64,000 nucleotides of DNA from Roseovarius indicus (GTDB lineage Bacteria > Pseudomonadota > Alphaproteobacteria > Rhodobacterales > Rhodobacteraceae): the NCBI RefSeq assembly GCF_008728195.1, contig NZ_CP031598.1, forward strand, positions 248,001 to 312,000. The letters run 5' to 3'. A program made the translations under genes and the position numbers. Below, in pieces: positions 1 to 64,000 of the stretch (the stretch's first letter is position 1; every line of letters begins with the position of its first letter). The notes under the pieces were generated by a model. The model did not search any database. It worked only from the letters and a program-made list of their open reading frames with translations, and was not told the origin of the DNA.

Positions 1-720
1 GGCGCGCCCGACGAGGCCGGGCTCGCGTTGCTGGCGGCGATACATGACGCGAAGCCCTTCGTCGTGTCGGAACTGCCCGACGTCGACTGGGTCGCCAAGG
101 TGCGGCGCGAACTCGTGCCCGTCGAGGCCGGCCGCTTCTTCGTCTATGGCAGCCACGATGCCGACAAGGTACCGAGCAACAGCGTCCCGCTTCTGATCGA
201 GGCGTCGATGGCCTTTGGCACCGGCCATCACGGCACCACGCAGGGCTGTCTCAGGGCACTCGACAAGCTGGCCGCCGAAGGCATGACGGCGACGCGCGTG
301 CTCGACCTTGGCTGCGGCACCGCGGTTTTGGCCATGGGGGCGGCGCATGTCTGGCCCGATGCAACGATCCTTGCAAGCGACATCGACGAGGTGGCGGTCG
401 AGGTGGCAGAGGCCAACCTTGCGGCGAACGGGCTGGCGGGCCGGGTCGCCTGTATCGAGGCCGAGGGGCTCGACAATCCCGATATCGCCGGAAAAGCGCC
501 TTTCGACCTCATCTTCGCCAACATCCTGAAGGGCCCGCTCATCGCCCTCGCGCCGGCGATCACCGATGCGCTGGCCCCCGGCGGCCGCGTGATTCTCTCG
601 GGGATTCTCAACGAACAGGCCGACGAGGTGATCGAGGTCTACTCGGCCGCGGGAAACAGTCTGGTCGAGCGCTCGGAGATTGGTGAGTGGACCACGACAG
701 TTTTGCGCAAACCTGTCTGA
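1..720 (+). CDS. prmA: Ribosomal protein L11 methyltransferase PrmA (5' end outside window)
   Basis: SAM-dependent methyltransferase that trimethylates ribosomal protein L11. The reading frame is open to base 1, so only the C-terminal ~239 residues are present and the true start lies upstream; the family is normally about 290 residues. Visible motifs are the PrmA signature AFGTGHHGTTQGCL, the SAM-binding VLDLGCGTAVLAMGAA and FANILKGPL, which corresponds to the catalytic N-[IL]-L-x-x-P segment. Ends TGA at 718-720. Assignment is firm from the motifs; the missing N-terminal substrate-recognition domain cannot be judged. Confidence 0.93.
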   Translation, partial: GAPDEAGLALLAAIHDAKPFVVSELPDVDWVAKVRRELVPVEAGRFFVYGSHDADKVPSNSVPLLIEASMAFGTGHHGTTQGCLRALDKLAAEGMTATRVLDLGCGTAVLAMGAAHVWPDATILASDIDEVAVEVAEANLAANGLAGRVACIEAEGLDNPDIAGKAPFDLIFANILKGPLIALAPAITDALAPGGRVILSGILNEQADEVIEVYSAAGNSLVERSEIGEWTTTVLRKPV

Positions 721-830
721 AAAGCAGTTAAAAAACGGTTATTTCAAGGCGGATGCCCAAGTTTCGCCACATTTAATGCCTAGCTTTTGCCTTAATGTGG
801 TGGGGTCACATTTGAAGTTACGGTGCTGTC

Positions 831-1175
831 ATGAGTAAATGGTTCGAGACATCGCGCGGTCTGCAACAAGGCGCGAAAAACCTTCGGTCTTATATCGACC
901 GGGTCCGCCAGTCGGACCGAGCCGAAGATGGCGTCATCGTCCTCACCAACCACCGCCCCGAAGCCGCGATCAACCTGAAAGGGTTTACGCTTCTGGTCGC
1001 CGTTTTCCTGGCGTTCAAGGGCTTCGTGATCGCGTATCTTGGCCTCGACGTCTATTCCGCCGCCATCCAGAAGCTTGAATACGGCTCCCTGCTGGAACAG
1101 GCGGGGGCCTTCATCATGCGCCCTGACGTGGTGTCGCAGGCCGTGGCCGGCCAGCTTCTTCCGATCGTGCGATAA
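831..1175 (+). CDS. Small membrane protein, unknown function
   Basis: A 114-residue protein with a charged N-terminus (MSKWFETSRG, about residues 1-47), one hydrophobic membrane segment around residues 50-70 (FTLLVAVFLAFKGFVIAYLG) and a short polar tail. I do not recognise a named family. It stands alone between prmA and a strong bidirectional terminator. No clear Shine-Dalgarno sequence precedes the ATG. About 90 bp upstream lies TTAA-N7-TTAT (729-743), one base off a CtrA box, so cell-cycle or motility control is possible but weakly supported. Confidence 0.7.
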   Translation: MSKWFETSRGLQQGAKNLRSYIDRVRQSDRAEDGVIVLTNHRPEAAINLKGFTLLVAVFLAFKGFVIAYLGLDVYSAAIQKLEYGSLLEQAGAFIMRPDVVSQAVAGQLLPIVR

Positions 1176-1240
1176 GTTTCGGTTCAGCACGACCGCCGCC
1201 CGGTTCGGGGCATCCCTATCCAAGACCTCTCTCACGACGA

Positions 1241-1278
1241 AAAAAGCCCTGTGCCGTTGGTCCCGGCACAGGGCTTTT
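1241..1278. terminator. Bidirectional rho-independent terminator
   Basis: Perfect 11-bp stem (1246-1256 pairing with 1264-1274), 7-nt loop, flanked by an A-run on the left and TTTT on the right, so it gives a U-tract in both directions. It sits between the convergent ends of the 831-1175 gene and the DUF1127 gene and can serve both. Confidence 0.9.
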
Positions 1279-1318
1279 ACGTGAGTGGCGGCCCCCGAAA
1301 AGGGGAAGCTGCTGAAAC

Positions 1319-1507
1319 TCAGAACGTGATGCGGTCGATATCGCCACGAACGAGGCCGATATCGTCGAGCTCACGGTCGCTCAGTTGCGACAGGGCTTTG
1401 CGGGTCATGCGGGCGTCGTTCCATGCGGCAACGGTGCCAACCAGTTTGAACAGGCCACCGAAGAGGCCAGCGTGGGATGCGGTGCGGGTGGTGTCGAGGA
1501 CAGCCAT
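1319..1507 (-). CDS. DUF1127 small basic protein
   Basis: 62-residue protein of the DUF1127 family (YjiS-like), recognised by the C-terminal signature ALSQLSDRELDDIGLVRGDI. The ATG at 1507 is chosen because AGAAGGAA lies just upstream; longer readings toward 1651 have no such site. In rhodobacters some DUF1127 proteins are stress-induced and act in RNA turnover; that role is family knowledge and is not shown here. Monocistronic, ending at the bidirectional terminator and divergent from ruvC. Confidence 0.88.
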   Translation of the reverse strand: MAVLDTTRTASHAGLFGGLFKLVGTVAAWNDARMTRKALSQLSDRELDDIGLVRGDIDRITF

Positions 1508-1822
1508 TTCGATATTCCTTCTGTACGCGCGGATAGCGGATTGTGATGATGTTTCTAAACCGCCAGATAATTGGGCGATCATGCGCGGGCAAGCTAGGTT
1601 GCTGCATAGTCCATATGCAGTTTTTGCAAGGCTCACGTGGTGGATAAACACCTGTTAATAAGACGTTTTCGTGACAGCTGCTTCAAATTTGCTGCGTTGC
1701 AGCACGGAATCGACGCCCCATGGTCTGAAATCGCCATTTGCCCGCGCAAAATCGCAATCCGCTTGGCGTATGTTCCCGTTTCGTGCTAAGGATTGCAAAA
1801 CGACACGAACGGGCAGGGACAT
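1508..1822. promoter_or_regulatory. Divergent intergenic region between DUF1127 gene and ruvC
   Basis: 315 bp without a gene. It should hold both promoters. The clearest structure is an inverted repeat CTGCATA-GTCCA-TATGCAG at 1602-1620, with TTGCAA close by at 1624-1629 on the DUF1127 side (opposite strand). Such an interrupted palindrome upstream of the small gene looks like an operator or an overlapping promoter; which protein would bind is unknown. Nothing else stands out. Confidence 0.35.
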
Positions 1823-2314
1823 ATGCGGGTAGTGGGCATCGACCCCGGGTTGCGAAACCTCGGCTGGGGCGTGATCGAGGCAGACGGCAGCCGTCTGACA
1901 CATATCGCCAACGGCGTTTGCAAGTCGCAAGGCGCGGATCTGGCCGAGAGGCTCCTGTCCCTGTATCGGCAACTGACTGAAATCCTGAACAGATTTTCCC
2001 CCGAAACCGCGGCGGTCGAACAGACTTTCGTCAACAAGGACGGGGCCGGCACGCTGAAGCTGGGCCAGGCGCGGGGCATTGCCATGCTGGTGCCGGCGCA
2101 ATTCGGGCTGACGATCGGGGAATATGCGCCCAACACGGTCAAGAAGACAGTGGTCGGCGTGGGCCATGCCGACAAGGTCCAGATCGCGCACATGGTGAAG
2201 GTGCAACTGCCCGGCGCAGACATTGCCGGGCCCGACGCCGCCGATGCGCTGGCCATTGCCATCTGTCATGCCCATCACGTGAAGCTTCCTGCCATGCGGA
2301 GGGTCGGCTCATGA
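1823..2314 (+). CDS. ruvC: Holliday junction resolvase RuvC
   Basis: Endonuclease that cuts Holliday junctions with RuvAB; 163 residues, normal for the family. The RNase H-like fold is marked by [14 protein letters not shown] (first catalytic Asp), [10 protein letters not shown] (Glu) and the C-terminal [15 protein letters not shown] carrying the last acidic residues. An in-frame upstream ATG would add ten residues before the conserved MRVVGIDPG start, so the ATG at 1823 with GGCAGGGA upstream is preferred. First gene of ruvC-ruvA-ruvB; its TGA overlaps the ruvA ATG. Confidence 0.97.
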
Positions 2315-2979
2315 TCGGGCGCCTTGCCGGCCGGATCGACTATCGCGCCGCCGATCACGTGCTGATCGACGTGCGCGGTGTGGGCTACCTCGTCTATTGC
2401 TCCGAGCAGACACTGCGCGCCCTGCCGGGCACGGGCGAGCACGTGGCGCTTTATACCGACCTGCTGGTCCGCGAGGACCTGCTGCAGCTGTACGGCTTCA
2501 CCACGCTGGCCGAGAAGGAATGGCATCGCCTGCTGATGAGCGTGCAGGGCGTGGGCGCGAAAGCCTCGCTCTCCATTCTCGGCACGCTGGGGCCGGACGG
2601 TGTCGGCCGGGCAATCGCGCTGGGCGACTGGAACGCGGTGAAGGCCGCCAAGGGCATCGGGCCCAAGACGGCGCAGCGCGTGGTGAACGAATTGAAGGAC
2701 AAGGCGCCGGAGGTGATGGCGATGGGGGCGGTTTCGTCCCAGGCCGCACCGGTCCAGGACACTGACGACGTGATCGAGACACCGGGTCCCGCCACGCCGG
2801 CCCCGGCCGCCCCCTCCGGCCCCGGTGCCCAGGCCGAAGCCTTGTCGGCGCTCACCAACCTGGGCTATGCCCCGGGCGAAGCCGCCGGCGCCGTGGCGCA
2901 GGCGGCGGGCGATGCGCCCGAGGCCGAGACGGCGGAACTGATCCGCCTGTCGCTCCGTCTGCTGGCGCCGAAAGGGTAG
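2311..2979 (+). CDS. ruvA: Holliday junction DNA helicase subunit RuvA
   Basis: Junction-recognition subunit that loads RuvB; 222 residues. The N-terminal OB-fold starts [20 protein letters not shown]. Two helix-hairpin-helix motifs follow ([15 protein letters not shown] and [16 protein letters not shown], about residues 80-125), then a Pro/Ala-rich linker, which is somewhat long, and the C-terminal RuvB-binding domain ([16 protein letters not shown]). ATGA overlap with ruvC suggests translational coupling. Confidence 0.97.
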
Positions 2980-2983
2980 GGAC

Positions 2984-3037
2984 ATGGCACCGCTCACCGG
3001 ACTTTACAGCCCGTTTCGCGACAAGGCGCGGCCATGA
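2984..3037 (+). other. Possible 17-codon coupling ORF between ruvA and ruvB
   Basis: An ATG four bases after the ruvA stop opens a frame encoding [17 protein letters not shown]; its TGA overlaps the ruvB ATG as ATGA. A GGGTAGGG tract precedes it. It may only fill the ruvA-ruvB gap, but the overlap is what a translational-coupling leader would look like. No family recognised. Confidence 0.2.
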
Positions 3038-4062
3038 CCGGCCCCGACCCGACCCTGCGCCCCGACCCGCTGCCCGAGGATGCCGAGCGCAGCCTACGCC
3101 CGCAGGCTTTGCAGGACTTCATCGGCCAGCAAGAGGCCAAGGCCAATCTGCGCGTCTTCATCCAGTCTGCCCGCCAGCGCGGCGAGGCGATGGACCACAC
3201 GCTGTTTCACGGACCCCCCGGACTTGGAAAAACGACGCTGGCCCAGATCATCGCCAAGGAGCTTGGCGTGGGATTCCGAATGACCTCGGGCCCGGTGCTG
3301 GCCAAGGCGGGCGACCTGGCGGCGATCCTGACCAATCTCGAAGCCAATGACGTGCTCTTCATCGACGAGATCCACCGTCTCAACCCGGCGGTGGAGGAGG
3401 TACTTTACCCCGCGATGGAGGATTTCGAACTCGATCTCGTGATCGGCGAGGGGCCGGCGGCCCGCACCGTGCGGATCGAGCTGCAGCCCTTCACACTGGT
3501 CGGCGCCACCACGCGGCTGGGCCTGCTGACCACGCCGCTCCGCGACCGGTTCGGCATTCCGACGCGGCTGCAATTCTACACCGAGGACGAGTTGCACGAG
3601 ATCGTCACCCGCAATGCGCAGTTGCTGGGCGTCCCCGCCGACAAGGATGGCGCGCGCGAGATCGCCCGCCGCTCGCGCGGCACGCCGCGGATCGCCGGGC
3701 GCCTTCTGCGCCGGGTGGTGGATTTCGCCGTGGTCGAGGGTGATGGGCACATCACCAAGGCGCTGGCCGACGGGGCGCTCACCCGGCTGGGGGTCGACCA
3801 CCTCGGCCTCGACGGGGCCGACCGGCGATACCTCGCGCTGATCGCTGAGGCCTACCAGGGGGGGCCGGTGGGCATCGAGACCATGAGCGCGGCACTCTCG
3901 GAAAGCCGCGACGCGCTGGAGGAGGTGATCGAGCCCTTTCTCCTGCAGCAGGGCCTGATCCAGCGCACGCCGCGCGGGCGGATGCTGGCGCAGCGGGGCT
4001 GGCGGCACCTGGGGTTGAAAGCGCCCCGGCCGAAAGGGCAGAGCGACCTGTTCGGCAAGTAA
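3034..4062 (+). CDS. ruvB: Holliday junction branch migration ATPase RuvB
   Basis: AAA+ hexameric motor of RuvABC; 342 residues. Visible are the RuvB N-terminal signature ([12 protein letters not shown]), Walker [10 protein letters not shown], Walker [11 protein letters not shown], sensor 1 [19 protein letters not shown] and the C-terminal winged-helix region ending in [16 protein letters not shown]. The start ATG overlaps the stop of a 17-codon frame following ruvA. Third gene of the ruv operon. Confidence 0.97.
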
Positions 4063-4063
4063 G

Positions 4064-4115
4064 ATCGCCCGTGCCGGGCGATGCCTTCGGCGAGGATATT
4101 TGGAGCCAGAAGAAG
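4064..4115 (+). repeat. Hairpin plus dispersed TATTT...CCAGAAGAAG repeat after ruvB
   Basis: Immediately after the ruvB stop there is a perfect 8-bp hairpin (ATCGCCCG-TGC-CGGGCGAT, 4064-4082), followed by GAGGATATTTGGAGCCAGAAGAAG-type sequence (about 4091-4114). The second part recurs at several other gene ends in this window. Possible transcription end for the ruv operon, though the T-run expected of a classical terminator is missing. Confidence 0.55.
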
Positions 4116-4160
4116 CCGGGCGGGATTGCGCCGGCGGGCGCGGCTGCGTAAGTCGGGGCC

Positions 4161-4802
4161 ATGGCAGAGACGATGACCCCGCAAGAGATCGAGGCGCTGT
4201 TCACCCGCGCCGATGGCAGCTACCTGTTCGCCCGCTGGGGCCGGCCGATCGTGCCGGTGGTCTTCGGGGTCGATGACAAGACGCTCGGCACCGTGAAAGG
4301 CGCGATCGAGGCGGTGGTCGGGCTGGCCGGGCACCAGATGGCCGAGACCGACCCGGAACTGGGCGTGAACTGCATGTTCTTCTTCTTCCGCGACTGGGAT
4401 GAGCTGCTCGAGGTGCCCGACCTAGACCGCCTGATCGAGGGGCTGGGCCCGCTGGTGGCCAAGCTGAAGGAGGCCGATGCCAACCAGTACCGGGTGTTCC
4501 GGTTCGACGAACAGAACGCGATCAAGGCGGCGTTCGTCTTCCTGCGGATGGATGCGGAGCTGAGCCAGGTTCCTGCCGAGACGCTGGCGCTGGGGCAGGT
4601 GGTGCAAACCGTTCTCTTATGGTCCGACAGGGCGTTCACCGATGCCTCGCCGCTGGCGCGTGTGCCGGAAGGCGACCGGGTGATCCTGCGGCCCGATATC
4701 GCCGGGGTGATCCGGGCCGGGTATGACCCGGTGATGCCGGCAGTGGCGCAGGATCCGAGCCACGCATTGCGGCTGGCCGCAAGGGTCGGCCGCGAGCAGT
4801 AG
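4161..4802 (+). CDS. Conserved hypothetical protein
   Basis: 213 residues, soluble, acidic, no signal peptide or membrane segment. The N-terminal half contains FARWGRPIVPVVFGVDD and a cysteine/phenylalanine patch (NCMFFFFRDWDELLEVPD); the C-terminal half contains LGQVVQTVLLWSDRAF. I do not recognise a domain with a known function. It starts 98 bp after ruvB, beyond a hairpin, and ends 12 bp before thpR, so it is probably co-transcribed with thpR. The 12-bp spacing is the only functional hint. Confidence 0.8.
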   Translation: MAETMTPQEIEALFTRADGSYLFARWGRPIVPVVFGVDDKTLGTVKGAIEAVVGLAGHQMAETDPELGVNCMFFFFRDWDELLEVPDLDRLIEGLGPLVAKLKEADANQYRVFRFDEQNAIKAAFVFLRMDAELSQVPAETLALGQVVQTVLLWSDRAFTDASPLARVPEGDRVILRPDIAGVIRAGYDPVMPAVAQDPSHALRLAARVGREQ

Positions 4803-4814
4803 AGGGCCCTTGCG

Positions 4815-5375
4815 ATGAGAAGCTTCATCGCCATTCCCGTGCCCGAAGAGCAGGCCGACCCGCTTCTCGACGTGCAGCACGCGCTGGAGGTCGGCCGCCC
4901 GGTCCCGCCCGAGAACTGGCACGTGACGCTGGCCTTCCTCGGCAACCAGACGGAGGATGTGCTGGAGCACCTGCACGATCGCCTTTCGGAGCTCGAGGCC
5001 CCGGAGTTCGACATGCGTATCGCCGGAGTGGATATATTCGGCGGTCGCAAACCCAGCCTGCTCTATGCCGCCGTCGACAGTTCGGAGCCCCTCAGCCACC
5101 TGCGCAAGAAGGTGCGGCAGGTGGTGCGGAACGCGGGCATCGACCTGCCCCGCGAACGCTTCCGCCCGCATGTCACCCTGGCGCGGTTCCGCAAGCGGTT
5201 GACCATGCTCGAGACGCAGCGCATCGCCGGTGTTCTGGAAGGTTGGGGTGATGTCGAGGCCGGGGTTCTTCCGGTCGGGCATTTCACCCTCTACCGGTCG
5301 ATCGCCGGGCCTGATGGTATGATCTACGAGCCGCTGGCCGAGTACCCGCTCGGCCAGCGCCAGGACGGGGCTTAG
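4815..5375 (+). CDS. thpR: RNA 2',3'-cyclic phosphodiesterase ThpR (2H family)
   Basis: Two-histidine phosphoesterase (LigT-like) hydrolysing 2',3'-cyclic phosphates on RNA ends; 186 residues. Both catalytic H-x-T motifs are present: HVTLAFLG near residue 36 and HVTLARFR near residue 119, each in the expected half of the pseudo-symmetric fold. N-terminus MRSFIAIPVPEEQ is typical. Its TAG (5373-5375) overlaps the TAA of the convergent MscS gene, so the two transcripts meet tail to tail with no spacer. Confidence 0.93.
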   Translation: MRSFIAIPVPEEQADPLLDVQHALEVGRPVPPENWHVTLAFLGNQTEDVLEHLHDRLSELEAPEFDMRIAGVDIFGGRKPSLLYAAVDSSEPLSHLRKKVRQVVRNAGIDLPRERFRPHVTLARFRKRLTMLETQRIAGVLEGWGDVEAGVLPVGHFTLYRSIAGPDGMIYEPLAEYPLGQRQDGA

Positions 5376-6178
5376 CCCTCTTTCTGAATTTCCACCGAAT
5401 GCGGATAGGGGATAGAGATACCCCCCTTGTCGAAGGCTTCCTTGACCGCCTTGGTCATGTCGAACTTGAGGTTCCAGTAATCGGCCGCGTTGCACCACAG
5501 GCGCACGCCCAGATCGACGCTGCTGTCGCCGAGGTTCGTGACACGCACCCAGGGCTCGGGGTCTTCGAAGACGCGGGTGTCGGCCCTGGCGAGGTCGAGG
5601 ATGATCTTCATCGCCGCATCGGCATTGTCGGAATAATCTATACCGAAGGTGAAGTCACAGCGGCGCGTGTCGTGATGCGAGTAGTTGGTGATGATCGCGC
5701 CCCAGGCCTGGCCGTTGGGCACGATGATCTGGACGTTGTCGGCGGTGACCAGCTCGGTGACGAAGAGGTTGATGTCGACAACCGTGCCGGCTGTGCCGCC
5801 GATGTCGACATACTGGCCGTTCTTGTAGGGCCGAAAGAGGATGATCATGAACCCGGCCGCGAGGTCGCCCAGCGTCCCCTGAAGCGCAAGGCCGATGGCC
5901 AGCGTGGCGGCGCCAAGCACGGCGACAAGGCTGGTTGCCTCGATCCCGAAGAGGCCCAGGATGGCCGTCAGCACCATCAGCAGGATCAGCCATTTCACGA
6001 TGCTGGCCACGAAATTGCCGATGGTGTTGTCGATCTTCGGGCTGGCATTGACCCGGCGGCGGATCAGCCCGCTGACGGCGCCGGCGATGATCCAGCCGAG
6101 GACAAGGACGATGATCGCCTTGACCGCGTTGACGACCAGCGGGCCGTAGCCGTTTGCCGTTTCCATAATTCCTTCCAT
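5372..6178 (-). CDS. MscS-family small-conductance mechanosensitive channel
   Basis: 268-residue inner-membrane channel that opens under membrane tension. After a short N-terminus come a first TM helix ([20 protein letters not shown]), a second ([19 protein letters not shown]) and the glycine/alanine-rich pore helix TM3 ([25 protein letters not shown]), then the beta domain ([23 protein letters not shown]) and a C-terminal alpha/beta domain. The ATG at 6178 is favoured by AGGAGGGACAG directly upstream; a longer reading would run into the divergent ybgC. Short, E. coli MscS-sized member. Confidence 0.93.
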
Positions 6179-6358
6179 CTGTCCCTCCTGATGAAATGCC
6201 CCGCCGGGCTGGTACGATAATTGCAATTGATCTTGACGAAGCGTTGCCAGAGGGGGGCGGGAAAATAAAGTCTCGCCGGTCCTGCCGGGTGGAATTTCTG
6301 TACCTTGGACCGGAAAATCCGGTTTCGGCCGCTCGGATTGAAGGCTAACGTCCGCGCC

Positions 6359-6745
6359 ATGACACACCGCTTTGCCATTCGCGTTTACTACGAAGACACC
6401 GACATGGGCGGGATCGTCTACCATGCCAACTTCCTGAAATTCATCGAACGGGCCCGCAGCGAGTGGGTGGCCGGGCTGGGTCTGGATCAGAACGCCATGC
6501 GCGACGATGGCATCGTCTTTGCCGTGCGCCGGGTCGAGGCGGATTACATGCTGCCCGCCCGCTACGGAGACGAGCTTGAAGTGCGCACGACGACCGCCTC
6601 GATCAGCGGTGCCCGGCTGGTGATGGACCAGAAGGTCGTGCGCGGCGAGGAGATCCTGTTCACGGCACAGGTCACCGTGGCCTGCATCACGATGGACGGG
6701 CGTCCCGTGCGCCTGCCTGCCGGGATTCGGAAGATCGTGAACTGA
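6359..6745 (+). CDS. ybgC: Tol-Pal-associated acyl-CoA thioesterase YbgC
   Basis: Hot-dog-fold thioesterase of 128 residues; the 4HBT-type active-site region YYEDTDMGGIVYHANFLKF near the N-terminus contains the catalytic Asp. The ATG at 6359 matches the conserved N-terminus; a longer in-frame reading adds 18 unconserved residues. YbgC normally heads the tol-pal operon. Here a SulP transporter gene lies between it and tolQ. Divergent from mscS across a 180-bp spacer containing the palindrome AATTGCAATT (6219-6228). Confidence 0.94.
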   Translation: MTHRFAIRVYYEDTDMGGIVYHANFLKFIERARSEWVAGLGLDQNAMRDDGIVFAVRRVEADYMLPARYGDELEVRTTTASISGARLVMDQKVVRGEEILFTAQVTVACITMDGRPVRLPAGIRKIVN

Positions 6746-6818
6746 ACCTTGGCGGTCGTGTCTGTCGTTCCCGCCCGGCTTTTGCGCCGGCCCTGTCTTG
6801 CAGACCTGCTACCGCATC

Positions 6819-8081
6819 ATGAAACCGAAAATTCTCACCACCCTGAAAGACTACGATCGCCAGACCTTTCTCGGTGACATTGCCGCCGGGGTCACCGTTG
6901 CAATGGTGGCCCTCCCGCTCAGCCTTGCGATTGCCATCGCGTCCGGTGCAAGCCCTGCAAAGGGGCTTGTCACCGCCATCGTCGCGGGCTTCCTCATTTC
7001 GCTGCTCGGGGGAAGCCGGGTCCAGATCGGGGGGCCGACCGGGGCGTTCATCGTCGTCGTCTTCGGCATCATTGCCGAGCAGGGGTATGACGGGCTGGTT
7101 CTGGCCACCTTCATGGCGGGGGCGATCCTGCTGGTCGCCGGGGCGCTGCGGGCGGGCCGGCTGATCCAACTGGTGCCCGAGCCGGTGATCAACGGGTTCA
7201 CCATCGGCATCGCGATCATCATCGCCACCAGTCAGTTGCAAAGCCTGTTCGGCCTGACGCTTGCCGAGGTGCCGGCCGAGTTCTTCGCCAAGCTCGGGGC
7301 GCTCTGGTCGGCGGGGCATACTCTGAACCCGTCGGCATTGCTGATCGGGCTGGTCACGATGGTGCTGATCGTCTGGCTGCGCCGGCTGGCGCCCCGCTTG
7401 CCCGGGCTGATCGTTGCCGTCGCCGCAACCTCGGCCGTGGTGGAGCTGGCGGGTTTGCCGGTGGACACGATCCACTCGCGCTTCGGCGACCTGCCGCGCA
7501 GCCTGCCCATGCCTGCCATGCCCGAGGTGAACCTCGCGCGGATGAGAGAGCTTCTGCCGGATGCGTTCCTGATCGCCTTTCTCGCTGGCGTGGAGTCCCT
7601 CCTTTCCGCGATGGTGGCCGACCGGATGGTCGCGGGCCGCCACCGCCCCAATGCCGAGCTTATCGCCCAGGGCGCCGCCAACCTTGGTTCCGCGCTGTTC
7701 GGCGGTCTTCCCGCGACCGGGGCCATCGCCCGAACCGCCACCAACGTGCGCGCCGGGGGCCGCACGCCGGTCGCCGGGCTGGTGCACGCCGCCACGATCC
7801 TGATCGTGATGCTGGTGGCGGCGCCGCTGGCCGGCTATCTCGCGATGCCGGCGCTGGCGGGGCTGCTCATCCTGACCGCGTGGAACATGAGCGAGCCGCA
7901 TCGGTGGCGCGGATACCTGAAGGATCGCAGGTCAGACCAGGTCCTTCTGCTTCTGACCCTCGTGCTGACGGTTGTCACCGATCTCGCGGTTGCCATTGGT
8001 GTCGGTGTGGCCGTCGGGTTGGCGCTGCGTCTGAGACGACGCAACGTGCCGCCATCCGACTGGACGCCACCGGAAAGATGA
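6819..8081 (+). CDS. SulP-family anion transporter lacking a STAS domain
   Basis: 420-residue polytopic membrane protein of the SulP (SLC26-like) family. The N-terminal signature DIAAGVTVAMVALPLSLAIA and the following SLLGGSRVQIGGPTGAF are characteristic, and about ten to twelve hydrophobic segments follow. The chain stops soon after the last membrane helix (RLRRRNVPPSDW), so the cytoplasmic STAS domain of most SulP proteins is absent. Substrate (sulfate, bicarbonate or another anion) cannot be told. The ATG at 6819 is preferred over an upstream TTG. It interrupts the usual ybgC-tolQ adjacency. Confidence 0.9.
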   Translation: MKPKILTTLKDYDRQTFLGDIAAGVTVAMVALPLSLAIAIASGASPAKGLVTAIVAGFLISLLGGSRVQIGGPTGAFIVVVFGIIAEQGYDGLVLATFMAGAILLVAGALRAGRLIQLVPEPVINGFTIGIAIIIATSQLQSLFGLTLAEVPAEFFAKLGALWSAGHTLNPSALLIGLVTMVLIVWLRRLAPRLPGLIVAVAATSAVVELAGLPVDTIHSRFGDLPRSLPMPAMPEVNLARMRELLPDAFLIAFLAGVESLLSAMVADRMVAGRHRPNAELIAQGAANLGSALFGGLPATGAIARTATNVRAGGRTPVAGLVHAATILIVMLVAAPLAGYLAMPALAGLLILTAWNMSEPHRWRGYLKDRRSDQVLLLLTLVLTVVTDLAVAIGVGVAVGLALRLRRRNVPPSDWTPPER

Positions 8082-8256
8082 CCGCCGAATCGCTCGATTC
8101 CCCTTGTACGACGGCAATTATCCGCCTTTGCCCCGCGTCCCGCTTGCCCTGACGCGGAAGTGATGGCTTTCCCTGTGGAATTCCGCTAGGTTCGCCGTCA
8201 ATGAGGCCGGTGAACAAGGCCCTTCGGGACGAAACGACGTCGAAAAGAGCAGGCAG

Positions 8257-8952
8257 ATGGAAGCAGAAACCCTGGCATTGGCACAGGAGATGGATTTCTC
8301 CCTGTGGGCGCTGTTCGCGCGTGCCACAATCGTAGTCAAACTTGTGATGATTTTCCTGATCGTCGCCTCGTTCTGGGCGTGGTCGATCATCATCCAGAAA
8401 CTTATCACCTATCGCCGTGCCCGCGCCGAGGCGGCGCGGTTCGACGACCGGTTCTGGTCGGGCGACCCGCTTGACGAGCTGTTCGACGAGATCGGGCCCG
8501 ATCCGAACGGCCAGTCTGAAAGGGTATTCGCCGCCGGCATGATGGAATGGCGGCGGTCACACCGGAACGATGGCGGGCTGATCGCCGGCGCGACGGCGCG
8601 GATCGACCGGAACATGGACGTGGCCATCGCCAAGGAAGCGGATTCGCTGCAAAGCGGGCTGTCGGTGCTGGCGACGGTCGGCTCGACGGCGCCGTTCATC
8701 GGGCTCTTCGGCACCGTCTGGGGCATCATGCATGCCTTCATCGGGATTGCCGAACAGCAGAACACCAACATCGCCGTGGTGGCGCCGGGCATCGCCGAGG
8801 CCCTTCTGGCCACCGGCCTGGGCCTTCTGGCGGCCATCCCCGCCGTCATCTTCTACAACAAGCTCAGCGGCGACAGTGACCGGATCGTGGCGGGCTACGA
8901 GGCCTTTGCCGACGAGTTCTCGACCATCCTCAGCCGCCAGCTGGACAGCTGA
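8257..8952 (+). CDS. tolQ: Tol-Pal system proton-channel protein TolQ
   Basis: 231-residue inner-membrane protein, homologous to ExbB and MotA, that with TolR uses the proton gradient to energise TolA. First TM helix at about residues 27-48 (VVKLVMIFLIVASFWAWSII), a cytoplasmic loop, then the paired TM2/TM3 region with the conserved LATVGSTAPFIGLFGTVWGI and GIAEALLATGLGLLAAIPA. Starts 175 bp after the SulP gene, so it may have its own promoter. tolR follows three bases after the stop. Confidence 0.96.
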   Translation: MEAETLALAQEMDFSLWALFARATIVVKLVMIFLIVASFWAWSIIIQKLITYRRARAEAARFDDRFWSGDPLDELFDEIGPDPNGQSERVFAAGMMEWRRSHRNDGGLIAGATARIDRNMDVAIAKEADSLQSGLSVLATVGSTAPFIGLFGTVWGIMHAFIGIAEQQNTNIAVVAPGIAEALLATGLGLLAAIPAVIFYNKLSGDSDRIVAGYEAFADEFSTILSRQLDS

Positions 8953-8955
8953 CCC

Positions 8956-9426
8956 ATGGGCGCAGGTGTCGTTCAGAAAACCGGAGACCGCGGCCGCAGG
9001 CGGCGCGGGCGCGGGCGCTCGCGCCCGATGGCCGAGATCAACGTCACGCCCTTCGTCGATGTGATGCTGGTGCTGCTGATCATCTTCATGGTCGCGGCGC
9101 CGCTGATGACCGTCGGCGTGCCGGTGGAACTGCCCAAGACCGCCGCCAGCGCCCTGCCGACCGAGCAGGAAGAGCCGCTGACGGTGACGATCACGCCGGA
9201 AGGCACCGTGATGCTGCAAACCACCGAGATCGCCACCGAACAGCTTGTCACCCGCCTGCGGGCCGTGGCCGCCGAGCGCGAGAGCACGCGGATTTTCCTG
9301 CGTGCCGATGGCAACGTGCCCTATTCGATCGTGATGCAGGTGATGGGTGCGCTCAACCGCGGCGGATTCTCCAACATCGGCCTGGTCACCGACACCGGCG
9401 GGCCCACGCTCGACGAGGACGGCTGA
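8956..9426 (+). CDS. tolR: Tol-Pal system protein TolR
   Basis: 156-residue ExbD/TolR-family protein. A basic N-terminal stretch (RGRRRRGRGRSR, about residues 14-25) precedes AEINVTPFVDVMLVLLIIFM, the single TM helix with its essential Asp; the periplasmic domain follows. The arginine-rich leader is unusually dense. Three-base gap after tolQ and ten bases before tolA indicate one transcript. Confidence 0.95.
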   Translation: MGAGVVQKTGDRGRRRRGRGRSRPMAEINVTPFVDVMLVLLIIFMVAAPLMTVGVPVELPKTAASALPTEQEEPLTVTITPEGTVMLQTTEIATEQLVTRLRAVAAERESTRIFLRADGNVPYSIVMQVMGALNRGGFSNIGLVTDTGGPTLDEDG

Positions 9427-9436
9427 CGCGTGCGGC

Positions 9437-10585
9437 ATGAATACCGGTCAGATCATATCCGGGGCCGGACACGCTGGCCTGATCTTCTGGGCTCTGTTCG
9501 GAGGGGCGTTTCGTGACGTGCCGCCGCCCCATGAAGCGACCGAGGTGACCGCGATCTCGGCCGAGGATTACGCCGCGCTCATGGCGCCGGAGCAATCGCC
9601 CGAAGCGGTCGCCAATGTCGATACGCCCGAGCCGCCCGAAGCGGGCGAGGCGCCTGGAATGACCTCCGAGGCCGACGCCGTGCCCGAAACGGCACAGCCC
9701 GAAGTGGCGGAAACCTCCGAGCCCGACACGCCCCCCGAAGTGACGGAGCCCGACCCGCCCGCCCAGGCCGAGGTCAGCGACGAACCGCCCGTCATGCAGC
9801 CTCCGCAGGAAGATACCGCGGCGCTGGTGCCCGAGGTTTCCCCCGACAGTCAGCCGCGCGAGGCCCCGCGGGTGGCTCCCGAACCCGTCGCCCGCCCGGA
9901 GCCTGACGTGCAGATCGACGATGTCGATCAGCAGGAAACGGCCCCCGACGAAAGCGCCGAGCCGGTCGAGGAAGACCAGGAAGAAACCGCGCGCGAGGAG
10001 GCCACGACCGAAATCGTGACCGAGGCCGACGACCCCGCGGATGCCGCGCCGAGCCGGTCGCTGCGCCCCCGCACCCGGCCGACCCGGCAGGCGGAAGCCG
10101 AGACCGAGGCCGAGCCGGAAGCCGAACCGCAGCCCGAGCCGCAGGAACAGACCGAAACCGCCACACAGCAAAGCCCCGAGGTCGACGAGAACGCCGTGGA
10201 AAACGCTCTGGCCGAAGCGCTTGGCGGCGCCGAAACGCAGGCCGACAGCACGCCTTCCGGTCCGCCTCTGACCGCTGGCGAGAAGGAAGGGCTGCGCGTC
10301 GCCGTGCAACAATGCTGGAACGTCGGCAGCCTGTCTTCCGAGGCGCTCAACACCACGGTCGTCGTTTCGGTCTCGATGTCGGAAGACGGCCGGCCGATCA
10401 CCGCGTCGATCGAGATGCTCAGCGCCTCCGGCGGCAGCGACTCGGCCGCAAGACAGGCCTTCGAGGCGGCGCGCCGCGCGATCATCCGCTGCGGTGCGGA
10501 TGGATACAAATTGCCACCGGAGAAGTATGATCAGTGGCGCGACATTGAAATGACATTCAATCCGGAGAAAATGAGGATCAAATGA
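9437..10585 (+). CDS. tolA: TolA, Pro/Glu-rich variant
   Basis: 382-residue periplasm-spanning linker. The N-terminus carries one TM helix ([14 protein letters not shown]). Residues of about 40-290 are a strongly acidic Pro/Glu/Ala-rich linker (repeated PEP, EPD, TEAE type strings), unlike the Lys/Ala helical domain of E. coli TolA. The C-terminal ~95 residues ([29 protein letters not shown]) form the TolA/TonB C-terminal domain. Start set at ATG 9437, just after the tolR stop. The stop overlaps the tolB start. Confidence 0.92.
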
Positions 10586-11919
10586 TGCGATACATGCTCA
10601 GCCTCCTTGCGGCCGTTTTCATGCTGGCCGCGCCCGCCTTCGCCCAGGACCAGGACGGGGATGACGGGCCTCTCCGGATCGAGATCACCGAGGGTGTGAT
10701 CGAGCCCTTGCCCTATGCCGTGCCCAGTTTCGTCGCCGATACGGCGGCCGCGTCGGAATGGGCCGACAAGATTTCACGGGTGATCGCCTCCGACCTGAAC
10801 GGCACCGGCCTTTTCCGCGAAATCCCCGCAGAGGCGCATATCGCGCGGATCACCAGTTTCTCGAGCCCGGTGCAGTTTTCCGACTGGAAGGCGATCAACG
10901 CCCAGGCGCTGATCACCGGGTCAGTGAGAACCGAGGCGTCGGGCCGGATCGTGGTCAGCTTCCGTCTTTACGATGTCTTTGCCGGGCAGGAACTCGGCGA
11001 CGGTCTCCAGCTTGCCGGCACCGAACAGGGCTGGCGCCGCATCGCCCACAAGGTTGCCGACCAGGTCTATAGCCGCCTGACGGGCGAAGACCCGTATTTC
11101 GACAGCCGCGTCGTCTATGTCGCCGAAAGCGGCCCCAAGGACGCCCGGCAGAAGCGCCTGGCGATCATGGATTACGACGGCGCCAACGTCACCTACCTGA
11201 CCGATGACTCGTCCCTCGTTCTGGCCCCCCGCTTTTCCCCGCAGGGCGATCAGGTGCTCTACACGAGCTATGAAACCGGTTTCCCGCGTATCTACGTTCT
11301 GAATGTCGAAACGGTTGGCCGCCGCGTCCTGGAAAGCCAGGATGGCACGATGAGCTTCGCGCCCCGCTTTGCGCCTGACGGGCAGACCGTGGTCTACTCT
11401 CTCACGCGCGGCGGCAATACCGACCTTTACGCGATGCAGATCGGCTCGGGGCAGAGCACCCGGCTGACCAGCGCGCCGTCGATCGAAACCGCCCCCAGCT
11501 TCAGCCCGGACGGCAGCCAGATTGTTTTCGAAAGCGATCGGTCCGGCTCTCCGCAGCTCTACATCATGCCGTCCAACGGCGGCGAGGCGCAGCGGATCAG
11601 TTTCGGGCAGGGCCGGTACGGCACGCCGGTCTGGTCGCCGCGCGGCGACCTGATCGCGTTCACCAAGCAATCCAAGGGCCGCTTCCATATCGGCGTGATG
11701 CGCACCGACGGCAGCGAAGAGCGGCTACTGACGGCCTCCTTCCTCGACGAAGGCCCGACATGGTCGCCCAATGGCCGCGTCATCATGTTCACCCGGGAAA
11801 CCCAGGGCGCCCAGGGCAGTTCGAGCCTCTATTCGGTCGACATCACCGGCCGGAACCTCAAGCAGGTGGCCACGCCCACCGGCGCCTCCGACCCGGCATG
11901 GTCGCCATTGCAGAAATGA
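10582..11919 (+). CDS. tolB: Tol-Pal system beta-propeller protein TolB
   Basis: 445-residue periplasmic protein that binds Pal and TolA. Signal peptide [23 protein letters not shown]-terminal TolB_N domain (about 30-170), then WD40/PD40-type repeats with recurring motifs such as [47 protein letters not shown] and [10 protein letters not shown] forming the six-bladed propeller. ATGATG at the start overlaps the tolA stop; either ATG could be used. Confidence 0.96.
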
Positions 11920-12029
11920 CACCCCCGCAAAACCCCTGCGTTTCCAATACCGCGCCGCTGTGGTAGAAGGTTTAAGAGGACCAGGATGAAACATTGGCCC
12001 GATACAAAACTGATATGTGAGGCAACGAC

Positions 12030-12533
12030 ATGACTTATCTGAGCAAGGCAATCCTGGTGGTGGCGGGGCTGGCCCTGACTGCCTGCAGCAACGCCGACCG
12101 TTTCGGGGATTCCGCGTCCGCCAACGCCATGAACAGCAGCGTGGCCGGCACCGCGCAAGACCCCTCTTCGCCGCTCTATTTCCAGGAAGCCGTGGGCGAC
12201 CGGGTGCTGTTCGAGGTGGACCAGTCGAGCCTGACGCCGACCGCGACCGCAACGCTCGACGGGCAGGCCGATTGGCTGATGCGCAATTCCGACTACAACG
12301 CCGTGATCGAAGGCCATGCCGACGAACAGGGCACGCGGGAATACAACGTTGCCCTCGGTGCGCGCCGCGCCAACTCCGTCCAGGAATACCTGATCACAAA
12401 GGGCGTGGCCGCGAACCGGCTCAAGGTCGTGTCCTACGGCAAGGAACGCCCGATCGAGATCTGCAGCGAGGAAGCCTGCTATGCCAAGAACCGTCGCGCG
12501 GTGACCGTGATTTCGGCCGGTCCGACGAGCTAA
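12030..12533 (+). CDS. pal: Peptidoglycan-associated lipoprotein Pal
   Basis: 167-residue outer-membrane lipoprotein that ties the Tol system to peptidoglycan. Lipobox LTAC places the lipidated Cys near residue 19. The C-terminal OmpA-like domain contains VIEGHADEQGTREYNVALG and ARRANSVQEYL, the meso-DAP-binding segment. GTGAGG precedes the ATG. The 110-bp gap after tolB is the longest within this block, leaving room for a separate pal promoter. Confidence 0.96.
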   Translation: MTYLSKAILVVAGLALTACSNADRFGDSASANAMNSSVAGTAQDPSSPLYFQEAVGDRVLFEVDQSSLTPTATATLDGQADWLMRNSDYNAVIEGHADEQGTREYNVALGARRANSVQEYLITKGVAANRLKVVSYGKERPIEICSEEACYAKNRRAVTVISAGPTS

Positions 12534-12550
12534 GGTTCATCTGAGGGAGT

Positions 12551-13426
12551 ATGCCGACAATGCGCCGGGTGTGGATTGGAATCTTTGTTGCCGTTCTGGC
12601 CACGACCAGCGTGGGCCATGCGCAGAACCGGGATGAAACGCTGGCCGACATCCGTCAGGAAATGTCGGTGCTTTATGTCGAGTTGCAGAAACTCAAGCGC
12701 GAGCTCAGCACCACGGGCGGCGTCAGCGACACGCAGGTCGGCGGCTCTGTCATCGACCGGGTCGGTTCCATCGAAAGCGAGCTTCAGCGGCTGACGTCGA
12801 AGACGGAAGAGCTCGAGTTCCGCATCGACCGGGTGGTCGAAGACGGCACCAACCGCCTTGGCGACCTCGAGTTTCGCCTTTGCGAGCTCGAAACCGACTG
12901 CGATGTGTCGCAGTTGGGCCAGGGTAGCACCCTCGGTGGCACACAGCCTTCGACCGGAAGCAGCACCTCCATGACGCTTCCCTCGACCGACAATGGTACG
13001 AGCACCGACAGCGGGTCCAGCAACTCCAGCGGCGTGCAGATGGCTGTCGGCGAACAGGCCGATTTCGACGAGGCCAACAAGGCGCTCAACGACGGCGACT
13101 ATTCTGCCGCCGCCGACAAGTTCGCGCTGTTCATCCAGAATTACCCCGGCAGCCCGCTGGAAGCCGAAGCAGGGTTGAAACGGGGCGAGGCGCTAGAGCA
13201 GGACGGGCAGACGTCGAAGGCCGCCCGCGCCTATCTCGACACGTTCAGCGCCGCGCCCGAGGGGCCGAAGGCCGCCGACGCGCTCTTCCGCTTGGGTCGG
13301 GCGCTGGGTCGGTTGGGCCAGACCGAGGAAGCCTGCGTCACGCTGGCAGAAGTCGGCTTCCGCTTCCCCGACAGCCAGCCCGCGCAGGGCGCACAGGCCG
13401 AGATGCAGAGCCTGTCCTGCCAGTGA
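12551..13426 (+). CDS. cpoB: Cell division coordinator CpoB (YbgF)
   Basis: 291-residue periplasmic protein that links Tol-Pal energetics with septal peptidoglycan synthesis. Signal peptide to about residue 25 (ATTSVGHAQ), a coiled-coil trimerisation segment (DIRQEMSVLYVELQKLKREL), a Ser/Thr/Gly-rich linker (about 135-165) and a C-terminal TPR domain with repeats such as ALNDGDYSAAADKFALFIQN and ALFRLGRALGRLGQTEEAC. Start could be the ATG at 12551 or 12560. The stop overlaps the GTG start of tilS. Confidence 0.93.
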   Translation: MPTMRRVWIGIFVAVLATTSVGHAQNRDETLADIRQEMSVLYVELQKLKRELSTTGGVSDTQVGGSVIDRVGSIESELQRLTSKTEELEFRIDRVVEDGTNRLGDLEFRLCELETDCDVSQLGQGSTLGGTQPSTGSSTSMTLPSTDNGTSTDSGSSNSSGVQMAVGEQADFDEANKALNDGDYSAAADKFALFIQNYPGSPLEAEAGLKRGEALEQDGQTSKAARAYLDTFSAAPEGPKAADALFRLGRALGRLGQTEEACVTLAEVGFRFPDSQPAQGAQAEMQSLSCQ

Positions 13427-14676
13427 CCGACGATTTCGCGCGCCTGCGGCAGCAGGTCGCCGGCGCGCTCGGGTCCGATGTTGGTGAACCCCTTGGCGTT
13501 GCCGTCTCGGGCGGAAGCGATTCGGTGGGGCTTTTGACCCTTCTCAACGAATGGCGGCTGGACGGGGGCCCCGAACTGCGGGCGGTCACCGTCGATCACG
13601 GCCTGCGACCCGAGGCGGCGAAAGAGGCCCGCGCCGTTGCCCGGCTTTGCGACGGCTGGCACATCCCCCACACCACGCTGGAATGGCAGGGGTGGTCCGG
13701 CACGGGAAACCTGCCCGACGCCGCGCGCCGGGCGCGCTACGGCATGATGGCGGCCTGGGCGACAAAGGCCGGTGTGCCTTCGATCGCGGTGGCCCACACC
13801 GCCGACGATCAGGCGGAAACCTTCCTGATGCGGCTGGCGCGCTCGTCCGGGCTCGATGGGCTCTCGGCGATGGCGCCGCGCTGGCAGCAGGGCGGCGTCA
13901 CCTTCTTGCGGCCCGTCCTCGGGGTTACCCGGGACGAGTTGCGCAGCCTGCTCAGGGCACGGGGCGTTGGCTGGTTCGATGACCCGACAAATGCCGACCC
14001 AGCCTATGAACGGGTCCGCGCACGGCAGGTATTGCAAGCCCTCGCCCCGCTGGGAATCGAAGCCGAGACACTGGGCGACGTGGCGCGCAACCTTGCGGAC
14101 GCGCGCCGCTATATCGAGGCCCAGGTGGCCTTGGCGGCACAAGACGTGGCCCGGATCGAGGCGGGCGACGTTCTGATCGATCGCAGCAAGCTTTCAGAAC
14201 TCGACCCCGAAATCGCGCGGCGCCTTCTGCAACAGGCAATCCTGTGGATCAGCGGCGCCGAATACCCGCCGCGCGGGCCTGCCCTGAAACGTGTCATGCG
14301 CGGCATTGACGCAGGCGACAGCGCAACCCTGCACGGCTGTCGCTTCCTCATCCGGGCCGAGACGCTGCGGATCACCCGCGAGGCTCAGGCCGTCGCCGGC
14401 CTGACGGCCCGGCCCGGCGAGGTCTGGGATGGCCGCTGGCGCCTGTCCGGCCCTGCCATGGAAGGCGCAATCGTGGCCGCATTGGGCGAAAACGGGCTGA
14501 AACACTGTCCCGACCGGCAAAATTCCGCATTGCCGGCCGCATCTCTGCGCGCGTCTCCGGCGGTCTGGCAGGGGCAGACCTTGGTCTCTGCGCCGCTGGC
14601 GGAGCTTGAAAATGGCTGGTCGGTCGAGCTCGTGCGCCGTGAAAACCACGACTTCGCCGCACTAATATCGCATTGA
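13423..14676 (+). CDS. tilS: tRNA(Ile)-lysidine synthase TilS
   Basis: PP-loop ATPase that converts C34 of the CAU-anticodon tRNA(Ile) to lysidine; 417 residues. N-terminal PP-loop VAVSGGSDSVGLL at about residues 26-38, followed by VDHGLRPEA and the AHTADDQAETFLMRL motif typical of TilS. The C-terminal part is less conserved. Start is GTG, overlapping the cpoB stop as GTGA. Order pal-cpoB-tilS-ftsH is common in alphaproteobacteria. Confidence 0.95.
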   Translation: MTDDFARLRQQVAGALGSDVGEPLGVAVSGGSDSVGLLTLLNEWRLDGGPELRAVTVDHGLRPEAAKEARAVARLCDGWHIPHTTLEWQGWSGTGNLPDAARRARYGMMAAWATKAGVPSIAVAHTADDQAETFLMRLARSSGLDGLSAMAPRWQQGGVTFLRPVLGVTRDELRSLLRARGVGWFDDPTNADPAYERVRARQVLQALAPLGIEAETLGDVARNLADARRYIEAQVALAAQDVARIEAGDVLIDRSKLSELDPEIARRLLQQAILWISGAEYPPRGPALKRVMRGIDAGDSATLHGCRFLIRAETLRITREAQAVAGLTARPGEVWDGRWRLSGPAMEGAIVAALGENGLKHCPDRQNSALPAASLRASPAVWQGQTLVSAPLAELENGWSVELVRRENHDFAALISH

Positions 14677-14756
14677 ACCGCCAGAGATGATGGCTATTTT
14701 AGACGGGTACCGCTTGTGATAGAGCAAGCCGACCCCCTCTTGTAAGGAGAACGTCC

Positions 14757-16679
14757 TTGGGTAACGCGAGAAACATAGCCTTCTGGCTGGTGCTCTTTCT
14801 GCTGATACTGGCGCTGTTCAATCTGTTCAGCGGCTCCGGCAATACCCTGCAGAGCAAGCAGATCCGCTATTCCGAATTCGTCGCGGCAGTCGAGGACGGC
14901 ACGGTCAGCCAGGTTACCCTGGACGGCGAGAACGTGCGTTTCCGTGGCACCGATGGTCAGGATTACGTGACCATCAAGCCGGAAGACGCCGAATTGACCC
15001 CGATGCTGATCGAGCAGGATATCCCGATCACCGCCGAACCGCAGGAGCAATCGGGCTTCCAGACCTTCCTGATCTCGCTTCTGCCCTTCGCGCTGCTCAT
15101 CGGTGTGTGGATTTACTTCATGAATCGCATGCAGGGCGGCCGCGGCGGCGGGGCCATGGGCTTCGGCAAGTCCAAGGCCAAGATGCTGACCGAGAAGCAT
15201 GGTAGAGTCACGTTCGACGACGTGGCTGGCATCGACGAGGCCAAGGAAGAACTGGAAGAGATCGTCGAATTCCTCCGCAACCCGCAGAAATTCTCGCGCC
15301 TCGGCGGCAAGATCCCGAAAGGCGCACTGCTGGTCGGCCCTCCGGGCACCGGTAAGACGCTTCTGGCCCGCGCCATTGCGGGCGAGGCGGGCGTGCCCTT
15401 CTTCACCATCTCGGGCTCGGATTTCGTCGAGATGTTCGTGGGTGTCGGTGCATCCCGCGTGCGCGACATGTTCGAACAGGCCAAGAAGAACGCCCCCTGC
15501 ATCGTGTTCATCGACGAGATCGACGCCGTCGGCCGCCACCGCGGCGCCGGCTATGGCGGCGGCAATGACGAGCGCGAACAGACCCTCAACCAGCTTCTGG
15601 TCGAAATGGACGGGTTCGAGGCCAATGAAGGCGTGATCATCATCGCGGCCACCAACCGGAAAGACGTGCTCGACCCCGCGCTGCTGCGCCCGGGCCGGTT
15701 CGACCGCCAGATCACCGTGCCGAACCCTGATATCAAGGGTCGCGAGAAAATCCTCGCCGTGCATGCCCGCAAGACTCCGCTGGGCCCCGATGTGGACCTT
15801 CGGATCATCGCCCGCGGTACGCCCGGTTTCTCCGGCGCCGACCTTGCCAACCTCGTGAACGAGGCGGCGCTGATGGCCGCCCGCGTGGGCCGGCGGTTCG
15901 TCACCATGGACGATTTCGAGAACGCTAAGGACAAGGTGATGATGGGCGCCGAGCGCCGGTCGATGGTGTTGACCGACGACCAGAAGGAAAAGACCGCCTA
16001 TCACGAGGCAGGCCATGCCATCGTCGGCCTTGCCCTGCCGAAATGCGACCCGGTCTACAAGGCCACGATCATCCCGCGCGGCGGCGCGCTGGGCATGGTG
16101 GTTAGCCTGCCCGAAATCGACCGCCTGAACTGGCACAAGTCGGAATGCGAGCAGAAGCTGGCGATGACCATGGCCGGCAAGGCCGCCGAGATCATCAAGT
16201 ACGGCCCCGACAACGTGTCGAACGGCCCGGCCGGCGACATTCAGCAGGCCAGCGGTCTCGCCCGCGCGATGGTTCTGCGGTGGGGCATGTCCGACAAGGT
16301 CGGCAACGTCGACTACGAACAGGCCCACGAAGGCTACATGGGCAACGCCGCCGGCGGCTTCTCGATCTCGGCTCACACGAAAGAGCTGATCGAGGAAGAG
16401 GTGAAGCGCCTGATCGACGAGGCCTACGAACATGCCCACGCGATCCTCACCGAAAAGAACGAAGAGTGGGAGCGTCTGGCCCAGGGTCTTCTGGAGTACG
16501 AAACCCTCACCGGCGAAGAGATCGAACGCGTGATCCGTGGCGAGCCGCCCGAGTCGGATGACGACGGCAGCGCGCCCGAGAAGGACGACAAGCCATCGGT
16601 CACGGCCATTCCCAAGACCAAGCCCAAATCATCGCCGGGGTCCGGCGATGGCGGAATGGAGCCCGAACCCTCCACGTGA
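14757..16679 (+). CDS. ftsH: ATP-dependent zinc metalloprotease FtsH
   Basis: 640-residue membrane-anchored AAA+ protease. TM1 at about 7-24, a periplasmic domain, TM2 near residue 110 ([14 protein letters not shown]), Walker A GPPGTGKT, Walker [12 protein letters not shown], second region of homology [19 protein letters not shown] and the zinc motif HEAGH. C-terminus is acidic. The start codon is TTG at 14757; AAGGAGA sits six bases upstream and the next in-frame residues ([10 protein letters not shown]) match the family N-terminus. The stop overlaps the next gene. Confidence 0.96.
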
Positions 16680-17461
16680 CGACGAAGACACGAAGCTCTG
16701 ACTGGAATCCGGGCGCCTATGCCCGGTTCCACGATTTGCGCCTGCGCCCTGGGCTCGACCTGTTGAACGCGGTCAGCCGGATGGGCGCTGGCGATATCGT
16801 CGATCTTGGCTGCGGCAACGGGGCCATGGGCGAGGCGCTCAAGGCTCGCGCCGGCGGGCGCGACGTCATCGGCGTCGATGCCTCGCCCGCCATGCTGGAA
16901 AAGGCGCGCGCCTTGCAGGCTTATTCCAAGCTTCAACAAGCCGATATCCGCGACTGGCACCCGACGCGCCCGCCCGGGCTGATCCTGTCCAACGCCGCGT
17001 TGCACTGGGTGGGCGGGCACGAAAAGCTCATGCCGCGGCTCGTCTCGATGTTGGGCAAGGGCGGCACTCTGGCCGTTCAGATGCCGCATCAGAACAAGGC
17101 GCCCTCGCACCGTGTCTGGCTGAGCCTTGTCGAGGAAATGTTCCCCGGCCGGGTCGAGAAGATGGGCACGCCGGGCGTGATGGCCCCGGTGAAATACGAG
17201 GAGCTGCTTTCGTCGAAGGGTCAGTTCCGCATGTGGGAAACCGAGTACTACCAGCGACTGATGGCCGAGGGCGGCAGCCACCCGGTGCGCCGCTTCACCG
17301 AAAGCACTTATGCCCGCCCCGTGTTGCAGGCGCTCGAGGAAGACGAAAAGGCCGAGCTGATCCGCCGCTACGAGGAAGTCATGCACGCCGCCTACCCGGT
17401 GCGACGCGACGGCTCCGTGTTGTTCCCGTTCCGCCGGCTGTTCTTCACGCTTACTGTCTAG
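16676..17461 (+). CDS. tam: Trans-aconitate 2-methyltransferase-like enzyme
   Basis: Class I SAM methyltransferase of 261 residues resembling Tam, which methyl-esterifies trans-aconitate. N-terminus [20 protein letters not shown] is the Tam signature, followed by the SAM loop [15 protein letters not shown], a second Asp ([11 protein letters not shown]) and [14 protein letters not shown] start overlapping the ftsH stop (GTGA), so probably a read-through partner of ftsH; the functional link is not obvious. Substrate is inferred by family only. Confidence 0.85.
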
Positions 17462-17566
17462 GCCGCCGTCGCCGGGCGCGATTGTTCCCGTCACAAGTTA
17501 CGGATTGACCCCCGGTGCCGCTTTGCCGAAGCTGCGCGCGATAAGCCGCTTCGAAAAGGACACCCC

Positions 17567-18166
17567 ATGCCCGCCCTCATACCAACCGATTTCAAAGGCA
17601 CGGTCACCTGGCTCGGCCTCGTGGGGGAAGAGCGCGAGGGCGTCCGCTCCGCGGCAAAGCCGGAGATGTTCGCAAGCTTCGCCGGGGCGGAAGGCGAGAT
17701 CCACTCCGGCCTCACCCGGCCCTCCTGCGTGCGGGTCACGACCCAGTACCCCGAGGGCACCGAGATTGCCAATGTCCGGCAGTTCACCATCGTCTCGGCC
17801 GAGGAACTGGCCGCTATTGCCGAAAAGATGGAGATCGACGAAGTGAAGCCGGAATGGCTGGGAGCCTCGATCGTGATCGAGGGAATCCCCGACTTCACCC
17901 ATGTCCCGCCCTCGGCCCGGCTGCAGAACGAGGCAGGCACCTGCCTTGTCATCGACATGCACAACCGGCCCTGCATCTTCCCCGCCAAGGAGATCGAGAA
18001 GGATCACCCGGGCTTCGGCAAGCGGTTCAAGCCAGCCGCGGAGGGCCGGCGCGGCGTCACCGCCTGGGTCGAGCGGGAGGGGCCGCTTGCCGTGGGCGAC
18101 GTGATGCGCCTGCACGTGCCCGACCAGCGCACGTGGTCGCTACTGGACGAAGCGCGGCAAGGCTGA
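17567..18166 (+). CDS. MOSC-domain protein
   Basis: 199-residue single-domain protein of the MOSC (molybdenum-cofactor sulfurase C-terminal) superfamily. Support comes from the HSGLTRPSCVRVTTQYPEG segment, the core ARLQNEAGTCLVIDMHNRPC with the conserved Cys near the middle, and the following FPAKEIEKDHPGF. MOSC proteins carry sulfur or bind Moco ligands; the substrate here is unknown. It is followed ten bases later by the BenE transporter gene. Confidence 0.82.
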   Translation: MPALIPTDFKGTVTWLGLVGEEREGVRSAAKPEMFASFAGAEGEIHSGLTRPSCVRVTTQYPEGTEIANVRQFTIVSAEELAAIAEKMEIDEVKPEWLGASIVIEGIPDFTHVPPSARLQNEAGTCLVIDMHNRPCIFPAKEIEKDHPGFGKRFKPAAEGRRGVTAWVEREGPLAVGDVMRLHVPDQRTWSLLDEARQG

Positions 18167-18176
18167 GACCGGCGAC

Positions 18177-19349
18177 ATGACCAGGGATTTGCCGCCTTTC
18201 CAGACGGTCTCGACCGGCTTGGTCGTGGCTATGGTCGGGTTCTTCAGCTCCTTCCCGATCCTGTTGCAGGGGATGCACGGCGTCGGTGCCGACACGTCAC
18301 AGGCGGCGTCCGGCCTGATGGCGGCGGCCATCTCGATGGGGCTGGCGGGCATTGTGCTCAGTCTGTGGACAAAGACGCCCGCCTCCGTCGCGTGGTCCAC
18401 CCCCGGCGCGGCCCTGCTGGCGGTCACGGCCCCGGTCGAGGCCGGGTTCGCCGGCGCCATCGCCGGCTTTCTGACTGCCGGCGCGCTGACCGTACTGGCA
18501 GGGCTCTGGAAACCACTCGGGCGGCTGGCGGCCGCGATACCGACCTCGCTGGCCCAGGCAATGCTCGCGGGCGTCCTGCTGCCGATCTGTCTTGCGCCCG
18601 TCACCGCCGTGGCCGAAACACCGAAGATCATTGCGCCCACCCTTCTGGCCTGGTTCCTGCTGGGCCGCATCAGCCGATTGCTGGCAGTGCCCGGCGCGGT
18701 CGTGGTGGCCGCCGTGACCATCGCCCTCACCGCCGATCTGTCGGCATGGGCGCCCGGGGCCCTGTTGCGGTCGCCGGAATTCATCATGCCAGAGTTTTCG
18801 CTGGCCGCCGTGATCGGCATCGGCCTGCCGCTCTTCATTGTCACCATGGCCACCCAGAACATTCCCGGCATCGCCGTGATGCGCAGTTTCGGCTTCGCGC
18901 CCCCGCCCGGGCCGCTTTTCGCCTCTGTTGGCGGGTTCTCCATCCTGTCGGCCCCCTTCGGCGCGCCGGCGACCTGCCTCGCCGCGATCACCGCCGCCAT
19001 GTGCTCGAACGAGGACTCGCACCCCGACCCCGACAAGCGCTACTGGTCGGCGGTGTTCGCTGGCGGGTTCTACTGCGTGCTTGGCCTGTTTGCCGGTGTG
19101 ATCACCAGCTTCGCCAGCCTTGCACCGCCGATGTTGATGGCCGCCGTCGCGGGGGTTGCCCTGTTGAGCGTCTTCGCAAGCTCCGCCGCCGCCGCGCTGG
19201 AGCCGGTGCGCACCCGGGAAGCGGCCGCGCTCACCTTTGTCGTCACGGCTTCCGGTGTCACCGTCTTCGGCCTCGGCGGCGCGGTCTGGGGGCTGTTGGC
19301 CGGTGGCATCGTGCAGATCCTGCGCGAGGCAGGTTGGGGCAGGGGATGA
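18177..19349 (+). CDS. benE: BenE-family benzoate/H+ symporter
   Basis: 390-residue polytopic inner-membrane protein. N-terminus FQTVSTGLVVAMVGFFSSFPILL and the motif SAPFGAPATCLAAITAAMCS are characteristic of BenE, with about 11-12 hydrophobic segments. BenE imports benzoate with protons; no benzoate-degradation gene lies nearby, so a different aromatic or purine-like substrate is possible. Probably co-transcribed with the MOSC gene (10-bp gap) and perhaps with the YkuD-fold gene downstream. Confidence 0.85.
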   Translation: MTRDLPPFQTVSTGLVVAMVGFFSSFPILLQGMHGVGADTSQAASGLMAAAISMGLAGIVLSLWTKTPASVAWSTPGAALLAVTAPVEAGFAGAIAGFLTAGALTVLAGLWKPLGRLAAAIPTSLAQAMLAGVLLPICLAPVTAVAETPKIIAPTLLAWFLLGRISRLLAVPGAVVVAAVTIALTADLSAWAPGALLRSPEFIMPEFSLAAVIGIGLPLFIVTMATQNIPGIAVMRSFGFAPPPGPLFASVGGFSILSAPFGAPATCLAAITAAMCSNEDSHPDPDKRYWSAVFAGGFYCVLGLFAGVITSFASLAPPMLMAAVAGVALLSVFASSAAAALEPVRTREAAALTFVVTASGVTVFGLGGAVWGLLAGGIVQILREAGWGRG

Positions 19350-19392
19350 GCCGGGGCTTTTCCAGAGGCTGCTCTTGCGGCATCAAGGGCAC

Positions 19393-19902
19393 ATGACACC
19401 CGATGACCTCATTCTCACCCCGCTCGGCCTGCGCTTCCGCGGGCGCCGCTACCCCTGTACCATCGGGCGGGGCGGGCTGAGCCTCGAGAAGCGCGAAGGC
19501 GACGGGGCGACGCCCATCGGTCAGCACAGAATCGTCGGCATGCTCTACCGTCCCGACCGCATGGCCCGGCCCGTGGCATGGGCAAAACCCATCCGGCCCG
19601 GTGACCTCTGGTCGGACGAGTCGGACGACCCCGACTACAACCAGCTCGTGAAACGGCCCTATGCCGGCTCGCACGAGGTGATGCGGCGGGGCGATCCGCT
19701 TTACGACCTCGTGCTCGTGACCGACTGGAACTGGCCCGACGCACAGCCGGGCCAGGGGTCCTGCATCTTCCTGCACCGCTGGCGCCGGCCGGGATACCCA
19801 ACGGCCGGCTGCGTGGCGTTCCGCCCCGATCACCTCCGCCGGATCGCAGCCGCCATAACCCCGGGCGCGCGGCTGATCATTCGCCCCGGATCGTACCGCT
19901 AA
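19393..19902 (+). CDS. L,D-transpeptidase (YkuD-fold) family protein
   Basis: 169 residues. The catalytic signature is HRWRRPGYPTAGCVAF (about 127-142), matching the His...T-x-G-C-V arrangement of YkuD enzymes with a Thr where Ser is usual. No signal peptide or lipobox is visible with the ATG at 19393, so export is unclear; the upstream extension is not convincing and overlaps benE. Such short YkuD proteins are often annotated as hypothetical in this order. Peptidoglycan cross-linking is an inference from the fold. Confidence 0.78.
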   Translation: MTPDDLILTPLGLRFRGRRYPCTIGRGGLSLEKREGDGATPIGQHRIVGMLYRPDRMARPVAWAKPIRPGDLWSDESDDPDYNQLVKRPYAGSHEVMRRGDPLYDLVLVTDWNWPDAQPGQGSCIFLHRWRRPGYPTAGCVAFRPDHLRRIAAAITPGARLIIRPGSYR

Positions 19903-19908
19903 GGCACG

Positions 19909-20298
19909 CTATTCCGGGAACTTCCGCGCCGCGGTGGCCTTGCCCAGAACGGTGCTGCCCTTTCGCGCGGTGGCCGTCCATTGATAGGTATGCACCTGAC
20001 CCGGAGGGCAAGGGCCCTTGTACTTGAAGATCCCGGCGGGAACCGTGCCGTTCCCCGACATCCGAACCTTGCCACCGCCGTGATTGTATTGCGGTACGTT
20101 CTGGTCCTTCATCCGGAATTCGACCGTTTCGGTCCCGGCCGGCAGGCCGCGCACGACGAAGGCCGGGTTGCCGGTCGTCTTCGCCCGGCCGTTGTTGCAG
20201 GCCGGCGTGTTGCCCCATTGGAAACTGATGGTAAATTCCGCGGCGGCGGTGGTGGCTGAAAGCCCCAGAACCGCGAGCGATAGCAGCAATGCACGCAT
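19909..20298 (-). CDS. Secreted YbhB/YbcL (PEBP)-like protein
   Basis: 129-residue exported protein: signal peptide MRALLLSLAVLGLSATTAAA, then a small beta domain containing FVVRGLPAGTETVEFRMKDQN, YNHGGG and YKGPCPPGQVHTYQWTATA. This layout follows the phosphatidylethanolamine-binding (YbhB) family in shortened form; ligand unknown. The ATG at 20298 follows AGGAG and yields the signal peptide; longer readings do not. Tail-to-tail with the YkuD gene. Confidence 0.72.
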   Translation of the reverse strand: MRALLLSLAVLGLSATTAAAEFTISFQWGNTPACNNGRAKTTGNPAFVVRGLPAGTETVEFRMKDQNVPQYNHGGGKVRMSGNGTVPAGIFKYKGPCPPGQVHTYQWTATARKGSTVLGKATAARKFPE

Positions 20299-20374
20299 CA
20301 AGGTCACTCCTGAAAATGGATCGGTGACCGTAGTATACGCCGAATCCCCGGAATTTCGCATTGCCGAGTGTTAA

Positions 20375-21025
20375 TCAGCCGGTCCGCTCTCCGAAGATCG
20401 CGCTGCCCACCCGCACATGGGTGGCGCCGAAGGAAATTGCCTTTTCGAAATCGCCGCTCATCCCCATCGACAATCCGCTCAGCCCGTTGCGCTCTGCGAT
20501 CTTGGCGAGCAGCGCGAAATGCAGGCTGGCCTCCTCCTCGACCGGCGGGATGCACATCAGGCCCTGCACCGGCAGGTCGAGCGCTCTGCACTCCTCGATG
20601 AAGGCGTCGGCGTCACCGGGCAGGATGCCGGCCTTCTGTTCCTCCTCTCCGGTGTTCACCTGGATGAACAGCTCGGGGCAGTGCCCCTCCTCCTGGGCTA
20701 GCCGCGCCAGCGTCTTGGCAAGCTTCGGGCGATCGACGGAATGGATAGCCTGGAACAGGCCGAACACCTGCCGCGCCTTGTTTGTCTGCAAGGGCCCCAC
20801 CAGGTGCAGGTCGATCCCGTCGAACCGTTCACGGAACTCGGGCCACTTGCCCGCGGCTTCCTGAACGCGATTCTCGCCGAAACAGCGGTGGCCCTCCTCA
20901 AGCACGACCGCGACCCGTTCGTTCGGCTGTTTCTTTGAAACCGCCACCAGGCGCACGCTTCCCTCGGGCCGTCCGGCATCGCGTTCCGCCTCGGCAATCC
21001 GGGCTCGTATGGTATCCAGGCTCAC
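20375..21025 (-). CDS. yggS: YggS-family PLP homeostasis protein
   Basis: 216-residue PLP-binding protein of the YggS/PROSC family, needed for vitamin B6 and amino-acid balance. VRLVAVSKKQP carries the PLP Lys; FGENRVQEAAGKW, HLVGPLQTNKAR, HSVDRPKLAKTL, VNTGEEEQKAG, SMGMSGDFEKAI and VRVGSAIFGER are all present. Start is GTG at 21025 with GGAAGGAAAG upstream, giving the usual length; an ATG further up would add 24 unrelated residues. Confidence 0.95.
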   Translation of the reverse strand: MSLDTIRARIAEAERDAGRPEGSVRLVAVSKKQPNERVAVVLEEGHRCFGENRVQEAAGKWPEFRERFDGIDLHLVGPLQTNKARQVFGLFQAIHSVDRPKLAKTLARLAQEEGHCPELFIQVNTGEEEQKAGILPGDADAFIEECRALDLPVQGLMCIPPVEEEASLHFALLAKIAERNGLSGLSMGMSGDFEKAISFGATHVRVGSAIFGERTG

Positions 21026-21189
21026 GGGCTTTCCTTCCCCTGTATTGTCAGCCAAAGGTCTGCCACAGGGCGCCGCGCTGCACAATCTCTGCCGCACAAG
21101 CGCAAGGGTTTGGCGACATTGGGGTAAACTCCTTGCCCCGGTCCCTGTCGTTGGATAGTAGAGGGGGGAAACAGTGACGGGCGATTAAG

Positions 21190-21672
21190 ATGATCCACCT
21201 CCGTTTGAAAACAGCGCTGCTTGTGCTTCTGTGTGTCGGGCTGACCGCCTCGTGCAGTTCGTTCCGCGACACCAAGGTGCGGGAGAGCGCGTTCGAAGTC
21301 GAGACGGGCCCCGAGGCCGGCAGCGCGGTCGACGACGGCTCAAGCCTTCTGGACATCTTCCGCGGTGGCGGTGCGCAGGTAAAGGTGAACCGCTATTTGT
21401 GGACGGCCGCCCTGCAAACGCTTGATTTCCTTCCGGTTCAAAGCGCCGATCCCTTCACCGGCATCATCACGACCGGCTATGGCCGGCCGCCGGGCGGCGG
21501 GCGTGCCTATCGCGCGACCATCCTGATCAGCGACCCGGCGCTCGATGCCCGCTCGCTGAATGTCGCCCTGCAGACGCAAAGCGGCCCAGTCAGCGCCGGA
21601 ACCCAGCGCGCGGTGGAGGATGCGATTCTCGCCCGGGCCCGTCAGCTTCGGGTCCAGGCCAAGAAATTCTGA
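21190..21672 (+). CDS. DUF3576 lipoprotein
   Basis: 160-residue predicted lipoprotein: signal peptide with lipobox LTASC (lipidated Cys near residue 22) followed by a DUF3576 domain (VNRYLWTAALQTLDFLPVQ, DPFTGIITTGYG, APEG-like basic C-terminus). The family is commonly linked with leuS-lptE in alphaproteobacteria, which suggests an envelope role; the biochemical function is unknown. Here a GT4 gene on the other strand separates it from leuS. Confidence 0.85.
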   Translation: MIHLRLKTALLVLLCVGLTASCSSFRDTKVRESAFEVETGPEAGSAVDDGSSLLDIFRGGGAQVKVNRYLWTAALQTLDFLPVQSADPFTGIITTGYGRPPGGGRAYRATILISDPALDARSLNVALQTQSGPVSAGTQRAVEDAILARARQLRVQAKKF

Positions 21673-21690
21673 TCGCCGGGCGTTGAAAGT

Positions 21691-22950
21691 TCAGTCGCGG
21701 GGCGGGCCCGGGGGCTCGCTTCGCATGACTGAATCGACCCAGGAAAGCTGCCGCGGCAGGCAGGTCTTCTGCAAATCGTAGTCGTCGATCATCAGCCGGC
21801 GGGCCGCCCGGCCCAAGGCGCGGCGCTGCTCTTCGTCATCAAGCAGTTCGCAGACCCGGTCAACCAGCGCCTCCTGATCGAAGAAATCCACCAGCCGTCC
21901 GGTCTCGCCATCGCGAATCACCTCGCGCACCGGGGCGGTGCCGCTGGCCACGATGGCCGCCTCGCAACTCATCGCCTCCATCAGGCTCCAGCTCAGGACG
22001 AACGGGTAGGTCAGGTAAACATGCACCCGGCTGACCTGCAGCAGTTGCACGAATTTGCTGTAGGGGATGCGGCCAAGGAAATGCACGCGGTCCCAGTCTT
22101 TCGTGGCGATGCGCCCGCGCACCTCGTCGATGAAGATCTGTTTCCATGTCTGCCCCTTGGGTGGCTGGGCGCCATAGCTCACCTCGTCGCCACCGACGAT
22201 CAGAACCTTGGCGTTCGGCCGTTCCTTCAGCAGCCGGGGCAGGGCGCGCATGAAGACGTGATAGCCGCGATAGGGCTCGAGGTTGCGGTTCACGAAAGTG
22301 ATGACCTCGTCGTCGCGCGTGACGTCGAGATCGCCGATCTCCAGCCGCACAGCGGGGTTCGCGCTGGCGGTCTTAGTATCGATGCCGTCATGGCAAACGG
22401 TGATCTTGTCGCGAAACTCGGGCGGGAAGGTGTCGGCCTGGAAGCTCGTCGGGCTGATACCGGCCGTCGCCGTTGGGAAATGCAGATGATTGTTGATGTT
22501 TTTCATCCGGATGCGCAGCGGCTGCAACTCCGTGTCCGATTGCTCGAACTCCGGATCGAAGTTCAAATGCGGATGACCCGACCGGTGATATAGCTCGCAG
22601 TAAAGCCCGATACGGGCGTCGGGCCAGACGTCATGCAGGAACATCGCCTCGCCCCAGCCCGGATGCGCAAGGATCAGGTCGGGCACAAAGCCGTTGTCCC
22701 GCAGCTTGCGCGCCGCAAGGAAACACGCCTGCCCACGCGTGACCTTGCTGTCGAGATCAAGCAGCCACGGATGCACGTTCTGCACGCCACGGTCGGGCAG
22801 GGCATAGGGCAGCACCTTCACACCCTTCCACGTGGTCGGTTCCTTGACGCGCAGGGTGAGCGACACGCACTGGTGCCCCTTCGATGCCAGGAGCGGAGCC
22901 AGGTGCTTGTACTGGCCCGGAAAATTCTGGTGAATGAAAAGGATATTCAT
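21691..22950 (-). CDS. Glycosyltransferase family 4 protein
   Basis: 419-residue GT-B-fold glycosyltransferase. N-terminal domain starts NILFIHQNFPGQYKHLAP; the C-terminal nucleotide-sugar domain holds VTFVNRNLEPYRGYHVFMRA, VHFLGRIPYSKFVQLL and LSWSLMEAMSCEAAIVAS with the conserved Glu, plus GTAPVREVIRDGETGRLVD. No signal peptide. Donor and acceptor unknown; surface polysaccharide synthesis is the usual role. It is transcribed against its neighbours and divergent from leuS, so it looks inserted between DUF3576 and leuS. Confidence 0.9.
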   Translation of the reverse strand: MNILFIHQNFPGQYKHLAPLLASKGHQCVSLTLRVKEPTTWKGVKVLPYALPDRGVQNVHPWLLDLDSKVTRGQACFLAARKLRDNGFVPDLILAHPGWGEAMFLHDVWPDARIGLYCELYHRSGHPHLNFDPEFEQSDTELQPLRIRMKNINNHLHFPTATAGISPTSFQADTFPPEFRDKITVCHDGIDTKTASANPAVRLEIGDLDVTRDDEVITFVNRNLEPYRGYHVFMRALPRLLKERPNAKVLIVGGDEVSYGAQPPKGQTWKQIFIDEVRGRIATKDWDRVHFLGRIPYSKFVQLLQVSRVHVYLTYPFVLSWSLMEAMSCEAAIVASGTAPVREVIRDGETGRLVDFFDQEALVDRVCELLDDEEQRRALGRAARRLMIDDYDLQKTCLPRQLSWVDSVMRSEPPGPPRD

Positions 22951-23099
22951 CGTAATGGCTGCCCGCTCGTCTTTTTCCCCTTATAGGCCCGCACATTCCG
23001 GCTGCAAAGACACGCATTTTTCAGCCATCCACACTGGACCCTCGCGCGCTCTGCGCCTATCACCCCAGAGGATCAGACAGATGTAAGGACGGGCAGGCC

Positions 23100-25664
23100 A
23101 TGTCGCGCTACTCCGCCGCCGAAATCGAAGCCAAGTGGCAACAGGCCTGGGACAAGGCCGAGGTGTTCCGCGCCGAGCGGACACAGGATAAACCCAAGTA
23201 CTACGTGCTCGAGATGTTCCCGTATCCCTCGGGCCGCATCCACATGGGCCACGTGCGCAACTACACGATGGGCGACGTGATCGCCCGGCACAGGCTGGCG
23301 ACCGGGCACAACGTGCTGCACCCGATGGGGTGGGACGCGTTCGGTATGCCGGCCGAGAACGCGGCGATGGCCTCGGGTGGCCACCCGAAAGACTGGACCT
23401 ATGGCAACATCGCCGACATGCGCGGCCAGATGAAACCGCTGGGCCTGTCGATCGACTGGACCCGCGAATTCGCCACCTGCGACCCGGAATATTACGGCCA
23501 GCAACAGGCGCTGTTCCTCGATTTCCTCGAGAAGGGCCTCGTCTACCGCAAGAACGCCGTGGTCAACTGGGACCCGGTCGATATGACCGTGCTCGCCAAC
23601 GAACAGGTGATCGACGGCAAGGGCTGGCGCTCGGGTGCCGATGTCGAGCGGCGTGAGCTCACCCAGTGGTTCTTCAAGATTTCCGACTTCTCGGAAGAGC
23701 TTCTGGAGGCGCTCGACGGGCTCGACAACTGGCCTGCCAAGGTGCGGCTCATGCAGGAGAACTGGATCGGCAAGTCGCGCGGGCTTCAGTTCAGTTTCGA
23801 GCGCACCGATGGCGGCGAGATCGAGGTCTACACCACCCGGCCTGACACGCTTCTGGGCGCCTCCTTCATCGGCATTTCGCCCGATCACCCGCTGGCCAAG
23901 GAACTGGCGGAGAGCAACCCCGAGGTGGCCGCGTTCCGCGCCGAGTGTTCCAAGGGCGGCACCACGGAAGAGGCGCTGGAGAAGGCCGAGAAGCTGGGCT
24001 TCGATACCGGGCTGACCGTCAAGCACCCGCTCGACCCGAATTGGGAGCTGCCGGTCTGGATCGCCAATTTCATCCTGATGGATTATGGCACCGGCGCGAT
24101 CTTCGGCTGCCCGGCCCATGACCAGCGCGACCTCGATTTCTGCCGCAAGTACGACTTGCCGGTGATCGACACCTTCTTCGCGATGGATGACCAAACGCCG
24201 GTCGCGACTGAAGCTTTCGTGCCGCCCAAGACCGACAAGGTGAAATGGGTGAACCATTTCGCCGGCATAGACGTGGCAACCGGTCAGGAGGCGATCGACG
24301 CCACCATCGACTATGCCGAAAAGAACGGCTGGGGCACAGGTGTAACCAAGTTCCGCCTGCGCGACTGGGGGCTCAGCCGCCAGCGCTACTGGGGTTGCCC
24401 GATCCCGGTGGTGCATTGCGAGACCTGCGGCGTGGTGCCGGAGAAGAAGGAGAACCTCCCCGTCGAACTGCCTTACGACGAGGACGGCAAACCGATCGAC
24501 TTCGCCACCCCCGGCAACCCGCTCGACCGTCACCCGACATGGCGCGACTGTGCCTGCCCGAAATGCGGCGCCCCGGCCAAGCGCGAGACCGACACGATGG
24601 ACACGTTCGTCGACAGCTCGTGGTACTTCGCTCGCTTCACCGCGCCCCGCGCCGAGACGCCGACCGATATGGTCGAGGCCGAGTACTGGATGAATGTCGA
24701 CCAGTATATCGGCGGCATCGAGCACGCGATCCTGCACCTGCTCTATTCGCGGTTTTTCGCCCGGGCGATGCATATCTGCGGCCACCTGCCCGAGAAGGCG
24801 ATCGAGCCGTTTGACGCGCTTTTCACGCAGGGGATGGTGACGCACGCCATTTACCAGACGAAGGATGACAAGGGCCGTGCGGTCTACCACTTCCCCGAAG
24901 ACGTGGAAGAAGGTGATGGCGGTATGCGTCTCAAGGCGACGGGCGAGGCGGTGGAAATCGTCCCCTCCGCCAAGATGTCGAAATCGAAAAAGAACGTGGT
25001 CGACCCGGTCAACATCATTCAGGAGTTCGGCGCCGACACCGCGCGCTGGTTCGTTCTCTCCGACAGTCCGCCCGAGCGCGATGTCGAATGGACGGCAGCG
25101 GGCGCCGAGGCAGCGTTCAAGCACCTGTCCCGCGTCCACCGCATCGTCACCGAGATCGCCGTCAGCACCGAGGCGGCCACGCCAGAGGCCGACGAGGCGC
25201 TCCGGCGCGAGATGCACAAGACCATCCACGACGTGACTGGCGGGGTCGAAAGCTTCGGCTTCAACGCCGCCATCGCCAAGCTTTACGCCTTCACCAACAC
25301 GCTGGCCCGCTCGCAGGCCGGGGCGGAGGCCAAACGCGAGGCGGCGGTGACGCTCGTGCAACTGATGTCGCCGATGACGCCACATTTGTCCGAGGAGCTC
25401 TGGTCAACGCTGGGGCAGGAAGGGCTTGTCACCACCGCCAAATGGCCCGTGGCCGAGGAGGCGATGCTGGTCGACGATACCATCACGATGCCGATCCAGA
25501 TCAACGGCAAGCGCCGGGCGGAAATCGAGGTTCCCAAGGACATGGACAAGGCAGAGGTTGAAAAAGCCGCGCTGTCGAACGATGCTGTCATCAGGTCGCT
25601 GGATGGGGCCCAGCCCAAGAAGGTTATCGTCGTCCCCGGTCGGATCGTGAATGTCGTCGTTTAA
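23100..25664 (+). CDS. leuS: Leucyl-tRNA synthetase
   Basis: Class Ia aminoacyl-tRNA synthetase, 854 residues. HIGH-type motif [15 protein letters not shown] near residue 42, editing domain (CP1) with [14 protein letters not shown] and a [15 protein letters not shown] segment, zinc-like cysteines around CETCGVV and CPKCGAP, and the KMSKS motif [14 protein letters not shown]. The C-terminal anticodon-binding domain is complete. It overlaps the start of lptE by 14 bp. Confidence 0.98.
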
Positions 25665-26139
25665 CCGCCGTCTTTTCCTGTTGTCGGGCGCCGCTTTGGC
25701 CGGTTGCGGGTTCACGCCTGCCTATGGCCCTGGCGGGGCGGCGACCCGGTTGCAGAACGCGGTGCTGGTGGACGAGCCCGACAGCCGTCCGGGCTACCTC
25801 CTGACCCGCCGGTTCGAGGAACGGCTGGGCCGGGCCAACCCGGGGCGCTATGCGCTGTCCTACTCGATCGTCATCACCGAGAATGCCATCGCGATCTCGT
25901 CGAACAACGTCATCACCCGCTACAACATGCTGGGCAAGGTGACCTTCGCGCTGCGCGATATCGACACCGACAAGGTTCTGACCAGCGGCAAGGCCGACAG
26001 TTTCACCAGCTATTCTGCGTCCGGCACCACCGTCGCCACACAGGCCGCGAAACGCGATGCAGAGGCGCGGCTGATGACCATTCTCACCGACATGATCATC
26101 ACCCGGCTGACAGCCGAGGCCGGCACGCTGCCCGCATGA
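25651..26139 (+). CDS. lptE: LPS-assembly lipoprotein LptE
   Basis: 162 residues. The N-terminus [20 protein letters not shown] is a lipoprotein signal with lipobox [14 protein letters not shown] after the Cys is typical of alphaproteobacterial LptE (RlpB). It plugs the LptD outer-membrane translocon. The start lies inside the leuS 3' end and the stop overlaps the holA start, so leuS-lptE-holA are tightly coupled. Confidence 0.93.
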
Positions 26140-27161
26140 AACTGAGCCCGCGCGACGCGCCCGGCTATTTCGCCCGGCCCGAAACGAACCGGGCGGGGCT
26201 GCTGATCTATGGCAATGACGCGATGCGCGTGGCCATGCGGCGGCAGGAGGTGATCAAGGCGCTGATCGGCCCGCAGGGCGAGGAAGAGATGCGCCTGACC
26301 CGGATGAACGCGGCCGAGCTGCGCAAGGACCCGGCGATGCTGCTTGATGCGGTGAAGGCGCAGGGGTTCTTTCCGGGGCCGCGCGTGGCCTTCGTGGAAG
26401 ACGCCAATGACAACGTCGCGGGGCCGGTGACCGATGCCCTGACGGACTGGCGCGAGGGCGACGCGCAGGTCGTGGTGACCGCCGGGCAGCTCAAGGCCAC
26501 GTCGAAGCTGCGCAAGCTGTTCGAGGGCCACAAGAACGCCTATGCCGTTGCAATCTATGACGATCCTCCGTCGCGGGCCGAGATCGAGGGCGTTCTGAAA
26601 CAGGCCGGTCTGACCGATGTCGGCAACGAGGCGATGCGCGATCTGACGGCCCTGTCGCGGGAGCTCGACCCCGGCGATTTCCGCCAGACGATCGAGAAAC
26701 TGTCGCTCTACAAGCTCGGCGACGACCAGCCTGTCGGCCCCGAAGATGTCGCCGCCTGCGCGCCCGCGTCGACCGAAGCCGAGATGGACGACGTGCTGCA
26801 TATCGTGGCCGAGGCGCGGCCCGGAGAGATCGGGCCGGTGATGAAACGCCTGCGGGCACAGGGGGTGCAGCCGGTCGGCCTCTGCATGGCGGCCTCGCGC
26901 CATTTCCGCACGCTCTATGCCGCCGCGTCCGACCCGGGCGGGCCGGCGCAGGGGATCGCGCGGGTGCGCCCGCCGGTCTTCGGGCCGCGGCGCGACCGGA
27001 TGCAGCGGCAGGCCCAGGCCTGGGGGGCGGCGAAGCTGGAAGAGGCGGTGACCCTGCTCACCGACACCGACCTGCGGTTGCGCTCGGCCGGGCAGACGGC
27101 GCCGGACATGGCGCTGGTGGAGCGGACGTTGATCCGGCTGGCGATGATGGTGCGGCGCTGA
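26136..27161 (+). CDS. holA: DNA polymerase III delta subunit HolA
   Basis: Clamp-loader subunit of 341 residues. N-terminal AAA+-like domain begins with LSPRDAPGYFARPETNRAGLLIYG; DAVKAQGFFPGPRVAFVEDAND and VVVTAGQLKATSKLRKLFEG follow, then the lid and the C-terminal helical collar domain with PVGLCMAASRHFRTLY. ATGA overlap with lptE sets the start. Last gene of this operon; beyond it composition and gene style change. Confidence 0.94.
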   Translation: MKLSPRDAPGYFARPETNRAGLLIYGNDAMRVAMRRQEVIKALIGPQGEEEMRLTRMNAAELRKDPAMLLDAVKAQGFFPGPRVAFVEDANDNVAGPVTDALTDWREGDAQVVVTAGQLKATSKLRKLFEGHKNAYAVAIYDDPPSRAEIEGVLKQAGLTDVGNEAMRDLTALSRELDPGDFRQTIEKLSLYKLGDDQPVGPEDVAACAPASTEAEMDDVLHIVAEARPGEIGPVMKRLRAQGVQPVGLCMAASRHFRTLYAAASDPGGPAQGIARVRPPVFGPRRDRMQRQAQAWGAAKLEEAVTLLTDTDLRLRSAGQTAPDMALVERTLIRLAMMVRR

Positions 27162-27209
27162 GGCGGGCGAATCAGGGTTAATGGCCCGAAATTGCACGTT
27201 TTTCCGATA

Positions 27210-27260
27210 TCGGTATCGCGTCGGTATTACGTCGGTATTTTGTCGGTGTTTTTTCGGTGG
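27210..27260 (+). repeat. 11-bp-periodic TCGGTAT array, copy A (5 units)
   Basis: Heptamers TCGGTAT, TCGGTAT, TCGGTAT, TCGGTGT and TCGGTGG start at 27210, 27221, 27232, 27243 and 27254, exactly 11 bp apart with 4-bp spacers. The array lies between holA and the alanine-rich orphan gene, 64-114 bp before that gene's start. It is followed by GGTTAACGCGCCGTGCG (27270-27286), a string that also follows copy C. Confidence 0.85.
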
Positions 27261-27323
27261 GAGGGCTTGGTTAACGCGCCGTGCGCTGGACTTGGCGAGA
27301 ACGGCGGGGCAGGCTGCTCGGGG

Positions 27324-28490
27324 ATGGTGGAGATTGCAGATATCGAGGATCGGGAGAGCCTGGAGGCGTGGCTGAAGGATCAGCCGCGCGAGGTGGCTGT
27401 CTGGATCGCATTGCGGGCGGCGGCGCGGGTGTTGCCGGTGTGGTGGGATGCGGTGCTGACTGATGACTGGGCGCACAAACGTGATTTGACGGCCCTGCCG
27501 GTTCTGCGCAGCCTGTTGCTATCTTCGGTTGCGGCGGTTGGACCAACCGAAGATAGCAACGCCACCGCCCACGCCGCCGACCGCGCCGCCTACGCCGCCC
27601 GCGCGGCCCGCGCTGCCGCCGACGTCACCGCCGACGCCACCGCCCACGCCGCCGCCCGCGCGGCCCGCGCCGCCGCCCACGCCGCCGCCGACGCCGACCG
27701 CGCCGCCTACGCCGCCGCCTACGCCGCTGCCGCCGCCGCCGACGCTGCTGCCGACAGCGACTTAGTCTGGGCTGCCATCAGACTGGATGTAGAACAGACG
27801 GCGGGGGGCTATGTGCCTGACACCTTGGCGCTGTGGCCGGATAGTAAGGGGCCGCTGGAGGAGCAATGGCGGGCGATCGTTTGGCAGGTGACCAATTCCG
27901 AGGAGGCTGAAGGCTGGCAGTTCTGGATAGAGTGGTACGACGCCCTGCTCGACGGTCGCCCCATGCTGGGCGATGCGGCGCGCACGTGGGAGATGTTGGA
28001 GGAGATTGCCCTGATTGACGACGCGACATGGGACGCGGGGCCGGAGGTGGTGAATCCGGTGATCCGGGAGATTTGGGATCTTTACCGGCTACGCGAAGAG
28101 GTGGCGGCCTTGTGCGCCGAAAAGGAGCAATTGCTGGCGGGCAGGGCATCTGCCGAGGCACGGTCGCACAATCAGCCGCCGGAACTGGTCGATACCGAAC
28201 CGGAAATGGCGCGGCAGGTCGAGGTTATCTGGGCCGGGCTGGACGCGGCGCAGGATGAGCTTGAGCAGGAGGTGCCGGACAAGCACGTGCTGCAACGCAC
28301 CGCCGAGGAAATGCTGGCTGCACTCAAAGCGGTTGCCGGGTATTGTGCAAAGGTGGGTGATGCGGTCGTGATGTCGGCTGCCAAGGTCGGCGGCGGCGCG
28401 GTCGGCACCGCTATCTTGGATCACGTCGCAAACAATGGCCGACTGTTCCAGTTCGCCAAGGACCTCTTTCAGTACGCCGTTGGCGGGTGA
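27324..28490 (+). CDS. Orphan alanine-rich repeat protein, unknown function
   Basis: 388 residues from the ATG at 27324. Residues 1-75 form an N-terminal domain (IADIEDRESLEAWLKDQPRE, WIALRAAARVLPVWWDAV). About 80-145 is a low-complexity helical tract built from A-A-x-A-A-[RHDY] units. Then comes a tryptophan-rich segment (EGWQFWIEWYDALLDGRP, TWEMLEEIALID), an HNQPPEL linker near residue 281, an acidic coiled-coil-like stretch and a glycine/alanine C-terminus (VGGGAVGTAILDHV). From memory, similar proteins with variable Ala tracts occur in other Rhodobacteraceae; no function is known to me. No signal peptide. It sits alone behind array A. Confidence 0.75.
   Translation: MVEIADIEDRESLEAWLKDQPREVAVWIALRAAARVLPVWWDAVLTDDWAHKRDLTALPVLRSLLLSSVAAVGPTEDSNATAHAADRAAYAARAARAAADVTADATAHAAARAARAAAHAAADADRAAYAAAYAAAAAADAAADSDLVWAAIRLDVEQTAGGYVPDTLALWPDSKGPLEEQWRAIVWQVTNSEEAEGWQFWIEWYDALLDGRPMLGDAARTWEMLEEIALIDDATWDAGPEVVNPVIREIWDLYRLREEVAALCAEKEQLLAGRASAEARSHNQPPELVDTEPEMARQVEVIWAGLDAAQDELEQEVPDKHVLQRTAEEMLAALKAVAGYCAKVGDAVVMSAAKVGGGAVGTAILDHVANNGRLFQFAKDLFQYAVGG
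27515..27560. repeat. Perfect 17-bp inverted repeat inside the Ala-rich gene
   Basis: Arms 27515-27531 and 27544-27560 are exact reverse complements, 12-nt loop between. It lies in the coding frame at the junction between the N-terminal domain and the alanine tract, encoding residues of the LLLSSVAAVGPTEDSN region. A hairpin this long within a coding sequence is unusual. Confidence 0.9.
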
Positions 28491-28557
28491 GCCGGCGCAG
28501 GTCTTGGGATTGTAAGGTGTATACACCTGACCGATTGCCCCTGTTGATGTCGCTCCC

Positions 28558-29757
28558 CTAATCCGGCTCCACCGGCACCCGCCTTGCCGCCAGCGCCAAG
28601 CCGCCAAAGATCACCACCCCCACCAAAACCGACCAGCCCAGGACCGTCTGGATATCCGCGTGGTCCATCTCCTTGGGCCCGGCCATGGCGGTTGAGACGA
28701 GGTAGAGCGTGGCGGCGAAGACGAGCCTTCCGCAGAAGCTTTGCAGGGAGAGGTAGGTGGCGCGGCTGCCGCTTGTCAGGAGGGTTTGCACCCGGGCGAT
28801 GAGGAAGGGGCGGGAGAGGGAGTCGGGGACCATGCGGAGGAAGAGGAAGGCGATGACGATGACGGAATCGCTGAGGGCGAGGATGCCGCAGAGGGCGATC
28901 TGTAGGGCGAAGGCGAGGAGGAGGATGGCGGGAAGCCCGAACTGGGTTCTGAGGCGCGGGGCGAAGAGGGAGGCGGCGACGGAGATGACCATCATGGTGG
29001 CCGAGACCGCGCCGCTGACCACGGGCGCCTCGGCGGCGAGGCCGGCCTTGGTGAGGGCGTCGAGGATGAAGGGCTGGCCGAAGACGAAGGGGAGGTGGCT
29101 GAAGCCGTACATCGCCATGCTGAGGGCGAAGAGCCAGGCGAGCACGGGGTTGCGGAGGGCGTCGCGCAGGTTGGCGAGTTGGGAGAGGGGTTCGAGGGCC
29201 TCGTCGGTTTTCTGCGGCGGGTCGCGGAAGGCGAGGGTGAGGGCCAGCACCACGAGCCCCGTCAGGGTGCCGGCCCAGAAGGGGGCGGTGGGGTCGAGCC
29301 GGTAGAGCAGGCCGCCGGTGAGGGCGGAGAGGGCGAGCGCCGCGAAGGAGAAGCGCCAGGCGGTGAGCTCCTGCTGTTCGATCTCGGCCTCGCGGTCGGC
29401 GGCGGCGAGGGATTCGTAGAGGAGCGCGCTGTCGGTGCCGGAGGAAAACGCCATGGCCGCGCCGATCAGGACCTGGGCCGCGGCGAGCAGCAGGAAGCTG
29501 TCGCCGCTGGCCAGCAGCGCGGCCCCCGCCACACCCGTGACGCCCGAGGCGATCAGGGTGGTGCGGCGGCCGAGCCTGTCGGACATGTAGCCCGAGGGCA
29601 CTTCGAGGGCGGTCGTTGCCACGTCGTAGACGGCGTAGAGCAGCACCGCCTCGGCGGGGGACAGGGTGCTTTGGAAGTACAGAAACCAGACGGCCTGCCA
29701 GAAGACGAGGCTTTGGAAGAAGCGGAACCAGCGGTAGAGGCGGATGTTCCGCGCCAT
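28558..29757 (-). CDS. MFS transporter
   Basis: About 399 residues from the ATG at 29757 (a GTG at 29793 would overlap the upstream gene by 20 bp). Twelve hydrophobic helices; the MFS loop 2-3 motif appears as GYMSDRLGRRTTLIASG, with a central cytoplasmic loop (RDPPQKTDEALEPLSQL). Substrate unknown; drug or metabolite efflux is usual for this group. It follows the GFA gene closely on the same strand, probably one transcript. Tail-to-tail with the Ala-rich gene; the 67-bp gap contains the palindrome GGTGTATACACC (28516-28527). Confidence 0.88.
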   Translation of the reverse strand: MARNIRLYRWFRFFQSLVFWQAVWFLYFQSTLSPAEAVLLYAVYDVATTALEVPSGYMSDRLGRRTTLIASGVTGVAGAALLASGDSFLLLAAAQVLIGAAMAFSSGTDSALLYESLAAADREAEIEQQELTAWRFSFAALALSALTGGLLYRLDPTAPFWAGTLTGLVVLALTLAFRDPPQKTDEALEPLSQLANLRDALRNPVLAWLFALSMAMYGFSHLPFVFGQPFILDALTKAGLAAEAPVVSGAVSATMMVISVAASLFAPRLRTQFGLPAILLLAFALQIALCGILALSDSVIVIAFLFLRMVPDSLSRPFLIARVQTLLTSGSRATYLSLQSFCGRLVFAATLYLVSTAMAGPKEMDHADIQTVLGWSVLVGVVIFGGLALAARRVPVEPD

Positions 29758-29773
29758 GGATGCGGGCAAGCGG

Positions 29774-30214
29774 TCAGGCTCCGGTCGCGTCACCGGGGGC
29801 GAACTGGGCGAAGACCTCGGCGCCGGTCATCTTTTTCGTATTGCCTGCGAAAGCATAGCCGTCGGGCTTTTCGTCGACGAAGACCTCCTCGGTCAGCTTG
29901 ACGCCGTTCGGGTCGTCGAGCAGGCCCATGCCGATGAACATGTCGCCCTGATGGGGACCGGGAGCGGTGAGGCGGTAGAAGAGGCTTGAGCCGCAGGTCT
30001 TGCAGAAGGTGCGTTCGGCCCAGTCGGAGGAGGGGTAGGTGCCGATATTGTCTTCGCCCGTGACGGTGGCCTGGCCGGCTGCGCAGGGGATCGCGAGGTA
30101 GATGCCGCCTGTCCATTTGCGGCACATGGAGCAGTGGCAGGCGCCGGTTTCTTTCGGCGCCTCGGCGAAGGTGATTGTCACGGCGCCGCAAAGGCAGGAT
30201 GCGCTGCATGTCAT
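29774..30214 (-). CDS. GFA/CENP-V-type zinc protein
   Basis: 146-residue member of the family that includes glutathione-dependent formaldehyde-activating enzyme. Zinc ligands show as SCLCGAVTITF, CHCSMCRKWTG and CKTCGSSLFYR. The ATG at 30214 has GGAGG seven bases upstream. Most family members do not act on formaldehyde, so only a small-molecule/thiol role can be inferred. Same operon as the MFS gene. Confidence 0.9.
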   Translation of the reverse strand: MTCSASCLCGAVTITFAEAPKETGACHCSMCRKWTGGIYLAIPCAAGQATVTGEDNIGTYPSSDWAERTFCKTCGSSLFYRLTAPGPHQGDMFIGMGLLDDPNGVKLTEEVFVDEKPDGYAFAGNTKKMTGAEVFAQFAPGDATGA

Positions 30215-30356
30215 GGGGGTTCCTCCGGTTGGGATGACGGGCTCAGCATAGCCGGTGATGCTGAAAGGTCTTGTCAGTAATTGCGACAGGCGATTGCCAT
30301 TGGCGCGGTGGCGGGGCAGTGTGGCGCCCGGCGACAGGACAAGGGAGGATCGCGTC

Positions 30357-30944
30357 ATGTACAAGGTCATTGGCAGCCGTGCGTCGCGGGGCCTTCGGGT
30401 GCTGTGGATGCTGGAAGAACTGGGGCAGCCTTACGAGCATGTGCCGGCCAAGCCGCGGAGTGACGAAGCGCTGGCGGCGAACCCGTCGGGGAAGATCCCG
30501 GCCTTGCAGGTGGATGGCGAGACGATCACCGACGCGGTGGCGATCATGACCTACCTGGCCGACCGGCACGAGGCGCTTACCTTTGGCGCCGGGACGCTGG
30601 AGCGGGCGCGGCAGGATGCGTTCACGCTGATGATTCTGGACGAGGTGGAGAACCTGTTGTGGATGGCGGCGCGGCATACCTTCGTGCTGCCGGAAGAGCG
30701 GCGGGTGCCGGAGATTAAGGATTCGTTAAAGTGGGAGTACGAACAGGCGCTTCCCCGGCTGGAAGCGGCGATGACGGGCCCGTTCCTGACGGGGGAAATG
30801 ATGACCCTCCCCGACATGCTGTTGACCCATTGCCTTGGCTGGGCCGAGCGGGCCGGGTTTGCCGAGGCGCCGGCCAAGCTGGCCGATCTGCGGGCGCGGA
30901 TGGAGGCGCGTGATGCGTTCCAGCGGGTGCTGGAGCTGCCGTGA
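30357..30944 (+). CDS. Glutathione S-transferase family protein
   Basis: 195 residues: N-terminal thioredoxin-fold domain (KVIGSRASRGLRVLWMLEEL, NPSGKIPALQVDGETITDAVAI with the cis-Pro and the glutathione-binding E/D-[ST] motif) and a C-terminal helical domain (GPFLTGEMMTLPDMLLTHCL). AAGGGAGGAT precedes the ATG at 30357. Divergent from the GFA gene; substrate unknown. Confidence 0.9.
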   Translation: MYKVIGSRASRGLRVLWMLEELGQPYEHVPAKPRSDEALAANPSGKIPALQVDGETITDAVAIMTYLADRHEALTFGAGTLERARQDAFTLMILDEVENLLWMAARHTFVLPEERRVPEIKDSLKWEYEQALPRLEAAMTGPFLTGEMMTLPDMLLTHCLGWAERAGFAEAPAKLADLRARMEARDAFQRVLELP

Positions 30945-31025
30945 GCGGGTGTGAAGATCGACGGCACGCTTCTTTCCGCTGACTTCGGCTTGCCGTGCTG
31001 TCTATCCGTGACAGGTTAACGGGCT

Positions 31026-31319
31026 ATGGACGATCCGATCTGTCCGCTATGCGGCCGGCCTATTCCGCCCGAGGCCAAGCAGAGCCTGCATCACCTTGTG
31101 CCCAAGCTGAAGGGCGGCAAGGGCGGGCCGGTCGTGCTGTTGCACCAGATCTGTCATAACGAGATCCATGCCACGCTGACCGAGGCGGAGCTGGCGCGGG
31201 AATTCTCCACAATAGAGGCGCTGAAGGCGCATCCGCGGCTGGAGAAGTTCATCCGGTGGGTGGCGAAGCGGCCGCCGGGGTTTCATTCGAAAACGCCGGG
31301 CGGGCGGCGCAAGCGCTAG
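31026..31319 (+). CDS. HNH-endonuclease-fold protein
   Basis: 97 residues. N-terminal CPLCGRPIP gives a CxxC zinc pair, followed by the core LHHLVPKLKGGKGGPVVLLH and QICHNEIHATLTEAE, i.e. the HH...N...H arrangement of HNH nucleases. Basic C-terminus (KTPGGRRKR). Single-domain stand-alone HNH proteins are common in roseobacters; cellular target unknown. Its TAG overlaps the stop of the convergent LysR gene. Confidence 0.85.
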   Translation: MDDPICPLCGRPIPPEAKQSLHHLVPKLKGGKGGPVVLLHQICHNEIHATLTEAELAREFSTIEALKAHPRLEKFIRWVAKRPPGFHSKTPGGRRKR

Positions 31320-32236
31320 GCGGCCTGGGGCGTGTCGGCCAAAGCCTCGGAAATGCGCTCGGCCATGAAGTCGATCAGCAGGCGCGTCTTGGGGTCCTGG
31401 TGGCGGCGGTGGGCGTAGAGGCAGCCCAGTTGCACCGGGACGGGCGGGCAGTCTTCCAGCACCGGGAGAAGGCGGCCCGTGGCGAGGTGGTCGGCCACCT
31501 CGAACCGGGGCTTCAGGATGATGCCGTGGCCGTCGAGCGCCCAGCTTGTCAGCACGTCGCCATCGTCGGATTCGAACGGTCCCTTGACCGAGAAGCGTTC
31601 GACCCCGTCGGGGGTTTCCAAGGGCCACTGGAATTCCTGCGCGCCGGGGTAGCGGAGGTTGAGGCAGTCATGGGCGCCCGAGGTGAGGTCGGTGGGGCGT
31701 TTCGGATGCCCTTTGTTTTCGAGGTAGACGGGGGCGGCGCAAAGGACGCGGGGACAATCGGCGATCTTGCGCATCTTGAGGGTGGAGTCGCGCGGCAGGC
31801 CGAGGAAGAAGGCCACGTCGAGCCCTTCGCCGGGCAGGTCGAGCGCGCGGTCGGAGAGGCGCAGGCGGATGTTGATGAGAGGGTAGGCCTGCTTGAAGGC
31901 GGGGACGTGTGGGGCGATCAGGCGGCGGCCGATTCCGAGGGGTGCCGCGATGAAGAGCGTGCCGCGGGGCGTGCGGGTGACGGAGGTGATTTCGGCCTCG
32001 GCATCCTCGACCGCCTCGAGGATCTTGCAGGCGCCGGGGTAGAAGAGGCGGCCCTGTTCGGTGGGGTTCAGCTGTCGCGTGGTGCGCTGGAAGAGGCGGA
32101 CGCCAAGGTGTTCTTCCAGTTGTGAAATGCGGGCCGAGGCGACGGCCGCCGAGATACGCTGATCGCGGGCGGCGGCGGACATGTTGCCCAGTTCGTAGAC
32201 ACGAACGAAGGTGCGGATGTTGTCGAGATAGGCCAT
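31316..32236 (-). CDS. LysR-family transcriptional regulator
   Basis: 306 residues from the ATG at 32236 (an upstream ATG at 32287 would add 17 residues in AT-rich, non-coding-looking DNA). N-terminal winged HTH: NIRTFVRVYELGNMSAAARD..ARISQLEEHLGVRLFQRTTRQ; C-terminal periplasmic-binding-like effector domain. Divergent from puuD, so control of urate oxidation is a fair guess. The spacer has the AT-rich stretch expected of shared promoters. Confidence 0.92.
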   Translation of the reverse strand: MAYLDNIRTFVRVYELGNMSAAARDQRISAAVASARISQLEEHLGVRLFQRTTRQLNPTEQGRLFYPGACKILEAVEDAEAEITSVTRTPRGTLFIAAPLGIGRRLIAPHVPAFKQAYPLINIRLRLSDRALDLPGEGLDVAFFLGLPRDSTLKMRKIADCPRVLCAAPVYLENKGHPKRPTDLTSGAHDCLNLRYPGAQEFQWPLETPDGVERFSVKGPFESDDGDVLTSWALDGHGIILKPRFEVADHLATGRLLPVLEDCPPVPVQLGCLYAHRRHQDPKTRLLIDFMAERISEALADTPQAA

Positions 32237-32343
32237 GGCGCGCTGATCTTCAGGTTCTGTTTGAAACTGATCTGTTTTTTCATTCAATAGAGAAGAATGC
32301 GCAGGCGCGCTAGGGTGGCGCGGTCTGAAGGAGTTTTCGCCAA

Positions 32344-33579
32344 ATGTATGAACTTGCGATCATCTGGGACTGGCTCGGCTTTGCCATCCGCTGGCTGCAT
32401 GTCATCACGGCGATGGCGTGGATCGGGTCGTCGTTCTACTTCATCGCGCTGGACCTTGGGCTGCGCAAGGCGCCGGACCTGCCGGAAGGCGCGCATGGCG
32501 AGGAGTGGCAGGTGCATGGGGGCGGGTTCTACCATATCCGCAAGTACCTCGTGGCACCGGAGCGGATGCCGGAGCACCTGACGTGGTTCAAATGGGAGAG
32601 CTATTCGACGTGGTTGTCGGGGGCGGCTTTGCTGATGGTGGTCTACTGGGCCGGGGCGGAGTTGTACCTGATCGACCGGACGAAGGTGGATCTGGCCGTC
32701 TGGCAGGGGATCGCGATTTCGGCGGCCTCGCTGGGGGTGGGCTGGCTGGTTTATGACCGGCTGTGCAAGTCGCCGCTGGGGGAGCGGCCGACGTTGCTGA
32801 TGGTGCTGCTGTTCGGGCTGCTGGTGGCGATGGGGTGGGGGTATACGCAGGTCTTCACGGGGCGCGCGATGATGCTGCACCTCGGCGCCTTCACGGCGAC
32901 GATCATGACGGCGAACGTGTTTCTCATCATCATTCCGAACCAGAAGATCGTGGTGGCGGACCTGAAGGCGGGCCGGGTGCCGGATGCGAAATACGGGAAG
33001 ATCGCGAAGCTGCGGTCGACGCATAACAACTATCTGACTTTGCCGGTTATTTTCCTGATGTTGAGCAATCATTACCCGCTGGCCTTTGCGACCGAGTGGA
33101 ACTGGGTCATTGCGGCGCTGGTGTTCCTGATGGGGGTGACGATCCGGCATTGGTTCAACACGCGGCATGCGGGGACGGGGAACCCGCACTGGACATGGGC
33201 GGTGACGGTGCTGCTGTTCCTGGCGGTCATGTGGCTGTCGACGGCGCCCTTGCGGCAGGGGGATCTGGATGAGGCGGAGGCAAGGGAATTGTCAGCGTCT
33301 GAAAGGGTTTATGCAGAGGCCGAGGGGTTCGAAGAGGCGCGAGATATCGTGCTGGGGCGGTGTTCGATGTGCCATGCGCGGGAGCCTGTCTGGACGGGGG
33401 TCAGGCGGGCACCGAAGAACGTGCTGCTGGAGACGGAGGCGGAGATTGCGGCGCATGCGACGCCTATTTTCCTGCAGGCCGGGGCGAGCCATGCGATGCC
33501 GCCGGGGAACGTGACCTGGATGGAAGAGGACGAGCGGCGGGTGATCGTGGCGTGGTACCGGGCGGCGAACGGGGGGTGA
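32344..33579 (+). CDS. puuD: Membrane urate hydroxylase PuuD with C-terminal cytochrome c
   Basis: 411-residue integral membrane protein that oxidises urate to 5-hydroxyisourate. About eight TM helices begin with RWLHVITAMAWIGSSFYFI; family motifs include HLTWFKWESYSTWLSGAALL and RSTHNNYLTLPVIFLMLSNH. The C-terminal ~95 residues form a small cytochrome c domain with the haem motif CSMCH and a Met-containing HAMPPGN loop. No other purine-degradation gene lies in the window. Composition is strongly G-rich on this strand. Confidence 0.93.
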   Translation: MYELAIIWDWLGFAIRWLHVITAMAWIGSSFYFIALDLGLRKAPDLPEGAHGEEWQVHGGGFYHIRKYLVAPERMPEHLTWFKWESYSTWLSGAALLMVVYWAGAELYLIDRTKVDLAVWQGIAISAASLGVGWLVYDRLCKSPLGERPTLLMVLLFGLLVAMGWGYTQVFTGRAMMLHLGAFTATIMTANVFLIIIPNQKIVVADLKAGRVPDAKYGKIAKLRSTHNNYLTLPVIFLMLSNHYPLAFATEWNWVIAALVFLMGVTIRHWFNTRHAGTGNPHWTWAVTVLLFLAVMWLSTAPLRQGDLDEAEARELSASERVYAEAEGFEEARDIVLGRCSMCHAREPVWTGVRRAPKNVLLETEAEIAAHATPIFLQAGASHAMPPGNVTWMEEDERRVIVAWYRAANGG

Positions 33580-33598
33580 TTGGGGCTGAAAACCGACG

Positions 33599-33638
33599 TC
33601 GGTATAACGTCGGTATTTTTTCGGTATTGCGTCGGTGC
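33599..33638 (+). repeat. 11-bp-periodic TCGGTAT array, copy B (4 units)
   Basis: Heptamers start at 33599, 33610, 33621 (all TCGGTAT) and 33632 (TCGGTGC), exactly 11 bp apart. Located 20 bp after the puuD stop, between the convergent ends of puuD and the arsC-like gene, so it is not in an obvious promoter. Two palindromes follow at once. Confidence 0.85.
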
Positions 33639-33649
33639 TTGGTGAGGAT

Positions 33650-33696
33650 CGATATCTTGAAAAGATATCGGGTCGAATTCTTTTAAAGAATTCGAC
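33650..33696. repeat. Two consecutive palindromes next to array B
   Basis: First hairpin CGATATCTT-GAA-AAGATATCG (33650-33670), then a second with 12-bp arms and a 1-nt centre (33672-33683 / 33685-33696). The string CGGGTCG joins them, as it joins two different palindromes next to copy C. The second lies 10 bp past the arsC-like stop and could also end transcription. Confidence 0.85.
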
Positions 33697-33705
33697 GGGG
33701 CGGGT

Positions 33706-34047
33706 TCAGAGGATGTCGAGGGCCTTTTCCGGCGGGCGGGCGATGACGGCTTTCTCGCCGGAGAATATGACCGGGCGTTCGATGAGTTTCGGGGCTTCGG
33801 CCATGGCCTTTAACAGGGTCTCGTCGGGGTCGGATTTCGAGAGCCCCATCTCCTTGAAGACGGCTTCGCCCGTGCGGATCATCTGGATGGCGGGCAGGCC
33901 GAGTTTCGACTGGGCGTCCTGCAGTTCGGCCAGAGTGGGCGGCTCGTCGAGGTAGCGGCGGATGGTGATCTTTTCGCCGCGCTCTTCCAGCAGGGCGAGG
34001 GCCTGGCGGGATTTCGAGCAGCGGGGGTTGTGCCAGATGGTTGTCAT
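33706..34047 (-). CDS. arsC: ArsC-family glutaredoxin-dependent reductase
   Basis: 113 residues of the ArsC/Spx/YffB fold. [17 protein letters not shown] carries the N-terminal catalytic Cys near residue 10; [13 protein letters not shown] and [20 protein letters not shown] match arsenate reductases rather than Spx, with an Arg (R91) in the expected substrate-binding position. No other ars genes nearby, so the physiological substrate is uncertain. ATGA overlap with pyrD. Confidence 0.88.
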
Positions 34048-35102
34048 AGCCAGTCCTTCGTTTTTGTGCCGGTGGCGTCGGCGACGTTGGTGAAGCCATC
34101 CTGTTCGAGCAGGCGGTCGAGGCCGCGGGCGATGGTTTCGACCAGCGAGAGCCCCTCGTAGACCATGGCCGAGTAGAGTTGCACGGCGGTGGCGCCGGCG
34201 CGGATCTTGGCGTAGGCGTCTTCGGCCGAGCTTATGCCGCCGACGCCGATGAGGGGGAGGTCGCCGTTGGTCAACTGGGCGAGTTTGGCCAGCACGCGGG
34301 TGGATTTTTCGAAGAGGGGGCGGCCGGAGAGGCCGCCGGCCTCGCCTTTTGCGGGGCTTGTCAGGCCCTCGCGGGACAGCGTGGTGTTGGTGGCGATGAT
34401 GGCGGCAAGGCCCGACTGGCGGGCGACGTCGGCGATTTCGGAAAGCTCGGCATCGGTCAGGTCGGGGGCGATCTTGAGGAAGATCGGTATGGGGGTCGGC
34501 AGGGTATCGCGGGCGGCCATGACGCCCGAGAGGAGGGAGGCCAGCGCCTCGGCCCCTTGCAGGTCGCGCAGCTTCTCGGTGTTGGGGCTGGAGACGTTGA
34601 CGGTGGCGAAATCGAGATGCGGGCCGCAATGGGCCAGCACGCGGGCGAAATCGTCGGCGCGGTCGGCGCTGTCCTTGTTGGCGCCGAGGTTGAGGCCGAT
34701 GACGGCGTCGCGGGGGCGGTTGGCGAGGCGGGCGCCGACCGCTTCCATGCCGTCGTTGTTGAAGCCGAAGCGGTTGATGACGGCGCGGTCTTCGGTGAGG
34801 CGGAAGAGGCGGGGGCGGGGGTTGCCCGGTTGCGGGCGCGGGGTGACGGCGCCGGCCTCGAGGAAGCCGAACCCGGCACGGGAGAGGGGGCTGAGGGCGG
34901 TGGCGTTCTTGTCGTAGCCCGCGGCGAGGCCGATGGGGTTGGGGAGGTGGAGGCCGGCGAGCTGGGTGCGCAGGCGCGGGCTGGTGATGAGGCCGGGGAG
35001 GGGCACGGCGCCGAGGCGGAGGGCCTGAAGGCTGAGCCCGTGGGCGGTTTCGGGGTCGAACCGGTGGAGGAAAGAAAGGCCCGCGCGCTCGAAGAGGTTC
35101 AT
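34044..35102 (-). CDS. pyrD: Dihydroorotate dehydrogenase (quinone), class 2
   Basis: 352-residue membrane-associated FMN enzyme oxidising dihydroorotate with quinone in pyrimidine synthesis. N-terminal amphipathic segment ([20 protein letters not shown]) specific for class 2; [32 protein letters not shown], the catalytic-Ser region [27 protein letters not shown] and [17 protein letters not shown]. Middle gene of a three-gene operon with ATGA overlaps on both sides. Confidence 0.96.
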
Positions 35103-35860
35103 CCGAAGGCCCCGCCTGTCTCGGTGGGTTTGCAGCGGATGAGGCGGGAGGTGCGCACGGCGGCCTGACGGTGGATCACGGCCTCGCGGTACGCCGGGTC
35201 GGTGACCATTTCGAGGAAGGCGTGGGCCGTGGGGTAGCGGGCGATGAAGGCGTGATCCCAGTGCTCGGACGTGGGGCCGATGAGCATCGCCTGCATCTCG
35301 CCCCGCCAGACGATCGAGGCGCCGAGTCGTTGGATGATGGGGGCGGTTTCCTCGCCGTAGCGGCGGTAGGCCTCGGCGCCGGTGAGGCCTGCGTTGGCGA
35401 GGTCATGGCCCTCGGGGTAGGCGGCGTCGGAACGCAGGGCCACGAGGTTCAGCATCTCGACCGGGTGGTCGCGGTCGAGATCCTTGAAGAGCTGGAACTG
35501 GGGCCGGGTCGGATCGACATGGCCGGCGAGGTCTTCGGGGAAGACGTGAGTGCCGTGGGCGAGCGGCAGGGGCTCGACGCGGGCAATGTCGGCAAGGTGC
35601 AGCTCTCGGTAGAGATGCGGGAAGAGGGCGCCGCCTCGGGAGGGCTCCCATTTGAGATCCTCGCCGAGATCGTCGGTGTGCACCGAGACAAGGACGAGGT
35701 CATCGGCATCGGTGAAGTGCTTGGCGGCGGTCTCGGCGGCCTGCTGTGGCGTGGAGAAGTGGATGTAGCCGTCGGAGAGGTCGATGGGGGCGCCGGCGGT
35801 CTTGCCGTCGCGCTTCATGGCCTGCCATTCGGCGGCGCGGAAAATCTTGAGGATCAGCAT
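35099..35860 (-). CDS. DUF952-DUF1330-like two-domain protein
   Basis: 253 residues. The first ~110 match DUF952 ([42 protein letters not shown]). The rest resembles the DUF1330/dimeric alpha-beta barrel type ([68 protein letters not shown]). Functions of both domains are unknown. Heads the operon with pyrD and the arsC-like gene. The fusion deserves confirmation by domain search. Confidence 0.82.
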
Positions 35861-35965
35861 GGGGCCGGTGATGCCCCGCCGTCATGCGCCGGTCAAGCCG
35901 GAAGGTTTTGACGGAACGCGAAAGCGCGGGCAAACTCGATTTCATACCAACAGGAGTTTGAGACC

Positions 35966-37525
35966 ATGCTGACCCGTCTTGCCCTTTCGGGCCTCTTTGC
36001 CGCCATCGCCGGGATGGCGCAGGCCGACTATACGTTAACCATCCTGCATACCAACGATTTCCACGCCCGGTTCGAGCCGATCAGCAAGTACGACTCGACC
36101 TGCGCTGAAGAGGACAACGCGGCGGGCGATTGCTTTGGCGGCTCGGCGCGGCTGGCCACGGCGATTGCCGAGGTGAAGGCGGCGGCGGTGAACCCGGTGC
36201 TGTTCGACGGGGGCGACCAGTTCCAGGGGACGCTGTTCTACACCTATTACAAGGGGCAGCTGGCGGCCGAGATGATGAACCGGCTGGGCTATGACGCGAT
36301 GACGGTCGGGAACCACGAGTTCGACGACGGGCCGGAGGTGCTGCGCGGGTTCATGAACGCGGTGGAGTTTCCGGTGCTGATGTCGAACGCGGATGTGAGC
36401 GGCGAGCCCCTGCTGGCCGACGTGATGATGAAATCGACGGTGATCGAGCGGGAGGGCGAGAAGCTGGGGCTGATCGGGCTCACGCCGCAGGATACGGACG
36501 AGCTGGCGAGCCCGGGGCCGAATATCATCTTCACCCCGCCGGCGGATGCGGTGCAGGCGGAAGTCGACAAGCTGGAGGAGCAGGGGGTCAACAAGATCAT
36601 CGTGCTGAGCCATTCGGGCTATCGGGTGGACCTGGAGGTGGCGAAGGCCACCACGGGCGTAGACGTGATCGTCGGCGGGCATTCGAACACGTTCCTGTCG
36701 AGCGATGACGCCTCGGCCGCGGGGCCCTACCCGACGATGGTCGGCGATACGGCGGTGGTGCAGGCCTATGCCTATGGCAAGTACCTGGGCGAGCTGGTGG
36801 TGACCTTCGACGACGACGGCAAGGTTGTCGAGGCGAGCGGCGCGCCGCGGCTGCTGGATGCGGGCGTGGCCGAGGACGAGGCCGTGAAGGCGCGGATCAC
36901 CGAGGCCGCGCAGCCGCTCGAGGAGATCCGCAACAAGGTGGTGGCCGAGGCGGAGACGGCGATTGGCGGCGACCGGGTGAATTGCCGCGCGGGCGAGTGC
37001 GAGATGGGCAACCTGGTGGCCGACGCGATGCTGGACCGGGTGAAGGGCCAGGGAATCGACGTGGCCTTCACCAATGGCGGCGGGCTGCGGGCGAGCATCG
37101 ATGCCGGGCCGATCACCATGGGCGAGGTGCTGACGGTGCTGCCGTTCCAGAACACGTTGTCGACCTTCAGGGTGACCGGTGCCGTGCTGAAGGAGGCGCT
37201 GGAGAACGGGGTGAGCCAGTTCGAGGAGGGTGCCGGGCGCTTCCCGCAGGTGGCGGGGATGAGCTTTGCCGTCGATGTGACGAAGCCGGTGGGCGAGCGG
37301 ATTTCCGACGTGATGGTGGGCGGCGAGCCGCTGGACCCTGAGAAGCTCTATGGTGTGGCGTCGAACAACTATATCCGCAATGGCGGGGATGGTTACGCGA
37401 TGTTCGTCGATGCGCAGGACGCCTATGATTTCGGGCCGGACGTCGCGGATGTGACGGCGGAGTACCTGGCCGAGAACGGGCCGTATACGGCCTATACCGA
37501 CGGGCGGATCAAGGTGGGGATGTAG
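35966..37525 (+). CDS. Periplasmic bifunctional UDP-sugar hydrolase/5'-nucleotidase
   Basis: 519 residues with signal peptide (LALSGLFAAIAGMAQA). Metallophosphatase domain motifs LHTNDFHARFEP, LFDGGDQFQGT, VGNHEFDDG, VLSHSGYRVD and VIVGGHSNTFL supply the two-metal site. The C-terminal substrate domain (LVADAMLDRVKG, FTNGGGLRASIDAGPITMGEV, LYGVASNNYIRNGGDGYAMF) is complete. Releases phosphate and nucleosides from extracellular nucleotides. CAGGAG lies ten bases upstream of the ATG. Confidence 0.95.
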   Translation: MLTRLALSGLFAAIAGMAQADYTLTILHTNDFHARFEPISKYDSTCAEEDNAAGDCFGGSARLATAIAEVKAAAVNPVLFDGGDQFQGTLFYTYYKGQLAAEMMNRLGYDAMTVGNHEFDDGPEVLRGFMNAVEFPVLMSNADVSGEPLLADVMMKSTVIEREGEKLGLIGLTPQDTDELASPGPNIIFTPPADAVQAEVDKLEEQGVNKIIVLSHSGYRVDLEVAKATTGVDVIVGGHSNTFLSSDDASAAGPYPTMVGDTAVVQAYAYGKYLGELVVTFDDDGKVVEASGAPRLLDAGVAEDEAVKARITEAAQPLEEIRNKVVAEAETAIGGDRVNCRAGECEMGNLVADAMLDRVKGQGIDVAFTNGGGLRASIDAGPITMGEVLTVLPFQNTLSTFRVTGAVLKEALENGVSQFEEGAGRFPQVAGMSFAVDVTKPVGERISDVMVGGEPLDPEKLYGVASNNYIRNGGDGYAMFVDAQDAYDFGPDVADVTAEYLAENGPYTAYTDGRIKVGM

Positions 37526-37527
37526 TA

Positions 37528-37605
37528 GGGGGCGCTGCCCCCGACGTTGAAACCCTGCAGGGTTTCAACGCCTCCCCCGGGGTATTTGGGCCAAGAAAAT
37601 GCGGG
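37528..37605 (+). repeat. Two-hairpin intergenic repeat, copy 1
   Basis: Directly after the 5'-nucleotidase stop: hairpin GGGGGC-GCT-GCCCCC (37528-37542), then a perfect 24-bp palindrome (37546-37569), then CCCCCGGGGTATTTGGGCC (from about 37573) and AAGAAAATG. The same order of parts recurs at 47206-47283. May act as a transcription end between the nucleotidase and the convergent flavodoxin gene. Confidence 0.85.
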
Positions 37606-37628
37606 GGCGGGGCGCTTTTGCGATGGGG

Positions 37629-38183
37629 TCAGCCCTGTCGCCAGCGGAGGGTGGCGGTGGCGATGCGGGTGCCGAAGTGGTGGGCGGTTTTCAGGTCGTC
37701 TGCGTCGACCATCTGGGTCTTGTCGCGGGAGGAGGTGGCGGTGAGGCCGAGCCAGCTTCCGCCGGCGTTGATGCCGGGTTTTGAAGGGTCGACGGGGGCG
37801 CCGATTTCGGCCTGGCCGACCCAGATCATGCCCATTTGCGCCGCGTAGATCGCGAGGCGGATGAGGGAGGCGAGCTTGTCGCCCGAGGGGTAGGTGGCCA
37901 CGGTCATGCCGCCGGCGATCTTGTCGCGCCAGAGGAGGTCGGGCCAGCGGTCGGAGGCGTCTTCGAGGAAGCGGTCGAAGCCGGCGGCGGTGGAGCCCAT
38001 GTAGGTGGGGGTGGCGAAGAGGATGGCTTCGGCGGCGTCGAGTGTTTGCCAGTCTTCGTCGGTGATGTTCTCGACGTCGATGAGGGCGGCGCCGCCGGCG
38101 CCTTTTGCCACTGCCTCGGCCAGCACGCGGGTGTGGCCGTTGCCGGTGAAGTACGGGATGGCGATGCGGGGTGCGTCTGTCAT
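37629..38183 (-). CDS. Flavodoxin/WrbA-like NAD(P)H oxidoreductase
   Basis: 184-residue flavodoxin-fold protein. FMN-phosphate loop PYFTGNGHTRVLAEAVAKG, then ILFATPTYMGSTAAGFDRFL and the GIN-AGGSWLGLTATSS region expected near the isoalloxazine. Electron partner unknown. Divergent from the methyltransferase gene; tail-to-tail with the 5'-nucleotidase across the two-hairpin repeat. Confidence 0.87.
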   Translation of the reverse strand: MTDAPRIAIPYFTGNGHTRVLAEAVAKGAGGAALIDVENITDEDWQTLDAAEAILFATPTYMGSTAAGFDRFLEDASDRWPDLLWRDKIAGGMTVATYPSGDKLASLIRLAIYAAQMGMIWVGQAEIGAPVDPSKPGINAGGSWLGLTATSSRDKTQMVDADDLKTAHHFGTRIATATLRWRQG

Positions 38184-38303
38184 GTCAGGCAGGCTGCGCC
38201 GGATCGGGGGCGGGTGCAAGATGCTTGAGGGGCACGGATGTCTTTGCATCCGGGCGCGAAACCGGCCTATCTTGCGGCGATGGTTGGATAATCCGGGGGT
38301 GAC

Positions 38304-39497
38304 ATGAGCAAGGTCAGGGAGCAGTACGAGGCGTTTCCCTATCCCGAGAGGGACCCGGAGGAGGAGCGCAAGCGGCTGATCACCGGCTCGCCGTCTTTGC
38401 CGCAGGAGGTGGATCATTTCGTGTTTGGCGGGCAGCGGGACTGGTCGAAGCCCTTGCGGGTGTTGGTGGCCGGGGGCGGCACCGGGGATGGGTTGATTCA
38501 GCTGACGGCTTTGCTGACGCAATACGGGAAGCCCTATGAGGCGGTGTATGTCGACCTGTCGGAGGCGTCGCGGCGGGTGGCGGAGGCGAGGGCCAAGGTC
38601 CGGGGGCTGGAGAATATCCGCTTCGTGACGGGGAGCTTGCTGGATGCCGGGGCGTTCGGCGAATTCGATTACATCGATTGTTGCGGGGTGCTGCATCATC
38701 TGCCGGAGCCGGAGGCCGGGTTCGAGGCGCTGCGCGGGGCGCTGGCGCCGGGGGGCGGCATGGGGTTCATGGTTTATGCGCCCTACGGGCGGTCGGGGGT
38801 CTACCCGTTGCAGGCGGCGTTCGGGGCGCTTTATGGCGATCTGCCGCCGAAGGAGCGGATCGCGAAGGCAAGGGAGGTCTATGAGCGGCTGCCGGAGGGG
38901 CATCCGTTCAAGGCGAACCGGAACGTGAACGATCACAAGAGCGGGGATGCGGGGTTTTACGACCTACTGCTGCATACGCAGGATCGGGCGTATGACGTGC
39001 CCGCGCTGCTGGACGTGCTGGAGCGGACGGGCTGGGCGTTGAGCGGGTTTACCGTGCCGGCGCTCTATGATCCGTCGCGTTTGGCCGATGTGCCGGAGGG
39101 GTTGGGAGAGCCGGAGTGGATGGCGTTGGCGGAGCAACTGCTTGGGACGATCCGGACCCATACGGCCTACGCGGTGCCGAAGGCCGAGGCGCGGGGGCCG
39201 GCGACGGGCAAGAACCGCAACCTTGTACCGCAGATCAAGGGGGTGCAGGCGGCGCAGCTGGCCCGCGCGGTGGCGCAGGGGCAGAAGGTGACGCTGGGCT
39301 CGGACGGGCTTTCGGAGGTGCTGACGCTGCCGAAGGAGGCGGCGCCGCTGATCGGCGCGGTGGACGGGCGGCGGAGCCTGGCGGAGATCGCGCAGGTCTG
39401 CCGGGCCGATCCGATCGGCTTCGGGGCGCTGTGGGGGAAGGTCGAGGCAAAGCTCGCCCCCTGGGGGATGCTGCTTTATTCGTCGGTGCTGCGGTGA
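38304..39497 (+). CDS. Class I SAM methyltransferase with C-terminal extension
   Basis: 397 residues. Starts VREQYEAFPYPERDPEEE, then the SAM motif RVLVAGGGTGDGLIQL, acidic loop VYVDLSEASRRVAE and FDYIDCCGVLHHLPEPEAG. The C-terminal ~130 residues (LARAVAQGQKVTLGSDG, IGAVDGRRSLAEIAQVC) form an additional domain often seen with this EQYEAFPYP group. Substrate unknown. No operon partner is evident, the next gene starting about 100 bp later. Confidence 0.85.
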   Translation: MSKVREQYEAFPYPERDPEEERKRLITGSPSLPQEVDHFVFGGQRDWSKPLRVLVAGGGTGDGLIQLTALLTQYGKPYEAVYVDLSEASRRVAEARAKVRGLENIRFVTGSLLDAGAFGEFDYIDCCGVLHHLPEPEAGFEALRGALAPGGGMGFMVYAPYGRSGVYPLQAAFGALYGDLPPKERIAKAREVYERLPEGHPFKANRNVNDHKSGDAGFYDLLLHTQDRAYDVPALLDVLERTGWALSGFTVPALYDPSRLADVPEGLGEPEWMALAEQLLGTIRTHTAYAVPKAEARGPATGKNRNLVPQIKGVQAAQLARAVAQGQKVTLGSDGLSEVLTLPKEAAPLIGAVDGRRSLAEIAQVCRADPIGFGALWGKVEAKLAPWGMLLYSSVLR

Positions 39498-39593
39498 GAC
39501 GGGCCGGTCACGCCGTCGTGTAAGGGTGCAAGTTGATGGGACGGGCGGCGCAGGGATAGGCTGGCCGGACGCTTGGAAGGGATTGGAGAGCCC

Positions 39594-41228
39594 ATGACGG
39601 ACCGTGTTGCCCCCAAGGGCTGGTTTGACGCCATCGTCTTTGACCTCGGCCGGCAGGTGCGGTGGTCGTTCCTGCCGCCGTTGATGGTGTATTTTGCCTA
39701 TGGCTTCACCGGGCTCACGATGATCGTCGGTACGTTCTTCGTGAAGGATTACCTCGACCTGTCGGCGGCCTACCTTGCCGGGCTGGCGTTCTGGGCGGGG
39801 CTGCCCTGGGCGCTGAAGATGCCGCTGGGGCACCTGGTGGACATCATCTGGAAATGGAAATGGCTGCTGGTGTGGATCGGGGCCGGGTTGCTGGCGGCAA
39901 GCGTGTTCATCATGTACCTGGTGATTTCCGAGCGGGAGATGATGGCGGCGGTGATGCCGATCAGTTCGTGGTACGTGCTGAGCTACCTTCTGGCGCCCTG
40001 CGGGGTTGTTTTGCAGGACGCGGTGGCGGATGCCATGTCGGTGGAGGCGGTGCCGAAGGTCGACGAGGCCGGCAACCCGATTTCCGAGGATGACGAGAAG
40101 GCGATGCATGTGACCATGCAGACGCTGGGACGGTTCGCGCTGATTTCCGGCACGGTCGTGGTGGCGGCGCTGAACATCTACATGTTCCGCGGCATCGAGG
40201 CCCTGAGCGCAGACGCGAAGGCGGATATCTACGCGAACATATACCTTGCCGCGCTGGGGATACCGGCGATTTCGGTGTCTGGCGTGGTGCTGGCCGGGGT
40301 GCAGAAGGCGCTGAAGAAACGGCGGCTGGAACGGCAGGGCCTGGCGGGAGAAGAGGTCGAGGCGGCGTTCGCGCGGCCGGACGAGGAGACCAAGCCCAAC
40401 ATGTGGTATTTCATCGGCGGGGGCGCGTTCGTGGCGCTGACGCTGGTGATCGGGCTGGGGCAGGTGCCCTATGGGCAGGAGATCATCTTTGTCGGGTCGC
40501 TGGCCATCGTGATCTTCCTGATGCGGCAGCTTCTGGCGGTGCTGCCCGCCGCGCAGGCGCGGACGCTGGTGGGCACGGCTGTGATCATCTTTGCTTTTCG
40601 TGCCACGCCGAGGCCGGGCGACGGGCAGACATGGTTCAACATCGACGTGCTGGCCTTCGACCAGCAGTTCCTGTCGGTGCTCTCGCTGATTACCTCGGTG
40701 CTGACGCTGGTGGGGATGGTGGTGCTGCGCCCGCTGATGGCGCATCGGTCGATTGTTTACATCGTGGTGCTGCTGACGCTGGCGGCGGGGGTTCTGACGC
40801 TGCCGAATATCGGGCTTTACTACGGGATACAGAACATCACCGCGCCGCTGACGGGCGGGATCGTGGATGCAAGGTTCATCGCCATTCTGGATACGGCGGT
40901 GGAGTCGCCGCTGGGGCAGGTGGCAATGATTCCGATGCTAGCGTGGATCGCGAAGAATGCGCCGTCGGACCTGAAGGCGACGTTCTTCGCGGTGATGGCC
41001 TCGTTTACCAACCTGGCGCTGTCGGCGGGGAACCTGGGAACGAAGTACCTCAACCAGATCTACACCGTGCGCCGGGAGGTGACGGACCCGGCCACTGGCG
41101 CGGTGACGACGCAGCAGGACTATTCCGAGCTGGGGTGGCTGCTGATCACCGTGGCGGTGGTGACGGTGGTGGTGCCGCTTGTCGTGGTGGCGATGATTCA
41201 GCGGAGCCGGTTGAAGAGCGTGGATTAG
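39594..41228 (+). CDS. MFS/BT1-type transporter
   Basis: 544-residue polytopic protein from the ATG at 39594 (TTGGAGAG upstream). N-terminal helices run from RWSFLPPLMVYFAYGFTGLT, with WALKMPLGHLVDIIWKWKW resembling the folate-biopterin transporter (BT1) signature. A long hydrophilic loop (about 150-175, 235-260) interrupts the helices. Substrate is not shown; pterin or folate transport is only a family-level guess. modA follows 39 bp downstream on the same strand. Confidence 0.78.
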   Translation: MTDRVAPKGWFDAIVFDLGRQVRWSFLPPLMVYFAYGFTGLTMIVGTFFVKDYLDLSAAYLAGLAFWAGLPWALKMPLGHLVDIIWKWKWLLVWIGAGLLAASVFIMYLVISEREMMAAVMPISSWYVLSYLLAPCGVVLQDAVADAMSVEAVPKVDEAGNPISEDDEKAMHVTMQTLGRFALISGTVVVAALNIYMFRGIEALSADAKADIYANIYLAALGIPAISVSGVVLAGVQKALKKRRLERQGLAGEEVEAAFARPDEETKPNMWYFIGGGAFVALTLVIGLGQVPYGQEIIFVGSLAIVIFLMRQLLAVLPAAQARTLVGTAVIIFAFRATPRPGDGQTWFNIDVLAFDQQFLSVLSLITSVLTLVGMVVLRPLMAHRSIVYIVVLLTLAAGVLTLPNIGLYYGIQNITAPLTGGIVDARFIAILDTAVESPLGQVAMIPMLAWIAKNAPSDLKATFFAVMASFTNLALSAGNLGTKYLNQIYTVRREVTDPATGAVTTQQDYSELGWLLITVAVVTVVVPLVVVAMIQRSRLKSVD

Positions 41229-41267
41229 CGCTTGCGGAGGAGGGCGGGGTGTCAATACTCCGTCAGT

Positions 41268-42032
41268 ATGATGCAGATGATCAAAGGATACCTGGCTTTC
41301 GCACTGATGGTGCTGATGGCGGTGCCGGCGGCGGCCGAGGATATCACCGTGTTCGCGGCGGCCAGCCTGAAGAACGCGATGGACGAGGTGGCGGCCGGGT
41401 TCGAGGCGGCGGCCGGGCACGGGGTGACGGTGTCTTATGCCGGTTCGTCAGCCCTGGCGCGGCAGATCGAGCTTGGCGCGCCGGCGGATGTGTTCGTGTC
41501 GGCCAACCCCGGCTGGATGGACCGGCTGGACGAGGCCGGGAAGACCGAAGGCGGGACGCGGGTCGATTTGCTGGGCAACCGAATCGTTCTGATTGCGCAT
41601 GGCGTGGCCGAGCCGGTCGAGGTCGGCGCGGGCATGGACCTTGCGGGGATGCTGGGGGACGGACGGCTGGCGATGGCGCTGGTGGATGCGGTGCCAGCGG
41701 GGATTTACGGCAAGGCGGCGTTGGAGAGCCTTGGCTTGTGGAAGAGCGTCGAGGCGAGGGTTGTGCAGGCGGATAACGTGCGCGCGGCCTTGAAGCTGGT
41801 GGCCATCGGTGAGGCACCGATGGGGGTGGTCTATGCCACCGATGCGGCGGCCGAGGAGGGGGTGAGCGTGCTGGGCGTGTTCCCCGAGGACAGCCATCCG
41901 CCGATTGTCTACCCGGTGGCGGCGATGACGGGCCGGCTGAGCCCGATGGTGGCGGAGTTCCTTGGCTATCTGCAAAGCGGTGCCGCGCGAGAGGTGTTCA
42001 AGCGGCACGGGTTCACCGTGCTGGCGGATTGA
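41268..42032 (+). CDS. modA: Molybdate ABC transporter, periplasmic binding protein
   Basis: 254 residues. Signal peptide GYLAFALMVLMAVPAAAE followed directly by ITVFAAASLKNAMDEVAAGF, the ModA signature. Oxyanion-contact regions are SYAGSSALARQIELGAPADVF and LVDAVPAGIYGKAAL. Start could be either ATG of ATGATGCAGATG; no strong ribosome site is visible. First gene of modABC. No ModE box or Moco riboswitch is recognisable in the short upstream gap. Confidence 0.94.
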   Translation: MMQMIKGYLAFALMVLMAVPAAAEDITVFAAASLKNAMDEVAAGFEAAAGHGVTVSYAGSSALARQIELGAPADVFVSANPGWMDRLDEAGKTEGGTRVDLLGNRIVLIAHGVAEPVEVGAGMDLAGMLGDGRLAMALVDAVPAGIYGKAALESLGLWKSVEARVVQADNVRAALKLVAIGEAPMGVVYATDAAAEEGVSVLGVFPEDSHPPIVYPVAAMTGRLSPMVAEFLGYLQSGAAREVFKRHGFTVLAD

Positions 42033-42035
42033 GGC

Positions 42036-42728
42036 ATGGGCTGGCTCGGGCCGGAAGAATGGCAGGCGGTGGCGCTGTCGCTGAAGGTGTCGTTCTGGGC
42101 GACGCTGGTTGGGCTGCCGATTGGCATCTTCACCGCCTATGCGCTGGCAAGGTGGCGGTTTCCGGGCAAGCAGGTGGTGAACGGGCTGGTGCATTTGCCG
42201 CTGATCCTGCCGCCGGTGGTGACGGGGTATCTTTTGCTTTTGACGTTCGGCACGACCGGGCCGGTGGGCGGCGTGCTGGAGAAGGTGGGGATCGTCTTTG
42301 CCTTCCGCTGGACCGGGGCGGCGCTGGCGGCGGGGGTAATGGCGTTTCCGCTGATGGTGCGGGCGATCCGGCTGTCGATCGAGGCGGTGGACCCCAAGCT
42401 TGAGGAGGCGGCGGCGACCTTGGGTGCGTCACGGGCTTGGGTGTTCGTGACGGTGACGCTTCCGCTCATATTGCCCGGCGTGCTGGCCGGAGCGATATTG
42501 GCCTTTGCCAAGGCGATGGGGGAGTTCGGGGCGACCATCACCTTTGTGTCCAACATTCCGGGTCAGACGCAGACGCTGCCCTCGGCGGTTTATGCGTTTT
42601 TGCAGGTGCCGGGCGGTGAAGGGCCGGCGATGCGGCTGGTGATCGTGTCGGTGGTAATCGCGCTGGGGGCGTTGCTTTTGTCTGAGGTGGTGGCGCGGCG
42701 CGCGGCGGCGCGGGTGGCGGGCGGATGA
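42036..42728 (+). CDS. modB: Molybdate ABC transporter permease
   Basis: 230-residue inner-membrane permease with about five TM helices. The EAA-type loop that docks on ModC is LEEAAATLGASRAWVFVTV; PLMVRAIRLSIEAVDPKLEE and FGATITFVSNIPGQTQTLP are ModB signatures. Three-base gap after modA and ATGA overlap with modC. Confidence 0.95.
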   Translation: MGWLGPEEWQAVALSLKVSFWATLVGLPIGIFTAYALARWRFPGKQVVNGLVHLPLILPPVVTGYLLLLTFGTTGPVGGVLEKVGIVFAFRWTGAALAAGVMAFPLMVRAIRLSIEAVDPKLEEAAATLGASRAWVFVTVTLPLILPGVLAGAILAFAKAMGEFGATITFVSNIPGQTQTLPSAVYAFLQVPGGEGPAMRLVIVSVVIALGALLLSEVVARRAAARVAGG

Positions 42729-43807
42729 CGCTGGAGGTGGATATCGGGCACACGCTGGGCGGGTTCCGGCTGGATGTGGCGTTCGAGGCGCCGCCGGGGG
42801 TGACGGTGCTGTTCGGGCGGTCGGGATCGGGGAAGACCTCGGTGATCAACGCCGTGGCGGGATTGTTGAAGCCCGACCGGGGCCGGGTGGCCCTGGATGG
42901 GGCGGTGTTGTTCGACAGGGGCTCTGGCAAGTGGCTGCCGCCGCATCGGCGCAGGCTGGGGTATATCTTTCAGGAGGGGCGCCTCTTTCCGCATATGACG
43001 GTGAAGCAGAACCTGTCCTATGGGCGGTGGTTCGCCGGGAATGGCGCGACCGAGAGCATGGATCACGTGATCGACATGCTGGGGATCGGGCATTTGCTGG
43101 CGCGGCGGCCGGGCGGGTTGTCGGGCGGCGAGAAGCAGCGGGTGGCGATTGGCCGGGCGTTGCTGGCCGGGCCGCGGTTGCTCTTGGCCGACGAGCCTTT
43201 GGCGGCGCTGGATGAGGGGCGGAAGGGAGAGATTTTGCCCTATTTCGAGCGGCTGCGCGACGAGGTCTCGGTGCCGATCCTATATGTCAGCCATTCGGCG
43301 GCCGAGGTGGCGCGGCTGGCGACCACGGTGGTGGTGTTGCAGGACGGGCAGGTCGTGCGGCAAGGGCCGGCGGGCGAGGTGCTGAGCGATCCGGAGGTGA
43401 TGCCGACGGGCGTTCGGGGCGCCGGGGCGCTGCTGGTGGCGAAGGTGGCGCGGCATCACGAGGACGGGCTGACCGAGCTGGAGGCGGGCGGGGCATCGCT
43501 GTTCCTGCCGCGCGTGGCGCAGGAGGTGGGCCGCGAGGTGCGGATGCGGGTGGCGGCGCACGAGGTGATCCTGTCGCGGGAAAAGCCGGTGGGGCTGTCG
43601 GCGCTGAACCTGTTGCCGGGGACGGTGTCGGCGATCAGGGCCGGGGAAGGGCCGGGCACGCTGGTGTCGCTGGAGACGCCCGCCGGAACGGTCCTGGCAA
43701 GGGTGACGCGGCGGTCGGCGCAGGCGCTGGAGCTGGCGCCGGGGGCGGATTGCTATGCCGTCATCAAGACGGTGGCGGTGGCGCCGGAGGACGTGGGCGG
43801 GCTTTGA
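42725..43807 (+). CDS. modC: Molybdate ABC transporter ATP-binding protein
   Basis: 360 residues. Walker A FGRSGSGKTSVIN, Q-loop YIFQEGRLFPHM, signature LSGGEKQRVAIGRALL, Walker B LLLADEPLAALD and switch His in YVSHSAAEVARLA. The C-terminal ~65 residues form a TOBE (MOP) domain (RKEPVGLSALNLLPGTVSAI-like). Completes modABC. Confidence 0.95.
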   Translation: MTLEVDIGHTLGGFRLDVAFEAPPGVTVLFGRSGSGKTSVINAVAGLLKPDRGRVALDGAVLFDRGSGKWLPPHRRRLGYIFQEGRLFPHMTVKQNLSYGRWFAGNGATESMDHVIDMLGIGHLLARRPGGLSGGEKQRVAIGRALLAGPRLLLADEPLAALDEGRKGEILPYFERLRDEVSVPILYVSHSAAEVARLATTVVVLQDGQVVRQGPAGEVLSDPEVMPTGVRGAGALLVAKVARHHEDGLTELEAGGASLFLPRVAQEVGREVRMRVAAHEVILSREKPVGLSALNLLPGTVSAIRAGEGPGTLVSLETPAGTVLARVTRRSAQALELAPGADCYAVIKTVAVAPEDVGGL

Positions 43808-44025
43808 CCGTCGCCGCCCGTGCCGCAGGGACTTCTTGACGGGCGGCCCGGCGATGACCGACAGTGGAAGGACCGAGACCGCCGAAACGGGGGCCGGCCG
43901 ACAGGTCAGGCCATGAACCGGCGGGAAGGGCAGCGTACAGGCGAGACAGGGTCGCGGCGGCGATGGCCGCCTCTCCTATGTTCGGGCAGCGGGATGGAAG
44001 CTGGCTTGAAACAGGGAGGAACATC

Positions 44026-45936
44026 ATGCGGGTCTTTACGGTTCTCGGACCATCGCAATCCGGTAAATCGACATTGGTGGAGGGGCTGATCGGGCTGGAG
44101 GAGCAGCGCGCGCAGGTTCTCGACATTGCGGGCGTGGCGAAGGTGAGCCAGTTCGGTTTCATGGGCGATGACTGGACGGCGGTGGATATCGCGGGCGGGG
44201 CGGAAAACCTGTCGACGGCGGGGCCTGCGTTGGCGGGGAGCGATGCGGCGGTGCTCTGCGTCGGGGCCGATCCCGAGGCCGCGGTGCTGGCGGCCCCCTA
44301 TTTCAGGCTGATCGAAGAAGCAGGGGTTCCCTGCTTTCTTTTTGTGAACCGGGTGGATGCGGCGGCAGGCCGGATGAGCGAGGTGATCGCTTCGTTGCAG
44401 GTCTATTGCCGGCACGGGATCGCATTGCGGCAGGTGCCGATACGGGAGGACGGGCAGATCGTCGGTGCGGTGGATTTGATATCCGAGCGGGCCTGGCAAT
44501 ACCGGGAGGGGGAGCCGTCGGCTTTGGTGGAGATCCCCGAGAGCGTGGCCAGTCGCGAGCAGGAGGCGCGAGAGCACCTGCTGGAGGCGCTGGCGGATTT
44601 CGATGACGGGCTGATGGAGCAGCTGATCGAGGACAAGCAGCCGCTGACCGAGGATGTTTATCACACCGCGACGAGCGTGTTGCAGCATCATGACCTTGTG
44701 CCCGCGCTGATGGGCTCGGCCGAGCATCGCCACGGGATGCTGCGGCTGATGAAGTCGCTCAGGCACGAGGCGCCGGGGGCCGAGGTGGCCCGTGAGCGCC
44801 TGTCGGAGGGGGCCAAGCCGGTGGCGGTGGGGCTGCTGGCGGATCACGTGAAGCATCTTGGCAAGACGGTGATGATCCGGGCGCTGGGCGAGGGCGTGGG
44901 CAATGGCAAGCCGCTGGGCGGCAAGGCGGTGGGGAGTATCACCGGGCTCGATGCCAAGTCGCCCCTGCCGGAGCTGGCGCCGGGGGATGTGGGGCTGACG
45001 ATGAAGTCGGACCATTTGAAGGCCGGGGAGGTGTATGGGGCCGATGCCGCGCATCCGCTGCCGGACTGGGCGCAGGCGCATGAGCCGGGGTATCGGCGGC
45101 TGATCGAGCCGGCGCATGAGCGGGACGAGGCAAGGCTGTCATCGGCGCTGGAGCGGTTGTCGGAGATCGATACCGGGATACGGGTCGAGCAGGATGCGCA
45201 GTCGGGGCATGCCGTTCTGTGCGGGCAGGGGCCGCAGCATTTCCGGCGGTTGGCGTCGAAGCTTTCCGACGGGTTCGGGATCGAGGTGACGGAGCATCAC
45301 GTGCCGCCCGCCTATCGCGAGACGATCCGCAAGCCGGTCACCTGCCATCACCGGCATCGCAAGCAGTCGGGCGGGGCCGGGCAGTTCGCCGACGTGGTGA
45401 TCGACGTGAAGCCGTTGGCCCGCGGGTCGGGCGTTGCCTTTGACGAGGTGGTGAAGGGCGGAGCGGTGCCGCGCAATTATATTCCGGCGGTGGAGGCCGG
45501 GGTGCGCGATGCGCTGACCGAGGGGCCGAACGGGTTTCCGGTGGTCGATGTGAGCGTGACGCTGACCGATGGCAAGCACCATTCGGTGGACAGTTCCGAC
45601 TTTGCCTTCCGCACTGCGGGCAAGAACGCGATGAAGGAGGCGATGGCGGAAAGCGGGGCGACGGTGCTGGAGCCGATCGCGCAGGTTCTGATCCATGTGC
45701 CGTCGGTCTATGCCGGGGGCTTGGTGCCGACGATTTCCGGGATGAAGGGGCAGGTGATGGGCTTCGAGGGCCACCCGACCGCCGCCGGGTGGGACGTGTT
45801 CCGCGCCATGCTGCCGATGACGGCGCTGGATGAGCTGACCCATACGCTGGCCAGCGCGGCGCGGGGGACGGCTTGGTTCACGGCGGAGTTCGATCACTAC
45901 ACCGAGGTGCGGGCGGAGGAGCTGGCGAAGGCGTGA
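44026..45936 (+). CDS. Elongation factor G-like GTPase (paralogue)
   Basis: 636 residues, about 60 shorter than true EF-G. P-loop GPSQSGKSTLVEG is intact; G3 is reduced to VDIAGGAEN and G4 reads NRVD instead of NKxD. Domains II-V follow, including EF-G domain IV (KQSGGAGQFADVVIDVKPL, PRNYIPAVEAGVRDAL) and domain V (PTISGMKGQVMGFE). ACAGGGAGGA precedes the ATG. Paralogues of this sort are not the housekeeping translocase; role unknown. Confidence 0.88.
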   Translation: MRVFTVLGPSQSGKSTLVEGLIGLEEQRAQVLDIAGVAKVSQFGFMGDDWTAVDIAGGAENLSTAGPALAGSDAAVLCVGADPEAAVLAAPYFRLIEEAGVPCFLFVNRVDAAAGRMSEVIASLQVYCRHGIALRQVPIREDGQIVGAVDLISERAWQYREGEPSALVEIPESVASREQEAREHLLEALADFDDGLMEQLIEDKQPLTEDVYHTATSVLQHHDLVPALMGSAEHRHGMLRLMKSLRHEAPGAEVARERLSEGAKPVAVGLLADHVKHLGKTVMIRALGEGVGNGKPLGGKAVGSITGLDAKSPLPELAPGDVGLTMKSDHLKAGEVYGADAAHPLPDWAQAHEPGYRRLIEPAHERDEARLSSALERLSEIDTGIRVEQDAQSGHAVLCGQGPQHFRRLASKLSDGFGIEVTEHHVPPAYRETIRKPVTCHHRHRKQSGGAGQFADVVIDVKPLARGSGVAFDEVVKGGAVPRNYIPAVEAGVRDALTEGPNGFPVVDVSVTLTDGKHHSVDSSDFAFRTAGKNAMKEAMAESGATVLEPIAQVLIHVPSVYAGGLVPTISGMKGQVMGFEGHPTAAGWDVFRAMLPMTALDELTHTLASAARGTAWFTAEFDHYTEVRAEELAKA

Positions 45937-45939
45937 GGA

Positions 45940-46662
45940 TCAGGCCTTGAGGGCCGCCAGCGCCGCTTGCAGGTCGAGCGCGCCGTCATAGAGGGCGCGG
46001 CCGGAGATGGCGCCGTTGAGCGGCGCGCCGCAGTCGCGCAAGGCAAGAAGGTCGTCGAGGCTGGAGACGCCGCCGGAGGCGATGACGGGGATCGAGACGG
46101 CGTTGGCGAGTGCCGCGGTGGCCTCGATGTTGGGGCCCTGCATGGCGCCGTCGCGGTTGATGTCGGTGTAGATGATGGCGGCGACGCCGGCATCTTCGAA
46201 GGATTGCGCGAGGTCGGTGACCTGCACGTCGGTTTCCTCGGCCCAGCCGCGGGTGGCGACGAGGCCGTTGCGGGCGTCGATGCCTACCGCCACCTGGCCG
46301 GGGAAGGCGGAGGCCGCTTCGCGCACCAGCGCGGGGTTTTCCACGGCCACGGTGCCAAGGATGACGCGCTTGAGGCCTTTTTCGAGCCAGCGTTCGATGG
46401 TGGCCATGTCGCGGATACCGCCGCCCAGCTGGGTGGGCACATCGACGCGTTCGAGGATCGCCTCGACGGCCGCCGCGTTCACCGGCTCGCCCGCGAAGGC
46501 GCCGTTCAGGTCGACGAGGTGCAGCCATTCGCAGCCCGCCTCGACGAATTTCGCGGCCTGGCTGGCGGGGTCGTCGTTGAAGACGGTGGCCTTGTCCATC
46601 TCGCCTTTGAGCAGGCGGACGGCCTGGCCGTCCTTGAGGTCGATCGCGGGGTAGAGGATCAT
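45940..46662 (-). CDS. hisA: Phosphoribosylformimino-5-aminoimidazole carboxamide ribotide isomerase HisA
   Basis: 240-residue TIM-barrel enzyme, fourth step of histidine synthesis. Catalytic Asp in [19 protein letters not shown]; second Asp in [14 protein letters not shown]; phosphate-binding loops [14 protein letters not shown] and [13 protein letters not shown]. Its stop is four bases from the convergent EF-G-like gene. In related genomes hisA usually follows hisH directly and hisF comes next; here neither holds. Confidence 0.96.
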
Positions 46663-46798
46663 CTTGGCGTCTCTTTCCTGAGTGTCGCGCGGGCTTTGGC
46701 ATGACGCTGCGAAAAATGCAACGCGACCCGACGTCAGACTTGATCGGTTGTGGGATCGGGCCTCAAGCTGAACGCAGTTTTCAAAGGGAGGAGAACCT

Positions 46799-47191
46799 AT
46801 GAGAAAACTCGGAATGATGATCGGCGCGCTTTGCCTGAGCGCAGGCGCGGCCTTTGCCGACCCGGTGGAAGGCACGTGGAAGACCGAGCCGGGCGACACC
46901 GGCGGCTATCTGCACGTCAACGTCTATGGCTGCGGCGACGCGATCTGTGGCGTTATCCGCAACGCCTATGACAAGAGCGGCGCGGCGCAGCCCGGGTACG
47001 AGCATCTCAACAAGCGGATGCTGTGGGACATGCAGGCGGAAGGCGGCGGCCAGTACGGCGACGGCAAGATCTGGGCGCCTGACCGGGGCAAGACCTACAA
47101 TTCGAAGATGTCGCTGAACGGGAATACCCTGACGGTCGAAGGCTGTGTGGCGGTGTTCTGCCGGGGGCAGACCTGGACGCGGGTTCAGTGA
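46799..47191 (+). CDS. DUF2147 secreted protein
   Basis: 130 residues: signal peptide [18 protein letters not shown], then the DUF2147 beta domain starting [20 protein letters not shown], with four cysteines ([19 protein letters not shown]) likely forming two disulfides. GGGAGGAGA gives a strong ribosome site. Function unknown. It lies on the opposite strand between hisH and hisA. Confidence 0.9.
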
Positions 47192-47205
47192 TCTGAACCG
47201 TGGGA

Positions 47206-47283
47206 GGGGGCGCTGCCCCCAACGTTGAAATCCCTTCAGGATTTCAACGTCCCCCCGGGATATTTCGGGCCAGAAGAAGCCGG
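47206..47283 (+). repeat. Two-hairpin intergenic repeat, copy 2
   Basis: Directly after the DUF2147 stop: hairpin GGGGGC-GCT-GCCCCC (47206-47220), second hairpin GTTGAAATCC-CTTCA-GGATTTCAAC (47224-47248), then CCCCCCGGGATATTTCGGGC and CAGAAGAAGCC. Same parts in the same order as 37528-37605, but the second stem differs in both arms in a matching way. Confidence 0.85.
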
Positions 47284-47335
47284 GGCGGTGTGCTCCGGCT
47301 TCTTTCGCTTGGCGCTTGGCGGACGGCGGGTTTCT

Positions 47336-47361
47336 GGGGGTATTTCAGACCATAAAGAAGC
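47336..47361 (+). repeat. Degenerate TATTT...AAAGAAG repeat
   Basis: GGGGGTATTTCAGACCATAAAGAAG, a diverged member of the dispersed TATTT-GCCAAGAAGAAG family, 50 bp after copy 2 of the two-hairpin repeat. The rest of the 238-bp gap between DUF2147 and hisH shows nothing else. Confidence 0.5.
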
Positions 47362-47429
47362 AGTGGCGACTTCCCGGCTTCATCTTGCCGGAAATACTCC
47401 CGCCGGAGGCATAAAAGTTCTTTTGGGGA

Positions 47430-48068
47430 TCACGGTGCCCAGCGGAGGAAGTTCGCGATCATGCGCAGGCCGGTGGACTGGCTTTTTTCCGGGTGGAACT
47501 GGGTGCCGACGATGTTGTCGCGGCCGACGACGGCGGTGACGTCGCCGGCATAGTCGCAATGGGCGAGGCGGTGGGCCGGGTCGGCGACCTCGAACTGGTA
47601 GGAGTGGACGAAATAGGCGTGGTGGCCGGTTTCGATACCTTCGAAGATCGGGTGGGGGTGGTCGATCACGAGGTCGTTCCAGCCCATGTGGGGGATCTTG
47701 AGCGACGGGTCGGAGGGCGAGATCGCGGCGACGGTGCCGGGGATCCAGTCGAAGCCGGGCGTCTCGGTGTATTCGAGGCCGCGGGTGGCCATCATCTGCA
47801 TGCCGATGCAGATGCCCATGAAGGGGCGGCCGCCGGTGATGACCGCTTCCTCGATCGCCTCAAAGAGGCCGCGGTGGTCGTAGAGTTCCTTTTGGCAGGC
47901 CGGGAAGGCGCCATCGCCGGGCAGGACCACGCGGGCGGCCTTGCGCACGGTGTCGGGGTCGGAGGTCACGGCGACCGCACCCGCGCCGGTCTCGGCCGCC
48001 ATGCGCTGGAACGCCTTTTCGGCCGAGTGCAGGTTGCCGCTTTCGTAATCGACGATGACGGTTGTCAT
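47430..48068 (-). CDS. hisH: Imidazole glycerol phosphate synthase glutaminase subunit HisH
   Basis: 212-residue class I glutamine amidotransferase that supplies ammonia to HisF. MTTVIVDYESGNLHSAEKAF N-terminus, nucleophile Cys in PFMGICIGMQMM, oxyanion region VLPGDGAFPAC, and catalytic His/Glu in GTQFHPEKS. Start at ATG 48068, five bases after the hisB stop region, so hisB-hisH form an operon. Confidence 0.96.
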   Translation of the reverse strand: MTTVIVDYESGNLHSAEKAFQRMAAETGAGAVAVTSDPDTVRKAARVVLPGDGAFPACQKELYDHRGLFEAIEEAVITGGRPFMGICIGMQMMATRGLEYTETPGFDWIPGTVAAISPSDPSLKIPHMGWNDLVIDHPHPIFEGIETGHHAYFVHSYQFEVADPAHRLAHCDYAGDVTAVVGRDNIVGTQFHPEKSQSTGLRMIANFLRWAP

Positions 48069-48072
48069 GAGC

Positions 48073-48660
48073 CTACAGCGCGCCCTTGGTGGAGGGGATC
48101 GCGTCGGCCTTGCGCGGGTCGGTCTCGACCGCGTCGCGCAGGGCGCGGGCGACGGCCTTGAAGGCCGCCTCGGCGATGTGATGGCTGTTGAAGCCGTGCA
48201 GCGCGTCGACATGGAGGGTGATGCCGCCATGAGTGCTGAGCGCCTGGAAGAACTCGCGCACGAGCTCGGTGTCGAACGTGCCGATCTTGGAGGTGGGCAG
48301 GTCGACGTTCCAGACGAGGAAGGGCCGCCCCGAGAGGTCGAGCGCGGCGCGCACGAGCGCGTCGTCCATTGGCAGGAGGCAGGCGCCGTAGCGGTTGATG
48401 CCTTTCTTGTCGCCCACGGCCTCGCGCAGGGCCTGGCCCAGGGCGATGCCCACGTCCTCGACGGTGTGGTGGTCGTCGATATGCAGGTCGCCTTTGCAGC
48501 GGATCTTCATGTCGATCAGCGAGTGGCGCGCCAGCTGGTCGAGCATGTGGTCGAAGAAGCCGACGCCCGTTTCGTTGTCATACTGGCCGGTGCCGTCGAG
48601 ATCGACGGTGACGTCGATCTCGGTCTCGGCGGTTTTCCGGGTAATCTGGCTTTTGCGCAT
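48073..48660 (-). CDS. hisB: Imidazoleglycerol-phosphate dehydratase HisB
   Basis: 195-residue monofunctional IGPD. Duplicated metal-binding motifs: [14 protein letters not shown] and [17 protein letters not shown] in the first half, [15 protein letters not shown] and [13 protein letters not shown] in the second, the latter being the HHxxE that binds manganese. First gene of the hisB-hisH unit. Confidence 0.96.
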
Positions 48661-48739
48661 CCGTGGAATCCGTCAGTGGTTTCGCGCCCTTATAGGCGGG
48701 CGCGCCCCGCAGGCCAAGGGCCTGTTGGGGTGACGGATG

Positions 48740-49747
48740 TCAGGCAGCTTCGGGCTGGAGGCGCATCTCCTGCAGGATTTCGGCCGCGATTTCGAAGGAG
48801 CGGAGGCGGGCGGCGTGATCGTGGATCATGCCGGTGATCATCAGCTCGTCGGGCTGGAACGTGTCGATCAGGGTGCCGAGCTGTTGCCGCACGCGGTCGG
48901 GCGAGCCGGTGGCGGAGCAGGCCAGCGCCTCGCGGACCTGGGCCAAGACGGGGGTGGGGATCTCCCGTGTGACATCCTCGACCGGGTAGGGCAGCTTGCC
49001 CGGCTTGCCGGTTCTGAGGCGGGCGAAGGCGAGGATCTGGGAGGAGCGGTGATAGGTCGCCTCCTCGTCGGTGTCGGCAGCGCAGACGCCGGCGGCCATC
49101 ATGACGTGGGGTTTGTCGAGAAACTCCGAGGGCCGGAAGGTTTGGCGGTAGGTTTCGATCGCCTGTTCCAGCATCGCGGGGGCGAAGTGGGAGGCGAAGG
49201 CATAGGGCAGGCCCAGATAGGCCGCGAGCTGCGCGCCATAGAGGCTGGAGCCGAGGATCCAGACGGGCACATGGGTGCCGGTCCCGGGGATGGCGCGGAC
49301 GGTGGCGTTGTCGGGCATATCGCCGAGATAGGCGATCAGCTCCTGCACGTCGTTCGGGAAGCTGTCTTCGGGGGCCATGTGGCGGCGCAGGGCCCGGGCG
49401 GTGGCCATGTCGGTGCCCGGTGCGCGGCCGAGGCCGAGGTCGATGCGGCCCGGGTAGAGGGTGGCCAGCGTGCCGAATTGCTCGGCGATCACCAGGGGCG
49501 CGTGGTTGGGCAGCATGATGCCGCCCGCGCCGATGCGCATGGTTTTCGTGGCCCCGGCGACATGGCCGATGACGACGGACGTGGCGGCGCTGGCGATGCC
49601 GGGCATGTTGTGATGCTCGGCCAGCCAGTAGCGGTGATAGCCGAGCCGTTCGGCGTGTTGGGCGAGATCGACCGTGGCTGCCAGCGCGTCGCCGGCGGTT
49701 TTCCCCTCGGGGACGGGGGAGAGGTCGAGGAGTGAGAAATTCTGCAT
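48740..49747 (-). CDS. LLM-class flavin-dependent oxidoreductase
   Basis: 335 residues, luciferase-like monooxygenase fold. N-terminus [16 protein letters not shown] ([19 protein letters not shown]), then [37 protein letters not shown] segment, [13 protein letters not shown] and [20 protein letters not shown], the signature of the MsnO8/YhbW subgroup. The ATG at 49747 has GGAGG seven bases upstream. Substrate unknown. Confidence 0.92.
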
Positions 49748-50200
49748 GGGGGCCTCCGTTACGGTGAAGCTAATCATCGCGGGAGGGGAGGCCAAGGCCG
49801 GGGCGGGAGAAATCGGGGCATGGGGGTGATTCCATCGGGTGAGGTCGGGTCTTGTGCGATGCGCCGTTGAATTTGGCGCCTGCGCGGAATCGAGGGCGAA
49901 GCCCACCGCGCATCGACGGGCCGTCCGGACGGCACGGCGATTTGGCGGGTGGAGTGCCACGCTCGAATGGTGGAAGTGTTTGGCGGGGATAAAGTGCCAA
50001 TCACGACTGTCGGATCGCCGTACCACGGCCCACCTCTCGGCGATTGCAGGCAATCGCCTGCCGGTCAGCGGACGATGCGCGGCTTCTCAGCGCGGGAGGC
50101 GACACTCTAAGGCCCTGAGCATTGTCGTGCAGCGTGTACGGAAACGGGCGCTGCCGCGTGGGCGGCGATTTCCGTGGACGTCAGTCTTGAATGGAAGAAT
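49748..50200. other. Gene-free stretch beside tRNA-Gly
   Basis: About 450 bp with no convincing gene; short open frames here lack ribosome sites and family resemblance. Two palindromes stand out: GCCGTCC-GGACGGC (49920-49933) and GGCGATTGC-AG-GCAATCGCC (50039-50058). The stretch may be a degenerate repeat or the scar of an element at the tRNA, or simply the LLM gene's upstream region. Confidence 0.4.
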
Positions 50201-50275
50201 TGGAGCGGGTGATGAGATTCGAACTCACGACATTTACCTTGGCAAGGTAACGCTCTACCCCTGAGCTACACCCGC
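50201..50275 (-). tRNA. tRNA-Gly (anticodon GCC)
   Basis: Minus-strand cloverleaf: acceptor stem GCGGGTG/CACCCGC, D arm from TAGCTCAGGGGTAGAGC, anticodon stem TTACC/GGTAA with loop TTGCCAA (anticodon GCC), T arm with GTTCGAATC, discriminator T and an encoded CCA at 50203-50201. Reads GGC/GGT glycine codons. Confidence 0.96.
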
Positions 50276-50369
50276 ATCCTTGGGTGAGGCGTGAGATATA
50301 AAGACTTTGGCGCCGCTGCAAGGGGAAAATGCAGGGGGGGCGAGGATTTTTCGGCGGAAATCGGCGGGA

Positions 50370-50759
50370 TCAGAAGAGGGCGTGGCCGATAAGGCCGAGG
50401 CCGGAGAGCAGGAGCATGGTGAAGGTGAGGACCATGCCGGCCTGACGGAGCGGCAGGATCTGGGGGGTGGAGCCGAAGCCCACCGCGTGAAGGAGGCGGC
50501 CGGCGAGGAGGGTGAGGCCGAGGAGGTGGAGCGCCCATACGGGCGCGCCCTGGAGTTCGGCGAGCAGCAGGAGCAGTGCGCCGAAGGGGGCGTATTCGGC
50601 ACAGTTGGCTTGCGTGCGGATGCGTTTGCGCAGCGCCTTGTCGCCGTCGTCGCCCAGCGAGATTTTCGACGACCAGCGGTAGAAGATGACCCGGAAGCTG
50701 AGGAAGATCAGCAGGAGGGCGAGGGCGCCGGCGTAGAGGGGCGTGACGATGAGGGGCAA
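50370..50759 (-). CDS. MAPEG-family membrane protein
   Basis: 129 residues with four TM helices. Family marks are RVIFYRWSSKISLGDDGD, RIRTQANCAEYAPFGALLLLL (the conserved R-x-x-x-N-x-x-E-Y/F core) and LLHAVGF. Start is TTG at 50759 with CGGAG upstream; no suitable ATG exists nearby. Glutathione- or lipid-related chemistry is typical of MAPEG proteins but is untested here. It is preceded by the DUF2314 gene on the same strand. Confidence 0.88.
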   Translation of the reverse strand: MPLIVTPLYAGALALLLIFLSFRVIFYRWSSKISLGDDGDKALRKRIRTQANCAEYAPFGALLLLLAELQGAPVWALHLLGLTLLAGRLLHAVGFGSTPQILPLRQAGMVLTFTMLLLSGLGLIGHALF

Positions 50760-50780
50760 GGGAGGCTCCGTTTTTCGAGG

Positions 50781-51272
50781 TTACCAGCCGGGCGGGAGGG
50801 GCCGGTCGGAGAGGGTGGCGCGGACCTGTGCGCGGGCTTCGGTGTCGAGGCCTTCGAGGATCACGCGGGTGGTGTAGCTGCCATAGGCGCGGTCGCCGAT
50901 ATGATAGACCCAGTCGTAGATCTGCTCCGTGGTGAAGGCGACCGGGTCGCCGTAGGCGAGGCCATCCATGTAGATGGGGTCGTTGGCGAGGCGGCCGATC
51001 CAGTTCGGGCCGACCTTGCCGAGTTGCTCGACCCAGATCACCTCGACCCAGTCGGTACCGACTTCGAAGGCGACCTTGACCAGCGCGTCGGGGCTGGCGA
51101 GGCGGTCGCCGTCGAAGGCATTGCGGACGAAGAGGGGGAGCGTGTCCTGCGCCTGATCGATCGCGGCGTTCATGACGGGATCGGTGTCGGCGAAATGGGT
51201 GACGTTTTCGTCGGCGCGCAGCGGGGCGGCGAGGAGCAGCGTGAGGGCCAGCAGGGCGGAAAACGGTTTCAT
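50781..51272 (-). CDS. DUF2314 secreted protein
   Basis: 163 residues with signal peptide FSALLALTLLLAAPLRA. Mature part begins ENVTHFADTDPVMNAAIDQA; WVEVIWVEQLGKVGPNWIGRL and YDWVYHIGDRAYGSYT match DUF2314 (a small beta-rich domain of unknown function). Upstream of the MAPEG gene by 21 bp, same strand, probably co-transcribed. Downstream of the pyc terminator. Confidence 0.85.
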   Translation of the reverse strand: MKPFSALLALTLLLAAPLRADENVTHFADTDPVMNAAIDQAQDTLPLFVRNAFDGDRLASPDALVKVAFEVGTDWVEVIWVEQLGKVGPNWIGRLANDPIYMDGLAYGDPVAFTTEQIYDWVYHIGDRAYGSYTTRVILEGLDTEARAQVRATLSDRPLPPGW

Positions 51273-51293
51273 GATGAGCGACTGGGTCCAATG

Positions 51294-51321
51294 AAAAACC
51301 CCGCAACCATAGGTCGCGGGG
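51294..51321 (-). terminator. Rho-independent terminator of pyc
   Basis: Read on the minus strand: 10-bp stem CCCCGCGACC/GGTTGCGGGG (one G-T wobble), loop TAT, then TTTTT. It lies 28 bp beyond the pyc stop and before the DUF2314 gene. Confidence 0.92.
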
Positions 51322-51348
51322 CTCGTTCGGTAAACCGGGATGTCGTCG

Positions 51349-54300
51349 TTATTCCAGCTCGATCATCAGGTCCTTGGCGTCGATCTGGCTGCCGGGCTGG
51401 ACGTGGATGGCTTTCACCGTGGCGTCGCGTTCGGCGTAGATGCCGGTTTCCATCTTCATGGCCTCGATGGTCAGGAGGGCGTCGCCGTCCTTGACCTTCT
51501 GGCCGAGCTGCACCGAGACGGAGGCCACGACGCCGGGCATGGGGGCGCCGACATGGTCGGCATTGCCGGCTTCGGCCTTGGGGCGCTGGGTGGTCTGGGA
51601 TTTGACCATGCGGTTCGGCACGCGGATGACGCGGGGCTGGCCGTTCAGTTCGAAGAAGACGCGCACGTCGCCGTCTTCGTTGGTCTCGCCCACGGCCTGA
51701 AGCAGGATCTCCATGGTCTTGCCCGGGTCGATCTCGACGCTGATCTCCTCGCCCGGTTCCATGCCGTAGAAGAAGGTCTTGGTGGGCAGGGTGCGGACGG
51801 GGCCATAGGTGCGGTGGCGGCCCATGTAATCAAGGAAAACCTTGGGATACATGAGGTAGCCGTTGAGATCTTCGCGGTCGACCTTCTTGCCCTCGAGCTC
51901 TTCCACCAACTGGGTGTGCGTCGCTTCGAGGTCGATGGGCTCGAGGTGTTTGCCGGGGCGTTCGGTGTTGGGTTTCTCGCCCTTGAGGACCTTGTTGACG
52001 ATCTTGTCAGGGAAACCGCCCGGGGGCTGGCCGAGGTTGCCACGCATCATGTCGATGACCGAATCGGGGAAGGCCACGTCTGTGTCGGGGTCTTCGACCT
52101 GTTCGCGGGTGAGGCCCTGGCTGACCATCATCAGGGCCATGTCGCCGACGACCTTGGAGGATGGCGTGACCTTGACGATATCGCCGAACATCTTGTTCAC
52201 GTCGGCATAGGTCTGGGCCACCTCGTGCCAGCGTTCCTCGAGCCCGAGGGAGCGGGCCTGGGCCTTGAGGTTGGTGAACTGGCCGCCGGGCATTTCGTGG
52301 AGGTAGACTTCCGATGCCGGGGCCTGAAGCCCGGCCTCGAAGGCCACGTACTGGGCGCGGACGTGTTCCCAGTAGTTCGACAAAGCCCGGACATGGGCGA
52401 TGTCGAGGCCGGTGTCACGCTCGGTATGGGCCATCGCCTCGACGATCGAGCCGAGGCAGGGCTGGGAGGTGCCGCCCGAGAAGGCATCCATCGCCGCATC
52501 GACCGCATCGACGCCGGCATTGGCGGCGGCGAGGATGGTGCCGCCGGCGATGCCGGAGGTGTCATGCGTGTGGAAGTGGATGGGGATCGAGACTTCGTTT
52601 TTGAGGGCGGTGATGAGCTGGCGGGCGGCGGCGGGTTTGAGGAGGCCCGCCATGTCCTTGAGACCCAGCACGTGGGCGCCGGCGTTCTCCATCTCCTTGG
52701 CCATCGAGACGTAGTACTTGAGGTCGTACTTGGCGCGGTCGGGGTCGAGGATGTTGCCGGTGTAGCAGATCGTGCCCTCGCAGATCTTGCCGGTGTCGAT
52801 GACGGCGTCCATCGCGACGCGCATGTTCTCGACCCAGTTGAGGCTGTCGAAGACGCGGAAGACGTCGACGCCGGTTTCGGCGGCTTGCCGCACGAATTCC
52901 TGCACCACGTTGTCGGGGTAGTTGGTGTAGCCCACCCCGTTGGAGGCGCGCAGCAGCATCTGGGTCAGCAGGTTGGGCATGGCGGCGCGCAGCTCGCGCA
53001 GGCGCTGCCAGGGGCATTCCTGCAGGAAGCGGTAGGCCACGTCGAAGGTCGCCCCGCCCCAGCATTCGACCGAGAAGAGCTGCGGCACGTTATGGGCATA
53101 GGCGGGCGCCACCCGGATCATGTCGATCGAGCGCATCCGCGTGGCCAGCAATGACTGGTGACCGTCACGCATGGTGGTGTCGGTCAGGAGCAGCCGGTTC
53201 TGCTCGAGCATCCAGTCGGCGACCGCCTTGGCACCCTGCTCTTCCAGCAGGGTCTTGGTGCCGGCAGGCGGTTCCTTGGCGTCGAGTTTCGGCGCTTTCG
53301 GCACCGGCGCGTCGGCCTTGGGCTTGGCCCGCCCCTGGGTTTCCGGGTGACCGTTCACCGTGATGTCGGCGATATAGGTCAGCACCTTGGTGCCCCGGTC
53401 GCGCCGCTTGGCGAACTGGAAAAGCTCCGGTGTCGTGTCGATGAACTTGGTGGTGTATTCGTTCGACAGGAAGGTCGGGTGCTTCAGCAGATTCTCGACG
53501 AAGGCGATATTGGTCGACACACCCCTAATACGGAATTCACGCAACGCACGGTCCATCCTTGCGATGGCGGCTTCGGGGGTTTGCGCGTGCGCCGTGACCT
53601 TGGTGAGCAGCGAATCGTAGTAGCGCGTGATGACCCCGCCGGAATAGGCGGTGCCGCCGTCGAGACGGATGCCCATGCCCGTGGCCGAGCGATAGGCGGT
53701 GATGCGGCCATAGTCGGGGATGAAGTTGTTGAGCGGGTCCTCGGTGGTGATCCGGGTCTGAAGGGCGTGGCCGTTCAGGGTGATGTCTTCCTGCGTTTTC
53801 TTGCGCGTGGCCTCGGCCAGGGTCTTGCCCTCGGCGATCATGATCTGGGCCTGCACGATGTCGATGCCGGTCACCTCTTCGGTGACGGTATGTTCGACCT
53901 GTACGCGGGGGTTCACCTCGATGAAGTAGAACTGGTTGGTGTCCATATCCATCAGGAACTCGACCGTGCCGGCGCATTCGTAATCGACATGCTTGCAGAT
54001 CTTGTAGCCGAGCTCGCAGATCTCGGAGCGCTGGAGGTCGGTGAGATAGGGGGCGGGGGCGCGTTCGACGACTTTCTGGTTGCGGCGCTGGACCGAGCAG
54101 TCGCGCTCGAACAGGTGGTACATGTGGCCGTGCTTGTCGCCGAGGATCTGCACCTCGACATGGCGGGCGCGGGTGATCATCTTTTCGAGATAGCCCTCGC
54201 CGTTGCCGAAGGCGGCGAGCGCCTCGCGGCGGCCTTCGAGCACCTTTTCCTCAAGCTCTTCGGGCTTGGTGACGGGCCGCATGCCGCGGCCGCCGCCGCC

Positions 54301-54792
54301 CCAGGAGGCCTTGAGCATCATCGGGTAGCCGATTTCCTTGGCCTGTTTGCGGATGAGGTCCATATCCTCGCCCAGCACCTCTGTGGCGGGGATGACGGGC
54401 ACGCCGGCCTCGACCGCGACGCGGCGGGCGGAGGCCTTGTCGCCCAGGGCGCGCATGGTCTCGGCCCGGGGGCCGATGAAGGTGATGCCGTTCGCCGCGC
54501 AAGCATCGACGAAATCGGGGTTTTCCGACAGGAGGCCATAGCCCGGGTGGATGGCGTCGGCGCCGGAGAGCTTGGCGACGCGGATGATCTCGTCGATGGA
54601 GAGATAGGCCTGGACGGGGCCCAGCCCCTCGCCGATGCGATAGGCCTCGTCGGCCTTGAAGCGGTGGAGGGAGAGCTTGTCTTCCTCGGCGAAGACGGCG
54701 ACCGTGCGCTTGCCCATCTCGTTGGCCGCGCGCATCACGCGGATCGCGATTTCGCCGCGGTTGGCGATGAGGATTTTCTTGAAGTCAGCCAC
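51349..54792 (-). CDS. pyc: Pyruvate carboxylase
   Basis: 1147-residue biotin enzyme making oxaloacetate from pyruvate. Domain order: biotin carboxylase (1 to ~450; ILIANRGEIAIRVMRAANE, KASWGGGGRGMRPV), carboxyltransferase (~530-800; LTDTTMRDGHQSLLATRMR, SVECWGGATFDVAYRFL, KDMAGLLKPAAARQL, HFHTHDTSGIAGGT), central tetramerisation domain and C-terminal biotinyl domain with the lysine in EAMKMETG. GTG start at 54792 with AGGAGGG eight bases upstream. Monocistronic; ends at a strong terminator. Confidence 0.97.
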   Translation of the reverse strand: MADFKKILIANRGEIAIRVMRAANEMGKRTVAVFAEEDKLSLHRFKADEAYRIGEGLGPVQAYLSIDEIIRVAKLSGADAIHPGYGLLSENPDFVDACAANGITFIGPRAETMRALGDKASARRVAVEAGVPVIPATEVLGEDMDLIRKQAKEIGYPMMLKASWGGGGRGMRPVTKPEELEEKVLEGRREALAAFGNGEGYLEKMITRARHVEVQILGDKHGHMYHLFERDCSVQRRNQKVVERAPAPYLTDLQRSEICELGYKICKHVDYECAGTVEFLMDMDTNQFYFIEVNPRVQVEHTVTEEVTGIDIVQAQIMIAEGKTLAEATRKKTQEDITLNGHALQTRITTEDPLNNFIPDYGRITAYRSATGMGIRLDGGTAYSGGVITRYYDSLLTKVTAHAQTPEAAIARMDRALREFRIRGVSTNIAFVENLLKHPTFLSNEYTTKFIDTTPELFQFAKRRDRGTKVLTYIADITVNGHPETQGRAKPKADAPVPKAPKLDAKEPPAGTKTLLEEQGAKAVADWMLEQNRLLLTDTTMRDGHQSLLATRMRSIDMIRVAPAYAHNVPQLFSVECWGGATFDVAYRFLQECPWQRLRELRAAMPNLLTQMLLRASNGVGYTNYPDNVVQEFVRQAAETGVDVFRVFDSLNWVENMRVAMDAVIDTGKICEGTICYTGNILDPDRAKYDLKYYVSMAKEMENAGAHVLGLKDMAGLLKPAAARQLITALKNEVSIPIHFHTHDTSGIAGGTILAAANAGVDAVDAAMDAFSGGTSQPCLGSIVEAMAHTERDTGLDIAHVRALSNYWEHVRAQYVAFEAGLQAPASEVYLHEMPGGQFTNLKAQARSLGLEERWHEVAQTYADVNKMFGDIVKVTPSSKVVGDMALMMVSQGLTREQVEDPDTDVAFPDSVIDMMRGNLGQPPGGFPDKIVNKVLKGEKPNTERPGKHLEPIDLEATHTQLVEELEGKKVDREDLNGYLMYPKVFLDYMGRHRTYGPVRTLPTKTFFYGMEPGEEISVEIDPGKTMEILLQAVGETNEDGDVRVFFELNGQPRVIRVPNRMVKSQTTQRPKAEAGNADHVGAPMPGVVASVSVQLGQKVKDGDALLTIEAMKMETGIYAERDATVKAIHVQPGSQIDAKDLMIELE

Positions 54793-54856
54793 CGGCCCGC
54801 CCTCCTGACATTTGGTCCTGTGTGCGTGGCACCGCGGAATTGCCGCAGTGCAGCGC

Positions 54857-54900
54857 CATTGCTGCGCAACTTGTAGGATTTGTGAAAGGTTTGCGCAATG
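54857..54900. promoter_or_regulatory. Inverted repeat upstream of pyc
   Basis: CCATTGCTGCGCAAC and GTTTGCGCAATGG face each other about 65-108 bp before the pyc start, with TGCGCAA (54863-54869) and TTGCGCA (54891-54897) as the exact arms, 21 bp between. Looks like an operator or promoter-overlapping site for pyc; the binding protein is unknown. Confidence 0.4.
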
Positions 54901-54991
54901 GCGGCGGTGGCCGTTCCACCCTTTCGCGAGAGATTCTGCCCGATCGGGGAGGCGGGATTACCCGGATTGGAGGCGGGGAAGTGCCGCGATA

Positions 54992-56173
54992 TCAGGGGGT
55001 TGGCGGGGCGCCATAGGGCGTGCCTTGGGGGGTGCGGGTGGCGGGGACTACCCGGTTGCGCACCTCTGTCAGGGTGCGGATGCCGAGCTGGCCCATATTG
55101 GCTTCGAGATCGGCCTTGAGGATATGGGCGAGGTGGCCGGGGCCGGCGGGCCCGAGGGCGGCGAGGGCGTAGTGCCAGCCGCGGCCCATCATGGTGAAAT
55201 CGGCCCCGAGCGCGATGGCGCGGAGGATGTCGAGCCCGCCCTCGATGCCGCCGTCGAAGATGATCGGCAGGGAGGTGGCGGCGCGGATCGCGGGCAGGGC
55301 GTCGATGGTGGCCGGGGCCGCGTCGAACTGGCGGCCGGCATGGTTCGAGATCCAGATCGCGTCGGCGCCTTCCTTTTCGAGCCGTTTGGCATCGTCGGGG
55401 TTCATCACGCCCTTGACGAGGAAGGGCCCCTCCCACGCGTCGCGGAGCCAGCGCAGGTAGTCCCAGTCGGGGGAGGTGCGCAGCAGGTAGCCCGCGTGCT
55501 TGTTCGAGGGCAAGCCCTTGGTATTGGGGGCATAATCGTCGATCATCCGCATCCTTGGCATGCCGCGTTTGGCCATGCCGAGCGCCCAGGCGGGGCTGGT
55601 GGCGATATGGGCCAGAAGGCGGGGGGTGATGCGGGGCGGCTGGGTCAGGCCGGAGCGGACCTGGCGTTCGCGGCGGGAGCCGACGGGGACGTCGACGGTG
55701 AGGATGAGGGTGCGGAAGCCGGCGGCCTTGGCCCGTTTGAGCATGTCGGTGCGGATCTCGGGGTCGCGCGGCGGGTACATCTGGAACCAGCCGTGATCGC
55801 CCAGCACCGGTTGGACATCCTCGGGGGTCTGGCTGGCCACGGTGGAGAGGCCGTAAGGGATGTTCGCGGCGGCCGCGGCGCGGGCGAGGTGGCGCTCGGC
55901 ATCGGGCCAGACGAGGCCGGACATGCCGACCGGCGAGATGCCGACGGGGAGATCGTAAGTGGTTCCGAGGAAAGAGATTTCCGTGGAGCACTCGATCTCG
56001 CCATGGAGGATGGAGGGCATGAGCTGGACCGCGTCGAGGCCTGTGCGGTTGCGGCGGGTGGTGGCCTCGGTTCCGGTGCCGCTGTCGAGGAATTCCCAGA
56101 CGAAATGCGGCAGGCGGCGGCGGGCGCGGGCGCGCAGGTCGGAGAGGGCGGGATATGCGGTGTCGAGGCTCAT
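54992..56173 (-). CDS. lldD: FMN-dependent alpha-hydroxy-acid dehydrogenase (LldD type)
   Basis: 393 residues. FMN and substrate motifs: FVWEFLDSGTGTEATTRRNR, PVGISPVGMSGLVWPDAE, FQMYPPRDPEI, LILTVDVPVGSRRERQVR, FLVKGVMNPDDAKRLEKEG, the catalytic His in WISNHAGRQFDAAPATID, and IFDGGIEGGLDILRAIALGA. L-lactate is the usual substrate; other 2-hydroxy acids are possible. The ATG at 56173 is preferred; further upstream the frame is repeat-associated DNA. Array C lies in its upstream region. Confidence 0.92.
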   Translation of the reverse strand: MSLDTAYPALSDLRARARRRLPHFVWEFLDSGTGTEATTRRNRTGLDAVQLMPSILHGEIECSTEISFLGTTYDLPVGISPVGMSGLVWPDAERHLARAAAAANIPYGLSTVASQTPEDVQPVLGDHGWFQMYPPRDPEIRTDMLKRAKAAGFRTLILTVDVPVGSRRERQVRSGLTQPPRITPRLLAHIATSPAWALGMAKRGMPRMRMIDDYAPNTKGLPSNKHAGYLLRTSPDWDYLRWLRDAWEGPFLVKGVMNPDDAKRLEKEGADAIWISNHAGRQFDAAPATIDALPAIRAATSLPIIFDGGIEGGLDILRAIALGADFTMMGRGWHYALAALGPAGPGHLAHILKADLEANMGQLGIRTLTEVRNRVVPATRTPQGTPYGAPPTP

Positions 56174-56289
56174 GGGAGAGAGCGATAGCAAGCGGCGGCG
56201 GGGGGCGGAAGAGGGAATGGTGACGGCGGTGGTTTCTGCGATGCGGCGCGAATCATGGTTAATGGCGTTGTTTTGAAGGAAAGGGGACG

Positions 56290-56329
56290 TCGGTATCACG
56301 TCGGTATTTTGTCGGTATCGCGTCGGTGC
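56290..56329 (+). repeat. 11-bp-periodic TCGGTAT array, copy C (4 units)
   Basis: Heptamers TCGGTAT at 56290, 56301, 56312 and TCGGTGC at 56323, exactly 11 bp apart. The array is 117-156 bp upstream of lldD and 400 bp upstream of the orphan 56737 gene. It is followed by GGGTTAATGCGGCGTGCGG (from about 56348), as in copy A, and then by five palindromes. Confidence 0.85.
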
Positions 56330-56410
56330 GGGTGTCTGTGGGGCCGTGGGTTAATGCGGCGTGCGGGGCGCAACGGGCGAGATGTTGTGTGGGGCGCAAC
56401 GGGGCGGGGC

Positions 56411-56544
56411 GGAATTTTGGAAAATTCCGGGTCGGAAAATTCGAATTTTCCGGCGCGGGTGGAGAGGGTGGCGCCCCGGAATTTGCGAAAATTCCGGGGC
56501 AGGAAAATGCGCATTTTCCTGGCCGTTTTCCGCGCGGAAAACGG
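56411..56544. repeat. Five consecutive palindromes
   Basis: Within 134 bp: GGAATTTT-GG-AAAATTCC (56411-56428); a perfect 20-bp palindrome (56433-56452); 12-bp arms around GCGA (56473-56484/56489-56500); a perfect 22-bp palindrome with GGAAAATGC/GCATTTTCC (56500-56521); and a perfect 22-bp palindrome CCGTTTTCCGC/GCGGAAAACGG (56523-56544). All share an AATTTT/GGAAAA theme but differ in sequence. The gene-free interval 56174-56736 is made up largely of these, array C, one direct repeat and the promoter below. Confidence 0.9.
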
Positions 56545-56598
56545 GCGGGAGGAGAGGTCGGTGGATGCCCGGTGGGGTGCGCGTGTGGCGGGCGTGGA

Positions 56599-56634
56599 AT
56601 TGGATATTTTTGCCAAGAAGAAGCGGTTGGGGTG
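56599..56634 (+). repeat. 36-bp direct repeat, left copy
   Basis: ATTGGATATTTTTGCC followed by AAGAAGAAGCGG and TTGGGGTG. It is 35/36 identical to 57291-57326, and the two copies bracket the orphan gene 56737-57204. A full-length member of the dispersed TATTT-GCCAAGAAGAAG family. Confidence 0.92.
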
Positions 56635-56695
56635 ATCTTTCCAGGCAAAGGGCGTGCCGGGTCTTGGTTTGATTTGTTAACGCGGGGATCTGATG

Positions 56696-56711
56696 TTAAC
56701 TTTTTGTTAAC
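56696..56711 (+). promoter_or_regulatory. Candidate CtrA box (TTAA-N7-TTAAC)
   Basis: TTAA-CTTTTTG-TTAAC at 56696-56711, 26 bp before the orphan gene's ATG, matches the full alphaproteobacterial CtrA consensus. A third GTTAAC sits at 56676-56681. Three such sites in 36 bp of an otherwise GC-rich region are unlikely by chance. Confidence 0.6.
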
Positions 56712-56736
56712 ACTTTCAGCCCTGCGAGGTGTTCAT

Positions 56737-57204
56737 ATGGGTGAAGTCCAGTTGGCCGCGCTGTTATGCGCTTTCCTTGCCGGAAGCGACGATGAAGTGC
56801 GGCATTACTTCGATGTCTATGACACCAAGCGCTATGTGCGGGTGGATTGCGAGACGCCGGACCACGTGATCGAGGTGGGGATGGATGGCACGTCATCCGC
56901 GCGGGACAGCGTACACCAGGCGCTGTTTTACGCGCATCTGACGGGGAAGACGCCCGTTGTCTTGATGATCGATCAGGATGGTTTTGAAGGGCGGTTCGAG
57001 TACGAGATGCGCCACGTCACGGAGATGGCGAATGTCGGCTATGCCCGGTGCAGTAAGGGCGCGATCCTGCGGTGGGTCGAGAGCAGCCCGATGCGGGCAT
57101 CGGTGACTGAAGACGGCGAGCATGATCTTCCGGCGACCGGAAATGTCGGGGCGGCCTGTGATCTTGGTGCGGTTTTTGGCCGGGATGCGCTGGAGTCGTT
57201 CTGA
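56737..57204 (+). CDS. Orphan protein, degenerate PD-(D/E)XK-like, unknown function
   Basis: 155 residues. The core YVRVDCETPDHVIEVGMDG (D37, E46) followed by SVHQALFYAHLTGKTPVVLMI recalls small PD-(D/E)XK nuclease-like proteins with a vD...IEvD core and a GQalyYa...tGk.p helix/strand; the position of the second acid/lysine after E46-V47 is Gly48, so catalysis is doubtful. No signal peptide or TM segment. The gene lies alone between 36-bp direct repeats, behind GTTAAC motifs. GCGAGGTG is the likely ribosome site. The homology is my reading and is not certain. Confidence 0.7.
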   Translation: MGEVQLAALLCAFLAGSDDEVRHYFDVYDTKRYVRVDCETPDHVIEVGMDGTSSARDSVHQALFYAHLTGKTPVVLMIDQDGFEGRFEYEMRHVTEMANVGYARCSKGAILRWVESSPMRASVTEDGEHDLPATGNVGAACDLGAVFGRDALESF

Positions 57205-57290
57205 GGCGTAGGGGCTGTCTTTGGCGCGCTTGGGGGGGAGGCACCCTTTGGGCCCGAGAGGCGCTGTTTGGCGTTTGGGGCGGGCGGGGG

Positions 57291-57326
57291 ATTGGATATT
57301 TTTGCCAAGAAGAAGCGGGTGGGGTG
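57291..57326 (+). repeat. 36-bp direct repeat, right copy
   Basis: One mismatch against 56599-56634, same orientation, 87 bp after the orphan gene stop. The surrounding gap 57205-57458 before uvrD contains nothing else recognisable. Confidence 0.92.
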
Positions 57327-57458
57327 GTGTGCGTTGGAGGGGTTGGCGAGGGGCTGGCCTGGGGGCCGGGGCGACGCGGGAAAAAATCATCGGCGGCGTG
57401 TGGAACATGAGGGGAACATCGGCTTTCCCTTGGTGGCAATGCACGCTATTCTGAGGTC

Positions 57459-59804
57459 ATGAGCAGTTTTGACGAGACCGACGCCTTCGAGGGCGCTTCG
57501 CTGGCCGCGCGGGCGATGGCGGCCCGGCCTGCGCCGTACCTGGATGATCTGAACCCTGCGCAGCGTGAAGCGGTGGAGGCGCTGGATGGCCCGGTGCTGA
57601 TGCTGGCGGGCGCCGGGACGGGCAAGACCAAGGCGCTGACGACGCGGCTGGTGCATCTGCTGAATACCGGGCGGGCGCGACCGAACGAGATCCTGTCGGT
57701 GACCTTCACCAACAAGGCGGCGCGGGAGATGAAGCTGCGCGTGGGCCGGTTGCTGGGCGAGACGGTGGAGGGGATGCCGTGGCTGGGCACGTTCCACTCG
57801 ATCTGCGTGAAGCTGCTGCGGCGGCATGCGGAACTGGTGGATTTGAAGTCGAACTTCACGATTCTCGATACGGATGACCAGTTGCGGCTGCTCAAGCAGC
57901 TGGTGCAGGCCGCGGGGATCGACGACAAGCGCTGGCCGGCAAGGCAGCTGGCCGGGGTGATCGACCACTGGAAGAACCGGGCCTGGACGCCCGACAAGGT
58001 GCCCGCCGGGGAGGCCTCGGCCTATGATGGGAAGGGCGTGGCGCTTTACCGGCAGTACCAGGAGCGGCTCAGGGAGCTGAACGCGGTCGATTTCGGCGAC
58101 CTGCTGTTGCATATGGTGGTGATCTTTCAGAACCATGAGGATGTGCTGAAGCAGTATCAGCGGTGGTTCCGGTACATCCTCGTGGACGAGTACCAGGATA
58201 CCAACGTGGCGCAGTATATGTGGCTGCGGCTCTTGGCCGGGGGGCACAAGAATATCTGCTGTGTGGGCGATGACGATCAGTCGATCTATGGCTGGCGCGG
58301 GGCCGAGGTGGGCAACATCCTGCGGTTCGAGAAGGATTTTCCCGGTGCCACCGTGGTGCGGCTGGAACAGAATTACCGCTCGACGCCGCATATCCTGGCC
58401 GCTGCGGGGGGCGTGATTTCCGGCAACAAGGGGCGGCTGGGCAAGGAGCTGTGGACCGAGGTCGACGAGGGCGAGAAGGTTCGGCTGATCGGCCATTGGG
58501 ACGGCGAGGAAGAGGCGCGCTGGATCGGCGAGGAGATCGAGTCGATGCAGGGCGGAACGCGGGGGATGCGGCCGTTTTCGCTGGACGAGATGGCGATCCT
58601 GGTGCGGGCGTCGCACCAGATGCGGGCCTTCGAGGACCGGTTCCTGACGATCGGGATGCCCTATCGGGTGATCGGCGGGCCGCGCTTCTACGAGCGGATG
58701 GAGATCCGCGATGCGATGGCCTATTTCCGGCTGGTGGTGAGCCCGGCGGACGATTTGGCGTTCGAGCGGATCGTGAACACGCCGAAGCGGGGGCTGGGCG
58801 ACAAGGCGCAGCAGAAGATCCAGGTGGCGGCAAGGCAGAATGGCGTGTCGCTGCTGGAAGGCGCGGCGATCCTGCTGGAGGAGAAGGGACTTTCCGGCAA
58901 GGGGGCGGCGGAGCTGGGCCGGCTGGTCGAAGGCTTGCGGCGCTGGGGCCGGATGGCCGGTGATCCGAGCATGAGCCATATCGAGCTGGCCGAGGTGGTG
59001 CTCGACGAGTCCGGCTATACCGAGATGTGGCAGAACGACAAGACGCCGGAGGCGCCGGGGCGGCTGGAGAACCTCAAGGAGCTGGTGAAGGCGCTGGAGG
59101 GGTTCGAGAACCTGCAGGGGTTCCTGGAGCATGTCAGCCTTATCATGGATAACGAGAGCGAGGAGCAGGGCGAGAAGGTGTCGATCATGACACTGCATGC
59201 CGCCAAGGGCTTGGAGTTTCCGGCCGTGTTCCTGCCGGGCTGGGAGGACGGGTTGTTCCCCTCGCAGCGCTCGATGGATGAAAGCGGGTTGAAGGGCGTC
59301 GAGGAGGAGCGGCGGCTGGCCTATGTGGGGATCACGCGGGCCGAGGAGCTGTGCACGATTTCCTTTGCGGGGAACCGGCGGGTCTACGGGCAGTGGCAGA
59401 GCCAGATGCCGTCGCGCTTTATCGACGAGTTGCCGGAGGATCATGTGGAGGTGCTGACGCCGCCGGGCTTGTATGGCGGGGGCTATGGCTCGGCCGGGCT
59501 GGGCGGCAGCGGGATCGAGTCGCGGGCGGCGGAGGCGGACGGGTATAACTCGCCCGGCTGGCGGCGGTTGCAGGCGCGGGCCGGGCAGCGGCCGCTGAGC
59601 CAGCCGCGGGAATCGAAGGCGAGCGTGATCGACGCGCAGGCGGTGAGCAGCCACACGGTGGGCGAGCGGGTGTTTCACCAGAAGTTCGGGTATGGGGCAA
59701 TTCTGGGGATCGAGGGCGACAAGCTGGAGATCGATTTCGAGAAGGCGGGGGTGAAGAAGGTCGTCGCCAAGTTCGTCAGCGGGGCGGACGATATTCCGTT
59801 TTAG
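57459..59804 (+). CDS. uvrD: UvrD/PcrA-type ATP-dependent DNA helicase
   Basis: 781-residue SF1A helicase. Q-motif LNPAQREAVEAL, Walker A MLAGAGTGKTKAL, motif Ia SVTFTNKAAREMK, Walker B ILVDEYQDTNVAQ, motif III GDDDQSIYGWRGAE, motif IV QNYRSTPHIL, motif V TLHAAKGLEFPAVFLPG and motif VI AYVGITRAEEL. A C-terminal Tudor-like segment (VGERVFHQKFGYGAILGIEG) typical of UvrD/PcrA is present. Repair and replication-fork functions are family knowledge. TGAGG precedes the ATG. Confidence 0.95.
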   Translation: MSSFDETDAFEGASLAARAMAARPAPYLDDLNPAQREAVEALDGPVLMLAGAGTGKTKALTTRLVHLLNTGRARPNEILSVTFTNKAAREMKLRVGRLLGETVEGMPWLGTFHSICVKLLRRHAELVDLKSNFTILDTDDQLRLLKQLVQAAGIDDKRWPARQLAGVIDHWKNRAWTPDKVPAGEASAYDGKGVALYRQYQERLRELNAVDFGDLLLHMVVIFQNHEDVLKQYQRWFRYILVDEYQDTNVAQYMWLRLLAGGHKNICCVGDDDQSIYGWRGAEVGNILRFEKDFPGATVVRLEQNYRSTPHILAAAGGVISGNKGRLGKELWTEVDEGEKVRLIGHWDGEEEARWIGEEIESMQGGTRGMRPFSLDEMAILVRASHQMRAFEDRFLTIGMPYRVIGGPRFYERMEIRDAMAYFRLVVSPADDLAFERIVNTPKRGLGDKAQQKIQVAARQNGVSLLEGAAILLEEKGLSGKGAAELGRLVEGLRRWGRMAGDPSMSHIELAEVVLDESGYTEMWQNDKTPEAPGRLENLKELVKALEGFENLQGFLEHVSLIMDNESEEQGEKVSIMTLHAAKGLEFPAVFLPGWEDGLFPSQRSMDESGLKGVEEERRLAYVGITRAEELCTISFAGNRRVYGQWQSQMPSRFIDELPEDHVEVLTPPGLYGGGYGSAGLGGSGIESRAAEADGYNSPGWRRLQARAGQRPLSQPRESKASVIDAQAVSSHTVGERVFHQKFGYGAILGIEGDKLEIDFEKAGVKKVVAKFVSGADDIPF

Positions 59805-59816
59805 GCGGTCTCGAGC

Positions 59817-59839
59817 GGTGGGTTGGCACCGACCCTACG
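59817..59839 (+). repeat. GGTGGGTT...ACCCTACG repeat, copy 1
   Basis: GGTGGGTTGGCACC followed by GACCCTACG, a short hairpin-forming repeat 12 bp after the uvrD stop. A sister copy lies at 61881-61903, so the pair flanks the desaturase/oxidoreductase unit. Confidence 0.65.
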
Positions 59840-59991
59840 TGCGTTATTTGAGCGCGTGAATAAATTTTTCCTTACAGTCGCGGCAGGGGTTGGGGTAGCC
59901 TGACCCGGGTGCGCCGCGCGGGCTGTTTGATCGCGGTCAATGCGGAGGCGGCCCCGGGGGCGCAGGATGGCGCGTCAATCGGAGGGTGAGC

Positions 59992-60873
59992 ATGTCGACC
60001 GTACGCGAGGAATTCGAGATTGCCCGCAAGCACACGCCGGAATTCGGCGGGCGGACGCTGTGGCTGGAGGCGGGGATGTTCGCCTTTGCCATTGCCGCCA
60101 CGTGGTTGACCCTGGCCGGGCATATCCCGCTTTGGACCGGGATGGTGGTCAACACGGTGTTTATCTACGGGATCTACACGGTGGTGCACGAGGCGGTGCA
60201 TGCCAATATCAGTTCGCGCCGGAAGGATCTGCGCTGGGTCGATACGGTGGCGGGGACGCTGGCCTGTGCGCCGCTGTGGCTGTTCTATCATCAGCACCGG
60301 CGGCAGCACATGGCGCATCATGCGCATACGAACGAGGCGAGCGACCCGGATCTTTATGCCAAGGGGTCGTTCCCGGTGTGGATCTTCGTGAAGCTTCCCG
60401 CCGCGCTGATCCAGTATTTCAACCCGGTGGCGCAGTACCGGGAGTGCCGGCGGTTCGGCTGTACGGAGCGGGAGGTGGTCTATACCTTCGTGACCTTCGC
60501 CATCTACAGCGCCTTGCTGATCGGGGCCGTGGTGGCGGGGTACTGGATGGAGGTGCTGTTGCTGTGGTTCGTGCCGTGGTGGGTGGGGCAGACGGTGATG
60601 CTGACCTTTTTCACCTGGACGCCGCACCATGACCATACCGAGACGGGGCGATACCGGAACACGCGGGTTTCCCTGTTTCCCGGCGCGAATTTCCTGTTGC
60701 AGGGGCAGAATTACCACCTGATCCACCACATGGAGCCGAGCGTGCCGTATTACCGCTACAAGCCTGTCTTCGACGAGATGCGGCCGCTTCTGGAGCGGAA
60801 CCATGTGCGGATCGAGGGGATATGGCCAGACCCGGCGAACGAGCATCCGCCGGGGGCGCATCCGGCGGAGTGA
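59992..60873 (+). CDS. Membrane di-iron desaturase/hydroxylase (fatty-acid desaturase family)
   Basis: 293 residues. Histidine boxes VVHEAVHANI, HQHRRQHMAHHAH and NYHLIHHMEPSVP, plus HHDHTETGRYRNTR, ligate the two irons; four TM helices. The HDHTETGRYR box resembles CrtR-type carotenoid hydroxylases, but fatty-acid desaturases share the fold, so the substrate is open. ATG at 59992 fits GGAGGG six bases upstream; a GTG at 59986 would lie inside that site. The oxidoreductase gene starts two bases after the stop. Confidence 0.88.
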   Translation: MSTVREEFEIARKHTPEFGGRTLWLEAGMFAFAIAATWLTLAGHIPLWTGMVVNTVFIYGIYTVVHEAVHANISSRRKDLRWVDTVAGTLACAPLWLFYHQHRRQHMAHHAHTNEASDPDLYAKGSFPVWIFVKLPAALIQYFNPVAQYRECRRFGCTEREVVYTFVTFAIYSALLIGAVVAGYWMEVLLLWFVPWWVGQTVMLTFFTWTPHHDHTETGRYRNTRVSLFPGANFLLQGQNYHLIHHMEPSVPYYRYKPVFDEMRPLLERNHVRIEGIWPDPANEHPPGAHPAE

Positions 60874-60874
60874 G

Positions 60875-61876
60875 ATGAACATGAAGGTGAAAGCTGTCGT
60901 CATTACCGGCCAGGGCGGGCCGGAGGTCATGAAACTGCAGGATATCGAGCTGGCATGGCCCGGGGGGCCGGGGGATGTGCTGGTGGAGCTGAGGGCCGCG
61001 GCGCTGAACCCGGCGGATACGTTTTTCCGACAGCTGGGCGGGTATATCGACGCGGGGCCGTTCGTGCCGGGGCATGACGGGATGGGCGTGGTGAAAGAGG
61101 TCGGGCCGGAGGTGACGGAGGTCACCGTGGGCGACCGGGTGTGTTTCTGCAATGGCGGGATCGGGGGCGCGCCGGGGACCTATGGGGAGGCCGCGGTGGT
61201 GCCGGAGTGGCAGTTGGCGAAGGTGCCCGAGGGGGTGGACGACCTGACCGCCGCCGCGCTGCCGCTGGTGGCGATCACCGGGTGGGAAGCGCTTTATGAG
61301 CGGGCGCGGCTGGCCGAGGGGGAGCATGTGCTGATCCATGCCGGCGCGGGCGGCACGGGGCACATGGCGGTGCAGCTGGCCGCCCTGCGCGGCGCGAAGG
61401 TGGCGGCGACGGTGAGCGGGCCGGAGAAGGCGCGGCTTGTCGAGGATTTGGGCGCGGAGCTTTCCATCAACTATCGCGAGACGGATTTCGTGGCGGCCGC
61501 GCGGGACTGGTCGGGCGGTCTGGACGTGGCGTTGGACAACGTGGGCGAGGCGGTGATGACGCGGACCTACGGGGCGATGGCGCCCTATGGCCGGGTGGTC
61601 ACGCTGATGGGGGTGGCGCCGGATGACGGGGACGTCACGGCCTACAACATGAACCTCGATATCCTGAACGTGATGATGTTGACGCCGATGTGGCTGGGGC
61701 TGGAGGGCGCCCTGCGGCGGCAGGCGGGGATCGTGCGGGAGGCATTGGCGTTGGTGGCCGATGGCAGGCTGCGGGTTCGGCATGCCGAGACGTTCGACCT
61801 CGACCGGGCCGGGGAGGCGCATGGGTTTCTCGAGAGCGGGCAGGCGGTGGGGAAGGTCACGCTGCGGATCGGGTAG
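60875..61876 (+). CDS. Zinc-independent NADPH:quinone oxidoreductase (MDR family)
   Basis: 333 residues (or two fewer from the second ATG). N-terminal GroES-like domain (KAVVITGQGGPEVMKLQDIE, LNPADTFFRQLGG, VPGHDGMGVVKEVGPEVTEV), then the Rossmann domain with the nucleotide loop HAGAGGTGHMAVQLA and the C-terminal AGEAHGFLESGQAVGKV. No zinc-ligand cysteines, matching QOR/crotonyl-type reductases. Tightly coupled to the desaturase gene, possibly as an electron or substrate partner. Confidence 0.9.
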   Translation: MNMKVKAVVITGQGGPEVMKLQDIELAWPGGPGDVLVELRAAALNPADTFFRQLGGYIDAGPFVPGHDGMGVVKEVGPEVTEVTVGDRVCFCNGGIGGAPGTYGEAAVVPEWQLAKVPEGVDDLTAAALPLVAITGWEALYERARLAEGEHVLIHAGAGGTGHMAVQLAALRGAKVAATVSGPEKARLVEDLGAELSINYRETDFVAAARDWSGGLDVALDNVGEAVMTRTYGAMAPYGRVVTLMGVAPDDGDVTAYNMNLDILNVMMLTPMWLGLEGALRRQAGIVREALALVADGRLRVRHAETFDLDRAGEAHGFLESGQAVGKVTLRIG

Positions 61877-61880
61877 GGGT

Positions 61881-61903
61881 GGTGGGTTTTCACCCACCCT
61901 ACG
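61881..61903 (+). repeat. GGTGGGTT...ACCCTACG repeat, copy 2
   Basis: GGTGGGT-TTTC-ACCCACC hairpin followed by CTACGG, four bases after the oxidoreductase stop. Short hairpins of this form are widespread bacterial intergenic repeats and may end transcription. Confidence 0.7.
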
Positions 61904-62028
61904 GATCGGCATTGGTACGCTGAAGCGCACCCTGCGACGGCGGCGAGCGGTTGGTTGCCTTGGGCGTCCTCTTGCGGAGAGGCCGTAACCGGCGGCTTGG
62001 CGTGGCGCCTTTGGGGGGCCGGGGGAGT

Positions 62029-62394
62029 GAGTATTTCTGGCAAGATGAAGCGGGGTGGGCTCGGGCTTGTCGGAAAGGCGTGGCCGGGGAGGCGCGGCGC
62101 GTCTTGGTGGGCGGGGGAGCGAGTATTTTTGGCAAGATGAAGCCGGGCGGGCTCGGCCTTGCCGGAAGGGCGTGACCGGTGGAGGCGGGGCGCGATTGGT
62201 GGGCGGGAGAGTGAGTATTTTTGGCAAGATGAAGCGGGGTGGGTTCGGCCCTGCCGGAAGGGCGGGACCGGGGGAGGCGGGGCGCGATTGGTGGGCGGGG
62301 GAGTGAGTATTTTTGGCAAGATGAAGCGGGGTGGGTTCGGCCCTGCCGGAATGGCGGGACCGGGGAGGCGCGGCCAGTTTGGCGGTCGAGGCAT
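62029..62394 (+). repeat. Tandem repeat, 92-bp period, four units
   Basis: Units begin GAGTATTT[TC]TGGCAAGATG at 62029, 62121, 62213 and 62305, exactly 92 bp apart; a degenerate fifth begins near 62395. Units 3 and 4 are nearly identical over 75 bp. Each contains the TATTT-GGCAAGATGAAG core of the dispersed family and a GGCC-TGCCGGAAGGGC hairpin. The period is not a multiple of three, so this is not coding. It fills most of the 577-bp gap between the convergent oxidoreductase and DUF7218 genes; the remainder (61904-62028) shows nothing. Confidence 0.92.
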
Positions 62395-62453
62395 GAGTGG
62401 TTCCGGCGAAACGAGGACCGGGGCGCGCGCAGATGCGGCGCGGGGTGGCGGGG

Positions 62454-62705
62454 TCAGCCGCGCAGGGCCTTGATCAGCTCGTCCTTGGTCATGTCGCTGC
62501 GGCCCTCGATGCCGATGTCCTGGGCCTTGTCGTAGAGCTCTTCCTTGGTCCAGTCCTCGTAGGCCGGGTTCTTGCCGCCTTTCTTCGAGGGTTTCTGCTT
62601 GTCGTTGGCCTGGGCGTTGGCGATGCGGGCGGCTTTCTCCTTGGAGTAGCCCTTGTCGCGGAGTTCCTCGTAGGTGTCTTCGTTCTTGATGCTCGGGTCG
62701 GGCAT
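62454..62705 (-). CDS. DUF7218 / Rho N-terminal-domain-like small protein
   Basis: 83 residues, highly charged. N-terminal NEDTYEELRDKGYSKEKAARIANA is the DUF7218 segment; the C-terminal WTKEELYDKAQDIGIEGRSDMTKDELIKAL is a SAP/Rho-N-like helix-extended-helix unit that usually binds nucleic acid. Linker rich in Lys (KQKPSKKGGK). Function unknown; small stress-linked DNA-binding protein is a reasonable guess. Confidence 0.85.
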   Translation of the reverse strand: MPDPSIKNEDTYEELRDKGYSKEKAARIANAQANDKQKPSKKGGKNPAYEDWTKEELYDKAQDIGIEGRSDMTKDELIKALRG

Positions 62706-62775
62706 GGGGTGGCTCCTTCTGGCGGTGCTCTCTAGGGTAACGCCGGAGCGGAGGGGTGGTTCCGCCCGGGGGCCG

Positions 62776-63690
62776 TCAGGGCTGGGGCAGCGGCCGGCGC
62801 CCCAGCTTGCGTTCGCGGAAGAAGACGAAGAGCCCCGAGCCCACCACCAGCGCGATACCGGCGAAGGCCATCGTGCCCGGCAGGTCGCCGAAGATGTAGT
62901 AGCCGAGCAGCGTGGCGCAGACGATTTCGAGGTACTGGATCGATGCCAGCAGCGAGGCGGGCGCGAAGGAGAGGGCGAAGCTCAGGCAGACATGGCTGAT
63001 CGTCGCGACGACCCCGAGGCCCAGCAGCAGTGTCAGGTCGCGCGGGTCGGGCCAGACCGGGTCGAGCGGGGCGAAGCCGGAGCCGTCGAACGCCGCCAGG
63101 ATCGGGACGGCGAGGGACAGCGCGGCGATGCCGGTATAGATCTGCAGGGTGATCGGGTGCATCCGCGTGGCCATGCGCCGGGTCAGGATCATGTAGAAGG
63201 CAAAGCACAGCGCCGTGACCAGCGGCAGAAGCGCCGTCGGCCCGACCTCGGCAAAGCTGGGCTGGATGATCAGCAGCGCCCCGGCAAAGCCGATGCCGCA
63301 GGCGATGTAGCGGCGCGGGCCGATGGGTTCGCCCAGGAGGAGGCCGCCGAGCAGGGTCAGGATGAAAGGCTCGACGAAGAAGATGGCGATGGAATCGGCG
63401 ATGGGCATCACGCGGATGGCGGTGAAGAAGAAGGCGGTGGCGATGAGCAGAAGCGTGGCGCGGGCGAGGTGCAGGCCGATTTCGCCCGCTTTCGGGCGGT
63501 GCAGCCAGCCGAAGGCCAGGGCCAGCGGCAGCAAGAGCGCCGCCTGGGCGAGAAACCGGGTGGTCGCGACCTGGCCCACGGCGACGGCGTCGCTGGTCAG
63601 CTTGGCGAAACTGTCCTGAACCGGGGCCAGGATGCAGAAGCCGATCATCAAGAGAATACCAAGGCCCGTCCGGCCGGTGTCCGCGCTCAT
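62776..63690 (-). CDS. EamA/DMT-family transporter
   Basis: 304 residues, ten TM helices in two EamA repeats: first around DSFAKLTSDAVAVGQVATTRF to EPFILTLLGGLLLGEPIGPRR, second around LVTALCFAFYMILTRRMATR to YLEIVCATLLGYYIFGDLPG. Metabolite exporter; substrate cannot be told from sequence. Basic C-terminus (RERKLGRRPLPQP). Single gene between DUF7218 and the serine ammonia-lyase. Confidence 0.9.
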   Translation of the reverse strand: MSADTGRTGLGILLMIGFCILAPVQDSFAKLTSDAVAVGQVATTRFLAQAALLLPLALAFGWLHRPKAGEIGLHLARATLLLIATAFFFTAIRVMPIADSIAIFFVEPFILTLLGGLLLGEPIGPRRYIACGIGFAGALLIIQPSFAEVGPTALLPLVTALCFAFYMILTRRMATRMHPITLQIYTGIAALSLAVPILAAFDGSGFAPLDPVWPDPRDLTLLLGLGVVATISHVCLSFALSFAPASLLASIQYLEIVCATLLGYYIFGDLPGTMAFAGIALVVGSGLFVFFRERKLGRRPLPQP

Positions 63691-63793
63691 TCTGTCCTGC
63701 CTGTGATGGGGTCGTTCCTGGGCGGCAATGCACAGAAAAGCGGCAGGAGGTGCAAGGGGAAACTGGCGCCCTGCTGACGGGATCGGTCTGCGG

Positions 63794-64000
63794 TCAGCAG
63801 TTGGGCACGTTCACCGCGAGGCCGCCAAGCGAGGTTTCCTTGTACTTCTCGCTCATGTCCGCGCCGGTCTGGCGCATGGTCTCGATGCAGGCGTCGAGCG
63901 GGACGAGATGCGTGCCGTCGCCGCGCAGCGCGAGGCTGGCGGCGCTGACCGCCTTGATGGCGCCGAGGCCGTTGCGTTCGATGCAGGGCACCTGGACGAG
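63794..64000 (-). CDS. sdaA: L-serine ammonia-lyase, C-terminal part (5' end outside window)
   Basis: 68 residues to the stop at 63794; the frame is open to base 64000, so the start lies beyond the window. [42 protein letters not shown] and [12 protein letters not shown] match the C-terminus of iron-sulfur L-serine dehydratases, including the C-terminal tail cysteine typical of the family. Degrades serine to pyruvate and ammonia. Confidence 0.9.

Follow-up and report, generated by a model that had tools for sequence, protein, structure and literature searches.

The window, a stretch of 64,000 nucleotides of Roseovarius indicus DNA, corresponds to positions 248001-312000 of contig C1 (5,445,172 bp), which starts at dnaA according to our reading of its first genes. 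It holds three arrays of directly repeated TCGGTAT heptamers, here called A, B and C (Table 1). An earlier note on this DNA had claimed an exact 11-bp period, a last unit decaying to TCGGTG, a position of array B between convergent gene ends and a spacing too regular for chance, and all four points were borne out. Successive units begin exactly 11 bp from each other, at 27210, 27221, 27232, 27243 and 27254 in array A, at 33599, 33610, 33621 and 33632 in array B, and at 56290, 56301, 56312 and 56323 in array C. The last unit is TCGGTGC in B and C, and the last two units of A are TCGGTGT and TCGGTGG. The pattern TCGGTATN4TCGGTAT with up to 2 mismatches gave 10 matches in the window compared to 0.13 expected from shuffles, a count of 10 being reached in 0 of 100 shuffles; the three arrays hold nine of the 10. 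By our own gene calling, array A is placed between the end of one plus-strand gene (27161) and the start of another (27324), array B between gene ends at 33579 and 33706, and array C in a divergent gap from 56191 to 56797. An Rfam scan of the window gave one tRNA as the sole match above the curated cut-off, and the idea of the array as an RNA element was dropped on that result.

Table 1. Features of the 64,000-nucleotide window
Feature	Position	Strand	Description
Array A	27210..27260	+	5 units, 11-bp spacing
Array B	33599..33638	+	4 units, 11-bp spacing, convergent gene ends on both sides
Array C	56290..56329	+	4 units, 11-bp spacing
Array A left flank box	27169..27181	+	GAATC, then GGTTAA at 27176-27181
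Array A right flank box, GGTTAA	27269..27274	+	
Array C left flank box	56250..56262	+	GAATC, then GGTTAA at 56257-56262
Array C right flank box, GGTTAA	56349..56354	+	
Skew-free stretch	1..26000	.	5′ of array A
Polarised domain	27750..64000	+	mean GC skew 0.209 vs 0.005 before

The gene directly 3′ of array A (27324-28490, plus strand) encodes a hypothetical protein with no Pfam match; among the matches listed, a TIR domain (PF13676) is found in three relatives of its product and PF19658 in one, all as partial-length matches. In Roseovarius sp. A-2, an array adjoins homologues of both neighbour genes of array A.

A genome-wide search with a four-unit pattern (up to 3 mismatches) gave 100 matches, which were reduced to 91 arrays by removing nine overlapping registers, while the reversed pattern gave none in this genome. 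The dispersal claimed in the earlier note extends over the chromosome. All 91 arrays lie on the 5.45-Mb chromosome, C1, at a mean spacing of 60 kb. The four remaining contigs, 728 kb in total, had none, compared to ~12 expected by length (chance of none, 1.1e-5). Flanks were analysed for 83 of the 91 arrays (80 fetched and the three in the window; eight were left out), of which 81 are intergenic by our gene calling: 32 in convergent gaps, 13 in divergent gaps and 36 in same-direction gaps, where the array is co-oriented with the genes in 19 and opposed in 17. The TCGGTAT core is near-invariant over the 83 arrays, in part since the search pattern demanded it. The spacers group into sub-families, suggesting that whole arrays may be copied. 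A GGTTAA-like box stands on both flanks of 36 of the 83 arrays, including A and C. With one unit per helical turn, the array is a plausible putative protein-binding site. A search for recurring neighbour genes that might encode the array-binding protein gave no candidate, and a literature search found no description of the arrays among the matches listed (open-licence papers).

GC skew follows the orientation of the arrays. The strand carrying TCGGTAT was G-rich within 1 kb, with the array itself excluded, at 82 of 83 arrays, and skew agreed with array orientation at 80 of 83 within 4.9 kb and at 74 of 83 when intergenic DNA alone was counted. Agreement of skew with the replichore was seen at 61 of 83 (boundary at the skew turn, ~2.77 Mb, chosen after the data were seen). 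Agreement with the coding strand was seen at just 37 of 83, and a coding-strand effect was dropped for that reason. The best single change point of skew in the window is at 27750, just beyond array A; the next array beyond the skew-free stretch, at C1:233175 on the minus strand, is outside the window. In two contiguous 400-kb stretches (0.54-0.94 and 1.29-1.69 Mb), skew was about zero away from arrays, stepped up at an array and decayed in one direction; it was about zero between divergently pointing arrays and passed through zero between arrays facing each other. All seven arrays picked for the absence of a near co-directional upstream array showed a skew jump. A search for a polar 8-mer beyond base composition gave none that was convincing.

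To describe the domains, we fitted a five-parameter model to 3,147 bins of 500 bp, which gave an R2 of 0.67 compared to 0.25 for the replichore alone. Fitted skew had an amplitude of 0.173 and an e-fold length of 52 kb downstream of the array, an amplitude of 0.20 and an e-fold length of 4.5 kb upstream, and a replichore baseline of 0.026. The sign of the skew is equal on both sides of an array and the upstream reach is short. Rotated array sets fitted worse in 30 of 30 cases, with the fitted parameters kept. Replichore bias by itself was also rejected as an account: 67 of the 91 arrays show it, and a two-breakpoint permutation gave p 0.001 for R. indicus (68/91), p 0.019 for genome G269 (50/67) and p 0.82 for G175 (36/53). 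As a description, the rule that skew domains begin at oriented arrays and run one way holds strongly in R. indicus, and other genomes lend it support.

The same relation was seen in relatives. Skew agreed with array orientation at 29 of 30 loci in G269 (24 distinct arrays) and at 26 of 28 loci with a GTATGG core (27 distinct arrays; two of 30 failed the strict pattern and were left out). Of the named TCGGTAT loci, 118 were listed (with titles for 80; two of the other 38 had low GC) and seven lay outside the family by title, leaving 111; agreement was found at 94 of 118, or 91 of 111. Loci found with a CGT-only pattern agreed at 24 of 30 in one set, some of them with a common array, and at 11 of 17 in a second set (13 of 30 loci left out), which is not significant and contains many probable chance matches. 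On contig C6 of G145, plus-strand arrays at 244, 362 and 127 kb were followed by skews of 0.168, 0.163 and 0.066 and preceded by 0.023, 0.011 and 0.003. At loci whose array is inverted relative to a shared neighbour gene, the gene-strand skew changed sign in four of five cases (L131, L135, L244 and the G145 yajC locus), while it was kept in 18 of 18 cases with arrays in the same orientation; L160 was left out of the inversion count because its mismatch is in side and not in strand. In G278, a genome of the same genus in which no arrays were found, skew was weak (-0.057 to 0.096 in 20-kb pieces).

Several results count against the explanation preferred below. These are the disagreeing named loci (24 of 118, or 20 of 111) together with the second CGT set, the fall of skew to -0.026 by 24 kb past the G145 array 362163(+), and the weak skew (-0.026 and -0.044) after the G145 minus-strand array at 110 kb, the one sampled downstream (that at 41 kb was left out). 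At L112, the fifth inversion, gene-strand skew went from 0.218 to 0.033 and kept its sign, and the yajC locus of G261 disagrees with the rule. In R. indicus, skew also rises at places without a recognised array, although weakly, for example near 688-696 kb.

Base composition at fourfold sites showed what the skew consists of. In the window, the frequencies were A.069, C.439, G.429 and T.063 upstream of array A and A.026, C.238, G.701 and T.035 downstream, so that crossing the array brings G from 0.43 to 0.70 on the strand of the array, with losses of 62% for A, 46% for C and 44% for T. Cytosine deamination, our first idea, was given up after these counts: the purine share goes from 0.50 to 0.73, beyond what transitions alone allow, and C-to-T deamination is therefore insufficient. 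The gain of G at the cost of A, T and C together favours recombination or DNA exchange over ordinary replication or transcription. Mismatch repair that spares C-containing mismatches on one strand of recombination heteroduplex would shift composition in the observed direction; an alternative source would be a mutagenic polymerase that synthesises long tracts. Near arrays in G145 and G269, G is 0.50 and 0.52 and C is 0.32 and 0.26, with T and A near 0.1, so A and T are not seen to be depleted there, which counts against the preferred explanation. G278 has G.42-.45, C.36, T.10-.12 and A.08-.10. GC content was 0.657-0.678 in five domain stretches compared to 0.607-0.631 in four array-poor stretches, with a small difference in the window (0.651 vs 0.662); the higher values may in part reflect core as opposed to accessory genes, with accessory DNA lowering the array-poor stretches.

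Arrays occur in other genera, in part with other cores. A three-unit TCGGTAT pattern with one mismatch matched 25 of 394 family genomes. Named hosts among the TCGGTAT loci listed include Roseovarius, Salinihabitans, Pseudooceanicola, Shimia and Silicimonas. The reversed-pattern control unexpectedly matched five other genera: genomes G145, G067, G105 and G135 have arrays with the core GTATGGC, and G211 gave a single weak match. The CGT-only pattern gave at least 8 matches in 13 of 394 genomes, including G132, where the matches are perfect short tandem repeats. Its reversed control reached at least 8 in 24, so the counts prove nothing and the case for further cores lies in the matched sequences themselves. 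Many reversed-CGT matches occur in G023, G298, G232, G300 and G292, which possibly have arrays with a CGTGCAC-like core. In 189 genomes of other families of the class, the CGT pattern, which detects CGT-containing arrays alone, gave at most 4 matches per genome, compared to up to 30 for the reversed control (G505). A de novo search for 11-bp arrays in G278 found no excess in 400 kb sampled from a 2.99-Mb contig. In G175, different units recur in order on contig C1 (for example CGTCGGTTTCC, CGTCCCGCCCG, CGTCGGTTCCG and CGTATGGCATC at 2262134-2262180), suggesting that whole arrays may be copied there or that the units may form a code.

Some arrays keep their gene-junction position between genera though the core differs. 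Of the 111 named TCGGTAT arrays, 18 adjoin a gene whose homologue neighbours an array in R. indicus, the matched genes being the immediate neighbour of that array in 24 cases, the second in six and the third in six. Junctions shared with R. indicus were found for five of the 28 GTATGG loci and for none of 23 in G269, so sharing is not universal. Upstream of yajC, in the 30 genomes inspected, a clear array is present in R. indicus, G261, G145 and G067, and a looser one in G328. At about position 1500 of L250, L259 and L311, which represent three genera, an array apparently lies within a gene like the neighbour of the R. indicus array at 3677140, by our reading a valyl-tRNA synthetase. GGTTAA boxes also recur: L258 (G145) has two, L351 (G175) has GAATC and then GGTTAA as in the window, and in 90 such loci the 23.4 kb close to arrays contain 10 boxes, compared to 12 in the other 231 kb.

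We put at about even the chance that the arrays are cis-acting, directional sites at which a polar and processive DNA process begins; recombination or DNA exchange accompanied by biased conversion is its most likely nature. A putative DNA-binding protein would recognise the array, touching one 11-bp unit per helical turn, and would recruit a machine that starts at most a few kb 5′ of the array, passes through it and continues 3′-ward over an e-fold distance of about 50 kb. A strand-asymmetric process, possibly strand-specific biased conversion of heteroduplex DNA, would then push the array strand towards G over evolutionary time. The arrays with their positions, the orientation rule, the jump and decay of skew, the composition and the inversion cases are observations; we infer the protein, the machine, recombination and the causal role of the array, and biased conversion from base composition. 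A wider form of this proposal seems to us somewhat short of even: that the arrays start one-way exchange of ~50 kb of DNA on chromosomes and not plasmids, that the cores are lineage codes read by a co-evolving protein, and that its recurrent action has reshaped the codon composition of much of the core genome and made the GC-skew peaks of Rhodobacterales.

Among the alternatives, one-way replication start or restart sites are unlikely. On that account the skew would be the leading/lagging skew of forks leaving the arrays, and its sign does fit 3′-ward forks with a G-rich leading strand; the 61 of 83 arrays that agree with the replichore are oriented away from the dnaA end and towards the skew turn, a boundary set post hoc. 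However, the composition is unlike the weak replichore skew of G278, A and T both drop near the R. indicus arrays, and domains are about equally strong against the direction of replication. A little less likely still are Chi-like helicase-nuclease signals or transformation uptake signals in family dialects, to which the polar effect, the partial co-orientation with replication and the dialect-like core changes would correspond. The logic of an invading strand is also compatible with C-tolerant mismatch repair, but at one per ~60 kb the arrays are much more thinly spread than known Chi or uptake sequences, and the upstream reach is unexpected for Chi. Slightly behind these we place pac-like packaging sites used by a gene transfer system of phage origin distinct from RcGTA, from which one-way headful series of declining processivity would yield transferred DNA that recombines. 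Cleavage at pac is imprecise, in keeping with the one-way decay and a start blurred over a few kb upstream, and on the 8.8-kb viral contig L235 an array (~7972, minus strand) lies beside a GTA-like portal gene by our gene reading. Against this, a search limited to the RcGTA portal gave a best match of 28% identity (E 1.6e-14) in R. indicus and no close portal in G269 or G217, although all three have many TCGGTAT arrays; in G282, another such genome, the portal gene is split between two frames (C41:48812-49991), and G278 has an RcGTA-type portal but no arrays were found in it. Packaging sites of RcGTA itself were dropped on these results, RcGTA being unlikely to be the machine, and its small terminase appears to be without a DNA-binding domain in the cited passages of PMC6854486.

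That the arrays are non-causal, inserted in an orientation that follows existing skew, is improbable. Correlation by itself is compatible with it, and does not on its own establish the array as the cause of its domain; but the skew steps sit at arrays and decay from them, and where an array is inverted, the skew of the shared genes is mostly reversed too. Least probable are OmpR/PhoB-type (Pho-box) elements controlling neighbour promoters, an architecture that the earlier note had considered from the direct heptamers one helical turn apart. Positions and orientations relative to genes do not fit a promoter regulon, as the convergent gaps and the near-equal split of co-oriented and opposed arrays show. 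The confinement of arrays to the chromosome and the gene-junction positions kept under a change of core also argue against it, and the skew would be left unexplained. The mobile or structural repeat named there as the alternative came nearer in its structural part and missed the polarisation of skew over tens of kb.

The preferred reading, directional start sites, can be set beside known systems. Bidirectional replication origins have opposite skew on their two sides, whereas the arrays have the same sign on both. REP/REPIN elements have a palindromic unit; the array units are direct repeats with no inverted arms by eye. Chi is an oriented recombination signal with one-way reach, made of single 5-8-mers every few kb; the arrays would resemble it if their polarity, which is seen in composition, extends to recombination. 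DNA uptake sequences are genome-wide motifs with lineage dialects and are dense, about one per kb. Such dialects are described in Neisseriaceae (PMC3630211), and the arrays resemble them in having different cores in different genera but differ in density (91 in 5.45 Mb), in their 11-bp units and in their compositional domains. The TAACTGA heptamers of Beggiatoaceae are likewise abundant intergenic direct repeats; according to the cited passages of PMC4679880, they lie mostly just 5′ of start codons and are proposed to act on RNA, and no link to skew is seen there.

Extreme local GC skew and G-rich codons have been reported in Rhodobacterales by Koppenhofer, Tomasch and Lang 2022 (PMC9836097), who in the cited passages hold deamination to be a minor cause or none and ascribe the skew to codon usage, naming no sequence element. 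The order and the extreme skew are the same here, with the difference that the domains begin at oriented arrays, a possible sequence basis for these unexplained peaks. GC skew is usually taken as a record of replication; in the chromosome parts examined it follows oriented arrays better than replichores, and skew-based calls of origins or misassemblies in Rhodobacteraceae call for caution. Together, these results suggest that a previously unrecognised directional process, perhaps DNA exchange, starts at the arrays. In these abundant marine bacteria, the arrays give a precise point of access for testing such a process, which may be gene exchange.

Eight viral contigs were matched as well. By our reading, an array of the R. 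indicus kind is present in two of them, L234 and L235, both with Rhodobacteraceae-like DNA, and apart from L229 and L233 (below) the other matches resemble other repeats; phage spread of the arrays was rejected. Two viral contigs of ~50% GC, L229 (~10022) and L233 (~5947), have in common a five-unit 11-bp array of CGGTA type with other spacers.
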